Assembly (NCBI GenBank): GCA_032358255.1
Contig: JAULBX010018858.1
Location: 1 to 64,000 of the forward strand
Reading direction: 5' to 3'
Length of the DNA stretch: 64,000 bases
DNA from: Heterotrichella gracilis
Lineage: Eukaryota; Sar; Xanthophyceae; Tribonematales; Xanthonemataceae
The notes below the pieces were generated by a model. The model was not told the origin of the DNA. It saw only the letters and a list, made by a program, of their open reading frames with translations, and did not search any database. The stretch's first letter is position 1. The number at the start of each line of letters is the position of its first letter. A program made the position numbers and the translations under genes. This document shows positions 1 to 64,000 of this stretch, piece by piece.

Positions 1-291
1 CTTCACATCGCAGCAGTGCCATCAACTCCCCCCCCCGTTTTACTGCCAGTAAAGTGTTCTCGTTTCAGTGGCGCCCAATGTAAGGCTGGTAGGGTGTTAA
101 TATTTATAAAATACAGGTCACCTCTCTTGACCTCTGAGTCAGCTGGTTTCCAGGTTTGCACAGTTTGATAAAGCTTGCTATTGCAGGCTGCTGATATCAG
201 TTGCATATGTCGATTGTTGATTGCTGCAAGTGAATATGCCCACTTCTACAGTCTTTGCATTCAGAGCGGAACACAAACAGCGGTAGGAGCC

Positions 292-3200
292 ATGTCAAAA
301 GGAGTCGAGGGCGTGCCTCAACTGAAGTATCTTTCAGGCTTTGGTGAGTGAACAACGTTCGTGTTGAGGGCTGTTGACAACACGCCCACGTCAACCAGAA
401 CCCTTGCGCGAATGCATGCAGTGTCGCTATCATATGCATATGGTCCATGCCATGGAACGCCAGTTTGAAAAGCTTTCTATATACCTGCACACGCTGTGAT
501 GCTTGAGCGAGTGTTGACAATGGGCGTGTTGCAAAGGTGATACTGTAAAGCTTTGGTGAGTATATGTGCTTGGTCGAATTCCTACAACAACGGCATGTTC
601 GAATGGGAACTCTAGGTCCCTCTTATATGTGAGGAACTGGTGATTACAGTTACTTCCTTCCAAGATGGCTAGGGCTTGATACCAGCAACTTTCCCGTACC
701 AAAGTCAGAGCACGCCAGGGTGTCATGAGGTAACCACAGCACCTTTGTTGCTGTTTAGGGAACGAGTTTTCCTCTGAAGCCCTGCCAGGAGCGCTCCCAG
801 AGGGACAAAACAACCCAAAGGTAATGCAATGTCTTCCTTAGCTCCAGTGATGCGATGTAGACATCTTTGTGGGCCACGGTACGAGAACCCCTGGTTGTGC
901 AGGTCTGTCCCTACGGGCTATACGCAGAGCAGCTGTCTGGAACCGCCTTCACTGCTCCAAGGAGGTAGATAATCCACCTCTTAACCCTCCTTCATACTAG
1001 CCACATCTCCTCCTTGACCGTGTATACCCATGTACTCGTCTGCTCCCACAGCATACACCCATCTATTTTCACAGCATATTTGGCATCACAACGTTTTGGT
1101 TGCACCAACTGCACATCTCGAGATGTTTTATTTTAAACCTGGAGCTGGGACTGCTGTTGCAGCCGCAACCAGAGGAGCTGGCTGTACCGCATCCGACCCT
1201 CAGTCACCCACCAGCCCTTCCACCCGCTCAACTTCCCTGCCGAAACCCTGACCTCAGACTTTTCACGGGGGGTGTGCACGCCCAACCAGCTGCGATGGCG
1301 CCCCTTTTTGGTGCCGACAGAGCCGGTGGACTTTGTGCGCGGGCTGTTCACAATCTGCGGGTCGGGGAGGTGAGTGGCTTAGGGCGTAGAGAGAGGGTTT
1401 AGTGCTTAGTGCTTAGTGCTGCTTACCTTTTGCTAATATACCCCTCACCTGTGGTCCGCAAACCCTTGAGTACAGCCACAGGTGAATCAATGCAAGCACA
1501 AGTAGCCATGATGTCACGCACCCACATGTTGCTGCACTTCAAAACGCATGATGCCACGGCCACCAGCACATCTAGTTCCTCCCCTCTGCACCACCTCTCC
1601 TGCCCACCGTGCATCCAGTGCCTGCTCCGTCCTCAAACCGCCCTTCTTGCCGCATCCCTCTCCCCCTTTTTGTGCGGTACGACCCCTCCCATATCCCCCC
1701 CCCGTAGCCCCGCCACCAAGGACGGGTACGCAGTGCATGTGTACACTGCCAGCGTGTCCATGCAGGACGCTTGCCTGGCAAACGCTGATGGGGACATGCT
1801 GCTGGTACCCCAGCAAGGTACAGTCGAAATGTACTTTCAATTGTTTGCCGCATCTGCCCCTGGTGCCGCATATAAGGTACCAGCCATGCGGGGACTGCGG
1901 GGATTATCCTTGCGCAGGTTGGTGTGTAAGGATAATCAACCTGTGCAAACACATTGGACTTGGGACTGTCACCCTACACACCCCATGTCATTGCCCCCCC
2001 TGACCTAACCCTCTTGTCGTCAGGTGTGCTGCTCATTACCACAGAGTTTGGGCGCATGCTGGTGGCGCCGGGCGAGGTGTGTGTGGTCCAGCGGGGCATG
2101 CGCTTCTCTGTGGATCTACCTCAGGAGGGGGGTGCGCGCGGGTATGTGCTGGAGGTGTTTGCTGGGCACTTTGAGCTCCCGGGGCTGGGGCCGATAGGTG
2201 CGTGGATAATACCCTAAAGCTCTGGACCCTACACAGTGCGCGGATGCTGGTGGCACCAGGGAAGATGATTCGCAGGCCACAATCTTCCACATTGTTATAT
2301 GGTGTATGGTATAATTTTTGCACCTTTGCATGTGAGATGGCGGTGAACGGTAAGCTAGTACAGGGCTTTACAATAGCCCCCTGCCACCCCATACATGGTG
2401 ATCCCCCACATGGACACCCTCCACCAGCCTCGCCCTACCCCCCTCACAGGCGCCAACGGTCTGGCTAACCCGCGCGACTTCCAAACCCCGGTGGCATGGT
2501 TTGAGGATCGCGCATGCGCATTCAATGTCATCCAGAAGTTTGATGGCCACCTGTTCCAGGTGAGGCTTGGTCTGCATTATAGTGTAGGATTGGGGTTTAG
2601 GGTTTATGCATGTGTAGTGCTTCCTGGGCTCCGCCTCACTGCCGCAAGTTGGGAAAGAGAAGGATGCACTGGCTGCCGGATCTTTGTTGACGCACCACTT
2701 GAGATTGCTGCGGAGATTGACGCCATTACAATTCATCATGGTGTTGTGTTTGGCAGGTGGGTGTTGTGTACTCTCATTTTGCATGGCTCCATCTGGTGTC
2801 CACGTGTTACTCTGTCCCATCCTGTTTACACCTAGTGTTTATGCGTGCCCTCACCCCACTCCCCACCACCTGTCACCACCTCACTGCCACCACCCCACTC
2901 CGCGACCAGGCGGAGCAAAGCTTCTCCCCCTTCAACGTGGTGGCCTGGCACGGCAACTACGCCCCCTACAAGTACGACCTCACCAAGTTCTGCCCAGTGA
3001 ATGCGGTGGCCTTTGACCATCCTGACCCATCAATTTTCACAGTGCTCACCTGCCCATCCACACAACCAGGTAAGGGGGTGCTGGTGGTGCATTGGAAGGA
3101 GTTGAGGAGCTGCGGGATAAAGGGGTTGTAGAGTTTGGGGGGAGGGGAGGGGCTGTTGACAATGCCGACAATGTGGTTGAAAGCATCATAGCTGACTTAA

Positions 3201-4441
3201 TTGGTGATCAGCATTATTGTGCTCGGTTGACCCCTTGGTCATGGGCGCCATTGGTGGTTGTTTGAACCTGTGGCTGCTTCTTTTCAGGTACCGCCGTGGC
3301 TGATTTCGTTATCTTCCCCTCCCGCTGGACTGTGGCTGAGCACACCTTCCGCCCCCCCTACTTCCACCGCAACACAATGAGCGAGTTCATGGGGCTCATC
3401 AGGGGGATGTACGATGCGAAACAGGACGGATTCCTGCCAGGAGGTACGGGCACCACTCTCCGTGGTGGTGATGGGGGATGGTGGTGGGTGGGGTGGGATG
3501 GGGGCGTGTGGGGTGGCAGAGCCCAGGTTGAGGGGAAATTTTGCACATGCATGAACTCTTAACACCTGAATTTTAGTACAGAGCAAGTCTTGTGTGCTTG
3601 CCCATGCCTGCCTTGCTCGTCCTCCCCGCCCACGCTTGGCTGCATCACCCCTTTCAGCCCCCTCGCCAATCCCTCCACATGCGTCAGCCTATGGGATTAG
3701 AATTTAGGGTTCAGGGTTGATGCATGTGCCAGTCTCCACACCTACGCCCTAAGCCGAAGCCCTAACCCTATATCTCTCGGCAGGTGCCAGCCTCCACGCC
3801 TGCATGACCCCCCATGGCCCCGACACCGCCACCTTTGAGCAGGCAATTGGCCCATCAGCGGACCACCCGCAGCATCTGCCCATGGACACACTGGCGTTCA
3901 TGTTTGAGGTGAGTATGCAACCCCGAGGCTGCTGGAAAGCCCCTTTTCTATGCACTTGGTATTAAAAATATGTATTATGTTTGGTTGAACATAGGGCACA
4001 CTACAAAAGTTCTGAGCGTCGGGCTTATGTCATGCCATGCACAGGGAAAAATTGAAACATTCTCAGCAACAACATCTTGTGCAATAAGGGTTTTTATGAT
4101 GACATTAAAATGGACACTGGACCATTGAGTCTATGGCAGTCAGGTTGAGCATTGGTCCTGTGTGGCAGGTGAATGCACTGGCATGTGCATTACAATATTA
4201 ACATAGAACAACATCTTGTTTGTTAATATCAATATGAATGTCTGTTTATTCAGATTTACTTTATCTCTTGCAGGTGAACGCGCTTCCGCGTGTGACCGCC
4301 GCAGCTCTTGGCTCCCAGCACATGGACCGGGACTACTACAAGTGCTGGATGGGGCTGCGCAGCCACTTCACGGGGGCGCTGGAGGGGGACAAGGAGTGGG
4401 GCGGGGAGGGGAAGCTGGCCAACGGCACAGTCACAGCATGA
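292..4441 (+). CDS. HGD: homogentisate 1,2-dioxygenase, complete, 11 exons
   Basis: This enzyme opens the ring of homogentisate to maleylacetoacetate in tyrosine breakdown, using non-haem iron. Exons read as 292-343, 759-820, 903-964, 1163-1369, 1708-1817, 2024-2197, 2450-2559, 2910-3069, 3288-3443, 3784-3908 and 4274-4441. All have GT-AG borders and sum to 1386 nt (461 aa; the family is about 445). The family landmarks are in order: SGFGNEFSSE at the N terminus, [63 protein letters not shown] and [11 protein letters not shown]. By family alignment the iron ligands are His339, Glu345 and His375, with catalytic His273; all are present. The ATG at 292 leads straight into the conserved YLSGFG start. 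Exon 10 has a decayed copy of its 5' edge in the preceding intron (about 3728-3775). Confidence 0.96.
3700..3783 (+). repeat. copy of an exon 5' edge plus CCCTAAA-like repeats inside an HGD intron
   Basis: Just upstream of the real acceptor at 3783, positions about 3728-3755 repeat the first bases of the next exon (GTGCCAGCCTCCACGCCTGC) with a few changes. The copy runs into degenerate CCCTAA units that also serve as the pyrimidine tract of the real acceptor. TTAGGG-like units precede the copy at about 3700-3720. Confidence 0.6.
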
Positions 4442-5778
4442 GGCAGGGGCGCCATGGTGACGAGGAGTGGGGGGCAGGAATGAAGAGGTGAGGGGCAGTG
4501 GTGTCAACAGGAGGGCATTAAGTGGAGTGGAGTGCTGGTGGGGGCGGGCCACAGGATGTTTGGAGGAGGGTGAGGGTGGCAATGCGCTGTGGTGGTGGGG
4601 TTCTCGGTTGGCGTAGGGCGTTGGTGCCGCTTGTGTATTTGTAGAGTGTACTTTTCAAGTGGTCATATTGGCAACCGGGTGAATTGAGGTTGGAGGCGGC
4701 GCGAGGTGGTGGGGTATTTTTGGGAGTGCAGAGATTTGCACTGTATTAGTATGTTCGAAGCCACCTGGTATTCGAAGCCAACTGTTTGTTCCAGTTGATG
4801 AGACAATACACACCACAGAGTTGAGACAGCTTTCAGTGTTGTACAATAGCAGTGTACCAGTAAAGTATGTGAATAGCCACGTCTCCATTTGGAGGGCGTT
4901 ATTTTTCCTAATAATGGGTTAGTGAACATTTAGGCCTCTGTACTCAGGTTTGTTCAACTGTGCACCTGGTATGAGCACTATGCGAACAAATATGGTTACT
5001 ATTTTGTTGCTGTTCAGGATCCTCGCTAGCGAGGAACGCCCCCATCGTATGAGAGTGCAACACCAAAACAGGTTGTAAAGTACTGCTTCATCGGTGGTTG
5101 CAAATGAAGGCTCTAGACTCTAGAGGGTCTACCTTGAGCGCGTGGGTGCAGTAAAGTCTGCCCGTTGCTTGCCAACTTGAGGGCTACGCGCTCAGGGTTT
5201 CCTTGTATGAAATGGGTCAAACTTGGTCAAGACAGGCTACCACTCCATGAGCTGCTGCCGTTGCATGCCGGAGATGAAAACCATTAGGAAAACGTGTGAG
5301 CACCTTGTTAAGTTGTACAACACTATTGTTATGATTACAACTGTTTTTTTGCCTTGCGCAAGTCGCAGGGCAGCTCACATACACTCAAATAGGTGGGCCC
5401 TGTTTGGGCAAAATATATTGTATACGAAAACACACTTGATTTTCAAACAAAACAGAAACCCTATTTGCCACAATGCATGCATATAGGAACGACGACTTGA
5501 TCTCTTAGCTTGCACCTGCTTGCACAGCTAAAAGTCGTCAAGCACATTAACCTATTGATTTCCTGGTACTCGACAGTAACGTGGCAGTCCTCCATCACCG
5601 TCGTCTTTTGACGCTCCAATGCACCCACATTAAATCCCGCGGTAGTACCGAAATTCACCGTGGAAAGCCTCAACAACCCAGCAGTTACGGCGGAAAATGC
5701 CGCATTGCAAGACTATTTTGCACCACATCTGACGGCAACTTTCCAGTGACAGCGAGACAGATGGGAAAGCGCTGAGAG
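4442..5778. other. intergenic, no gene seen
   Basis: This is the spacer between HGD and the SET gene. No conserved protein segment, RNA gene or ordered repeat was recognised on either strand. The 3' part must hold the promoter of the SET gene, but I see no diagnostic element. Confidence 0.5.
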
Positions 5779-8700
5779 GTGCACCATGGTGCTGGTACCA
5801 CACCACCCCAAACACTGCTCACCACCACACCACCAACACCACTATCACAGCCGTCCACAGCCTGCCATTTTCCCCTCAACACCTCAACCTGCACAGCACA
5901 CGGAAAGAAACAGCCAATAACCCACATGGGCCCCCCCAAGGGCGACCCAACAACCCCTGCATCGGGCAACCAGGCCACTTCAGGTCCCCAACCCAGCCAG
6001 CAGGAGCCCCAACCACCACCCTTCACGCTGCTGAAGCGCAACAAGTACATAAAGTATGGCAAGGCGGTGCAGGAGGAGGCCCAGGTGTGCACCTGCACCC
6101 CCAGGTCAACGGGGGGAAGCAGCTGCGAGTATGGGTGCATCAACAGGGCGCTCAACGTGGAGTGCTCCAGTGAGTGCCCCTGTGGAGAGGAGTGCCGCAA
6201 CCAGCAGATACACAAGCGCCAGGTCCCAAAAACCAAGTACGTAGGTGCCTTCCCTCCCCAACGTTCCCAACACCCTCCCCCTTGCAATTCAATTAAATAT
6301 GTAGAGTATATAATTCCATGCTGGCCCCTTGTACTGCCCAGCAGCAACATGATTCTGTTATTCCAGCAGCAACCCCCACCAGCGCCTGCAGATTGCGTTT
6401 GGTAGGATGGTGGTTGCCAAGGGTAGGTGCATGGGTGTTGCCAGCGCTGTGACTTCAAACTTTGCCATCAACGCTGTCACGAACCCCATCCTCTGCATGG
6501 CTTCACGCCATGCCCCGCTCCACTACACCATCATCCCCTGCCTGCTTGCTTTGCCACTGCGCCTTGGCCTTTGCACAACAATGATCGCCAGAGAGGGCGG
6601 GGGCCCAGCAATGATGAACCCTACATCCCAGCCCCCAAACCCTGGCCCCACTCAGCGCGTACCTGGGCTGGCGTGCAGGATTGTGTTCATCAGCGCAAGC
6701 GTAGGCCATGGCATGGTCGCTCAGGAGCAGATACCCGCCGGGACATTTGTGGCGGAGTACACAGGTGCGCTGTCGGATCCCCAAAACCGTAAATTCCAAA
6801 CCCTGAACCCTATACAGATACTTCGGGCGGCCTTTGTGGTGGAGTGCATGGGTGTGCTGTGGGCTCTAGCCGGTGGGGTTGTGCAGTTGGGGTTGGCTGC
6901 CATTGTATCATGGCTGCATCCCCAATGCCACATGGCGCATGGCTATGAGACAAATAGACAGACCCCGGGCAAGAAGAGGTACCGTGGGTATGCATCCAAG
7001 GGCCTCACCCGCCCCTACATCATGACCCCGGACCACAACCACATTCTCAACGCCACACCATGCATGATCGCAACCCCACCCTGTACCTCATTTGCACGCT
7101 CTCTTACCCTGCAGGCGAGGTGCTGAGCACCGCTGTCAGCGAGGAGAGGGCGCGTGAGTACGCAGCCGAGGGCCTCACCCGCACCTACATCATGAACATG
7201 GACCAGGAGCATGTGATCGACGCCACGAAGAAAGGGGGCTGGGCGCGCTTCCTCAACCACTCCTGCGCCCCCAACTGCGAGACCCAAAAGTGGGTGGTGG
7301 GGGGCCGGCTGCGCATCTGCATCTTCGCAAAGCGGGACATCCGGCAAGGGGAGGAGATCACCTACAACTACAACCTGGATTGGAACGGGTTTGAGCGTGT
7401 CAGGTGAGTGGTAGGGGTTCTGAAGCAAGGGTCAGGGGTAGTGTTCAGGGTGGATGTTTGCAGTGCAGATTAATCCCCACTGCATATCTCGTGTGTTGCC
7501 ATCAACATGCATCCCCTGTTTCCCTCCTCGGTTTGAAAATGTAATGACCAGGCGGGTGTTTTGGATGGCATTGAAGCTTTTTGGTCTTGGCACGCACCCG
7601 GCATGGACAAGCAAGGTGCAGGGGTTGTACTCTCCCCTGGATTTTTCAATGGTATAATTTTGTAGTGGGTTTAATTCTGGCTGCTAATCTAATTGTGTTG
7701 CTGGACTCCATGTTACTCACTCACCCAAATTCCATGGAGCATGCACCTATCAGTGTGAATCCTTGCCAACGATGTGCGAAGTCCTCCCTGCATGTTTTTG
7801 AGTTTTGCCCCCTTCTCTCCCCATCGCCTGATCCCCCCGAATTTCCCTCCCTCCCCTCCCAGGTGCCACTGTAATGCTCCCTCCTGCCTCGGCTGGCTGG
7901 GAGCGGGCAGTGGGGCGGGGCGCCAGGCAGTGGAGGACGAGCGCGAGGAGAAGGAATTGGGTCCAGGGGTGAAATACTGGGAGGACGGGGATGGCACCAG
8001 GTACAAGGTGAGGGGAGATGATGGGAGGGGATGACACAGGTGACAATTGGAGGCTAGTTACTCATTGGCATTGGTGGTGATGGGTGCGACGTTGTTTCCT
8101 TTGAAGCAGTAATCAGGAGCCATTGTAGCAGTCAGCCTTGCACCAGGTTGTGGCACTCGTTTCATTTCTGCTGTTCCCGCCCCTGCCCAGGCATTGCTCA
8201 TCCCACTTGATAAAGACCACTTTTTCATTTGGTAATTGTAAAAACTACTAATAATATATTTCTGCCTTCCTGCAGATGGACAATTTGGACACATTTGATT
8301 CAGATGAGGAGGGTGTCCCCGCGAGGCCGCGCATTGCCCCCCCTGCCACCCCCTTGCCCACTACCTCCCCTGACACTGATCCGGGTGGGGGGAGTGGAGG
8401 GAGTGGAGGAGGGGGGCTCCAAGGGGAGGAGGAGAGTGAGGAAGGGATGGAGGTGGATGAGGACGAGGCAGGTGAGGAGATGGATGTGGGGAATAGGGAG
8501 GGGCCCGAGACCGCTAAGAATGGTAAGCATCCCCATCACACCCCGCCACCGCACGCCCTTGTGTGGCTTTGGATTATGGGCTATGGTTGGTGTCACCCCC
8601 TCTCATATACCTTTCACAGTGCCAGGGCAGAACTGCTTGGCGCTGCATGTGCAAGGCTGGCTGCCAATCTTGCTGTATTGTTGGAGTGCATGTAACACAA

Positions 8701-9126
8701 CGCCATTTTCCGCCGTCAGCCGTCATGTAGTTATACCATCTGTATCCCTCAAACCCTAATCGAACCCTCATTAAACCATCTGTATTTTCACTCGCAGGCT
8801 CCGCCGGTGAGGGCGACGCGACGCCCGGCGCGGATCAACCCCGTCCCGACACCATGCGCTTCAAGGTGGTCCGCAAGCGGCGCAAGCGGCGCGCCGTCTT
8901 CAGCTCCAAACCCTCCAAGGGGAACAACGCCAACGGGGAACTGCGTAGGAGGAACAGCGCGCCGCCGCGGCCGCCGCCGCCGCCGCTCCCCACCACCCCG
9001 CCTGTTCTCCCGCAGCCGGTGGAGGGTGCTTCAGCTGCTGACGTGCTCCTGGACGGGTATTTATACGAGTTCGAGTGTGCGGTGTGGAAGATGGTGGGGG
9101 GGGCAGCTGCAAAGAGGGGGTTCTAG
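5779..9126 (+). CDS. AWS-SET-postSET histone lysine methyltransferase, ASHH1-like
   Basis: Probable nuclear histone H3 methyltransferase (H3K36 is the usual target of this subfamily). The first exon (from ATG 5779 or ATG 5926, to about 6240) holds a proline-rich stretch and the cysteine-rich AWS domain (CTCTP, CPCGEECRNQQ). The SET domain is in exons 6679-6764 (GHGMVAQEQIPAGTFVAEY), 7115-7403 (FLNHSCAPNCE, GEEITYNYN) and 7863-8007 (post-SET CHCNAPSCLGWLG, then YWEDGDGTRY). Exons 8276-8522 (acidic) and 8798-9126 (basic, proline-rich) finish the protein. The order AWS, SET, post-SET and WEDGD resembles Arabidopsis ASHH1. The splice joining AWS to SET is not resolved: neither candidate donor (6240 or 6244) keeps frame with the exon at 6679, so a small exon or an unseen donor is missing. 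The other junctions keep phase. Decayed copies of the SET exon edges lie in the introns. Confidence 0.88.
6364..7058 (+). repeat. decayed copies of SET exon edges inside the SET gene introns
   Basis: Three blocks lie around the real exons. (1) 6364-6450 reads NPHQRLQIAF then GRMVVAKGRCMGV and resembles the start of the real exon at 6679. (2) 6815-6858 is a close copy of 6728-6771, the 3' edge of that exon with its GT donor. (3) 6971-7058 matches 7140-7227 in the next exon (GLTRPYIM against GLTRTYIM). CCCTAAA-like bases (6787-6812) adjoin block 2. The copies have lost conserved SET residues, so they are more likely decayed edges than a working alternative SET domain. Confidence 0.75.
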
Positions 9127-10523
9127 GGCGATGGTTGGCCAACCATGCCCAGGGGCGGGCGGGGCCGAGGTGGGAGTTAATGCAATGGCCAGGGCAGGGC
9201 AGCGGCTATGACTTAAGGATTAATAAAGCGGCTTCATTTTTTTTGTATGTATTGCTTTTGCTCATTGAAAACTCTAAAAATTGGTTTGCATGTTTTCTAT
9301 TGGCCATCTTCGCGTCAACTTCAGAATAATATTTTTTTTGCAATGGTTTAGAAGGAAAGAAAGGGAGGGGACGCACAAAGGCGGAGTTAGGGCCCCTCAG
9401 ATGCCAATATGTTGAAGTCCCCGGGGCCACGTGGTCAGTACTGGCTGTCAGTGGCACCAGGGCAGCCTGGTGTGCACAACTAGAAACTTTAAGAAAGAAA
9501 GTAAGGGGAGTCCGACGCACAGATGCGGTATTAGGGGCCCACTGGCTCGCACTGGGGCATCACAACCAGTCAGGTTGACCCTTATACTGCCTTGGTAAAA
9601 TATATGCACCGGGTCCTGACAATGCGATGTTGACCCTTGAGCACACCCTGTGGCGCCATGCATGCCATTGCAAATTGCGTTGAAATTCTATGCCGGCATG
9701 GCCGGCATGGCCTAATTGTCTCGACATAGGTTGATTGGACAATTATTGCCAATTCCAATGGTTACAATTGTGCACACAGTGCACAGGCCACCATTGCGGG
9801 ATCACGTGATGCAACACCTAGCACCACCTGCTGTTGAGTTGATTTGGGAAATGTCTAAACTGCACACAGATCCTTCACGTCATTGGCATGACTAACGCGC
9901 CTGTGGCCAGACAACTCCAGCCCTGAGGGCAGGAGAGCGTAATTACGACAATTCTGTTTGCTGGCCATACACCAGCAGGACTCAATGGTGGATGGTGAAT
10001 ACTAACAAGGGGGGTGCTGCCAAGTACTTGAATGGGCGAAAATCCTACGTGAACGACCAGGGGGTGAACTATGATGCGTGCCAAGCCCTGCCAAGCGTTC
10101 CAAGTGTCTGGCACATGCCAGCATGTCACTGGGAGGCTGCATCTATTGGCCGCTGGCAGACCTCACAATCCACCTCAAAAACTAGGGCACAAAATCCTTG
10201 TGGCTGTGACCTTGAGCAGGGGAAGCGGGAAAACCCTTCCCAAGGTTTTTGGACCCAGGGTAGGCTTTGCTCCCAAAGGCTGGATGCTGTTGACCAGCTG
10301 CGGCTCTGAAATATACTGTTGCAAGCTCCAGGCTACTAAGGCGCTTGCACACACTGTCTGCTGTGTTTTGCTGCGCTTTGCTGCTGGTTCAGGCACTGAG
10401 CGAGTCCAGGCATATTCACTCTGCTGGGCTGGGTAACATAGGTGACCGTGCAGCTCGTCCCACCCGCGTCTACCTGGTGGTATTCAGCCTGCGCTGAGGC
10501 TGACTTGCTCAAAAAGGTCCTGC
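9127..10523. other. intergenic with a short two-copy repeat
   Basis: No gene was seen. A degenerate repeat of about 45 bp (purine run, GACGCAC, then TTAGGGGCCC) occurs at about 9351-9397 and again at about 9491-9540. The SET gene on the left and the ATP synthase gene on the right are convergent here, so both 3' ends fall in this stretch. Confidence 0.5.
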
Positions 10524-12020
10524 TTAGGACAGGTTTGGCTTGAGGGATGAGGGGTCCACATCTACCCACTCCAGGCCTTCCCTCTTCTTGGCAGAGTCCA
10601 TGTCAGCAGACACCGTCGCCTTGAGGCTCTCAGCCTGCTTGGCGTACTGCACAAAACGAAGGCACATGTCACAGGAGTCCTCTTGCAACTAGGATTTGTA
10701 TGGCCTAAAGCAGTTGCCATGGAGAGGAGCAGCAACAACCCCTAACCCCAACACATACCATCTCCACCACGGCTTCGTTCTTGATCTTCTCATAGTTGTC
10801 AAAGCCAAACTTCTTTTGCAGCTCCTGCAGCCAGACAAGGAACAACTCAGCCCATATTTATCCCCTACAACACGGAATGCAAGCCCTTTGTCCGTGATCA
10901 CCAGCTTGGTATTCACCCAGTCATGCCCAATCAGTGGCCCAAACGTGTATGCAAGAGCCAGCGCCGCACCGGTACTGCGGACTGCAGGGCCTCCCAGCCC
11001 TTGGTGTTGTCCAGGTCCAGCGGGGATCCGGTCTTGGACTCGATGTCCCCCACCACCTTGTACACCTCGTCCACCACGGGTGCCAGGTCACCCAGCTCAA
11101 CCCCATCCAGGGCCTCTCCCAGGAACTTCCTCACGTCGTACCCAGACACCTCCATGGTATAGTCTAGTTGCGCGCTGACCAGCTCCTCCACGTCTGGCAT
11201 GCCAATCTGGACAAGGGACGGTGGGTGCATGAGAGGACAGGTAAAGTTGATACCATAGGACAGCCCTTTGAAAGGACATGGTGCTTGCATAGTGCCTGTC
11301 TATGCAGCAGGTGCCCAAGAACAACCAGTTGGCAAATTGGGAAGGACAACGGCTCACCTTCCTCTTCAGGGCCTCCATCTCTCCAGCATACTTTGCGATG
11401 GCTGCCTTGTCACCGTTCAGTGGCACAGGAATTTTCTGCAGAACGGAACCACTTCAGTCCCCAGCCCACGAGATGCATAAAGATTTTGTCCATAAGCTGA
11501 GGAGAGAGGGAGTACCCACCTGTGCACCAGCCAGCAACTGGCGGTATTGAGACTGTTGCTCCTTGAATGCCTCCAGCACCATGTCTGAATCATCTGCATC
11601 ACGACCAAGCCGCCCTTAACGCACAGCCATGGGCCCAGCATCAGATGCAACAAGCCCAACAGGGTCCTAGTCCCAAGCCAGGCACCGTGATGCTCCAGAC
11701 AATAGGGCACAGCTCAGGACAAAGGTGAAGCATATCCCATGGGTGCTCAGGCAGATGCACGGTGCAGATGCAGTTGCAACACGTTGAAAAGATAGAACCT
11801 GTAACCTACCATCTTCAGCAGCTGCTGGGGCTGGGGTGGGTGGCCCAGCAAACTGGCGCAGCTGCTGCAAGCATCGCACGCTGCTGCTGGCTTGGGCCTG
11901 CACATACCAAGTATGGTTAACGCGGGAACAAACCTGCATGGCTCAGGAACCCGTACACCAGCTCACGGTGCTTACCAGTCCCCTGGCTGTGAAACGGGAG
12001 CTGAAGCTCAGCAGCGACAT
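10524..12020 (-). CDS. probable mitochondrial ATP synthase 24 kDa (FAd-like) subunit, complete, 7 exons
   Basis: Exons on the minus strand are 12020-11976, 11897-11810, 11593-11520, 11435-11358, 11206-10976, 10824-10759 and 10646-10524. They sum to 705 nt (234 aa), in phase, all with GT-AG borders. The N terminus (MSLLSFSSRFTARGL) has no acidic residues and carries serines and arginines, like a mitochondrial presequence. The body is a charged helical protein with LNGDKAAIAKYAGEM, SGYDVRKFLGEALDG, a DNTKGWEAL segment, LQKKFGFDNYEKI and a lysine-rich tail ending in VDVDPSSLKPNLS. Length, motif order and tail resemble the plant 24 kDa FAd subunit, a peripheral component of the green-lineage F1Fo complex. 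The gene structure is solid; the family call is from memory and moderate. It starts 480 bp from RPN8, head to head. Confidence 0.72.
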
Positions 12021-12500
12021 GTTGCTGGGCTAGGTGCACTCCCAACCTGAAGAGCCTGCCCCACGAGATGAGGGTTCGCACCCCAACTCTGCAATCGTGG
12101 CACCGTGGAAGTGGCTCACACGGTGGGTTCAGGACAAGTCTCTCGTGGATAACGGTGCGCCAACTGGGTTCTGGAAGTCTTAAAGCTTGATTGTTTGTCA
12201 AGTTTGAGGGTTGGAAACATTAATTGTTGGCGTGAATTAGGGCCCGTGTGCCATGGGGTAACGGATGTGAAGTATTTACAATAAATGCAGGGGACACACT
12301 GCGGCAAGGGGCCAAAACCCGACCCAATGCATGCATATGTGGGTGCTAATCTCTGACAGGTGCGCTATTCCACACAAAACACCCCGACATTGGTGACCTC
12401 AGCACAGCTTTCGACTATCCCATATTCATCTGCTTTTGGAAACGAGTCATTGCCACCGCATGTGAAACACTTTGCGCACGCCTGTTAACAATTGACAACG
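12021..12500. promoter_or_regulatory. shared spacer between two divergent genes
   Basis: The start codons of the FAd-like gene (minus) and RPN8 (plus) are 480 bp apart and point away from each other. Both promoters must therefore lie here or overlap. I see no TATA box or named motif that I would defend. Confidence 0.55.
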
Positions 12501-14014
12501 ATGGGGAAGCCTGAGCAGGTGGTTGTGCATCCGCTGGTGCTGCTGAGTGTGGTCGACCACTACAACAGAGTAGCAAAGGATACGCGGAAAAGGGTGCTCG
12601 GTGTCCTGCTGGGAGAGACGTACAAGGGCAGAATTGATGTGACCAACAGTTTTGCAAGTAAGGGGGTGGCACCGTCGTTTGCCTGCCTTGTGTGGCAGCT
12701 GCCAAAGTGCTAACCATTTGCACACCGCAGTTCCATTCGAGGAGGATGACAGGGACCCCAGCATCTGGTTTCTGGACCACAGCTACATGGAGACCATGTT
12801 CCGCATGTTCAAAAAGGTTAACGGTAAGCATCAATTGGGGTGGCAGGTGCAAACAGCACAGCTGGTGTATTGGTTCATGAGCCTGACCTGTGCTTTGTGT
12901 GTCACCAGCGAGGGAAAAGCTGATTGGCTGGTACCATACTGGGCCACGGTTGAGGGAGGCAGACCTGGACATCACACAGCTGATGTCCACCTACTGTGAA
13001 CAGCCCATACTGGTCATCTGCGAGGTGGAGGTAAGCCCTCAGCTCCTGCTATACTTGTGTTTGCAAGTAGTATGTCTTGGGCAGTCCCTAACTTGAACCC
13101 ATCTTGCCGCAGCCCAAGGAGATGGGTCTGCCCACAACAGCCTATTACACTGTGGACGAGGTCCGGGAGGTGCGTTGCACACAGCTTTGGTGCTGCATTG
13201 CTTGCTGTATCACACGCCGTGTCCAGTTGTGACAGTGATACTTTGTCATACAGGATGGCACACAGAAGAGCCAAAAGGTGTTCGTGAACATCCCCACTGA
13301 AGTTGGCGCAACAGAGGCTGAGGAGATTGGTACGTTCCTCATGCACTCCTTTCTTTTTCTGCTTGACATGCACTTCAGATGTGAAGCAGTGTGTCACCCT
13401 CTTGCTCCTGGTTGTCAGGTGTGGAGCACTTGTTGCGAGATGTCAAGGATGCCACCATCAGCACGCTGTCCAACGATGTGGAGATGATGGTGGTGGGCTT
13501 GAAAAGCTTGAAGACCAGGTTGCAAGACATCAAGCAGTACCTCGACCTGGTTGTTGCCGGCAAGCTGCCCGTGAACCACGAGATCCTGTCACACCTACAG
13601 GTACACTCCCTCCCACTGCAATCACAGCATATGAGACACTGTGAGGGTTGGGATTGCAACCACCACCCATTGGTGGCACAATGTGGACCCCATAATCATT
13701 ATTGGCCCTTGTTGTTGCAGGATGTGCTCAACTTGCTGCCCAACCTCAACGTGGAGGAGATGTCAAAGTCGCTGGCAGTCAAGTCCAATGACCTCATGCT
13801 GGTGATCTACCTGTCCTCCATGATCCGGAGCGTGATTGCGCTGCACAACCTCATCGACAACAAGGAGCACCGGTTGTGGGCTGAGGACAAGGCCCAGGAG
13901 CTGAAGAAGGAGGCAGAGGCTGCCAAGGCAGAGAAGGAAAAGAAGGAGGCTGCCAAAGAGGAGGAGAAGGAGGCAGCAGCGAATGGGACTGAGGAAGCAG
14001 CAAAGAAGCCCTAA
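12501..14014 (+). CDS. RPN8: 26S proteasome regulatory subunit RPN8 (PSMD7), complete, 7 exons
   Basis: This is a non-ATPase lid subunit of the 26S proteasome that pairs with RPN11. Exons are 12501-12657, 12731-12823, 12909-13030, 13113-13169, 13254-13329, 13419-13600 and 13721-14014. They give 981 nt, 326 aa (human 324). The MPN domain opens with [17 protein letters not shown] and includes VLGVLLG, NSFAIPFEEDD and LIGWYHTGP. The last has lost the HxH metal motif, as expected for the inactive partner. Then come the conserved helical part ([48 protein letters not shown]) and a lysine/glutamate/alanine-rich tail ending in KKP. The upstream TTG at 12492 is in frame, but the ATG at 12501 matches the usual [11 protein letters not shown] start. 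Confidence 0.97.
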
Positions 14015-15477
14015 GTTGGCCTTGGGTTGCTGTCCACAGCTTGGTGCTTGGGCTACTTTGTAACAGGGAGTTGCAGGATGGGGGTAATAACCACCTGGTG
14101 GCAGGACACGGTGTGCACTCTGCATAGTTAGACAGAGAGTGACAAGGTCTACTTGTGTTCCGCCTGCATTGGTGAAGAGACTGGAGGGGTTTTCATGGGC
14201 CACCATATCAGCTCGTTGTGCGTTGGCATACACTACCAGGTAGCTCGTCCTTATCATTAGCACAGTACGCTGGTCGCTGTGCTTGTGTGGCAGGGTTGTG
14301 TAGCAGGGCCTACAGCAGGCGTCTGCAACATCACAGTATGCAAAGTGTGGAACACTCCCTTACACGCGGTGTGAAACTGCTGTACCTGTTACTGTCAACA
14401 CTTGCCTTGAAGGTGGCCCACGCCAGATGCTATTGGCAGTTAATAGTGTTGCACATACCTAGACTGTAATCACCGATACCATGCTTACTGGTTGTGCGAG
14501 GCATCGGCCAGAGATCACAAAAACCTGCGCCCTCTCTGAGATGAGTCATAGACCCTCGGTGACTCTGTGTGGTTGTCGATTTGACTCAATAAATTTCAAT
14601 CACACATCACCACGGCATTCCCAATTGAGGCGTTGTTGCGGTATTTTGGTAACAGACGCAATGGTTTAACTTAAAATGATTGGAATGTCGCACAGGTTGC
14701 TGACGCCACTGCATTGAAAGTCATACATTCCTGGCCTTTATAGGGTACGCATAAAGTAATACAACGGACTGCTGATCATTGCAGTCAAGAGACCACCAGG
14801 TCCTGCCACCACCACACACTCCCTCGAGTGCCAACACCTGCTGCAGCCCGCACCCGCCACCATGTGGCTTTAAAGGTCACCGGTGGCCTTTTGACTGGAG
14901 ACCTTTACTTCAGACAGATGAGACTCTCCAGATACTTAAGCCTGTCCGTGACAGGATGCACGACGATACCCAGAGGGCCTACGGTACCATTTGAAAAGAC
15001 CATGCCCAGGGACAGATCTAGTGCCCAGAGTACTCTACCTCAGGTGCTGCAGCCACAGTATCGTACCACATGGTGATGTGCGTAGGACTCTTATCAGGAG
15101 CCTCAAGAGCAACCATTGCACCAGAAATTGCGCCACACTGGCGGGTAACTGTAGCACATCCTATTGTCACCAAGGGGCGATCCAGGCCTAGGCTGGCATG
15201 TATAGGCGCATGGCTGCATCTGCATCTCGGAAAAATGAATCAATTCCTCTGCCCTCCAGGAGTGCGTGAATGGGCTGATGCCATTGCTGCCAATCTGAAA
15301 CTGTAAAGGGCAAGTACTACGAAAGCTATGTACTAGGCAAGCAATAAGGGGCGAGGAAAAGTGCCAAAGTTGGAGTCACGCTACTTCCAGTGCCAGATCA
15401 CCGGGGTACCCACCCAGGGCGCCACATACGCCATGTACTGGTGGCACTACTCTGCGGGATGCGATTCTATTCTCCGC
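14015..15477. other. intergenic between convergent genes, nothing recognised
   Basis: The stretch separates the 3' ends of RPN8 and the MYB-CC gene. No conserved coding segment, structured RNA or ordered repeat was identified. Confidence 0.5.
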
Positions 15478-18400
15478 TCACCCCTGTGCGCCGCCCTTGC
15501 TGCGTTTCCGCGCGGGCCTCGTCCATTCCCCCGCCTCCCCCCCGGCGCCGCCCCCCGCCCCCCGCCGAGCAGACCCCCGCCGGGGTTTGCTCCCCGCATC
15601 CCCCGGCGCCGCCGCCGCCGCAGCTGCCGCCGCCGCAGCAGCAGGCACCAGGATGGCCTCGTTGAACGCCGATGACAGCAGGAACTGCTGCGCCGTTGGG
15701 GCCGCCGTGGGGTGCGCCGCGTGCGCGGTGCTTGCCGTGGGCAGCGAGTAGTGCGTGGACTGCGCCAAGGCTGACGACGTCCCCGCGCCCGCTGCGGTGT
15801 CCAGCACGCCCACCTGAAACGGCGCGCACGTGGTCAGTTGGTTAATTAATCTACCTGGCGGCCCTGCTATATTGGAGGAGTGCAGCCTCATGCACATCAT
15901 GCCAGGCAGTCTGTTGGCGCACTGCTACCAGCATGCACATGGGTCAGCATGAAAACCTGCAGCAGATATCTGAACCCTAAACCTTACACCCCCTAAACCC
16001 TAAAAGGCTCTGGCCCCACCTGCAGTGCAGACAGGGCCGCGCGAGTGCTGTCTGGCGTTGTGCCCAGCTGGATCTTGCCCGCCAGGCCCTCCCGCTCGAT
16101 GAGGCTTGAGATGTAGTGGCCGTGCGCCTCCAAGCTTACCTGGAGCTTGCGCTGGGACTGCGGAAAAGGCGGGGATACAGGTCTGTTGGCAACCAATGTT
16201 GTACAGAAACGTAAGCTTATTAAAAACATTCAATCACATTTCAAAATTGGTTACTAGAAAATGGGTCATTACTTTACTTTAATGTAATAGACTCTTTCTG
16301 TTTTCGGAACCTGTTAAAACACAACATTTATATGGAATAAACAGAGGCACATGTGCATGTCAGGCCGCCAGCCCCCACCCACCCACCTCCAGCTGCTCAT
16401 GCAGCTTCCTCTGCATCTCCATCTGCAGCAGTAGCGCCTCCTCCAGGCTCCTCCTCCGCGCAGCTTCTTCCTCCTCTCTCTCCCTTGCCGCGGCAGCTGC
16501 ACGGGCCGCCTCCCGCTCATGGGCCTGGCGGGCGGCTTCCGCAGCTGCGGCAGCTTCTGCTAGCTGCTGCTGGTGCTGCGCATGCTGGTCGGCCAGGTCG
16601 GCCTCCTCTTCCTCCTCCAATTCCTCTTCCTCCTCCTCCTGTGGGGTGTAAGGGGTGGGGGATGGGGTCGGGGAATGGGAGGGGAGTTATAATTCAAAAG
16701 GGGAAACACGAGGCAATGTCCTTCCACATGATCGACGTGATCCGCATGATCCACGTCCGTGCGTCCATCCTACGCCCCATCCACGTAGGGTGCCAGCATA
16801 CCCTACCCCTAGCAAAATCACCCCCATATGCAGTCCCATGCTCTGTTCAGGATGGCGATGCACCCACCAACAATCGCCACATACCACACACCCTTGAACT
16901 TCCAAAGCCGCCGCCAAGCGCCACCTCAACCCCCAACCACCAACACCCACCTCCTCATCCTCATCCTCATCTTCGTCCTCGTCATCCCCACCCCCCCTGC
17001 CCCGCCTGCTGCGCCGCCCCCTCCACCTCTCCTCCGCCATGGGCTCCTCCCCCGGCATGCGGATGTTCATGCGGTACTTTTGCAGGTGGCTCTTGATGTG
17101 GTAGATGGTCAACCCCTCCACCGCCATGAGCTTGAGAATGCCCTTTGGGGTTGCGTGGTTGGGGCCGCCCAGGGAGATGACCGCGTTCACAAAGAGGTCG
17201 TGCAGGGCGGGGGTCCAGCGCAGGCGGGGCTTGGAGGAGGCGCCACCTGGCGATGGAGGGGGAGGTGGGGTGTGAGGGAGGGGCGTTGTGAATGGATGCT
17301 GTGAATTGAGATCACTGTCTACTCAACAATGCGTCCATGGTGGGCACGGTAGTAGAATGCTTCCCTGCCAGGCAGGCGAGTGTCAGGGCAGGGTACGGTA
17401 CCTTGCGTTTAGGGCTTAGGTAGTACCTTGCACGCTTTGCAAGGAAAACATGTTCCCAGGATTTAGGGTTTAGGTAGTACCTTGCGAGCCTTGCATGGCA
17501 TACATGCCGCTGTCCATGGCGCCTGCCCCCATGTCTCCCTCCAACTGCAGCATTTGGCCCAAGTCCATGGCGGGCTGCCCTATCATCACCTGCCCCATCT
17601 CACTCCCCGGGACCATGGTCAGCTCCAAGGGCTGCTGCAAAAAGACAGGAACGCAACTTATTGTTCTCATTCTTTTTGTAAAAACAAGAAAGGTTGAGGA
17701 TCTTTGTCGAGCTTCTCATGACCGGACTGCGAACAACAGGTCCAGGGTTTAGGGTTGAAGGTTTAGGGTGCACATCTGCACGTGCACAAAGGTGGCAGGC
17801 CTGCTAGGAGGGGCATAGGTGGCGCAAGCTGTGGCACGGGCTCCAATCAGGCTGTACCGATGGCATGCATTTAGCTGGCTGATGAAACAACAAAGTGCGA
17901 CACTGAAGCTGAAAGAGTAAACCACATTGGAGACAAACAAGCAAATGGCTTGTTTCCAACATGCACGCAGCGTCCTTCTGAATCCGCACTCACCACTGAT
18001 CCATCCCCAAGTATGGCCCCCGTTGGCGGCGGTGCCAGTTGGGGATAGGGCAGCACTGCCTGCTGCACTGCGCCTTCTCCCACCCCATCCCCACCAGCGT
18101 CCACGGGGACCTGAAGCACAAGCTGTTGTCCCTGCTAAATTGAAACCCTAGGGTAAGTTGGGGAAATCTGCAAGCACAAGCTGTTGGTCCAGCTGCAGGA
18201 GGAACCGCACTGACACCGGCACACCGCCATGGGATTGGCAAAAATCAGGGGAAACCTTCCCCCTTAAAAGGATATCGATACGTGCGTGCCCCTGTTCGGC
18301 AGGTTTGCCATCCACCCCAGCTGCGCCTACATGTCCTCCACCCTGAGCTGGGCCTGTAGCCAGGACAAAACCGCGGCAACAAAATCTTTGGGCGCTTTTG

Positions 18401-18603
18401 TTGCTGCCACGCTACCTATTTGCCGTGGTAACTATAAGCCCTGCTTCCCTCCCGGTGCCACCCACCTGCGCGGCTTGCCCCTGTTCCAGCGGGTTTGTCA
18501 TCCACCCCAGCTGTGCCTGCATATCTTCCACCCTAAACTCGGCCTCGGGCCAAAACTCGAGGTCCAGCCAATCCAGCGCCGTGTCCAGCGCCTTGTCGTC
18601 CAT
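15478..18603 (-). CDS. MYB-CC (GARP) transcription factor, PHR1/PSR1-like, complete, 7 exons
   Basis: This is a probable nuclear regulator of the phosphate-starvation type. Minus-strand exons are 18603-18466, 18134-17994, 17634-17481, 17246-16951, 16638-16387, 16157-16020 and 15813-15478, giving 1455 nt (484 aa), all in phase. The GARP/MYB domain spans residues about 155-203, from [12 protein letters not shown] through [10 protein letters not shown] to the signature SHLQKYR. The coiled coil carries the MYB-CC mark LHEQLE (322-327), then [18 protein letters not shown]. Between the two domains an acidic, alanine-rich stretch (about 230-320) is much longer than in land-plant PHR proteins, which recalls algal PSR1. 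The C terminus has a poly-alanine run and a basic end (RPARKRSK). An N-terminal piece of exon 1 is repeated in intron 1. Confidence 0.92.
18281..18360 (-). repeat. decayed copy of part of MYB-CC exon 1 in its own first intron
   Basis: Positions 18281-18360 repeat about 70 bp of exon 1 (18474-18551) with roughly one change in six bases. They share the CATCCACCCCAGCTG core and the CTCCACCCT-type block. The copy is on the donor side of intron 1. Confidence 0.7.
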
Positions 18604-21600
18604 CGTGCTACAACCCCCCCTGCTGCTGCCCCCAGGGGGAGCAGGGCATGTCGCGCGCAGGGGAGGGGGGCGCCTGGGGGGCGAGGTGGGGAGCGAGGTG
18701 TGGGGGACGGGGCGGGAGGGTGCGGGATGCTGTGTGTGCGCGTGTGTGTGTGCGTGTGTGTGAGTGTTGGCTGGGTGTGTGAACCTGGTATTACTGCACC
18801 AGGTGTGTGTGTTGCACTTCGCGGGTGTTGCACTTGTATTGTACCGATCCATAGGTATGTTTTGCCTCCGGTGTTGCACCTGTTTTGCACCTGTGCTGCC
18901 CCTATGGGTGTGTATTAGTCCTGCTGTACATGCCTCTGGTGCGTGCAAGTATATGCGGATGGTGGGCACCATACAGTGCAGGACTGGATGGTGAAACTGG
19001 CGGGAGCTGAGCGGGAATTCGCTTGCACCACAGGCTGCAGTTGGGTATCACCACTGCAATGCACTGCGTGCGCCTGCTTCTTCTTGCTACATGCAGTGCA
19101 ACGGCGCAGCAGCATACACCACCACCGACACCTGTCCTCGCTACTGCAGTGACTTTGCGCCCATGGCCAAGGCAACAGCTGGTGAACACACAACCTGGTT
19201 GCCGCTAGGCGCAGAGCTGGTGCCCTCACCTCAAGGGGCAGCTTCAGGTAGCTTTGCACGCACAAGCAGCAGCCGTCAGGCAAGCGGGTGACACCCTGCT
19301 AGAATGGTGGTGGCGACTCCCCAACACCCACCGTGCTCAAACCGACCCCTGTCGATGTGTCCCACCCCTGCCGCGCTCTGCCAGGGCCTTAAAGTAACCT
19401 AGGGTCACCTGCAGGGGGTGGAATTGTTCATAATGCAGGCCTGAGGGGCCTAAATGCAGGGCGTTTGCATGCGGTGTGTGGTGTACAGCATCGCCCCCCC
19501 ATGCAGGGCAATGCCTGGGCCGAACCGGCGCCCCAAGTGGGTGGCATACCACTTAGAGACGTCAGTGGTCGAGAAAATGGAGTAGAATTGTCGCCCAGTG
19601 GCTGGAATCTGCCATACACGTCAGAAAATGCAAGCTCATGTCTCATGCAAAGGCATGCTTCAGGTGGACCCTCCTGGCCAGTGAAAATGCAACCCTGGAA
19701 GTGGGAAAGAGCAGGTTTGGTGCCCTGTTGGTGCAAAAAGGCGTGCCAAGGGAAAACAACAAAGCGGCGTTGGGGCTACGAGCTGGTGCCGTTGTAAGGC
19801 AGGTGTGTGGTGGGCGGTGGGGGGGAGGAGCTCAAGCCGGTTTCCCATGCCTGTTCACCTATATGGAACCCCACGGGCATATAAAAGCCCGCCCCTTGCA
19901 CAGCTGGCGTTATGTCTGCCAATGCGCCAATAGCGGCTTTGAATGGGGTCCCAGTACTGGCCATACATCCGTACCCAACCACACCTAAAAAGCAGGGAGC
20001 CACCCCTCAATATAATTGCTGCTGGCAATGCCCCAGCGAGCTGTGATCACGCTGACGCGCGGGGTGTGGGGTGATGATGGGCGCAAATGCACCTAAGCCC
20101 TAGGAGAGGGATGTGACTGCATGCGCCTGTGAAAAACTGGGCCCTTGCGCCCCGCAATGCTGCCCAAAAAGCAGGCTTGTACTTGTTGCAATCCGAGGGT
20201 TTTATGGGTTGTGTTGGATACCTTGCCCTGCCCTGGGATGACGGATACAGGAGCGCGTCTTGAGCCACTATTGCCGCCCGTACAGATAGGGAGTGGAAGT
20301 CAGCAGGCCTCAGCACGATCGTCCCCACGCTCGCATCTGTCGCTTGGTTTGAAGCAGATCACACCGCACGTGGTGACACGAGGTAGACAGGCAGAGGGGT
20401 CAGGCCCGGTTGGAAGACAGCGAGGCGTTGTGGGCAGAATGGGGGCGCAGGCTGAACTTTCACTAGCTATAGGCTGGCTCTCGTCAACAGCACGAGTGCA
20501 CTCTGCTGAGTTGAGTAACCACCATACCACGGGTTTACTTGCCTCGGCGGAATCTTTTGAAACAGTGTGCTGCAATTGCAGCGCCAGGACGAGACAGGCA
20601 CTCGAGTAACACCAAAATTCCTCCCCGTTTGGCATTCGTGACTTGCCTCTGCTTGCCCCAAAAAAGGCTGGTCCATTTCGTGTAAACCCTCAATAGAATA
20701 CAGCAGCGTTGGCAAGCGCAACACGCAGCACGGAGAGCACCTGCCCCTGTTGCGACCAACACACTTGACGTTGCCAACGGGCTCAGCCCGAGGTTTGGTG
20801 CCAGCGTGGTTGCTGCTCTGCAAGCTGTAGGCACACCCATCGCCCACCTGAGAGCGCTCCTGCAAAGGCATGGGCCCACGCAGGAAACCCACCAAGGCAA
20901 AGCCCGTCGAGGAAATGCCAAGTCACGATGGCGCTTCCGCACTGGAGCAATCGTCCGCTGGTGGGTGACAGTTGCAAGAATGCATGCATGCAAGCATAGG
21001 AGCAGCTGGGCACACAGCTATGCTGAGAAGTCCACAGGTCGCGGCTGTAGTAGCGTCCGAAACTATTCAAAACCATATCCTTGCAACGTTGTATACGTGC
21101 ATGCCTCGCGCCCTGGGTTATTGAGCACACAATGGCAGCCATGCGTGTGCATGCTGGGTGCATGTTTGATTGCCAGGAAACAAGATGTGTCTGCAATGGA
21201 ACGGGAAAGGACCTTTATTGGTTGCACCTCATCCAACGGGTTAGCCTCGATATTTAAAAAACGAAGTTGAGTATCTCCGTTTACCTTAGAGTCTAAGGTA
21301 TTGCCGCTCCACTGCCTCCAGCGCTGGCGGCCAGGCACTTGCCCGAGACGCACACACAAGTGCACACAGTGCTTGCATGGTAGTCAGCTTATCAGGTTGA
21401 TTTGGCAAGTGCAGTAGAGCTGTCTGGACATTGCCGGAGGTTGCACAGCGTGCACAGCATGAGGTCCTTGGCGCTGCAAGGTGCACCACCTTGTGCGGTG
21501 TCTGTGACAGGTAGAAGCACTCCAACCTTTGCTGGATGTTGAAATTACCATCCATTGTTGACAAGCAACAGCCCACAGCTTTTCACATCAGGGTCTTAGC

Positions 21601-21679
21601 CATGTGCATCTTGGGCCACCCCTCCCGATTGCCACCGAACAAACCCTAAACCCTAAACCCTCAACCCTACCCCGCGCAG
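18604..21679. other. gene-poor stretch with a GT microsatellite
   Basis: No conserved protein segment was recognised in 3 kb between the divergent MYB-CC and XPC genes. A (GT)n/(GC)n run lies at about 18727-18780. CCCTAAA repeats occur at about 21643-21668 immediately before the first recognised XPC exon. The first exon or exons of XPC and both promoters probably lie here, but I cannot place them. Confidence 0.5.
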
Positions 21680-24600
21680 GCGTCGGAACCCTAGCCGAAG
21701 CGAGTGGCCGGGGGGTGGATGGGTTGCTGCAGCGCACAGGGCGGAGGGGCGGCGGCCGGCATGGCGCGCCATCGGGCCCGGGCTCCGCCACTGCCATGCC
21801 ATCAGCGGCATCATTGATTCCCGGGCTGGCGCCCCCGCCCCGGCAGCATGCTGAGCTGGCGGGCGCATGCGGCGCACCCGCACTGGCCAACATTGATGCC
21901 GAAAGGGTGGCGCCAGGTGGCGTCGCGCCAGAGGACGAGGGTGATGGCGTGGAGGGCGGCAGTGATGCTGACGTGGCGTCTGATGGCAACATGGAATGGG
22001 AGGTGGGTAGTAACACTGCTTGCAGGTGTCTGTGCATCCCTGTTTTGTTACATATTGCAGCCAATTGCCGCACCCTTTTCAAGTGATTTTCGAAACCTGT
22101 AAAAGGTTCCGGTTCCATTGTGCCTAACATGCCAGCACAGGACACACCCATTGCCACAGCCTTCGGTCCCATGGCATGTATTGAAATTGCATATGGTGAA
22201 ATGGCATGTACCATGTGCAAGTGCCGTTGTTGGTAAGGGATTATATCATATCATCATGTATGCATGCAGGAGGAAGGAGAGGAGGAGGATGGGGCAGGGG
22301 AGGAATTGCAATCTACTGCCAGTGGTGCAGAGCTGTGGGTAACTTTTGAGCACGGGCAAGGTACTTCATTCACTTTACAATTCGCCCTGGGTATACTTCT
22401 CTGCCACCAAAATACTCAAATATGTAAACGCAGTTACACCATCATGGTTCTTTTGTGGAAATTTCTGAAGTCTACAGTACATGCCAGCCTCGTGGGACAG
22501 GATGCATCCACCACGCTTTTAGGGTTTTAGGGTTCGGTGTCCCTACATCGTCCATGCTCTGCAGCCTTTGGCAAGGGTTTAGGGTTTCAGGGCTTAGCGT
22601 TAAGGTGCACCACAGTCAGCACATGGTGCACGCCCCGCAGGCTCTGGCGGGGGTTCAGGCGCCAGCACCACCCCTGGCCCCAAGAGAAGGGGGGTGACTA
22701 GGCGCCAGCGGGAGCACGCCGCGCTGCTGCACCGCACCCACACGCTGTGCCTGGTGGCCCGGGGGAAGGCGCTGGATGCGGCTGCCGATGGGGAGCAGCT
22801 GCAGGTGAGGGCAACGGGGGGGTCTCAGCTGTATTGCCAGGGGGACTAGAATAGTCCTATTCTAGTCCCCCTGGTATTGCGGTCTTGGTTGGGTCATCTG
22901 GCACCGCCTGGGGTATGTCATATGTGGTGTGTGGCAATGGGTGGGTGGGTGGTGGCGACACAGGGTACCGGTGCTGTTCTGCAATGCTGTAGTACTGTAT
23001 TTACCCGATGACAACGCATTTTATTGTATAATTTGGAAGAAACATTTGCAATTAATATACTACAGAGCATGCTGCATCAAACTCCCCACCTAATGACACC
23101 TGCACCTTTTGCGGCAGGCAGTGGTACTGTCCCTGATGGAAGACAAATTGCTGCCAAATGTGCACCCCCAGCAGGGGGTCACCCCCGAGGACATTGCGCC
23201 CCTGGTGCAATGGTTCCATTCCTCCTTCACAGTCACCCCCCCTCGCGATGCCCCCCTTGAAGGGGAGGAGGACAGGGCCCTGCTGGGCATGGGGGGGGTG
23301 GTGGAAATGCTGTCAAATGTGGCCATCTCGCGCAAGGGCACCGCGGAGCAGGTGGCCGCTGTATTTGCGGCCCTGGCTCGGGCGCATGGCCTTGTTGCTA
23401 GGTTTGTCAGGTGAGGGACAAACCTAAAACCCCAGGCAAGGGAGGTAAATTACCTCAGGGAATCTGCACATCGGCTGGCGAGATGGGTCCTGCCATGCAC
23501 CGTACCTGTTCCTGCAATGAGCAGGGATTGCTCTCAATGTCGTGGAGAGAAGGGGGGGCGCGGCAGCACACCTACCGCTGAATTGCCTATGACAGCGCTC
23601 GAGCTCCACTATGCGTAATACATCCCCGTTGGCCATCATGTCTTTGTCTGCCCTGTACTGTCAATTATCCGCATGCCTCATTCCTCCTACTCCTATGCCT
23701 TCCAGTCCGATTTTTTTGTTTTTCCTGCAGCTCCCTGGACCCCATGCCGCTCAACCCTAGCACAAAACCCCAGTCAGGGCTGCGGGCCGCCAGGAGCATG
23801 GCCAGCATCAAATCCCAGCTGAAATCCGCGAAGTCCCAGGGGAGTGCCCCTGAGCAGACCCCCAGCAGCAACCCCAAGGGGAGGAAGAGGAAAAGTTCGG
23901 AGGGTGAGGGAGCAGCTAAGCAGGCAGCTGTGCGGAAAGGGAGAGGCAAGGGGGGCAAGGGTGGGGTTGAACGGGAGGAGAAGGCAGGTGCCAAGGGGGT
24001 AAAGCGCAAAAGCGATGGTGGGGAAGGCAAGGAGACGGGTGGCGCCACCAATGAACCGGACCCGCAACCTCAACGGTAGGGTTGCAACTAGGGTCATGGC
24101 CATGGTTGGCTTCCCGTTTGTGCATGTTGCTCACCATGTCCCCTGCTGCGTGCCACATTGCCACCTCTCCAGAAGCTGCTAGAATCCCTGAAATGTCTTT
24201 GGCGCCCCTGCAGCCATCCATTGCTAGGTCTGATGTGTGCGAGTGCATCGACAGTATGTCTCGTCTGATTGTGTTATGTCTTCTTCCCCACAGAGTGCGC
24301 AAGGGGGATGCTGAGTTTGAGCAGCAGCTGGCGATGGCCATGATGGCAACAGCTGCAGGTGGGTACCTCTCCTGTGTGCATGATGCTGTTGCACAACCCT
24401 GGTTGATGAGCTGCGTTTCATGCATTGGATGTTTCCTGCATGCGCGTGCTCCCATCGCTCTTGATCCAATGGGGAATGCAGAGCGACACGTGGGTTCTTT
24501 CTGTACACACCGTCTCAGGCGCCTGCGGGTTGATGTAACCCTAATGCACACACTGGCACCGCAACCCTAAACCCTGAACTCTGAAAAAGCCCAGGAGCAG

Positions 24601-27600
24601 TTTTGGAGTTGCACCCTGGCATGTGGGTCCAGATCTTGGGCTGCAAGCAACATAGCACCACATGGATGAAACACGGGCACGTGGCTTTGTGTGTGCAGGG
24701 ACAGGGGGCGCCTCCGGCGGCGCCCCGCCACCCACCCCCATCCCCACCTCCGCCACCGGGAGGGCGAGGGGTGCTGCGGTGAGCTTGGTGCGGCAGCGCA
24801 TGGATCGACCCGCAGCAGGTGGGTGCATTACGAGTATAGGGGCAGGCGCATTGGATGTTCAGCGGACAGATGTTTCTACGAGTGTTAACCTCTTTACCCC
24901 TGCACGGAGTGTGGTTTGATGAAGCTCCAGTAATCTGGGTCATGGGATCGTGTGATTCATATAGAAAAAGAGGCGCATATTGAATTGGATTCATGATGCT
25001 GCCATGTAGTTAGGTGGATCATGACATCATGTGGTCGTGCTTGCCAAGTGGTCATGTAGTCATGTTATCATGTAAACCATCTGATCATGTGGTAGCTCGT
25101 CCACTGCAGGAGGTGTGGCGTGGTCCAAGCAGCTTGAGCAGAGCGGTGCAGGGTGCCACTGGGCCGAGGTGTGGTGCGGCAGCGCCGAGGTGGGGCGATG
25201 GGTGCACGCAGACCCTGTGCTGGGGTGGGTGGATGCGGCGCGGGCTGTGGAGGGTGTCAGGGGGGGCGTGAGCTATGTGGTGGCATTCAACGGGGGGGCG
25301 GTGAAGGACGTCACTGCAAGGTGGGTTTCCACCCATATGTAGCCCATGTGCAAGCCATGTCAATTGCGAGGTAGCTTTCATGGGGACAGCAATGGCAAAC
25401 CGGCTTGATTGTGCACCCACGTTGTGAACCCCATGGGAAACTCTATGAAAAAAACCATCAGCCTAGCCACAGCTGGGGTGTGACATTAAATATGCGAAGT
25501 CATCATTGCTTTTGTGTTGGATGGCGTTGTCGGATATGAGTTACAAACAAGGTATCAAGTCAAAATGCCTGATGCTCCTTTCTTTTCCAGGTATGCGCAC
25601 AGCTTCCTTGCAGCTGAGAAGCTGCGCGACTCCCAGTGGTGGGACCAAACCCTAGCAGGGTTCATAATCCCGGAGCAAATGGCCTTCCATCCCCAGGAGC
25701 AGCGGGCAGGCCCCACCACCCCTGGAGCACCAAACCCAATTACAAACCCTACAGCAGCCAGTCAGGGTCCCAGCCGGCAGCAAGTCCCTGCCGCAACCCC
25801 AAAGTCTACAACATCCCCGTCGCCAGCCCAAACCCCATCCCTGGGAGCTACTCACACGCCATCCTTAAGGGGAGGAAATTCTTCTCACAAGCATGCAGCT
25901 GCAAGGGAGGATGCGGAATTAGAGCAGAGGGTGCTTGCTGAGCGCAGGGGTTTGCCCACCACCATTGAGGGGTTCAAAAGCCACCCTCTGTACATTTTGG
26001 AGCGCCACATTGGGCGGTATGAGGCCATGAAGCCAGGGGCGAAAAAAGCGGGCCTGCACAGGTGAGCATTGCACATGCCAATCCCAAGCGCTTTGCCTAC
26101 AATCTTATCACTCAATATGAAGAAATTTTGCTGCTAGGTTTGCTGGAGGTTTCCTGCACAGCGTCTGCATTAGGTTACTTGCTTGGGCTGGGCCAAAGTG
26201 CACAGGCGGTATGTCGAGCGCAAAATCTTCAAGGTGCAATGTGTATGACTTTGTGTCCTAATACGGAACAAAAGCGTGGAATTTTGGTGGTTTTGTGGCA
26301 GGGGCGAGGGTTACTACCTGCGCGCGGATGTTGCTGAGCTGCACACCGCCTCCCGCTGGCTCAAGGAGGGGAGGGAGGTGGTGGAGGGGCAGGTGGCCAC
26401 ACCAGCAAAGGAGGTGGCGCAGAGGGGCCAGAAGCAAAAGGGGGGGAAGTCACCGGCGGCTGCCGAGAAGGTGAGAGAGGATGAATTTAAACCCGTAGTG
26501 GTAGATGCAGGAGGACATCAAGGAGTGGGTCAGGGTACTTGGAGATCCTTGATATTTGAGTGTGGTTTCATTTCTAGGCTTCACTTTCTTGTCTTTCTTG
26601 CAGATAAGGCGCCAGTTGCCCTTGCATGCCTCCCCGGGTTTGTCAATTGCACTTCATGGAAGTTGCTTTTGATGTTAGGGACAAGTCCAGGCTGTCATTA
26701 TTGCTATTATCTAGCTGTTACGTAAATCTATGTGCGGCTGGTTACAATCGTGGATGACACGTGGCACGTGGCTGATTTGCGCGCACCCTGCCCCAGGTGG
26801 AAAAGGCAGCAATCGATGAGGAAGAGGAGGAGGGTTCTGGTCCCATCACCAAGCTGTATGGGGAGTGGCAGACGCAGCCCTGGGTGGCACCCGTTGCCAA
26901 GGGGGGCATTGTACCCAAAAACGACAGGGGGAACGTGTTTGCACCCCCTATGGCCGCCTCAGTGCCGGTTGGAACAGTGCACCTGCAGATGCCCCGCCTG
27001 GGTGTGGTGTGCAAGCAGGTAGGATACACATGGGTCTGGAGGGTTTTTCAGGAAGGGTTGTTGCTTGGCAGTCTGGATTCGACATCCTCTGGGGTTGTGT
27101 CGCATACACACACGCAGTGTTGTGAGGTACATCGCATCATTGGTCCACCGTTGATTTTTTTCTCCCTTCTGTTACTTAATGTTGTTGTTAATTACCGGAT
27201 GTTTACATGGGGGGAACTTCTTTGTAAATCCCAGAGAGCGTGAACATTCATGCACACGGCGTGTTCCAACCCTTGCTTGCTCCTTTGCCCCACTGAGAGC
27301 GCCATTCCTCCCATTGAGAGCTATACTTCTGTCCTGTTGCAGCTGGGCATCGACTACGCAGTTGCGGTGGTTGGTTTTGAGATTCAAGGGGGGCGCAACA
27401 CACCCATGATGGACGGGGTGGTCATTTGCGAGGAGCACCAGCAGCAGGTGGGGATTAGGGTTAAGGGTTAGGGTTTAGGGTCAGTGTGGTGGAGAGGATA
27501 AATCCACCAGACGGCAACAAGAAATGAAGTGCCCTGATGTAGATCAACACCTGTTTTACTGCTTTTTAAAACAAACCTATTACCTGTACCGGCATTATAG

Positions 27601-27950
27601 ATTTCCCCCTACCGCAGGTGTTGGATGCATATTTGAAAGAGGAGGCTGCAAGGGAGGCGAGGATTATGCAGAAGAAGGCCGAAGCAGCCGACGCATTCTG
27701 GCGCCAGCTGCTGCGGGCTGTGTGGACCCGCATGCGCCTGGAGGGGGCCTATGGGGAGGAGCAAGAAGGGGGCGGAAACGGAGAGGGCAGGGGTGGCTTG
27801 CCAGTGGGAGCGCGCAAGGGGAGTGGCGCCATCAGGATAGACATGGAGGAGGAGGAGGAGGAGGGTGAAGGGGAGGGTGAAGGGGCGCAGGATGATGGGG
27901 GTGGGGGGGATGGCTTTGGGGGCATGCCGCTGGATATGGAGGAGTTTTGA
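21680..27950 (+). CDS. XPC/RAD4 nucleotide-excision repair protein, 13 exons seen, 5' end not located
   Basis: This is the damage-recognition factor of global-genome nucleotide excision repair. Exons are 21680-22002, 22270-22360, 22641-22804, 23118-23410, 23731-24075, 24294-24358, 24699-24818, 25110-25320, 25591-26061, 26302-26470, 26797-27018, 27343-27447 and 27618-27950, about 969 aa, in phase. Marks in order are HRTHTLCLVARGK, a basic nuclear tract (23860-24075), the transglutaminase-like half GCHWAEVWCGS / WVHADPVLGWVDA / YVVAFNGGAVKDVT, BHD1 (SHPLYILERHIGRYE), BHD2 (LYGEWQTQPW, GIVPKNDRGNVF), BHD3 (LGIDYAVAVVGFEIQGG, DGVVICEEH), and an acidic tail. About 80 residues of Pro/Ser/Thr-rich sequence (25665-25905) interrupt the region before BHD1. 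The first recognised exon needs one base from an upstream exon, so either the start lies upstream or the in-frame ATG at 21604 is used without this intron. Confidence 0.92.
22837..22874. repeat. perfect 18-bp inverted repeat in an XPC intron
   Basis: CCAGGGGGACTAGAATAG at 22837-22854 is followed after two bases by its exact reverse complement at 22857-22874, giving a tight hairpin. The same five bases (TATTG) stand just outside both arms, which could be a target-site duplication or chance. Confidence 0.8.
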
Positions 27951-29605
27951 GCTACAGCATATGTATATTGCGGATATCGGATATCTGCTGGGTTTAGGCA
28001 CTGGCCAGTGGCCCGTACCTGTAGTGTCGCACTTGTCTAATTGGAGCGTAGGGTCCGCCGAACGCTTCGCCAGTCAACAGGCTGCCTTAAAGTACTATCT
28101 ATAGGTCTATGCAGAGCTCTCAGAGGTTTATACATTAAGCTAGCTTGCAGGGCTCCTGGTTTGACTTTTGTGACATTTTCCCACAGCCGCTATTGTATTC
28201 TTAGTCTGTTCATTGCCGCTTTCTACGCATTAATTCGTCCAATGTGGCGAACCCATACCAACCTGGTACCTGGTCACGCACACCATGGCTGTCACAGTGC
28301 CGTGGCAGCCGCCACCTTCCCATGAACATGATCTGCCCATCCCCCGACCCCGTTGGGGATGGTGTGCGGTCCGCATGACACATGACATCGCATTTGTATG
28401 TAATGCAAAAACCTATCAGAAAGAAAGGCAACAGGCAAGTTGCATGCTCATTTGGCTTTAAGGTAAGTAACCAATGTCATAAATTTGTGGTACTACTGTT
28501 GCAGTCAGTGGTCCCACCCTGAGGAACAGAATTGATAACCCAAAGCACTGGGCCATTGGCAAGCAGCATTGCATACCTGGTGCACGCAACAGTGTATAGA
28601 TGCAACTGGATAGTATCATGTAGATGTTCACCAAAAATATGTGCACTGGCGTACATACAAGCCTAATAGAATAGGTAATGACGGACCTGTGTACGGTGCA
28701 GCCCAGCCTGGATACAAGTACGCAGTTTTGTCCAAACCATGCAGCAAATTGAAAACTTGTGCTACTTTCTGCGAGTACATGCATGTATAAAAGGGATTTT
28801 AATTAATGCGCAATTGGCATTGCAGCCTGCAGAAGGTCAAGCGCATGATGCGCCCGCCTGCCTCCTGCTGCGTTGGTGGCAGGCAGGCATGCGCATTGAT
28901 GCAACAGCATCACCCAGTTATCACTACAATGCTGTCAGCAAGTAACATGCTCAACCAGTGGGTATGCCGACGTGACGTGAAAACCTTTGCAGCAGTCACC
29001 CATTGCCTGTACCACATGAGACCCCGCATCACAGCGACAGCACCAGCCAACTGCATGCCCTGTCGATGCAATGCAAAGAAAAAAGCCAACGCCAATCCCA
29101 ACAAAAACAACACAAATGGTGACTGGACATCACCAAACCTCTCACACTCACGCGGGAATGGGTGGAGACATGCACACCACTGCCATGCAGCGCCCCGCAC
29201 GCTCCCCCTCAATGCATTGTCATGAATAAGTGTTATTACCGTCCTGCACTACTCCAGGCAGTGCCCCTCCATGCACATCCCCTCCCAGCTCTCAGCATAC
29301 CCGGTATGCCCTGCAGCGCTAACCCCCTTTCAGTGCACCTGCTTGCGCGCATGAGCCCTTCAGTGTACCTTCCCCCCAGCGGCTGCATGCTGCACCTGCC
29401 CACAGCGCATATTCTGCGCCAGCAGTAGGGTGCAGCTACGCAAAGTAACAGGACCCACTCCACCATCCCACTCCCCTCAGTGCATGCCCGATACAGCGGT
29501 TGCGTGTATGCCCCAAAGCAGGCCCTGTCGCGGCTGCACGCCCTGCCCTGCCTCAGTGGCCCATGCTGGACCCGCCCTTGGTACACCTGGCAGCAGCTGG
29601 GCGCA
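27951..29605. other. intergenic between convergent genes
   Basis: This is the 3' flank of XPC and of the BAH-PHD gene. I recognise no gene. The right part is C-rich and repeats a short TCAGTGCATGCCC-like motif, related to the end of the BAH-PHD coding sequence. Confidence 0.45.
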
Positions 29606-29655
29606 CAACCCCCCTTCACTGCATGCCCTGCTGTGGTAGGCTGGTCCTGCCTCAC
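29605..29655 (-). repeat. copy of the 3' end of the BAH-PHD coding exon downstream of its stop
   Basis: About 35 bp ending at 29617 (minus strand) repeat the last bases of the gene (29688-29725): the GCAGGACCAGCCTACCAC block then GCAGGGCATGCA and a TGA. A shorter relative of the same motif occurs near 29477-29493. Confidence 0.65.
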
Positions 29656-29687
29656 CACAAGCCCTGCCTCAGTGGCTCACCCCCCCG

Positions 29688-31521
29688 TCAGTGCATGCCC
29701 TGCAGTGGTAGGCTGGTCCTGCTCTCCTCCAGGCGCGGCCGCTTGGAGTTGTGCAGCAGCGCGGTGCAGTCGGGGCAGCAGAACGCGTCCATGTGCTCCA
29801 CGTCGTGCTGGCTGTAGCCGATGCACTTGGGGTGGTACCTGAGAGGAGAGGGGGTTACATGCTGAGGAGCGGAAGAGGAGAGTTTAGGGTTTGCAGTTTA
29901 GGGTTTAGGACATGAGGAGGCGAGGAGGGGAGCTGTCCATTCTCAAGGTTGGCTTTGCACTTGCAAGTGGCATTGCAGCAAAGCATAGCACATGGGCTTA
30001 ACCAAGGGCCAGCCAATGGGGGCTTGAATGGCCAGCTATGCATGGGCCAGGTAGAATGCGCGTCAACGTTTGACAGGGTTCTGTGTGCATGACGCAAGGA
30101 AGATGTGCATAGGGTACTATATTCACAAGGTCCTTTATGCGCTCTGAAGGGTTTCAAGCGTGCATAGAGTTGGCCTGTGGGCACGCACCACTCCTCGCAC
30201 TGCTCGCACATGACCATGAACAGATCGGGGTTGTAGGGCATCTCACACACGCAGTACCTGCACACGCACACGGGGACAATCAAGGGGGCATCCAGCTTGG
30301 GGTTGGCATTGTGCAGAGCTGTAAGCAGGACGACACATCATGCAAAACAAGTCAGCAACTGTCGCAAAGGGGTGACAAGGGAGCGTTTACTGCTACTCCC
30401 GAGGGATGGAAGGTATATACACGGTAAAACACATGAAATAGAATATAACGTGAATGCTGAAGAAGTATTGTCAACAACAATACATGTCCACTTACACAGG
30501 CACCCGGTCTGGCTGGAACTCCTTGGTTGAGGGCTGCGGGGGGAAGAGGGAGGAGGTCAGAGCCAGGGAGATACAAGCATGACACGGAGTGGGGGCAGGC
30601 CATGCGCAGTGGGTGGTCACGTGCAGCCATGTGAGCAGGGGGACCGCATGCATTGGGAGTGGGAAGTCACGCGCCATCACATGCAAGCGGATGCCATGGC
30701 CATCCACCAGCATGTGCGCGTATGCAAGGCACACATGCGGCCCATGCGTGGCTCCGCCGTGTGGCGCAGCAATAAAGCCCACATGCACAGTATTGTGGCC
30801 GGAGGAAATAGCCACGTGGCACCAGCGGACATGTGGCTGCCAAGGACGTATGTGTCAGACATGTAGTAAGCTCCTCCGCCCACACCCCACCCACCCACCT
30901 TGTACGTGAAGCGCGAGAAGTAGTCGATCTCTGCCACCTTGTTTAGTTGCTGCAGCATGAGGAGACCATCGTTGTGAGGGGTTCCACTGAGGCCACATGG
31001 TGTATGCGCCAATGCTTGATCTAAGCTCACCTAGCCGGGCAACTTGTATATGGCCCAATGCGTGCAGAGGCATTGCATGCAGCAACATTCCCGTGGGTAC
31101 CGGAGCAAGGGAAGTGTCCTTGACCCTCAAGGATCCAATCCCAACATGCACCTCCCCTCCCCATGCCCACCACCATCACCTCAACCCCTCACCTGGTAGA
31201 CCTTGAGATTGTGCACGCGGCACTTCCCGTCTATGGTCCCAGCGTGACACCAGTCCATGTGGTCGCTCTTGAACAGCTCCTTATCGCCGTGGAATTGCTG
31301 CACGCACAGAGGGGGTTTAACCCACAGGGCACGCATCGGGCCCTGCAACTGAACCCAGCAACACAAGACCACACAGGATCACACAGGGGCGCACAGGAAC
31401 AGATATACCGCCCCAGGAACATGGGGTCAATGTGGTTCCGCACCATTGAGTACAAGAGGATCACACCGCGAACGAGGTCACAGGCGTGCAGATGTGCACT
31501 ACCATGCAAGCACGTGCACGT

Positions 31522-31555
<34 letters not shown>

Positions 31556-32516
31556 CGTATGAAGAACCTATGAGGAAAGACAATACTTACTACACTTGGC
31601 ACAAGACAAGCCTGCCCACCTCCCACCCACCCACACCTCGCCCCTGCCCCACACACCCACACACACCTTTCGCCCCCCTGCTGCCTCCTCCGGTCGGTAG
31701 TACCATGACACCAGCACCTGTGTGGCGCCCCCTGCCGCAGCAACTATTTCGCGCACACGCCCAATCTGCGCAAGGGGGTGTTGCACTTTCAGCGGCGTAG
31801 GCCAGGTACTGTAAGCAATGCATGCATATGCAGCGCGCTACACTGCATGACTGTAACTGCAACCCGTATACTGCCAACTGCGCAAGCCAGTACTCTGAAA
31901 CAACACAAACAACCGCTTTGGACACTGTCAAATAGCAAGGATTGGTGCCGTGTGATGCAAGGCTGACCCCGTAACTGACTGAATTGCTGGACTGCATATA
32001 AGTTGTATAAGAAATAATGTACTGCACGACAGTCAATGGTGCATGGGTAGTTACTTACATATGGCTGTTCAGAGTTCTCCCCTCGCACAAGCACACAGTC
32101 GTTCACTGCACAACACACGCATGCAGGTCCAGGTCAGCACACAAAAAGTAGTCCAGGCCAGCGCACATATAGGTGAGGGGGGTTCGGAGGGACAGGCTGC
32201 AATGGTGACTGCCAACAGCTGCAACCCCCACAGGCATTGCACCAAGCTGTTTGCAGTGCCTAGGCAGCATACAAGGCGCCAAGGTTTGGGCATGTTGCAC
32301 AGCTGTTGTCACACGTGTGATCTGGGGAACGGCAGTGTCCAAAAGACACAGCCCGGGTGGGTGGGATGGGGTGTGTGGATGGGGGGCGTACAGTTGGTAC
32401 AGAGTCAAGGGGTGGGGGTGCTATCGCGGAAGGTGGGTGGGGTGCTTACAGTTGTATTCCGTTGGCCCTAAGAAGAAGCTCTGCAGATTGGTACCCTTCA
32501 CTCCCCCCTGGGTCAT
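29688..32516 (-). CDS. BAH-PHD chromatin reader, EBS/SHL-like, 8 exons
   Basis: This is a probable nuclear histone-mark reader; EBS and SHL of plants bind H3K27me3 through BAH and H3K4me through PHD. Minus-strand exons are 32516-32450, 32105-32059, 31765-31667, 31297-31193, 30949-30899, 30533-30496, 30257-30189 and 29838-29688: 627 nt, 208 aa (plant relatives about 230). The BAH part has [23 protein letters not shown] (aromatic cage), [23 protein letters not shown] and YFSRFTYK. The PHD finger has the full set of ligands in [22 protein letters not shown] and FCCPDC. The ATG at 32516 gives a short N terminus ([10 protein letters not shown]). The frame is open further upstream to about 32690, so the start is less certain than the rest. 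Confidence 0.92.
31523..31554. repeat. CA microsatellite
   Basis: A perfect (CA)n run of about 16 units lies in an intron of the BAH-PHD gene. Confidence 0.9.
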
Positions 32517-34366
32517 CCTGGCATCAGACTGCGCACCCAGCGCGGGTCTGGGCAGTGGAGGGACGCCAGCACCAGCTGGGCAGGTGGTGGTCAAGGGGGG
32601 TTGGGCCAGAAGCTGGGCCACAGAGGTTAGTCCCTCGCCAAGCACAGCTGCATGCAATATACAGTAGGTAAAAAACGGTGCTTCGCACAAGGTGCCATGT
32701 CTTGTACCCTCATTATTTCAAGTCAAGACAATTTGCAGCTGAGGTGGTTCTTTAAGTTGTTTGCCTCGACTGTCCGTCGCATTCGAGGGTACAAGGATAT
32801 AGGTTTGTCTGACCCTAAGTGATGGAGGGATAGTTGGTGTGACACACACAGCCTTAAAAAGGTGAAAGTAGTGCAGCAAGAGCCATAAACTAAGGAACAA
32901 CTGCAGGGCCAGAGACAGCTATGCAGGGTTTGTTGCTCCAAACAAGTCACATGACAAATTTGGGACATGATAAGTGGTTAGTTTATTTCAAATTGGATGA
33001 GAACTGCTAAAGTTGCCAACGACGCTGATAAAACAAGGTAGTGCCTCAAGAAGCGGTTCCACCTATTCACAGTAGATACTCTGGGAAGTAGAAGCAACGA
33101 AAACAAGGCCACCCCTCCCATTACCAGCTGCAAGCAACATAAAGCAACCCCACGAACGCTGGCATTCTCGTACGCTGTGCTGCAGCACGCTGGCACTGCG
33201 AGTTGCGAACAAGTGCTTGGTGGGGCCACCTAGCTGCAAACTGTTGGCACAGTACACGTCCTTTGCGCACACGTCCTCTTCCCATTTTGCCTAGTGTGCC
33301 ATGGTACCATCCCGTACCTGATTCAAGGTCCCTCTGCGTGCTGCACCCACCCTGCACGGCACGGCAAAGGACGGTAGCACACGGAGAAAGGCTGCCCCAC
33401 TCAAAGTGGCTTTCCACGTCTGTGAAGGGATTTCAAGGTACAGCTGTCCTCGGGTTGTAGACTTGCAGGGTCGATCCACACGGAGGTGGCTTGGTGAAGA
33501 GTTGAGTAATGGTTCAGTTTAGGCGTACAAGGTCACCGTCAGCGTCCACCTTGACAAACGCATATTGCATGCATTCAATTGTCGTCCTAAAACTTCCACA
33601 CCACGTCCTTTTTGAACGCTTTGACCAGGGTTTTGGGTGAGGTACGATTTTGTCATTCCCGCTTCCAATAACCGTAACATGCATTTTTTGAAAACTTGCC
33701 CTCTTTTCAAAAGTTGACCTGCTTTTGTTGACGAAAGCCTCGCCGCAACAACAGAGACCTGTTTGCGGGCCAACTGTGCCTCTTTGGTGCGGTTTTCTGC
33801 TGGTATAAGCCCGACAGCCTTTCGTCAGGTGGGTAGGTCCCAGAGTTTGGCCCCACCCCCCAGATTGTTACATCGCATCGCTATGTGACACAGCACGCCC
33901 AGCACGAACCCCGCTGCACCTCGCAAGGTTTTCACACAGAACGAACCAGCTTGCACTGGAATACTGTTTAAATCCGCTATCCATTTGTGTCGGTGGGCTA
34001 TCTGTTTTGCGTTGTGGCCTCACTACCTGCGACACTTGCAACAGCTCCTGCCCAGTTGAAAACTCTGCTATTGAACTTGTTTGAGGTTTCACTCCACCCG
34101 CTCCTCGTTCCGTAGTCAAATAGCTGTTGCCTGAACGACTGCAGTAGTTGTAGAAACCATTAAGCGGCCTGTGCGTTGCCCAGTTGGGGGTGGCTCCTTC
34201 ACCTGCCCAACCTTGTTCCACCCTGTAGGTGAAGAACTGCACAAGCCACTGCAGCTGACACACACCGCTTCTCCTACTCTATTCCTACAACTTACGACAG
34301 AAGCTGGCAACCAGGAACCCCCACCCAACCTCCTACTGTCCTGGGGCAACCCCATTGTCTCTCCCC
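32517..34366. other. spacer between divergent genes, nothing recognised
   Basis: The BAH-PHD gene (minus) and the FHA gene (plus) point away from each other across 1.85 kb. No conserved coding segment or named promoter element was identified. Confidence 0.5.
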
Positions 34367-37300
34367 ATGGTGCGCCTGCTGCTGGTTGCTGAAAGCGGCC
34401 TGGCCAAGAGCTTCAAAGGCCCTCACGGGGCAGACCTGCTGCTGGGTCCCAGCACCGACGTGGGCAGGGTGGTGTCTGGCAACAACTGCTACCGCCTGCC
34501 TCACAACTGGCTGCAGGTCTCCTCCAGACACTGCAACCTGTTCTACGATGAAGTCAAGGTACGGCTGTGCACAGGATTGCTACATGCATCCAAGCAGACA
34601 GTGAGAGACATGGTAGAAGATTGCAAGCCTGCACTGCACTGTACAGCTGGTGGCCGTGTCACTGCTGGTGGCTTGAACCAGCAAGGTTTGACCTTGCTCG
34701 TGAGTGGTCATAACCGCCAACCTCAGCAACCCTCTTAGCCTCACCACTACCCTTCTGCCCACCCAGGATGGCTACTTTGTGGAGGATTTCAGCACCAACG
34801 GCACCTTTCTGAACGGCAAGCGGCTGCCGAAGCGCACCGCCACCCCCCTGGTGCCGGGTGACAAGCTGTGCCTGTGCCCGCCGGTGGCCAACTCTGAGAA
34901 CCTGCTCGAGTGAGTGCCGTGGGCTGGCTGGGGACTGTGGATGTTTGTATAGCACCAGGGCAATTAGCATGGGCAGCGCTGCTTGGATCAGGGAACGGGC
35001 GTGCAGCAAGCCTCGTGGAGTTCAAGCGGTTCATATTGGGATTTGTAGTGCCATGGCACTTGTTGAGCAGGCCTCAAAGAGGCGTGCAGTTTGCAGGCGG
35101 GCAAACCCTACACACAGACCTTAAAACAGCCTTCCTGCAGGAGGTGCCTGGTGCCCTCGCTGGACTCAAACCTCGCTCCTAAACCCTACATCCCAAACCC
35201 TAAACCCTCAACGCTGCTGTGCAGGTACCTGGTGACCAAGGTGGATGACTCCCTCCCCAGGGCGGGCGACTGCCTCACGCCAGGCAAGCGCCAGCTGGAG
35301 GGGCCGGGGGCGCAGGGGGGCGCAGCCAAGCGGGTGCACATGAGGGACGAGGGGGGGGCCAGTGCCTTGTCCGAGTCGGGGGGGGGCGTGTCGTCAACCG
35401 TGCTGCAGCAGCTGGAGAAGGCAAACAAGGTGGGTAGGAAAAGGTTTAGGGCTAAGAGTTACCAATACGTTACCGCCGCAGGGGAAGGCACATATTGTAG
35501 TTCTTCCAGCACTGCACGGTCCCTTGGGCTGTGTGGCAAATGTGGACGGGCATTCAGCGCTGGGGAAGGGGCTCTGACACTCTTAGGGTACGCCACCATG
35601 CGCTGCGCCTCCGCCATTGTCGCTCCATCACAGCAAGGAAAACCCGCATTTCTGTCATCCAAAGTACATCCCTGTCCGCACCCACAGCCTACACCCCTGC
35701 CACACACCCCAGCAGTGGCGACTATGCATTTGGCCCTTCTGCTGCACTGAAAACCCCGTGTAAACCCTAAACCCTCGACTACCCTGCCCCAGGACCTGCG
35801 TGCCTGCACCCTAGCGTATGGTGTCGACTGATTTTACCCCCTGTAAGCCCTAAACCCTAGCCTGTCCTGCTCCAGGACCTGTAACCCTTAACCCCCGGTC
35901 TCCCCTGGCCCATGCAGGACCTGCGTGCCAAGGTGGATGAGCAGCGCAACCGCATAGAGGAGGTGGAGGGGCTGGTGGAGCAGGCGCAGGCGGAGAAGCG
36001 CGCGGCGGTGGCGGAGGGACAGGCAAGGGAGGCGGCGGTAAAGGAGGAGGTGGGTGGGAAGGGGAGGGAGGGGTGGGAATGGTGACTGTTAAGTAACTAA
36101 ATTTAAAATGACAGGATAAACTTTATGGTCCCCCTGGGGTGGTATGGGTGTCAACAGGCCAGGAGACCCAGGCTTTGTGCACATTGTGAGTGTGTCCATT
36201 GTGGAAGACCCTGAAAATAAGGTGTGCAAGTGTGTACTTGCCCGTGCGCCATCGACAGCTACCCAACACTCTGACCTGCCTGGCATGAAATTGCTCTCAT
36301 TGCCATGAATTCACCAGCTGCAAGTGAGCCTTATATGAAACATATTCAAATGTTATGAGTACCATGAATACACCCAGACTGCTTGCTGCCTTTTAAGCAT
36401 CAAAAGCATTCAAATTGACCAACCTAACAACGTACACCAACCCTCTGTTGCAGCTGTTGGCCAAGACTGTAAAGGTGACGGAATTAGTGGCAGCGCTGGA
36501 ACAGGCGGAGGCGGCGTCAGCTACTGTGGCGGAACAGGCAGCGGCAGCGCAGGCTGCTCAGAGCGAGGCGCTTGCTGCTGCTGAGGCTGCAGTTGCGCAG
36601 GCGCAGGAGCTGGAGGTGAGGGGCCGGCTAGGGTTTTAGGGTGAAGTGGCGGGGCAGGTGGGGGGTGGGGGGGGTACCTTATCTTGGCCGCGTGGCAGGC
36701 AACTGCGGCAGAACATGCGTAAACGGGGCAGGCTGTGAAGGGCTAAGGAGGGTTTAGTGGAGGGTTCTTTCCTGCATGCGTGTGGACATGGTTGGAGGCG
36801 GGCAATGTGCGGATCCATGCGTGGTCTTAAGCGCATGCACTGTGCACATGGAAGGATAAAACGCAGGGAACAGAATTAAAACTAAATTATGTAGTATAAG
36901 GTATACAGCCAGATATGAACCCCTCCGAAACCACTTATCGGTTTCACAGGACACGATGAGAATCCTAGTCTCTATTTCACAGGATGACTTATGACCCAAT
37001 GTTCTACAATTCTTATTCCCAATCTATTGAAAAAATCATTTCGCAGGATGCGCTTGCCGGCGCCCAGGTGGCGGCTGCTGATGCACAGGCTGAGGCCAGG
37101 CAGGCCAGCGCTGAGCTGGCGGCACTGACGGGGCAGCTGGCTGAGTCAGCTGCTGACCTACTGGCAGCGCACGGGCGGGTGGAGGAGGCGGGGGCGCAGC
37201 GGAGGGAGGTGGAGGTGCAGCTGGAGGCGCTGCGGGCACAGCTCGAGGTGGGTGGATGGGGGCAAAGCAAATGTGTTTCTGCATCAATATAGATGTAAAT

Positions 37301-38956
37301 ACTTGTAATAATGCACAAATAATGACTTGTGATTGTTGCTTGCGAATTTTGTCCCCAACTATGTTTTCTGCATCGCCTTGAGTTCTTTGTTTTTCATCAC
37401 AGTTTTTGTATTTACAAGGGAGTACCGCCCGCCTGATTGCCTCCGATTATATTGTTGCTGTGCTATAAAGACTATCATGGATACATAAATAATAATAATA
37501 TTTAAATATCCAATGGAGAATTAATGGGGAAACAATGGGAACTCATCGCAGGAGGGCGCTGCTGCCCACGCAGCGCTCCTGGCACAGAAGCACCACCTGC
37601 AGCAGCAGCTGGAGACCAGCACCACCGCCCTGGCAGCCGCCACCCAGTCCGCCAACACCCTGGGCCAGCAGGTGGAGGAGCGCGAGGGGGCTGTGCGCGT
37701 GCTGCAGCGGAGCAATGAGAGGCTGCGGGAGGAGGTGGCGGGGGTGCGGGAGATGCTTGTGGTGCGGCGCGCGATGATGGCGGGGGTGCGGGCCAAGGCG
37801 GCGGTGGCGGAGGAGAGGCGGGCGGCGCTGGCGGCGGCGCTGGCGGGGGTTATGGGGCTGCAGGTGGGTGGGTGGGGATGTGGTTCATGATGGGCGCTTG
37901 TGGGGGTTTGCTCGTGGACGACTCCCTTTTGTGCCTTGTGATTTTCCTCTTCTGGTACTGGCTTCAATTTACATTTGCTCACTGGGCTGCGAGAGAGGGG
38001 AGGGGGGTGTGGTGCATGCGTGGTACTACCTGGCACTCGGCATTTCTAACTTTTTTCAGGTTCACTGGCAACTGTCGCAACCCACTACCACAATATAAAT
38101 CCCTGCGCCCCGCACCCTGGGGCTCCATGTCAAACATCCACCCGCAACGCCGCTCCCGTTCTCACAGGCCAAGATGGATGCCGCCGCCGAGGCGCTACTG
38201 GATGAGGTGGCGTGCGCGGCGGAGGTGGCGGGGACGCCCTGCGACCCCGATGCCGCGGGCGCAGCCGCCGTCACGCAGCCCGACGCCATGGCGATTGATG
38301 GCGCGCCCACCGACAGCGGGGCCAATGGCGACGTCGGTGGATCCATGCAGCAGGATAGCGGCGCGGGGCCCGGGGCCCTGATGGCTGCTGGGACAGAGGT
38401 CCAGGAGGGGCTGTTCCCTGCCAGTTACATGTTCTCCCCCCTGGGCCAGCCCACGCAGCTTGTGGCCAATGGTGCCATGCAGTTTGGCGCCCCGGCGCAG
38501 CTGATTGGCGGGGGGTCGGCGGGAGGCGGCGCACAAATTGGCGCCCACACGCAGCTCCTGATTGGCGGTGCGGTTGACTCCCTGCTGGGGGATGGTGCGG
38601 TGGCGGAGGTGGGGTTGGTGGGGGGTGGGAGCCACATGGGGGAGGCAACCCTTGGTGAGGGTATGGCGCTGGCGGAGGGGAGGCAGGGGGATGAGGACGA
38701 GACGGACGATGAAGGGGAGGGGGTGGGGTCACCTGAGGGGGGTGAGGGGGCGCCAGATGTCACCTTCCCACTGGCTGTGGCTGCGGATGAGGCCACACCA
38801 TTGGCCAGTGGTTGGGAGCACCCAGCCGATGACAGGACGCCTGGTGGTGCGGATGTGGGGGGTGGCGCGCGTGCTGGGGCGGGTGCGCCGCTGGACGAGG
38901 AGGAGGGCAGGGGGTCTGACCACGATGATGATGATGGGGAGGAATACAGCGATTGA
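34367..38956 (+). CDS. FHA-domain coiled-coil protein with acidic tail, complete, 8 exons
   Basis: This is a probable phosphothreonine-binding nuclear protein of unknown pathway. Exons are 34367-34558, 34767-34909, 35225-35429, 35918-36049, 36454-36615, 37047-37247, 37552-37863 and 38168-38956: 2136 nt, 711 aa. The FHA domain (about 1-115) has the family marks GR (DVGRVVSG), SSRHC and STNGTFLNGKRLPK. A basic, proline-containing stretch follows (about 125-180). Residues about 180-448 form an alanine/glutamate-rich coiled coil encoded by exons each nearly a whole number of heptads. The last exon is glycine/alanine-rich with QLIGGG/QLLIGGA-type repeats and ends in a strongly acidic tail (DDDDGEEYSD). 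FHA plus coiled coil recalls checkpoint or chromosome-segregation proteins, but I cannot name an ortholog. Its last exon has a decayed partial copy at 41.7 kb. Confidence 0.9.
35125..35210 (+). repeat. probable decayed exon-edge copy joined to CCCTAAA repeats, FHA intron 2
   Basis: Positions 35138-35172 (GCAGGAGGTGCCTGGTGCCC...) resemble the real acceptor and exon start at 35221-35258 (GCAGGTACCTGGTGACC...). The copy leads directly into CCTAAACCCTA repeats at 35177-35210, which end 14 bases before the real acceptor. Confidence 0.55.
35762..35917 (+). repeat. three tandem acceptors in FHA intron 3, separated by CCCTAAA repeats
   Basis: The acceptor and exon start CCAGGACCTGCGTGCC-like occurs at about 35787-35802 and (shorter, CCAGGACCTG) at about 35872-35881. 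The real acceptor is at 35911-35917. Each is preceded by CCCTAAACCCT units. The two upstream copies keep a pyrimidine tract and AG and could act as alternative acceptors. Confidence 0.75.
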
Positions 38957-39552
38957 AGATAGACACTCACGATGATGGAGTTAATGACAGTACAATTGCA
39001 AGAATGGCTTCAGAGCCGAGTGCCTGGGGGGGGATGACTGAAGTATTGAAAGCGTGCACGTGGGGATTTGGGGCATCTGCAGTGTTTTGGTTATTGCCGA
39101 TGGAGTTGCAGCTGGACCAGTTGCTGCCGCAATGCTTTCTGGCATGGCTGGCGTTTGCATGCTCTCCACATATTACAATTGGAAGGAGTTGTTGATTGTG
39201 CTGTTTTGTTACAGGAACGATGCAGGACCTACTGTATGAGTTGAGCATAAAACATGGATTATCCACTCCCCTTTTTTCCAACACGGTGACAGCATACCAA
39301 ATAAATCATGCCACCCTTTTTATTGTCGCAAATATCGTTCCTTGTTGCTAATGCTAGAGACCTCCCAGACTGGTTGAAACTGGCATGATGCTCTTGCTGA
39401 GATGCACTGAGTACACCGAGGCTTGAGCAGTCACCCAACAGCGCATTTTTGCATAAGTGGGCTGAGTGTAGTATCATAACAGTGGTCGGTCTGAACAATC
39501 ACTGTAAACTTCATGTCACCAACTGGCTATTCAAGCTGTCACTACACTTGCA
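38957..39552. other. intergenic, nothing recognised
   Basis: 3' flank of the FHA gene, AT-richer than the exons. No gene or ordered repeat was seen. Confidence 0.45.
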
Positions 39553-39722
39553 CAGCAACCAGGATATGGAGTTGGGGCAAGACTTGCTTCCAGCATGTCA
39601 GCGCATACTATTAGTCTAATAGTATGCGCTGACATGCCAAGCCACGCCTTTTGTTTGTTTGTTTTTGTATGCGCTGACATGCTGGGAGCAAGTCTTGTCC
39701 CAACTCCATTACCTGGTTGCTG
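39553..39722. mobile_element. foldback (MITE-like) element, about 170 bp
   Basis: The left arm 39553-39608 and right arm 39667-39722 are reverse complements over about 56 bp with few mismatches, starting CAGCAACC and ending GGTTGCTG. The centre holds a second smaller palindrome (39602-39628) and a T-rich loop. There is no coding capacity. No clear target-site duplication is visible, so a local inversion is an alternative. It sits between the FHA gene and BTB copy 1 and has no counterpart next to BTB copy 2. Confidence 0.75.
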
Positions 39723-39827
39723 CCTAGACTGTCTGTGGGATCGGCACAAGCTAGCTAATGTATTGCTGGCTTGTGGTGTGCCGATGTCTGTGGAGGCGTT
39801 TGGTTTCCTCCATGAGGTTAGCAAACT

Positions 39828-40823
39828 TCACGGCAGGCCCAGCAGCTGGTCCACTTTCTCCCGCACACTCGCCAATGTGCTGCTGCTGGCTCTAGCATTA
39901 TATCCTCCACTGTAGTAAGCATTATATCCTCCACGTGATATCTTCTCAAACGCTTGCGCCAGCATGATTGAGCGCACCGCAGGCGATGTTTTCTCCAGTT
40001 GCAACACAGAAGGCACAAGATAACATCCCAAATCGTTCATCGGCCCCGATTCACAATGTAGTCGATGCATTAAGCCAGCAGGCCTGGCATCTTGAACCGC
40101 TCTGCCAGCACAACCCAGTCCAAGATCCATTGTGCCCTCAATTTGCAGCGGTCCACTGGATCCATTGTGTTCTTCTCCCCTGGGCTTGACGATGTCGTGA
40201 TGAAGTCATGCGTGCTTGGCTCCTCAAGATACGCATGCAGCAGCCTTTGGAAAGGCTTCACGTCTAGGTACTCTGCTGCAGTCAGCAGGTTTGTTGCCGT
40301 AGTGGTGGAGGACATCTGCACGACCGGCAGGAAACCGAGGGAGCAGTGTCAAAAGCAGGTGATACCAGCAATTGCTATACAACGTGGAAATAGGGGACCG
40401 GGGTATGCAGTTGCTGTGGGTCCTGGACCAGTAGTACTGACCTTGCCCGTCAGAGAAGCAACCAGATCCTTATCATCCTTTGCACGGTACATGTACTGCA
40501 AAGCAGGCAGGAGCACTTCCCTGGTCACAAGCCCGTTGCTTTCCTCGGAGAGGTTCACCCTCAGCGGTTCCCTCTTTTCAGCTGAGGTCAACACCTGTAG
40601 GTCACTGAGCATGCCCTTGAGCAGGCCTGAGAAGCAAGCCAAAACAGAAGCGTGGGCTGGGAACACATACTGCACCACACCCTCCTCAACCACCAGCTCA
40701 ACGTTCGCAAAGTCGACCACGTCTGTGTTAGCGTTTTGGGAGCTGAAGTGGGTTTTGCACACCACCACCCGGGGTTCGCTCTGATCCTTTGCAGCCTTCA
40801 GACGTTTAGGACCCTTGTGCTAC
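39828..40823 (-). pseudogene. BTB/POZ (BACK) gene, copy 1, probably non-functional
   Basis: Minus-strand blocks are 40823-40442 (VDFANVELVVEEGVVQYVF, HASVLACFSGLLKGML, LQYMYRAKDDKDLV) and 40315-40070 (LLTAAEYLDVKPFQRLL, ILDWVVLAERFKM), with decayed homology on to 39828. They form a BTB domain and the start of a BACK domain, typical of adaptor subunits of cullin-3 ubiquitin ligases. Compared with copy 2, the start codon position reads AAG rather than ATG. A TAA stop follows MPGLLA where copy 2 has GAA, and the remaining homology (VLQLEKTSP, MLAQAFEKIS) is in another frame. A shortened product, or an unrecognised first exon, cannot be excluded. Confidence 0.75.
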
Positions 40824-41715
40824 CACGTCCAACGAGCCAGGTTCGTACTAAATAGTGTATAGACTATGGAAAAGTTATGACAGCCTTCCATTTTCACCAG
40901 AGAGTGAGGGTGAAGAAAAGCGTGTGAACCCCAGCTATATATTGTGGCAATGCATGCATATTTCGTGCATGCATGCATTGTGTATTTGTATTTGTATTTG
41001 TGGGTAATGCATGCATATGCAGACAATGGCATGCAGAACCGCTAGCAGGGTTCCCACTCGTATTTCTGGTACCAATACATATCATCCTAGTTTTAGCTTA
41101 ATGGCTAGTTCACAATTAGAGACGAAGAGAAAGACGCACAATGGCGTCGTCAACCGGTAGCCTAATGTCATGACAGGCTATGAGGAGAAGGCTTTGTTGC
41201 ACCGAAACTTGATAATTTTTTCAACTGGCAATGGCAACTGATTGTGGTACGAAGCACTTCATCGCATTGTCAGCATCATTGTACACGCGCCATTCCGCAC
41301 AGCTCTCCTGGCTGATGGCATGCCACGCATGCCGTCGTCTATGGCAGAGTTGGCAGACATTCTTCAAGCGGGGCTAATTACTGTCTACATGGTCCAGGCA
41401 TTATAATGGTCACCGTGGCGTTCTCTGGCGGAAACGTTGCTGGCAGGCAGGAGCTTTTGGACATGATGCTCGAATGTTATGCCGGGCCCATGGCAGGCGG
41501 ATGGCTCATTTGTTCAGTATAAATTCTAGGATCTACTCAACGGGCACTGATTGGCTATTAAAAGCACCCAGGTGCACCATGTTGCCCAGCTGTTCCTAGG
41601 TCACATAGTCGCCAGCCTCCATAAATCCATTGTTTATAGGGGATATATGGAGTCGTGAACAGAGATCATCTACCCAGGTGCCGCAATAATACTATACTTG
41701 CGTAGACTCAGTGCA

Positions 41716-41979
41716 TTCAGGAGGGGCTGTTCCCTGCCGAACATGTTCTCCTCCCGGGCTAACCCACGCAGCTGGTGGCCAATGGTGCCATGCAGTTTGG
41801 CGCCTCAACGCAGCTGATTGGTGGGGGCACACCATTTGGCGGCCCCACGCAGTTGGTGATGCTTGCCGGTGCAGTTGATTCCCTGCCAGTGGATGGTGTG
41901 GTGGCGGTGGGGCCCCCACGGTGGGAGCCACATGGGGGAGGCAACCGTTGGGAAGGGTATGGCACTGGCGGAGGGGGCC
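41716..41979 (+). pseudogene. decayed partial copy of the FHA gene's last exon
   Basis: About 265 bp match 38402-38680 (the QLIGGG/MQFGA region of the FHA protein's last exon) with small deletions. It reads ANGAMQFGASTQLIGGG where the parent reads ANGAMQFGAPAQLIGGG. There is no exon structure or start of its own. It lies upstream of BTB copy 2, in the same order as the intact FHA gene and BTB copy 1. Confidence 0.88.
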
Positions 41980-42544
41980 ATGAGTCATGACTGCAGATAC
42001 CAATCCGTTGGCATTGATAACAGAGCCTTTGCGTTCCATCTATATGATCATACCAGGGAAAGACAAAGGAGAGAAAACGCACAGAGGTGTCCACCTCCAG
42101 ACTTAGGAGGCCTGGCCTGGCTTGGGACAGGGGGGTGCACCAGGGCACCAGATAAGTGGAACTATTGCCTACTTGAGGTGCACCATACTGCCTGGATACC
42201 AGGTTGCCAAGCTCACTGGCTTGTAACTCCAAACAACCAAACAAAAGGCATTCTAGCCGTCATCGTAGATATTACGCATGATCGACTATGATGCGATCGC
42301 TAGATATCCCTTGCATCATATCACATCTGTCCGACGTCAAGCCGCTCAGTGAGCTGTCGATCGCGTAAGTCACCGTCACTGTTGCCCCGTGAAAGTGCCT
42401 GGATGCCATCTCTCCATGAGCCTACCCGCTAAAAGCTTAACGGGAGCCTGGGTGGCCAAGCAACTGGTGTATTTTCTCCTGCGCACTCCATAATCTGCTT
42501 GCCAAATTATTGTATGGGTGTGCCCGAGGGTAAGCAGCCCGTTC

Positions 42545-43898
42545 AGAATCTGCTAACTTCTCAAAAGCTTGCGCCAAAATGAAAGAGCACAGAGTGTGGT
42601 GCCTTTTCCAATTGCGCCACAGACAGCGTTAGGTATTCCAAGTCAGATGGTTCCTGATTCACAATGTAATAAATGCATTCAGCCATCAGGTCTGCAATCT
42701 TGAATCGCTCTGCCACCACAATCCAGTCCAAACCCACTGCCCTTTCCATGCACAGCTGCCCGCGCTGTCCAAGAGGGGTTGGCCACCAACGTTTGCGGCT
42801 GTTGCTGTCTTTATGTAGTCAATTGTGCTCTCCTCCTCAAGATACGTATGTAGCAACCTCTGGAAAGGCTTCACATCCAGGTACTCTGCTGCAGTCAGCA
42901 GCTCTGTTGCCGCAGATGGGGAGGACATCTGCACAGCAGTCAGGAATTTCAGGGTCTTAGGGCACAAGCACCATGCATGGTCACAGCAAGGATTTAAAAG
43001 CAGCAGCAGAGATATGTACCTGATCAAGTACATTTCATTTTTAAGCCATGCTACACAGCCCATGATGCATGCAGGTCTTGGAATCTAATCTCAGGGCACA
43101 AGCACCATGCATGGTCGCAGCAAGGATCTAATGCAGAATCTGATCAATTGAGAAAGTACATTATTGTATGAAGCCATGCTACACAGTCTATGACGCATGC
43201 AGCTTCTGGAATCAAAGTATGCATTCTGACAGCGGCACCAATCATAGAGTGCAAACCCAGTGCACTGTATTCAAGACAGCAGATTCGTTGGGCCTTGCTG
43301 GAGTACCACAGTGACTGACCTGTCTATTAAGGGAGTGGACCAAAGCCTCGTTATCCATAGCCTGGTACATGTACTGCAGATAACCCTCCTCCGGTGTCTT
43401 AGTGGTTGTGTCATACAACAGTCACCCAGCTCGAACGCACAGGCAACGGTCGTTGAAGCGGAAGCCTTCTCGTGCTTTTCGGTAGGGTTGACAATGCAGT
43501 ATGGGCAACAGAGTATCTTCGGTCAGAAGTCCATTGGTGCCCTTGGTGAGGTTCAACCTTGGCAGCCCAGCGCCTACTGGATCCCCATGCAGGTTCGGTT
43601 CTTGGCCCTTGTCCATTTGCCTTTTCTTCTCCGCTGATGGCAAGACCTGGAGGTCACTTAGCATGCCCTTGAGCAGGCTTGAGAAGCAGGCTAGGACCTG
43701 TGTGTGGGCTGGGAAAACATACAGCACCTCTCCCTCCTGAACCACCAGCTCAATGTCTGCAAATTCTATCACTTCTGTACTAGTGCTCTGAAAACTGAAG
43801 TGGTCTGTGCACACCACCACTTTGGAGTAGGGCACTTCCTCCTGGGAACCAAACACAGCCTGGTGCCCTGTTGCAGTCTTCTGCCTTTTGGATTCCAT
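42545..43898 (-). pseudogene. BTB/POZ (BACK) gene, copy 2, damaged
   Basis: Minus strand, ATG at 43898 (MESKRQKTATG). The BTB part (IEFADIELVVQEGEVLYVF, HTQVLACFSSLLKGML) matches copy 1. About 20 extra residues follow SAEKK, and about 118 bp (43381-43498) are inserted between the LLPIL and QYMYQAMDNEALV segments, ending the frame early. The inserted block is flanked by CTGCA on both sides. The second block (42928 downward: MSSPSAATELLTAAEYLDVKPFQRLL) changes frame near 42745 before AERFKIADLMAECIYYIVN, and has one extra base before the AQAFEK position. Sequencing error in any one place is possible; three together suggest decay. Confidence 0.72.
42958..43215. repeat. tandem duplication of about 130 bp
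   Basis: Two adjacent copies (about 42958-43087 and 43094-43215) begin with the same GGGCACAAGCACCATGCATG block and both end near CATGCAG and GGAATC. They lie in the BTB copy 2 intron. Confidence 0.75.
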
Positions 43899-45243
43899 AA
43901 TGGATTCAATTGAGTGGGGCTGTGTGGCACCAACGTTGCATTCAGTGTCGCAGTAAAACTACACTTGGCAGACTGGCAGTGAGCCTCTCAAAGTGACGAG
44001 GCACTGGCAACAGCTCATTGGGACAATGCCAACTAGAGTAATAGTCTCTCAGTTCAGCCAGATGTGAAGTTCAGGAAACCGCCCGGGTTCTGTAGCTGTG
44101 CTTCACGATCTGGAGTTGAGGTGCCGACCTGGCCCGACCATTTTAAATTTCTTCCACCCCAAAAATGGGCAAAATTACCTCCTCGTGAGCTACTTCAACG
44201 GTTTTCCCCTGACACCTGAAAATTCCGAAACCTTCACCTCCGAAACCGAGAACGCCCACATATTACCCACAAACCAGTTGCCAGCAAAGTATATTGTACC
44301 TTTGGGATTTGCGTCTGACGGTATTGAGCTTCTATCACCTGTATCCAAAGCTTACAAGCTGGTTGGGCATCGTTGGTGGCATGTCATTGTGCCTGTCAGC
44401 ACCTAATAGTTTAGTGCGAGCAGCAAACGTACAGCCCTGCCGTACGGTATGCAACTGCGAGTCGTGAAAGCAAAGCCTTTTTCCTACCGGAGTTAATTTC
44501 AAGCTTAGAGCAGCAGGCCACCCCTACTGTGCAGCTGACTGCTCACTGGGGCTACAGTAGAAGCTACACCATCGCAAGAACGCTTGTGCACACTCAAAAG
44601 CTGCTGATTGCCTTCCACACACAATCAGCGACGAAGTTTATCTCAGAAACCAATAAGAAGGGGCCTAGTCGAACTCTTACAGCTCTTGGAAAACAGCTTG
44701 TTTCCCTCCATCATGATCCTGAGCAAGTTCCAGCGCGGCCCCTCCCTACCCCTCCCAATATGCGCACGCGCCATGGGGTGCAGCGCGTGGGTGGGGGGTG
44801 CCGGTGGGGGGTGGAGGTGGGCGGCTGCCGAGCTGGGCAATATGGAGCACAGCCAGGTGGAGGTGGGGGATCAGGTGGGGCGAGGGTGGGGGGCGGGGGG
44901 TTCCTCGTGCATGATCACTTGCCTATTAAGCTATTGTTACGCTTGGTACTGCAACAAATGGCGCCGTATGTGATGTACATTCACTATCTGCATGCGGGTA
45001 TTCAGACCGTCTCATTGGGGGGGCAGGGAAGGAACCATGTGGCGCCTGGGGGGGACGTGGGTTGTGAGGTACCTCCCGGCCAGATTGGCAAGCCCCTCCC
45101 CACCTCGCCAGTGTATGCCACTATGTCACCACCCGCAACACACACTATTATATTTTATTTTAGAGCGGTATGTATATAAAAGCTCACCACCTCACACAAA
45201 GGTACTGCAGTGCAACCACCCCTTCCACGTCCCTATTCTGCAG
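43899..45243. other. spacer, possible 5' exon of the following gene
   Basis: There is no recognised conserved protein. A candidate exon at 44688-44794, ending in MRTRHGVQR at a GT donor, would join in phase to the exon at 45244, but nothing beyond splice signals supports it. Confidence 0.35.
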
Positions 45244-48200
45244 GCCCCACAGCCTGTGCTCCCCCTGCAACCCGTGCGCCCCGCAGCTTCACCGCCCTCC
45301 ACACCCATGGGGTCAACCCTCCACACTGTGCTGCCACGGGTGAACCCCTGGAGGTGGGTGTGGTATATTAGGGTTTAGGGCGTTACCCCTCACGAATGGA
45401 AGGTAGCAGGGGGTTGAGGTACTCCTTGATATACCGCATGACATCAAGGTGTCAGCAAAGTGTGCACATTTGTTAAATGGCATCGTTCTTGCCGTTTTAT
45501 CATTTTCCTGGTTGTGGTTGCATGTCGAGGACTTGGCCGCAACGTGCATTTCGTCTTAATACTTTCGTTATCTCTATCTTTTAGGGTGTACGATACTGCA
45601 GGCTGGTTGTGCGCACACTACCCCACCCCCGTCACATTATACCACACCCATGCACTCCCCCCTTGTGGCTGCAGGGGTGGCGAACCTGCCTCCTTCCAGC
45701 AGCGGCGCGTGTACAACAAGATGCAGGACATGTGGGTGGATGGCGCTGGTGCATCGGGATACAACCATTCCAAGGGGAGGGAGGAGGAAGGGGAGGAGGA
45801 CATGGACAAGGTGGGTGCAGGGTGGGTGGGGATAGGAGCAAGTTGAACGTATTTTGTGCAATGCTTGATTAATATGAACATCCAACATACTGGACATAAA
45901 TGTTAATTTTATCTTTTATGGTGTGCTTGGGGTACGCACTTGGCTTTTGATGGCTTTTGATCGACCTACTGAATCATCCAAATGCAATCATGCTGCACCA
46001 CCTAAAAAGCAGCCCACAAAGTTTAGCCCATGCATTCGAAATGCACATGTGGTCGTGCCAGTGAAGGTTAAGGGTGAATGGGAGCCCGTTCCTATGAGGG
46101 TTGCCTGGTGGTAACGCCACACCTCACGGCCCATGGCTTGATAAATTACCCAAACAGTGGCAGGACAGGCGGGGCTGGCACACCCTGCTGCGTGCCTTTG
46201 CGCTTTTTCACAGCCCAGCCCTGGCTCATACAAAGAAAAAAAAGGAGTAATCACCCTGCGCGCCTAGTTTTCACTGCATCAATCTCCCTGCATCCCCAGG
46301 TTCGTGAGGTTGTTGGGCAGGCCACTGGCATGGAGGGTCCTGCTGAGGGGGAGAGCGCGGGGGCAGACAGGTGGGGGCGGCACCGGAAGGAGGAGGGTAT
46401 TGCACATTGTGTGGGATGGGGTGAAAATGGAAATGGGTGGGCTGTTGCAGGTGTGGTTGATGAAAGTGCCACTACTAGGTTGAGCCTAGCCCTTGCAATG
46501 CAATTGCCTACTTTGGCAGGTGCATTTACGGTCCATAGGTGCAGATGTTGGCAGGGTTGCATTGCCGAGGATGCAATGGCTCCATGTGAAATGCGTATCA
46601 TCCGTGGATGGACATTCAAGCTGTGAGGCTGGGACGCCTTTGCTGATGCGGTCATTATTAATCTAGTCACTGTGCTGCAAGCGCATGAGTGCATGAGTGT
46701 GTGCAGACCTGCATTGTGAGCGCCCAGTGGGTGGCACCCGGTAGGGTTGAGTTCAAACCACAATGGGCATGTGGTAACACCACACCACAGCATGGGTGGT
46801 ACCACCAACCCACGCCAACCCCCATGTACATTCATGCTGGACCCACTTCTCTCCTCTGCAGGGTCCACGCCCCCCACACCCTCTCCCCAGACGACACCAT
46901 CCCCGGCCCCATCCCCTCCCCTACCCCCCCACCCCCCACCGCCTCCGCCACCCCCCCACCGCCCCAGCCCCCCACCCCAGGCCAGGGGGGTACTCTGCAC
47001 TTTGATGACCAGGGGAAACAGGTCCCGGTCAAGGGGGATGCGCTTCATTATGATGACAAGGGGAACCAGGTGCCGGTGTTCATTGATGGCCAGTTTGATT
47101 GGACCCACGGGGATGACGTGGCTCCCAACCCTGATCGGGAGCAGGCTGAGGTGGAGGCTAGGCGCAGGGAGAGGATGATGCGGTGAGGAGGGTGGGGGAT
47201 GGGGAGGGAATCATATGCATTTTAAGCAGTGCATGTTGGGATTGGTGGTAGTGGTGGTGGCCGTAATGGTGTGGTGTGGGTGGTGGTGGTCCAATGTAAA
47301 AAGGCCCACGGGGATGACGTGGCTCCCCACCCTGATCGGGAGCAGGCTGAGATGGAGGCTAGGCGCAGGGAGAGGATGATGCGGTGAGGGGGTGGGGACT
47401 AGGGGGGTGATTCGATTTTGCATATTTAGCAATTCAGCCACATAGCTGTGAGTAGTGGTGGTGGTGGTGGTGGTGGTGGTGGTGGTGGTGGGTGGTGGTG
47501 GCGGGCCCAACTTGATTGGACTCACGGGGGATGATGTGGCGCACAATCCTGGGTGGTAGTAGGCAGGGGAGGAAAGTAGTTGCAGATAAAGGAGGATGCG
47601 GCGAGGGTGGGATGGGTGGGGGAGGCCAGATTCAAATTCCCCTTCACTGATCCTCCCTCCGTCCCCTGTGCAGCGCCCGACAGCCGGTGTCAGTGTCCGA
47701 CCAGTTTGACTGGACCCATGGCAGCGACAGCGACGAGGGGGTGCCGCAGCCACCGCCAAAAGGGGGAGAGAGGGCGCCGCGCAGGTAGGTGGGGGGTGGC
47801 TTGGAAAGGGGGATTGGGCGGGAAATGGTGGGGGGTGGCTTGGGAAGGCGGATGGGGAGGGGAGGGGAGGAGGCAGGGTGGTGAAAATGCGGGGTGGTGA
47901 ACTTGCGTGCGTGAGGCGGTAGTGAAAATCATTGTTATTGGTGGAAGTATGTGTGTGGGTGCCACTTCATCCTTTTACAGCAAATTAGCGATATTCTGGC
48001 CTCAGGAGAAATGTTTTAAAACAACCCCACGTAAAAATTGTGAACAATACGACGTGCAGAGTATCACATAGCAGGGTACCCAACTTTATTAACGACCTGA
48101 TGGGAGGTTTTCCTGACGGTCTCAGTAAATCTATGCCAAGCTGGGCGGGGATGTGTGGGGGCAGCTAAGACAGCTTGCCAAACGCACAGCTGACACTCCA

Positions 48201-50609
48201 GACGACAGCTGACTGCCTGCTTTGTCATCTGGACTGTCAATTGTGCGGCTGGCACACTGTCTTGGCTTCCCAACAAGTCCCTGCACAGCTTGGTATAGTA
48301 TCAGATATTGCAAGGCATATGCTTATTGGACCACCCATCAGTCGTGGGTAAGCAGGGTATCCATAACTCAAATTTCCCTGCAGACCGGCACTAAGGTTTT
48401 GTTTTTTTTGTTTCGTTTTTAGTTCGACTACGTCATCATTGGTATGTGCAGCACATGCAAATACTCCATGCAAGGCCCCATGCTCTCAGCCCATCTGTGA
48501 CAGGCTGCCTTTTTTTCTCCTTTTTTCCATTTTTTCCCTTTTTTTGCTTTTTTTTAATTGACTGTACCAGCCCATCTGTGCAGCCTTAGCAACCCGATGG
48601 GTGGTCCAATGCCTGGCGACATAGTATGCCATTGCCAAACTGTGCAGCAAGCTGTTTGGGAAGCCAAGACAGCTTGCCAGTTAAAGGTTTGGCACTCCAG
48701 ATGGCAGCAGATTGTCTGGTGTTTTGAATCTTCACCTGGCAAGCTGTCTTGACCTCCCCCGCAAATTCCTCACAGCACTGCTTTGCAATGCCCTACCGAT
48801 GTCGCCAGGCGCTGGGCCACCCATAGGGTGGTGGTAAAGCAGCATATCTCGCACAGCAGTCTACCCAGAATTTGGATCTTCGACGTACATCCGCGCTAAA
48901 GGGCGAGGGAGGATTTGACCTGCGTCATCGGATATGATTCAGTGTATGCATAGCACATGCAAACACTCCATGCAAGGCCCACATTTGTAGGATATCCCCT
49001 CATCGGTGCTCAGCTGTCAAGTAGGGTACAATTTTTAACTGTTACAGCTGGAACGCATGGTTAGTACTGAATTCCCAAGTTGGGTGCGGCGGCAGATCAA
49101 CCCAGATAGTGTTGAAGTAAGGCTACATGAGCCTTTGAGTGTACCGTACCATAGCCGTACAGTACCCTTTAGGGTTTAGAAACCCTGTAGCTATGCGGAG
49201 TTTAGTAATGGGTACTACCTGACGGTTGGGGGGGTGGGGGTGGGGGGCGGGATCTGTGAAGACGGTAACGTCCCTTGTTCAAAAGTAATACCTGTGGGTA
49301 AGGATGGAAACCATGCACGAACAGACCGCAGGCAACTGGCAAAGTTGCTGTCCAGAGTTTGACGTATTGTACGACGCTGGTGTACAGTTTTGCAAGGGCT
49401 GCCACAAGGCACAGCTGCCTGCAGCCATCGCACTCGGCAAGGCTGTTTAATTACATATGCATATTCGTATATATAATTTGGTTAATAACATGTGTGTGTT
49501 TTGCTTACAGGCCCCAGCAGCCGGTGTCTGTATCCGACCAGTTTGACTGGACCCACGGCAGCGACAGCGACGAGGGGGTGCCTCAGGTGCCACCGGTAGG
49601 GGAGAGGGAAGCACCGCAGCGCAGGTGGGGAAGGGGCTGGGGGTTTGGGATGGGGGTGCCGCTTCATCAAATTTGCACAAACACGAATTTCTGCACAGCC
49701 TATCCCTTGCACAGGCGCGTTGCGTAAGGAAGATGAGTTGGCAAAGAGTAGGGGGTTACTCCAGTGTGCATTGTGATCCCCTACCATTTGCAATGGCACG
49801 TGTCCTCCTCTTCTAATCCCCTCTCCTCCCCTTTGTCCGCAGGCCCCAGCAGCCTGTGTCTGTGTCTGACCAGTTTGACTGGACCCACGGCAGCGACAGC
49901 GACGAGACCCCCATGCCAACTGCGGACGAGGTGGAGGCGGTAGCTGCGGGAAGGTCAACCAAAGGTGATTTGGACCTCTAGGGATCTAAACCCTACTGTA
50001 AACCCTAAACCCTATACTGGCATCCTCTGTGGAGGTGGGGGAGGCAGCTGCCGCAGCAAGGCGGATAAAGGTGGCCTTGATCTATTTAAGGATTGTGATT
50101 TGTGATTATGCGTTATGTAGACGATCATTTCCCTTCCATTCGTTCCAGCAGTACAGCCAGACTGGCATTTTCTTGCATTTATTCTATTGTTACAAGGTAT
50201 TGCTATTATTACGATATACTAACTGGTTGGGACTGCATGTGACTCATATATACTGGGATCAGCTAGGTTCTCTGCTCTGGCACATGTAGCTCCATAACCT
50301 AGTGCGTGGTCATGGTCCATCCCCGCATCATGGCATGATTTTTCAACTGTCTCTTATTAATTAAGTAAAAAAGTCAAATTTAAATTAAATTATATCGCAT
50401 GGTCACGCACAGCGCTCACTGCCACATCCACGCCGCAGACTAAACCCCACGTCCTTTCAGCGGTTCCCACACTGGCTGCGCAACTGCCGCCCGCCTGTGC
50501 AGGTGGGGCTGGTGTGGGGCAGGGTGTTGGTGGCGGGAGCAAGGGCCAATCAGGCAAGAGCGTTCAGCAGGCACTGGAGGAGGACACGCCAGCACCGTGG
50601 AACGCATAA
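45244..50609 (+). CDS. unrecognised protein with repeated QFDWTHG exons, 5' end uncertain
   Basis: I do not recognise the family. Exons that keep phase are 45244-45353 (proline-rich), 45675-45810 (RRVYNKMQDMWVDGAG, then acidic), 46300-46396, 46451-46478 (weakly supported), 46862-47182 (long proline tract, then two DDxGxQVPV units and GQFDWTHGDD), 47674-47784, 49511-49624, 49843-49964 and 50461-50609 (glycine-rich, ends ALEEDTPAPWNA). Exons 47674, 49511 and 49843 are near-copies: each encodes QPVSVSDQFDWTHGSDSDE and each starts after codon position 2, so they look like tandem exon duplicates. The protein is probably largely disordered; the acidic SDSDE next to a fixed aromatic QFDW suggests a short linear binding motif. 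The large intron 47785-49510 carries two foldback elements. Confidence 0.65.
47290..47540 (+). repeat. copies of an exon 3' edge and a (TGG)n run in the QFDWTHG gene
   Basis: Positions 47307-47390 repeat the end of exon 46862-47182, including its GT donor (47101-47186), with only two or three changes. A weaker third copy of the TTGGACCCACGGGGATGA block lies at about 47511-47540. Between them is a (TGG/TGGTGG)n microsatellite, about 47454-47493. Confidence 0.85.
48099..48339. mobile_element. foldback/MITE element 1 in an intron
   Basis: The left and right halves are imperfect reverse complements over most of the length. Examples are a GCCAAGCTGGG block at about 48134 against CAGCTTGGTATAG at about 48286, and AAGACAGCTTGCCA against TGGCACACTGTCTTGG. 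The ends carry GATGGGAGGT and ACCACCCATC. A short direct repeat AGCAGGGTAYCCA stands outside both ends (about 48070 and 48350) and may mark the target site. No coding capacity. Confidence 0.7.
48595..48824. mobile_element. foldback/MITE element 2, related to element 1
   Basis: Terminal inverted repeats of about 26 bp (GATGGGTGGTCCAATGCCTG at the left, its complement near 48800-48824) enclose a long imperfect palindrome. The shared core GGAAGCCAAGACAGCTTGCC and the shared GATGGGNGGT ends show that it belongs to the same family as the element at 48099. Non-coding. Confidence 0.75.
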
Positions 50610-52588
50610 AAGGGCTAAATAGTATCTGATGTGATGGGATTTGAGGGCTGGGCTGCGGTGTGTGTGATGGATGAGTGTGAGGGGGAGTGTTTGGCGGTGA
50701 TAGGAATGTGTGTGTGGGGGAGGGGATAATGTCGGGTTGTGTGTGTAGAGGCTGGTGATTGGGTTGAAGGGGTGGGTGGCCAGCCAGTGCTGGCTCAGGT
50801 GTGCACTGGCTGGGTGTGCTGGGAAGTGAGTGATTCACTGTAGCCCCTGGGAACATGTGCGGTCCCCAATGTCAGGGCAAGACAGGGTTTAGGCATGCAG
50901 CAAGAATGATTGGGTGGGACTGTCCCAGGGAGAATGGGCAAAGTTGCAAGGCAAAGGATGGATGGCAGTGTTGACCGACTGCGTGTATAATGGCACTGTG
51001 GTTTAGGGTTTAGAGTTTAGGGTTTAGGGTGTAGTCAGTAGTACGCCCATGTAGCTGTAGCATGCAGCTGTGTTGCGCCTGCTGGAGAAGAAGGCGTGGT
51101 GTTTTCAGTATCCAATTTGGCGGGATCAGTAACACCATGATAAGATCGTTACATGGAGACAATAAGATCGTTACAGAACGTGAGAGAGTGGTCATCAAGA
51201 GCATATGCCATGCGGGCCCTTTTACAGTCTATCTTTAGGGTTCAATTTTCAAGGGTGGCAATTTTTCAAGCATGCCTTAGTCACAATGTCACATGATTCA
51301 TGTAGCAGCCGTAATGCATGGTTTCAGAGTGCAGTCAATACAGAGGTTCAGAGTGCACAGAGTACATGTGTGCTATGATAGTCTGATAGGGAAGCTTTTC
51401 ATATGGATGGTGGCAACAATAACCTCAAACAGCCAGAACAAGTTTTGTACAACGTGTTCTTATTTTCTACGGTAGAAAATAATTGGCAATATACTGGAGT
51501 ATAAAGCTACGCCGCAAAGCTCATGGCTGAAGCTGCTGCTTGGCATAGCCCTTGCAATCTGCATGGGTTTGATTACATGTGCAACATTTCATAATATGGA
51601 TGAATTGGCTTGTATTGGATTCTGCTGATCATATAATTGCAGCAACTTGAATGACCCAGCAAAACACCGACCCAGCAAAAGACTCAGTCTGAACCAGGAA
51701 AAGACTGACCCAGCAAAGGAAAAGGGCACAAATTCTTGTATCGGGGTCACGGCAGTGGCATGTCGCACGGAGTGCTACAGCCAACGGCATGCCATACAGC
51801 CAACGGCATACTGCCACAGTAAGATAAAATTTAATGCTTGCAAAGATAATGGTATGCCAATGGGCTTAACAATGAGCAGAGTCTGCACTTCTGCACACAA
51901 TTTGTCAGAGTCCAACACAGAAACTTTCAGCGGCTGATTTTGGCTCTTAGATTTACTATCCAGTCTAGATATATACACAGGGGCACTGCCACCCCTCCCC
52001 CTTTCTCCCCTGCACATCTCTGCGGCTATGATACATGGTGATTCATGTGCGCTGCTTGCAGTGGCGAATGCAAATTGCTGCAGCAGCTCTGCACTAGCTC
52101 GGCTTTTGACCATTGCCTGCAACACAACCCTGCTCACATTTCTCATTCTGCAATTGCAAACACCCCCCTCCCAGGTGCAGCACCAAAAACAGCTGCACCG
52201 CCATCCTGCTGCGTCAAAAAAGCTGTCCCACCCCTGCCCGCACGCCCCTGCATCCCCTTGCATGCGATTGTCACCCGCACCCCTTGTGCTCACTCCCCAT
52301 GCATTTCATTTCACCTAGCACCCCACCCCCCAGTCCCTCCCGCACAATTGCCACATCTCACTCCCCCAGCAGCAGCCTGCATACCGTTGTGGGAAGGAAT
52401 CATCCCGTTCCTCCTCCCCACACCCCGCCCCATTTGCTCCACGCCAACAGCAAACCAAGATCAACACCTCCTTCCCGTGTCCCCTCCACCCAGCGCACGG
52501 CAAGATAATCACCTTCCTCCGTTCACCAGCCCTCCCCACCAAAACTACCGCACATCTCGCTCCATCTGCCTCATCCCCCCCCCCCATG
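50610..52588. other. intergenic between convergent genes, with a TTTAGGG cluster
   Basis: No gene was recognised. TTTAGGG units cluster at about 51001-51033. The stretch holds the 3' ends of the QFDWTHG gene and the F-box gene. Confidence 0.5.
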
Positions 52589-55500
52589 TCAGCAGAACCA
52601 GAAGGACATCTCATTCCAGTGGCTCAGCGCGCACAGCGCAGGCAAGCCATACATAAGCTGGGGCTTGGCCTCCGCAATCGCATGCCGATTATGGCTGGAA
52701 AGCTCCACGCTGCGCCGGTCCCTGGTCCACGCCCCATCCCCAATTGTGACCTCCCGTAGGCCCCGCAGCAGGGAGAGGTGGCAAATGTCGTCCGCCTCCA
52801 GGGCCCCAAATGCGGTGAATGTGAGGGAGCGCAGCGCGGCGGGGGCAAAATGCTTGGCCAGCGCCTGCAGGTGCTCCCCTGATAGGCAGAGCGAAGGGGA
52901 GAGGAGGTAGAGGGAGGTGAGGGTGGTGGGGAGGGCGGCGATGGTGCCCAATTCCACGCATGCCATGTCGGCCACGTGGCGGATCTGGCCCAAATCCTGG
53001 GTCCCTGACTGGCCCAGCTGCTTTTTGAAGCTTTTTGAAATGCGCAGGGACCGCAGCCGGCCCAGGGATGCCAGTGCCCCCAGCCCCGCATCGCTCACCG
53101 CCCGCACGTCCAGCGTCAGGCACTCGAGCTTGCCCTGACGGGCCGCCAGCTGGCATAGGGTGGCATCCGTCAGCGCACTCAGCTGCCCCCTCTTCCCTGT
53201 CAGCCGCAGCGCCGCCAGGTGGCGCAAGGGGGACACCACCGCTTCGACAAACGCATCGGTGAGGTAGGTGGCCCCGGTGAGGGTTAGGGAGGTGAGGTTG
53301 GCCAGGGCGGGGGTGGGGGATTGGGCTTGGAGCTCAAGGGAGGCGGCCCAGTCGGATTCCAGGGAGAGTTGGACTAGGTTGGTGTAGGGGGAGAAGTTGA
53401 AGGTGTTGGGGCGCTCCCGGGGGCAGCCCCATTGGGGGACCTGCATGGGAGAGGGGAGGGAGGGTTTGTGGAGGGTTTAGAGAAAAGAGCTGGGTGGGAT
53501 CGTGGGGAACAGGCGTGAGGCGCGTGCACCAGGGCTTCGACAATGTACTTTCTGTGTGCGCTTGCGTGGGTGGTGTATGGTAATCATGGTGGGAGTGGGT
53601 GTGAAAACACGTACTGTGTATGAAAAACACATACACAATGAACGCTACAACGGCATGTCAAAGCAACAGATCAACCCCTCACAACCTCAACAAGGTGATC
53701 AATAGACCTATGTTTGAGGGTGGCACGAAGACATGACCTTCCCCCCCCACCCCTTCCTCCACTCCCCCCTACCCCCCGCCCTCACCTCAGTCGCGTGGTC
53801 CCCCACCAGGTACCTCCCCACCAGCGCCAGCCCCCGAACCACCTTGGGCGCATCCCCGCAGTGCGCAACCAGCTTGTGGGCGCCATACTTCTCCCCCACC
53901 ACCTCCACCCGCACGTCCCTCCTCGCCAGGTGGCACCAGGCAGTGATGAGGGCGGCTGTGGGCTGCAGGTTGTGCTCCACGCGCTTGTTCACCACGCAGG
54001 TCAGGGAGGACAGCGAAGGAAGCTGCGGGATGGCGCAAAAATAATGTGAGAATATTATAAAGAAAAAGCATAAAAGTACATAAAAGAGATCGGGCGAGTT
54101 TTACAAAGACGAAATAATATTAGGCACAAAGATACACAGTGGCTGTGGGCTGTAGATTGTGCTCCACGTGCTTGTTCACCACGCAGGCCATAAAGGACAG
54201 TGCGCCCTAACCCTAAACCCTCACCTGGGGTATCGCCAGCAGCAGCTGGTCAAAACCGCGATGTCCCCTACTACCGCCCAAAACCATAGACCCTAAACCC
54301 TAAGCCCTCACCTGGGATATCTCCAGCAGCAGCTGGTCAAACACCGCAATGTCCCCCACAATACACCCCAGGTGGCTCAGGCCCCCAAGGGAGTGAAGGG
54401 TAGAGAAACACAGCGGGGAAACAGGGAGCCCAAAAGCCAATCGCAGCTCCCGCAGATGGGTCAAGCATCCCAGGGATGTGAGGGCTGCGTCGCTGAGCAT
54501 GTGGATGACTCTGTTTTCGTATATGAGGAGGTGCGGGTCCTCCCCCTGGCGGTGCAGGCCCAGTTCCAGGCGAGTCAGGCTGACACCTGGTTGAGCAAAG
54601 CAGATAAGTAAATTAATAAAGAATTTTGATGAAATAGTAAAAAGTCAACCAGAAACAATGGGAATATATAAATACCTAAATGATTGATAAATCGACCAAG
54701 ACACCGATTGATAATGCATACAATATGTAACCCAACAAATGGAGACAAATAACAAACAAAGCGCCTCATCTCCAGGGCATTGGTGGAGGAACACAGTGCG
54801 AGCGCCAGAACGGTAAGGCACGGCACCCACCTGGCAGCGCCTCCAGCATGGCCTCCAGCTGGCGCATGGGGCTGCGCCACATGTGGCTATCCACATACAG
54901 CTCAAGGTGCGACAAACGCCGCATGGCGCCAAAGGCAGCCTGGATGTCGGGAACCACAATATGATTAAGCTCACAGGGGAAGTCGAGGATGAGCTTTGAA
55001 AGTTGCGGGGCGATGCGGGCTGCAGTGACCAGGCGGGCAAAGTTGGCTGCTGCAAAGTGCGTGTGGGAGGGGTCTGGGGCGTAGCGGGTGGTGGGGGTGG
55101 CGGCTGAGGAGGGCGCCAGGCGGAGGGAGGTGAGGGAGGTGCAGGCGGAGAGGGCTGCAAGGGGAGGGGAGGAGTGGGTGGGTGGGGGGTGTGAGCGCAG
55201 GGAAGGGGGCCAGAGGTGGTGCCGGAAGTGGGGATGGTGGCTGTGACGGTGGGTGATGGGTGATGGTATGTGTACATTCAAGAGCATTGGGGAAGTGCGA
55301 TAGGATGGAACAATGCTGGATAACACGTGCAGGGATGCAGGGTGACAGAATAACAGAATAATGATGAAGCCCGCCGCAGTCCGTAGACCATGTGAGCATA
55401 GGGCCACCCTCTTTGATGAGTCGCATGGCGCATTCCAGGCTCATATGAAGCAGGAGCTGTGGGCACGCACGCACGATGCAGGGTAGCACGTGCATGCAAT

Positions 55501-56863
55501 CCCTGCCCTCCTCCCCACCAAGCCGCGCATCCACCCCCACCCCCCACCCCCCACCTGTGAAATACTCCAGCGGCAGCCCCTCCCCCCCCCGCACCACCAC
55601 CTCCGCCACCCCATGCCCCGCCAGCAGCCCCACCACATGTGCCACCAGGGACCGCGCGGCCTCGCTGGGCACGCCCCAGGGCCCCGCACCCCCCTCCTGA
55701 CGAAACAAACAAACAATAAGTGGATACGCTCCCCGTGCCATGCATGGGAGTTGGTTGAGGAGGACAAAGAGCAACGCGCGCTGCTTGGGATGAGGCACCC
55801 ACAGGCAAGCAGGACTGGAGGACACACAGTTGTGGTGGATGTGCGCCTCAAGTGGACATACGCGCACTGAACCAGAATGAGACTGCAGCCTGGTGGGACA
55901 GCCATAAATGGTTGGCCTGAAATGCCTTGCTGCAATTTGCAACTGAAAGACATTCAGGCATGAGAGCCAGCCTCCGAGGCTGGCCACTCCCTAACGCCCT
56001 AATGACATGTGCCCATGCCCCTACCTGTTGGAAGCACAGATGCACGCAGGACAGGCCGGGCAGGCCACTGCGCTGCGCCTTGTTGGCTGCCGACAGGATC
56101 TCCCGCTCCAGCTTGCGTGTGAGGAGTGGGTAGTCGGGCTCACGGTGGTCTGGGAGGGGAGGGGGGGTGCATAAGTTAATATTAAATGGGAGGTGCGGAC
56201 GGTGAATCAGGGGGTATATTTAGCTAATTTGGGAGCTGAGTGTAGGGCTTGGGGAATGATTCAGGTGGTGGGAAGCATGTACGGAGCGCATGTGGCGCTG
56301 TGTGTGTGGGTGGTGGTGTGCGTATGGGGTGCGCAGAGCTCCGGCACCAGCGGGTTTTAGGGTTTACCTGGCGTGCGCAGCGCCAGCACCAGCACCAGCG
56401 GGGGTGCGGCTGGCCATGCGGTGCACCAGTGGTAAAGGGTTTAGGGTTAAGGGTTTACCTGGCGTGCGCAGCGCCAGCACCAGCGGGGGTGCGGCTGGCC
56501 ATGCGGCGCACCAGCGGCGGCAGGCGGTGCGCGCAGCGTGGTAGGAGGGGGGGTCAAGGGAGGCGCCGATGACCTGCAACGGGAGGAAAACAGGAATGTA
56601 AGGGAGGAAGGGGCGTGCAGGGCTTCCCGCCTTGTTTTCACCTGTCAGCAGATGTCATGCAGGCTGTGGGTGCACAAGCACAGGGTACTTGGCACATGTA
56701 TCTGACACCTTGAACAAAATAACACAGAATACATGATGGGTGTCCGCTGCAGCGTATGACGCCTTGCTGTTGCACTGCGTGTTCCCTCCCCACTCGTGCC
56801 TGCCCCCCTTGCCCCCCGTACCCTCAGTAACCCTGGCTCCAGGTCCTCCCAACCGGTACCCAT
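52589..56863 (-). CDS. F-box/leucine-rich-repeat protein, complete, 8 exons
   Basis: This is a probable substrate receptor of an SCF ubiquitin ligase. Minus-strand exons are 56863-56822, 56573-56459, 56149-56025, 55696-55555, 55154-54831, 54586-54312, 54022-53786 and 53440-52589: 2112 nt, 703 aa, all in phase. The first two exons join into an F-box: GWEDLEPGLLR then VIGASLDPPSYHAARTACRRW. The rest is degenerate LRR sequence such as LTSLRLAPS, LSHLELYVD, LTRLELGLH, LTHLRELRLAF, LTSLTLTGATYLTDAFV and LECLTLDVRAVSDAGLGALASLGRLRSL (in parts). No ortholog can be named. Decayed copies of exon 3' edges lie in at least three of its introns. Confidence 0.88.
54130..54311 (-). repeat. decayed exon-edge copies with TTTAGGG units, F-box gene intron
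   Basis: On the coding strand, 54300-54225 repeat the 3' edge and donor of the exon ending at 54312 (the QLLLEISQ segment). Positions 54200-54136 repeat the 5' part of the next exon (54013-53955, VVNKRVEHNLQP). TTTAGGG units stand after the real donor and between the two copies. Confidence 0.85.
56335..56458 (-). repeat. exon 3' edge copies with CCCTAAA units, F-box gene intron 2
   Basis: The edge of the exon ending at 56459 (GTGCTGGCGCTGCGCACGCC then a GTAAACCC donor) is repeated at about 56369-56430, including the GGCCAGCCGCACCCC block and the same GTAAACCCTAAA donor. A third short remnant is at about 56338-56365. The copies are over 90 percent identical to the exon in the first 55 bases. 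Confidence 0.85.
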
Positions 56864-58924
56864 GGTGCTGGTGCTGGTGCTGCTGGTGGTGCTGCTGCTG
56901 CTGCTGGTGCTGGTGGCTGGGGCTGCGCCTGTCGAGGTGGTGGTGTCTCTAGTGGTGGCTATGGCTGTGGGTGGGGTGGTGGTGGTTGCCGTGGTGCTCC
57001 TTGCAGCACAGTGGCTGCACTCCTGAGCAGACGGAAGGGTGCAAGAGAGTCAGGAGGGTATACTATTTGTGCGGAGAAACCTCCCTGCAAACTCTTGCTA
57101 GTGTGCTGCCTACCCAGTGCATCAGGCACGGCAGCTGGCGCAGGCTGACTGGGCTGTCCCTAGGGTATCGTGAGCACCTCAGGGTATCTGGACCCACTGG
57201 GTTGCCCACAGTGCACAGGGCACACAGGTGCAGGCAGGAAAATGGCTTTGTAGGATCGTCGTGCGAGTGAAAGCGCCGCCCACTGGCGGGTGTGGGTGGG
57301 GGTGGGGGTGTGGACTGTCCATACAAGGTGCGGATTAGATGTGCACTTGCAAAGGGAGCCAACTGCGGGCAAACAACAAAAGAGGCCTGGCGCCAGTGGA
57401 ACACGCAGCATGGGTTTAGGATACACTGGTAGGGGTTAAGCGCAGCGAGGGTTTGGAGCAGGCACGGCGCAGGGCTATGGCAAGGGGTTATCCGGATGTG
57501 TACATGCCAACCTCGGGACAAACAGCGTCCCAGATGCGAACCGCTGAGGTTCACTCTCACATAGGGCAAAGCAGGAGACAATATTAAGCCAGTGCACTTT
57601 GAAAACTGACACGGCCCAATGGAACTCTGCTCAAGTAGGGGCAAGCAAGCGCGACCCATCAACACACATGTGCCTCCCGCTCGTGCAACGTGGAGAAGTC
57701 CAGCAGGCCACCCGGGGTGTGCCACCCAAGCATGCGCGCAAGACGGTGCACGGGTGCAGTGGGAGTTTCGCGGGAGGGGTGGTTGGCATAGGGTATGCGT
57801 AGGCACCTGCTCGGCTCGTCCCCCTTGGCATATGTTCGATGTGGGTGCGTGGCGCGTCATGCCCCCCCTCGGATGTGCCACCGCTGTCAGAGTCACCGAG
57901 GAAACAGCAGCAGCACTGAGGACGGATAGACGTGCAGGTGGGTGAAGAGCTGACAATCCCTTGTGGTGGTCCTTTCGTTTGTTGGCAAGTGCCCCTCAGT
58001 GTTGGTGGGGGTTACGGGGATTTTAACATGTTTGCGGGGATCACAATTGAGGAACATGCAGCCCCGTCCTTCACACTCCTTTGGTGGGTGTTTTCTCGCA
58101 AGCAAAACGTTTGAGGCACGCTCGTACTTGGGACCACACCCGGACAGCTAGTTAAGTTGTGTATTAGTCCGTCTTCTACTTCGAGTGCAGTACGCGATAC
58201 CAGGCAGCGACATCCAACCAGACGCAGCCTCCATATGCATGCATGTGCGGTCTGCGCAGCCAAACCACCGCTACTACCTTTTCCGCTGCACGCAACTGTA
58301 CACGCCTTCCCTCTGTGCCTGGTTTCTAACCGTTAATAGCACTTCAAGCAGCCTCGTCAGCAGCGCGTTAGTCGAGCACAGCGTGGAGCAGAGCGCACCC
58401 TCCCCCACAGCGGCTGCACCCCCTGCAGGTTAACACAGCCAACCGCACCGCCCCGTGTTCGCCACAGACACTCGGTGCTGACGGTTACCCCAAGCCTGTG
58501 TGCGATGGTTGTCTTGGGCGGGCAGCGGTGCCCTGCCGGCGGGGCTGTATGTGGCCACCAGCTCTCCAGCCACCACCTCCTCTTCCAGTGCAGGGGGAGT
58601 AACACACGCACACGGTACGGCGTGGCTCCTAGGGGTCCCTGTATGTGCTGCTAATGAGCTGGTGTGCAGAGTCTGCGCAGCACCCTGCGTAGCGGCTTGT
58701 GTGCTGCTCAGGCACGAACCCTGCAGAACCCTTGCGTAGGGTTTGAGGACTTGTAGCTCCGGTCAGCCCTTGCTATGCCATGCGCTACCTGCACCCTTTT
58801 CATGCCCTGTAGTTGCTTGCGGCACAGGCTCCACTTGTAGAAAACCTTGAAGGGGGTTGTGTGCCGGGCCTACTTGTACAGTACCCTAGCTAGGGTTTTT
58901 GACGTTTGGTGCGTGGTGGCGCAG
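56864..58924. other. spacer between divergent genes
   Basis: A CTG/GGT-rich low-complexity run (56860-57000) precedes the F-box start. No conserved coding segment was recognised in the rest. The promoter and first exon or exons of the helicase gene should lie here or just right of it. Confidence 0.45.
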
Positions 58925-61900
58925 GTCTATGCGCAGGATAGCCCCCACCTCCCAGCAGCAGCAGTACCAGGAACGGAATGCAGGGTGAGTGCGGTGCTTA
59001 GGCCATATCTGAAAAGTCTAAACCCTAAACCCTAAACCCTAAAGAGTGGTTTGCCCTGGGACTGTGCACAACTGTCCCTGGTGCTCTCACGGGTTGTTGG
59101 TTGCCCGCCTGTGCTTGCGCCAGCTGTCATGGGATCATGGTGTTTAGGGTTTAGGGTGGACAAGCTGTAAGATGGGGTCGGTATCACAGGGGCCAAATCT
59201 GCATGGCCTCAAGTGCTTCTCATCCACGCCTAAGTGCGCTGCTTAGGCCCCCCTGCTTGCCCACCACACGCACAGCCCGCATGCACAGGATTGTGCACTG
59301 TCACATCCACATACACCCCCACGTGCACAGCCAAACACCCACACGCAATCCCCACATGCGCAGGCACACGCACCCCTCAAGTGCTCAACCACGCGCACCT
59401 TCATGCACCTGTCAAATCTGGCAACGTGCTCAACCATGTGCACCACCACATGTGAAGAAAAGCTTGCCTTTCACCCACACCCACACCCATGTGCACGTGG
59501 CCCTGCAGGGGGGCTGGTGGATCCTCCCCAGGGGGTGCCAGCCAGGTGAGCCAAGGGGAGCAGAGGCGCAAGCAGCGATACGGGGAGGTGGCGCAGTCCT
59601 ACAGGGCGCCACATCAGCGGGGGGCGCCAGGTGGCAGGGGTGGGGGCAGGGGAGGAGGCAGGGGCGGCGGCAGGGGGGGCGCAAGGGAGGGAGGCAGAGA
59701 AGGGGCCAGGGAGGGGGCCAGGAGGTGGGAGGATGCAGGCAGCGGGGACAGGCCACGCGGCGTACCACCCCCCAGGTAAAACCCTACACCCTAAACCCCA
59801 AACCCTTAAGTATACTGCTCATGAGTGAAAACTTGAAGGCCAAGCGGCGTACTGCTTACCAGGTGAAAGCGCCTGCATCTGTTGACCTGTACCCTTGTAG
59901 GGTGTTACACCCCAGCCACCATACCCATGTCACCTCCCCTGCAATGCCCTGACTTCCTACATTCGTACTGCGCACCCAAACCCAAACAACTCCCTGCCAT
60001 CCCCTGTGCCCCCAGGGAGGTAGTCCCCATCCTGCACCAGGGCGATGGCCTCAGCGCCACCTCCTTCCATCGCGCATGTGGGCCAAAAAATAAACCCTAA
60101 ACCCTAAACTCTAAGCTTCTCCTGTTCCTAGGGAGGTGGTCCCCATCCTAAGCCAGGGCGATGGCCCCAGCGCCACTTTCTTCACATTGCGCATGTAGGC
60201 CAAAAAAAAACCCTAAATCTAAACCCTAAACTCGTGCGTCCCCAAGGAAGGTGGTACCAAGTCTGCGCCAAAGGGTTGGCCTCATCACCTCCTCCTCCCC
60301 GTGCACGTGGGCCAAAATACAACCCTAACCGTAAACCCTAAACCCTGACACCTGCGTCCCCAGGGAGGTGGTCCCCATCCTGCGCCAGGGCGACGGCCCC
60401 AGCGCCACCTTTTTCACGTCGCGCACCTGGGCCAAGCTGGGGCTGGCGCCACCCATGCAGCAGGCATTGGAAAACGTGGGCGCAGCCAGGCCCAGCCACA
60501 TACAGGTGGGTGGTGCATGGTGCGTGGTGGTGTGCGGGAGGGGTGCGTAATACAAGTAGGATAAAAGAGTGCAGTAATGGGACGTGGTAGCCTTGGTGGA
60601 ATGGAGTCTAACCCTGAGGCTGTCCTTGACCTGCAACTTTCAGAGCAAGCAGTGGAGTGTTGCAGACATCAAGTTGGGCCGCCATTCGGCAAACTTTACA
60701 GGCGCAATGGCAAGCGGCACCCTCGTACAGCAAGTTTGGCCCATGCGCAGCTAACTTACCGACCTGCAACTTTTCAGCAAGCAGTGGAGTATTGCAGACA
60801 GTGGAGTATTGCAGACACCAAGTTGGGCCCCCATTCGGATAACTATTTTGTACCCAGGCGCTGTTATTGCTTAAAAATTATGTTTTTGTTCCTGCAGTGA
60901 ATGGATTTTTACAATATGATTCAACACTTTGTTTATTACCTGGCTTTTTTTTGTATATTGCTTTATTTTGCAACCCCTCCCAGGCGCTTGCCTGCGACCT
61001 CCTCTCCAGCCGCCCCCAGCATGCCATCATGGCGAGCCACGCAGGCAGCGGCACTAAACCCTAAACCCTAAACCCTAAAACCCTAAACCCTAAACCCTGG
61101 CCTACCCAGAAACCCTACTACCAAAAGGAGTCCCCTTTTTTTTTAATTTGTTTACTGTGTACTTGCTGCAGGCGCTTGCCTATGACCTCCTCTCCTCCCG
61201 CCCCCAGCACGCCATCGTTGCCGACCACGCAGGCAGCGGCAAGACCCTGGCCTACCTCATCCCGCTGGTGGAGGGGCTGTGGCGCGAGGAGCAGGAGGCG
61301 GGCAGGAAGATGACCCAGCCATACAGGCCCAGGGCGGTGGTGGTGGCGCCCACGTCAGGTGAGGGGGTGTAGGTTGGAAGCGACAACGTGCCGGGCTTGC
61401 ACTTTTTGTCTTTACTGAAGAACCCTCACAAATAAAATAAAACCAGGAACTGTGTACTTGTGGTATTGATAGAAATGGAGCTTGTTGACCCTATCCTAAA
61501 CCCTGAAACCCTAATGGGATTTGAGCCCACTGACCCAAGGCCAAACTCTACATTCTACACCCTCAGGGGTGTACATTAAACCTTATATGTACATGTGTAC
61601 TGAATCTGATACCATGTGGCCCAAGCATCTCGTCTCACTTGTTTACCCTCCTTACCCCCCACCCCACCCACCACCACCACCCCACCCCTCGCAGAGCTGT
61701 GCAGCCAGGTAGTCCGCGTGGCGCGCGCCCTCTCCACCACCCTCCCCTTCCGCTCCTACGCCCTCACGGGGGGCCACAAGTGGGGGCCACAGAAGGAGGC
61801 ACTGGAGTACGGCGTCGACCTGCTGGTGGCGACACCTGGCAGGCTGGCGGAGCACATGAAGGCGGGCAGTGTGGACCTGGGGGGTTGCGGGGTGGTGGTG

Positions 61901-64000
61901 CTGGACGAGGTGGATGTGCTGCTGGATGAGTGGGGGGCAATGGTGGCGGGTTGTGAGGTGGTGGTGCCGACCGAGGTGGGTGTGGCGCTGGGGTGTGGGG
62001 GTGGTGGGCTGTCAACGTAGATGTAGTTGGTGTGCTGTGGCTGTGTGGTTGTGGATTGTGCATGGCCTGTGGGTGGACTGTGGGGGATAGAGAGTACATG
62101 TGGGGATGGTCTGGATCAGGGCAGGGCGTGCCACTTGTAGTACCATCCCCTTCCCATCCACACCCCACCCTCAGCCTGAGGAGATGATTCCCTTGGTCCA
62201 TGCACTTTGTGTAACCACCCCCACACACCCCACCGCGCACGCTCCCTCACCCCAACCCCCACCCCCCCACCAGGTGATGCGGCCGCCTTTGCAGAGCAGG
62301 TGGCGCCCATCCGCGCCGCCGCCCCCCCCACCACCCGCTTTGTGTTTGTCACCGCCACCCTGCCGGAGCACATGTACCACCAGCTGCAGGAGGAGTATGC
62401 GGGCCTGGGGGCGGCAATGGGGCCCGGCCTGCACTGCACGGCGCCAGGTGGGTGGTGGGGGATGGTGGTGGTGGTGAGTGGGGTGCGGTGTGCGGGGGCC
62501 GAATTATGCAGGATGTACATGTTGCCTACCCCTTAGCAAGCGGTGTTGTCCTGGAACAAGTCAGTTCACTCCAAGATTACTCCAAGAAATATCCCAGCTA
62601 TTTTCTTCTGCCTCCTCAAGTGTCGCCAAGGAGCGCCGCAGCTAAACATCATATCACCTTTCCCAAGCGTGGATTTAGGGTTTTCAAACCTAAACCCTAA
62701 ACACCCACGCCCTCTGAGTGTCCTCACACAGAAAATTTGCAACACACTAACCCCTCCCCTGATCTTCTTTAAAGGCGTGGAGGAGCAGCTGATCGACTGC
62801 AGCGGCGGCGAGGACATCAACGAAGACACCGGTTTTGAGCGCAAGTCCATCGCCCTCATAGCCTGCCTGGAGGAGCACAAGGCGCAGCGCAGCATCGTGT
62901 TCTGCAACAAGATCGAGGCCTGCCGCAAGGTGGAAAACCTGCTGCGGAGGAAGTACGAGGACGGGGGGGTGGAGGTGCTGGCGTACCACGCGGCCATCAG
63001 GGATGAGCTGCGGAAGGAGAATCTGCAGGTGGGTGGGTGGGTGCGGGGGGTTGGCGGGGGGTTGGGGGGGGAATGATAAGACAATATCATTAGGGATGAG
63101 CTGACGCAGGAGAATCTGCAGGTGGTGGGTGGTTTGGAGATGGTGGTGTGTGTGTGTGGAGGATATTACCACAAGGGATGAGCTGAGGAACGAGAACCTG
63201 CAGGTGGGTGTCGGGGCGGGTGGTGTGGTGCTTGTCCTCTGTGAATGGGGGCTGCACGTTTGGCTGTACTGCTGAGGCTATTTCATGGCGCCACAAAGGG
63301 GGGTCTCGCCAGGGTTGACTCGAGTACCTATGCACGTATGGCTTGCAAACCCTTGATAGGGCTCATGCCATTACTAAGCCCTAAAATTTCGCGTGCCCAC
63401 TGTCGTTATCTGGTGTGTCTCCGCGTCTGCCACCACCCACAGCCAGAAATTCCACCTTGCCATCCCCCACCTGACACGCACATCCACCCTCCCTCTCCCC
63501 CCCCCCGCAGAACTTCCTGCGCCCCCCTAACAGCCCCAACAGCCCCCGCATGGTGCTGGTGTGCACAGACAGGGCCTCAAGGGGGGTGGACAGCGCGTGG
63601 GTGGAGCATGTGGTGCTGTTTGATTTCCCCCGGGACCCCAGCGAGTATGTGCGGAGGGTGGGGAGGACGGCCAGGGGCGCGGGCGGCAGGGGGGTGGTGT
63701 CGGTGCTGGTGCTGGGGAGGCAGGTGGGTGGCGGGTGGCGGGGAGGGGGGGGCGATTTGTGTGCATGGCGGTTTAGGCCATGCATGTGCTGCAGCATGTG
63801 TTTTGGTTGTGTGGAACCCACTGTGCATGAGGCGCCCGCCACTCAAATTGACAAGCAGGCAGCCTGTCCTTAAACGGGCGCGTTGGGTACAAGGGTTTAC
63901 CTAGGGTCTTGACCAGCGTCCGCAGGTCCGCCTGGCCACCCTGTAGGGTTATACAGGGTATTGCTTTGTTTATTTAGGGTACTGCTAGGGTTTTGACCAG
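58925..64000 (+). CDS. DEAD-box RNA helicase, RH50-like, 3' end beyond the window
   Basis: The plant relative RH50 acts in plastid rRNA maturation. Exons are 58925-58984 (weak), 59509-59775 (arginine/glycine-rich), 60364-60505, 61172-61358, 61695-61949 (donor inferred from phase), 62274-62447, 62775-63028 and 63511-63723. Helicase motifs run in order: Q-motif region RPSHIQALAYD, motif [21 protein letters not shown], motif II DEVD in place of DEAD (as in RH50), motif III TAT, then [52 protein letters not shown] and GRTARG. Together [20 protein letters not shown] and [12 protein letters not shown] single out the RH50 group. The C terminus is cut off by the window and no transit peptide could be identified because the first exon is unsure. 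This gene has the richest set of exon-edge copies. Confidence 0.88.
59003..59170. repeat. CCCTAAA/TTTAGGG repeats in opposite orientation
   Basis: CCCTAAA units (59019-59041) and TTTAGGGTTTAGGG (59141-59157) face each other within 120 bp upstream of the arginine/glycine-rich exon. Confidence 0.8.
60008..60363 (+). repeat. three tandem decayed copies of a helicase exon 5' half, each running into CCCTAAA repeats
   Basis: The real exon start (60359-60430) is preceded by copies at about 60012-60084, 60127-60207 and 60240-60316. All begin with a CC(C/T)AGGGAGGTNGT-like acceptor, continue through the CAGGGCGATGGCC block and stop after GGGCCAA. There the real exon goes on with GCTGGGG, but each copy passes into A-rich and then CCCTAAACCCTAAAC sequence. 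Unit length is about 115 bp. Copies 1 and 2 keep an AG acceptor. Confidence 0.93.
60628..60838 (+). repeat. tandem duplication of about 135 bp in a helicase intron
   Basis: The block GACCTGCAACTTTCAG through TTGGGCCGCCATTCGG (60628-60690) recurs at 60761-60838. There an internal GTGGAGTATTGCAGACA unit is itself doubled. Confidence 0.85.
60980..61100 (+). repeat. copy of helicase exon 61172 5' edge interrupted by a CCCTAAA array
   Basis: Positions 60980-61053 copy 61168-61242 (acceptor AG then GCGCTTGCC... GGCAGCGGCA) with about 9 changes, two in the motif I region. Six to seven CCCTAAA units follow (61054-61098). After the array the text resumes with CCCTGGCCTACC, matching the real exon after the same point (ACCCTGGCCTACC). 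The array thus sits inside the copy at its telomere-like AAGACCCTGG site. Confidence 0.92.
63086..63215 (+). repeat. two extra copies of a helicase exon 3' edge with donor
   Basis: The exon end AGGGATGAGCTGCGGAAGGA... CTGCAG|GTGGGT (62999-63034) recurs at about 63091-63127 and 63174-63211. Each copy keeps CTGCAGGTG, a usable-looking donor. Confidence 0.93.
63905..64000 (+). repeat. probable exon-edge copy with TAGGGTT units at the window end
   Basis: After the acceptor-like GTCCGCAG at 63919-63926 come the codons for VRLATL, the expected continuation (RH50 proteins read VALAR after GKQ). They are followed at once by TAG, TAGGGTT-like units and then TTGACCAG at the window edge. Since TTGACCAGCGTCCGCAG precedes the 63926 site, the sequence right of 64000 probably repeats it, and the true exon lies outside. 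Confidence 0.6.

Follow-up and report, generated by a model that had tools for sequence, protein, structure and literature searches.

Tandem duplications of exon edges and telomere-repeat arrays in the introns of Heterotrichella gracilis

Small tandem duplications arise in human and mouse cells by CST-guided fill-in of 3' overhangs through Pol alpha-primase (Schimmel et al. 2021, PMC8355091), and the CST–Pol alpha complex also fills in telomeric 3' ends (PMC8355091). The intronic duplications described here resemble these in being small, direct and tandem and in needing no prior homology. They differ in that telomeric repeats often stand at the joins—none is described in the available part of that paper (PMC8355091)—and in that the mammalian duplications were shown in cells, whereas those of H. 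gracilis are known from sequence footprints alone. Mammalian telomerase has added telomeric repeats at double-strand breaks (Nergadze et al. 2007, PMC2246262), and flanking duplications are present at 6 of the 130 interstitial telomeric loci in rodents and at 4 of the 25 in primates (PMC2246262). The arrays of H. gracilis share with these interstitial telomeric sequences (ITS) the internal occurrence of the species telomere repeat and may share with them microhomology such as AGGG. The ITS loci number 83 in human and 79 in chimpanzee (PMC2246262), whereas thousands of matches occur here in 68.5 Mb, counts that are not strictly comparable because the length cut-offs differ. Unlike the ITS of that study, the arrays sampled here are mostly intronic and tied to exon-edge duplication.

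Three further systems concern introns or telomere-like motifs. In the potato RdRp case (PMC4974935), the duplication likewise crosses an intron–exon boundary; there a new intron arises, whereas here an existing intron is seemingly lengthened, with the copies on their own side. Plant telo boxes are also short AAACCCTA motifs, for which their authors propose telomerase acting at free 3' ends (Gaspin et al. 2010, PMC3022908). They concentrate in 5' flanking regions and in 5' UTRs, whereas the arrays here are intronic and without 5' bias, the first fifth of the gene holding 6 arrays versus 16.6 expected. Introners (PMC9860276) likewise affect introns genome-wide; they are copies of one element, whereas each copy here derives from its own flanking exon. 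The separate ingredients are already known; their combination and density appear to be new.

The window is the whole 64-kb stretch of DNA that was analyzed. The initial annotation had listed 19 coordinates at which its introns hold decayed copies of the adjoining exon ends, and this is confirmed: 15 of the 19 outscore all random controls, with a further 2 borderline and the remaining 2 unsupported. For this, 81 nt around each position were aligned to ±700 nt, with 200 random 1,400-nt stretches from the window as control; all 7 donor-side and 8 of 12 acceptor-side positions outscored every control, the weakest being 6815 (score 34, control maximum 31). The four remaining positions were re-tested with shorter queries, the contig continuation L022 added, and 300 controls each. 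Position 3728 (score 26) ties with the best control, with its match at 3784, where it is expected; 63919 (score 24) ties likewise, with its match at 64234, just outside the window. Copies at 6364 and 35138 found no support in this re-test. The features of the window are collected in Table 1.

Table 1. Exon-edge copies and adjoining telomere-repeat arrays in the 64-kb window.
Feature	Position	Strand	Basis
Outer 3' edge of upstream exon with GT donor, SET-domain gene	6728..6779	+	Aligned to 6815-6866; SET/AWS domains
Decayed inner copy of SET-gene exon 3' edge with donor, directly after AAACCCTGAACCCTA	6815..6866	+	Score 34 vs 31
Decayed inner copy of downstream SET exon	6969..7056	+	76% over 88 nt to 7139-7226
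Outer coding copy within SET exon 7115-7403	7139..7226	+	Gene model, domain match
Inner copy of upstream exon edge, Myb-like gene	18284..18355	-	84% to outer copy 18473-18545; Myb domain
FHA gene: acceptor and exon 5' edge, three times, each with CCCTAAACCCT or a decayed form	35753..35929	+	Alignments
201-nt tandem unit: exon 3' edge, donor, intron head	47104..47607	+	Inner copy keeps GT donor
Additional partial copy of the 201-nt unit (47104..47607)	47512-47625	+	
Outer copy, coding 5' part of downstream exon, LRR-like gene	53954..54013	-	Alignment, gene model
Inner copy of downstream exon segment, LRR-like gene	54141..54200	-	88% identity
Inner copy, LRR-like gene: upstream exon 3' edge, donor, telomere array (54209-54221)	54205..54271	-	90% to 54291-54359
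Outer copy, LRR-like gene: upstream exon 3' edge, donor, array (54290-54303)	54291..54359	-	
Exon 3' edge and donor, twice, each followed by a TAAACCC-type array (sense)	56353..56517	-	88% identity
DEAD-box gene: acceptor and exon 5' edge, four tandem units	60003..60435	+	Last unit taken as coding
Inner DEAD-box copy: exon 5' edge including the CAG	60981..61053	+	86% to 61169-61241
45-nt telomere array in inner DEAD-box copy; ACCCT common to array and exon edge	61054..61098	+	
Outer coding copy in DEAD-box exon 61172-61358	61169..61241	+	Alignment, gene model, domain
Outer 3' edge of helicase C-terminal exon with GT donor	62995..63051	+	Alignment, domain
Two inner copies of helicase C-terminal exon edge (63088-63132, 63174-63224)	63088..63224	+	Both score 64 vs control maxima 34, 30

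In the unit at 56353..56517, arrays lie at 56356-56366 and 56436-56448, the array bridging the copies; in the DEAD-box gene, CCCTAAA arrays at 60091-60109, 60208-60231 and 60332-60346 separate the units of 60003..60435. The LRR-like gene yielded no Pfam match. A domain search places a PF15704 ATP-synthase subunit among the predicted proteins, and known RNA families number zero at the gathering threshold within the window.

Introns were taken from the window and from 16 loci of 10 kb each, sampled from the same genome of 68.5 Mb, with exons and introns as predicted by a home-made HMM gene finder. Among 271 usable introns (100–1,500 nt, exon flanks of at least 40 nt), 19 carry an exon-edge copy at a score of at least 46: 4 of 66 in the window and 15 of 205 in the 16 loci. 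Twenty length-matched introns from other loci give 0.05 on average, and the reverse complement of the same 271 introns yields no copy at this score; the edge copies thus exceed chance. An introner or transposon origin was rejected, since the edge copies match their own exons and foreign introns give 0.05 of 271. The counts of side, splice dinucleotides, join arrays and gene position use a looser intron filter. The low-GC loci L004, L005, L016 and L021 were excluded from all counts except that of direct and inverted repeats, and L001-L003, L024-L031 and L039 lie outside every exon, duplication and array count. Some low-GC contigs of the assembly look foreign.

The duplications are almost all direct, adjacent, and tens to ~200 nt in size, as small tandem duplications from break repair are. 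Local alignments less than 500 nt apart are direct in 51 cases and inverted in none at a score of at least 60, and direct in 66 and inverted in 2 at a score of at least 50, with overlapping alignments tallied separately and the four low-GC loci included. The copies have a median length of 75 nt (10–90% range 42–158 nt), a median spacing of 115 nt (83–200 nt) and a median linker of 38 nt. This excess of direct repeats and the intron controls support the earlier proposal of local tandem duplication across splice junctions; the varied decay it described corresponds to an identity of 69–97% between copies, and its view of a process spread over the genome agrees with copies in both the window and the sampled loci. 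The copies also keep to the side it had assigned them in 35 of 44 cases (binomial p = 1e-4), a bias due in part to mere proximity: of the 27 downstream-exon copies 24 lie in the acceptor half of the intron, and of the 17 upstream-exon copies 11 lie in the donor half, the opposite of the Rogers-type pattern, in which the intron head resembles the downstream exon and the tail the upstream exon. Eight of the nine exceptions fall in introns of at most 262 nt; in three of these, all in the window, the gene finder mistook the inner copy for an exon. That the functional copy is probably the outermost one, again as first annotated, agrees with domain matches in two genes: the SET protein built from outer copies matches PF00856 over 1–105 of 105 residues, and the DEAD-box protein built likewise matches Helicase_C over 4–108 of 110.

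The statement that no named element does this holds in that no shared element is involved—at the loci analyzed, no flanking 7-mers beyond telomere-like words are common to more than 5 of 148 arrays—and falls short in that the telomere-repeat arrays at the joins were overlooked. (CCCTAAA)n is the species telomere repeat, with arrays in the first bases of contigs such as C70, C140, C609 and C770; the internal arrays are identical to it, as in telomerase-inserted ITS. A TERT RNA-binding domain is encoded on contig C626, and TTTAGGG has been called likely ancestral to green algae (PMC12636532). This plant-type telomere, the PF15704 subunit and a Myb protein would by themselves suggest Viridiplantae. 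Genome-wide, the 15-mer AACCCTAAACCCTAA has 5,117 matches versus 1 for the reversed pattern. In the sample, arrays of at least 10 nt number 87 versus 1.0 in an order-2 Markov control, and 80 of the 87 lie in introns. An array of at least 8 nt lies within 20 nt of the inner copy's exon-internal end in 17 of 44 cases; permutation within these introns predicts 6.9 and never exceeds 15 in 2,000 rounds. Without the array-selected loci the figures are 7 of 27 versus 2.6 expected (p = 0.004). Array ends favor T or A (109 of 148), with start and end phase judged too weak for use. At two sites where copies were compared, break end and telomere repeat may share microhomology: ACCCT at 61053 and TAGGG near position 2844 of locus L011. 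The flanks of the 148 arrays contain no convincing telomerase-RNA-like motif.

The copies are probably scars of small tandem duplications that arose when staggered breaks were repaired by fill-in, telomerase having in some cases first extended an end. Two close nicks on opposite strands, one exonic and one intronic, would yield complementary 3' overhangs of ~50–150 nt, and fill-in and joining of both would leave a tandem duplicate of the sequence lying between the two nicks. In some events telomerase would extend a 3' end beforehand, so that (TTTAGGG)n marks the join; with the right-hand end extended, the array would read (CCCTAAA)n. Where the duplicated stretch crosses a splice junction, use of the splice site in the outermost copy would restore the old mRNA, and the inner copy would become part of the intron and then decay—the lengthening of the intron being a by-product. 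Outer copies would survive because they alone keep the exon intact, and the fixed geometry would need no targeting because the outermost copy restores the mRNA and is kept. Copies and arrays appear to be insertions, for which we infer that breaks had staggered 3' overhangs, that fill-in was of the CST–Pol alpha kind and that the arrays came from telomerase. The telomere arrays at the joins point to break repair.

Alternatively, telomere-like arrays may have come first, fragile intronic repeats provoking the breaks and tandem duplications, with telomerase taking no part in the latter. The array density in noncoding DNA, 2.99/kb within duplication spans versus 0.36/kb elsewhere (8-fold), is in line with this, as are the arrays inside every copy at 35753, 54205, 56353, L008 8138, L032 3339 and L033 391 and the 54 of 85 noncoding arrays outside duplication spans. 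This reading is nevertheless rather unlikely: arrays favor the join between copies over other intron positions, and opposed arrays run G then C at ~3:1, an order that fragility does not predict. TTTAGGG-N0-30-CCCTAAA has 263 matches genome-wide versus 89 in the opposite order (overlapping matches included; reversed-pattern controls 26 and 20), which would be the polarity expected from telomerase extending both break ends. Join arrays carry the sense of the extended intronic 3' end in 14 of 17 cases, a result confounded because TTTAGGG close to an acceptor brings in extra AG dinucleotides, which could interfere with splicing. Against telomerase extension stand the 33 of 52 duplications whose span has no array of at least 10 nt and, on the plus strand where a linker separates array and copies, the failure of the simple rule of a G array by the left copy and a C array by the right copy, which 7 of 23 arrays fit and 16 do not (one tie scored against the rule); this last test is weak because BLAST truncates the intronic part of the copies.

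Tandem duplication within genes is common. Replication slippage or unequal exchange, combined with independent microsatellite growth, would make the co-location coincidental; selection by itself yields the geometry, and within-gene duplication is reported as frequent (PMC4974935). This is improbable given that arrays of at least 10 nt lie in 19 of 52 duplication spans (the other 33 lack one) versus 6.6 when positions are shifted within the locus (at most 14 in 300 shifts), and that among 89 tandem heptamer loci the telomere unit is found at 34 and the runner-up at 9. Positive selection might instead keep the arrays as branch-point or polypyrimidine signals, as arrays immediately 5' of acceptors are C-oriented in 18 cases and G-oriented in 1, genome-wide matches before TGCAGG—not always an acceptor—number 1,010 for C arrays versus 592, and arrays 10–40 nt from donors number 24 versus 9.8 expected; avoidance of AG near acceptors, however, accounts for the absent G orientation with no function needed. 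Selection might also keep the copies as spare splice sites, which the initial annotation held them to supply. GT or AG is retained in 22 of 32 inner copies whose edge falls within or adjoins the match (a further 12 being unjudgeable), near the neutral expectation at 89% mean identity; splice-site selection on inner copies is not supported, and the selective reading as a whole is very unlikely. An assembly artefact from unmerged haplotypes or collapsed repeats, which a single assembly of unspecified sequencing technology and its foreign-looking low-GC contigs might suggest, is exceedingly improbable, as the copies differ by 3–31% and many contigs show the same pattern.

Fill-in repair with occasional telomerase extension is testable because the genome holds thousands of telomere arrays with a preference for introns, and some of the exon-edge duplications carry that signature at their joins. 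How introns grow and drift is a long-standing problem for which few mutational mechanisms can be dated, and the present case also ties telomere biology to gene architecture. As a broader and tentative proposal, telomerase may be a routine end-processing step in gene-internal break repair, and telomere-tagged splice-junction duplications may be a main origin of new intron sequence and of shifts in intron edges. If so, intron growth in this lineage would be a by-product of broken ends handled as telomeres.

Contig C190, of which the window takes positions 1-64,000, has a length of 83,897 bases and belongs to an assembly of 68.5 Mb in 903 contigs. The genome is eukaryotic, with GT-AG introns and a GC content of about 0.56. 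Domain matches in the window indicate homogentisate dioxygenase, a SET/AWS protein, a mitochondrial ATP-synthase subunit (PF15704), a JAB/MPN protein, a Myb-like factor, and BTB, BAH-PHD, FHA, and DEAD-box proteins. All counts come from this one genome, from which 20 loci of 10 kb were sampled and four with a GC of 0.35-0.38 left out. These four (L004, L005, L016, and L021, on contigs C1, C100, and C180) carry few telomere motifs, unlike the remaining loci, and their contigs probably represent another organism or an organelle within the assembly. The exon models are solely those of a home-made HMM gene finder, trained on the window and the 16 loci (224 kb), which yielded 43 genes and 367 introns, with medians of 256 for introns and 138 for exons.

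The initial annotation had placed copies of flanking exon edges at 19 intronic positions. Fifteen of these align with their neighbor better than with any of 200 random stretches. At 3728 and 63919, the score equals the best control, yet the match falls on the expected partner; at 6364 and 35138, alignment against controls does not support an edge copy. Across the window and the 16 loci, 19 of the 271 filter-passing introns hold a copy of their own exon edge at a score of at least 46, compared with 0.05 on average for 20 length-matched introns from other loci and 0 for reversed introns. Among 52 nonoverlapping local direct duplications (score at least 50, spacing under 1 kb), one copy is exonic or junctional and the other intronic in 26, and each copy lies on a predicted junction in 12. 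These 38 compare with 21 in random within-locus shifts, whereas intron-intron pairs (11 versus 17.1) and exon-exon pairs (1 versus 3.4) fall below theirs. The excess at exon edges is in part a matter of detection, since selection on one copy keeps the pair recognizable longer. Copy identity spans 69 to 97%, so the duplications differ in age. Inverted local repeats are rare, though present: 66 direct repeats versus 2 inverted ones lie less than 500 nt apart at a score of at least 50, and 31 versus 1 were found in later loci.

In all 24 sequences, including seven array-rich loci added later, 41 of 430 introns carry a copy. Of 27 copies of the downstream exon, 24 lie in the acceptor half, and of 17 copies of the upstream exon, 11 lie in the donor half. 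Where the splice dinucleotide of the inner copy, inside the intron, can be judged, it is retained in 22 of 32 cases, near the neutral expectation. A junction-spanning duplication would create two candidate splice sites, of which only the outer one would restore the old message; the rule that the outermost copy is functional thus needs no targeting.

The telomere repeat of the species is (CCCTAAA)n. Perfect 42-nt arrays begin within ten bases of the start in contigs including C70, C140, C609, and C770, and some other matches from this search are internal (e.g., C109, C120, and C346). The 224 kb contain 87 perfect stretches of this repeat of 10 nt or more, compared with 1.0 for a Markov control. 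Introns account for 80 of them (0.60 per kb) and exons for 2; the 5 in intergenic DNA (0.19 per kb) fall below the number predicted from the intron rate (Poisson p 0.002). Of 89 tandem heptamers in the studied loci, 34 are the telomere unit and 9 the next unit. Genome-wide, one telomere-repeat 15-mer has 5,117 matches versus one for its reversal, a count that takes in true telomeres and in which 11 among 100 matches listed overlap a same-array neighbor. Plant telo boxes are 5′-biased, whereas the arrays here are not. Less than 80 nt from acceptors, sense-strand arrays read CCCTAAA 18 times and TTTAGGG once. At 5-30 nt before TGCAGG, CCCTAAACCC has 1,010 matches genome-wide (reversed control 0) and GGGTTTAGGG 592 (reversed control 2). 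At 10-40 nt from donors, 24 arrays are found versus 9.8 expected.

Array density in noncoding DNA is 2.99 per kb within duplication spans versus 0.36 elsewhere, and 19 of the 52 duplications carry an array, compared with 6.6 in shifts (highest of 300 shifts: 14). Arrays tend toward the join between copies: in 17 of 44 cases (6.9 expected), the inner copy has an array of at least 8 nt no more than 20 nt from its exon-internal end, and with the array-selected loci left out, this holds for 7 of 27 (2.6 expected; p 0.004). Array and copy meet at a common ACCCT at 61053 and at a common TAGGG near 2844 of locus L011. Among 100 listed places of the 1,010 with CCCTAAACCC...TGCAGG, eight clusters on one strand were counted by eye, comprising 17 places at spacings of 48-172 nt; they resemble units of array and acceptor repeated in tandem at other genomic sites. 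Locus L032 features about 390 nt of repeated exon-edge units (3339-3730) with telomere arrays at each joint. In locus L037 of the same assembly (G000:C33:135180-135274), opposed TTTAGGG and CCCTAAA arrays form two similar units, 61 nt apart.

The window carries further repeats. Three predicted exons at 47674-49964 encode the repeat PVSVSDQFDWTHGSDSDE, whose duplicated copies seem to have remained coding and lengthened the protein. The strongest local inverted repeat adjoins a direct repeat of 499-nt spacing and is perhaps a small mobile element.

Further repeated stretches in the window
Feature	First copy	Second copy	Identity	Distance or length
Larger paralogous stretch, BTB-like gene and piece of FHA gene	38402-38680	41718-41976	72-80%	2.6-3.3 kb apart
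Larger paralogous stretch, BTB-like gene and piece of FHA gene	39936-40333	42551-42946	72-80%	2.6-3.3 kb apart
Larger paralogous stretch, BTB-like gene and piece of FHA gene	40573-40768	43625-43820	72-80%	2.6-3.3 kb apart
Coding PVSVSDQFDWTHGSDSDE repeat	49508-49574	49840-49906	96% (DNA)	
Strongest local inverted repeat	48223-48339	48596-48706	70%	over 119 nt

Telomerase acting on both ends of one break would leave a scar reading TTTAGGG...CCCTAAA. Opposed arrays at most 30 nt apart show this order in 263 matches and the opposite one in 89 (reversed-pattern controls 26 and 20), both counts being inflated by overlapping matches; the p-value for this contrast presumes an independence that such matches lack. 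Grouped by eye, the 50 matches listed for each order on the + strand form 40 clusters for TTTAGGG...CCCTAAA and 44 for the opposite, which puts the ratio closer to 2.7 than to 3. At exon-internal joins, the array sense fits an extended intronic 3′ end in 14 of 17 cases; much of this bias could come from AG avoidance near acceptors. A cruder linker test on the + strand gave 7 for the expected polarity and 16 against. Because of the inflated counts, the AG-avoidance confound, and the contrary linker test, a telomerase-type polarity of the arrays is suggestive, not proven.

The duplications probably arise from a staggered break, optionally extended by telomerase, followed by fill-in and joining of the ends. 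A telomerase gene is encoded (PF12009 at contig C626). Small tandem duplications result when CST-Pol alpha fills in 3′ overhangs, according to PMC8355091, which also describes this complex as filling telomeric 3′ ends. In mammals, telomerase inserted repeats at breaks, with flanking duplication in a minority (PMC2246262). For plant telo boxes, telomerase on free 3′ ends was already put forward by Gaspin et al. (PMC3022908). Among the entries listed by literature searches, none described telomere-tagged exon-edge duplications in an alga; the nearest single-gene precedent is a potato intron, with a duplication across an intron-exon boundary (PMC4974935). One event of break, optional extension, fill-in, and joining would explain why the duplications are direct and of this size, why an array stands at the join, and why G arrays precede C arrays.
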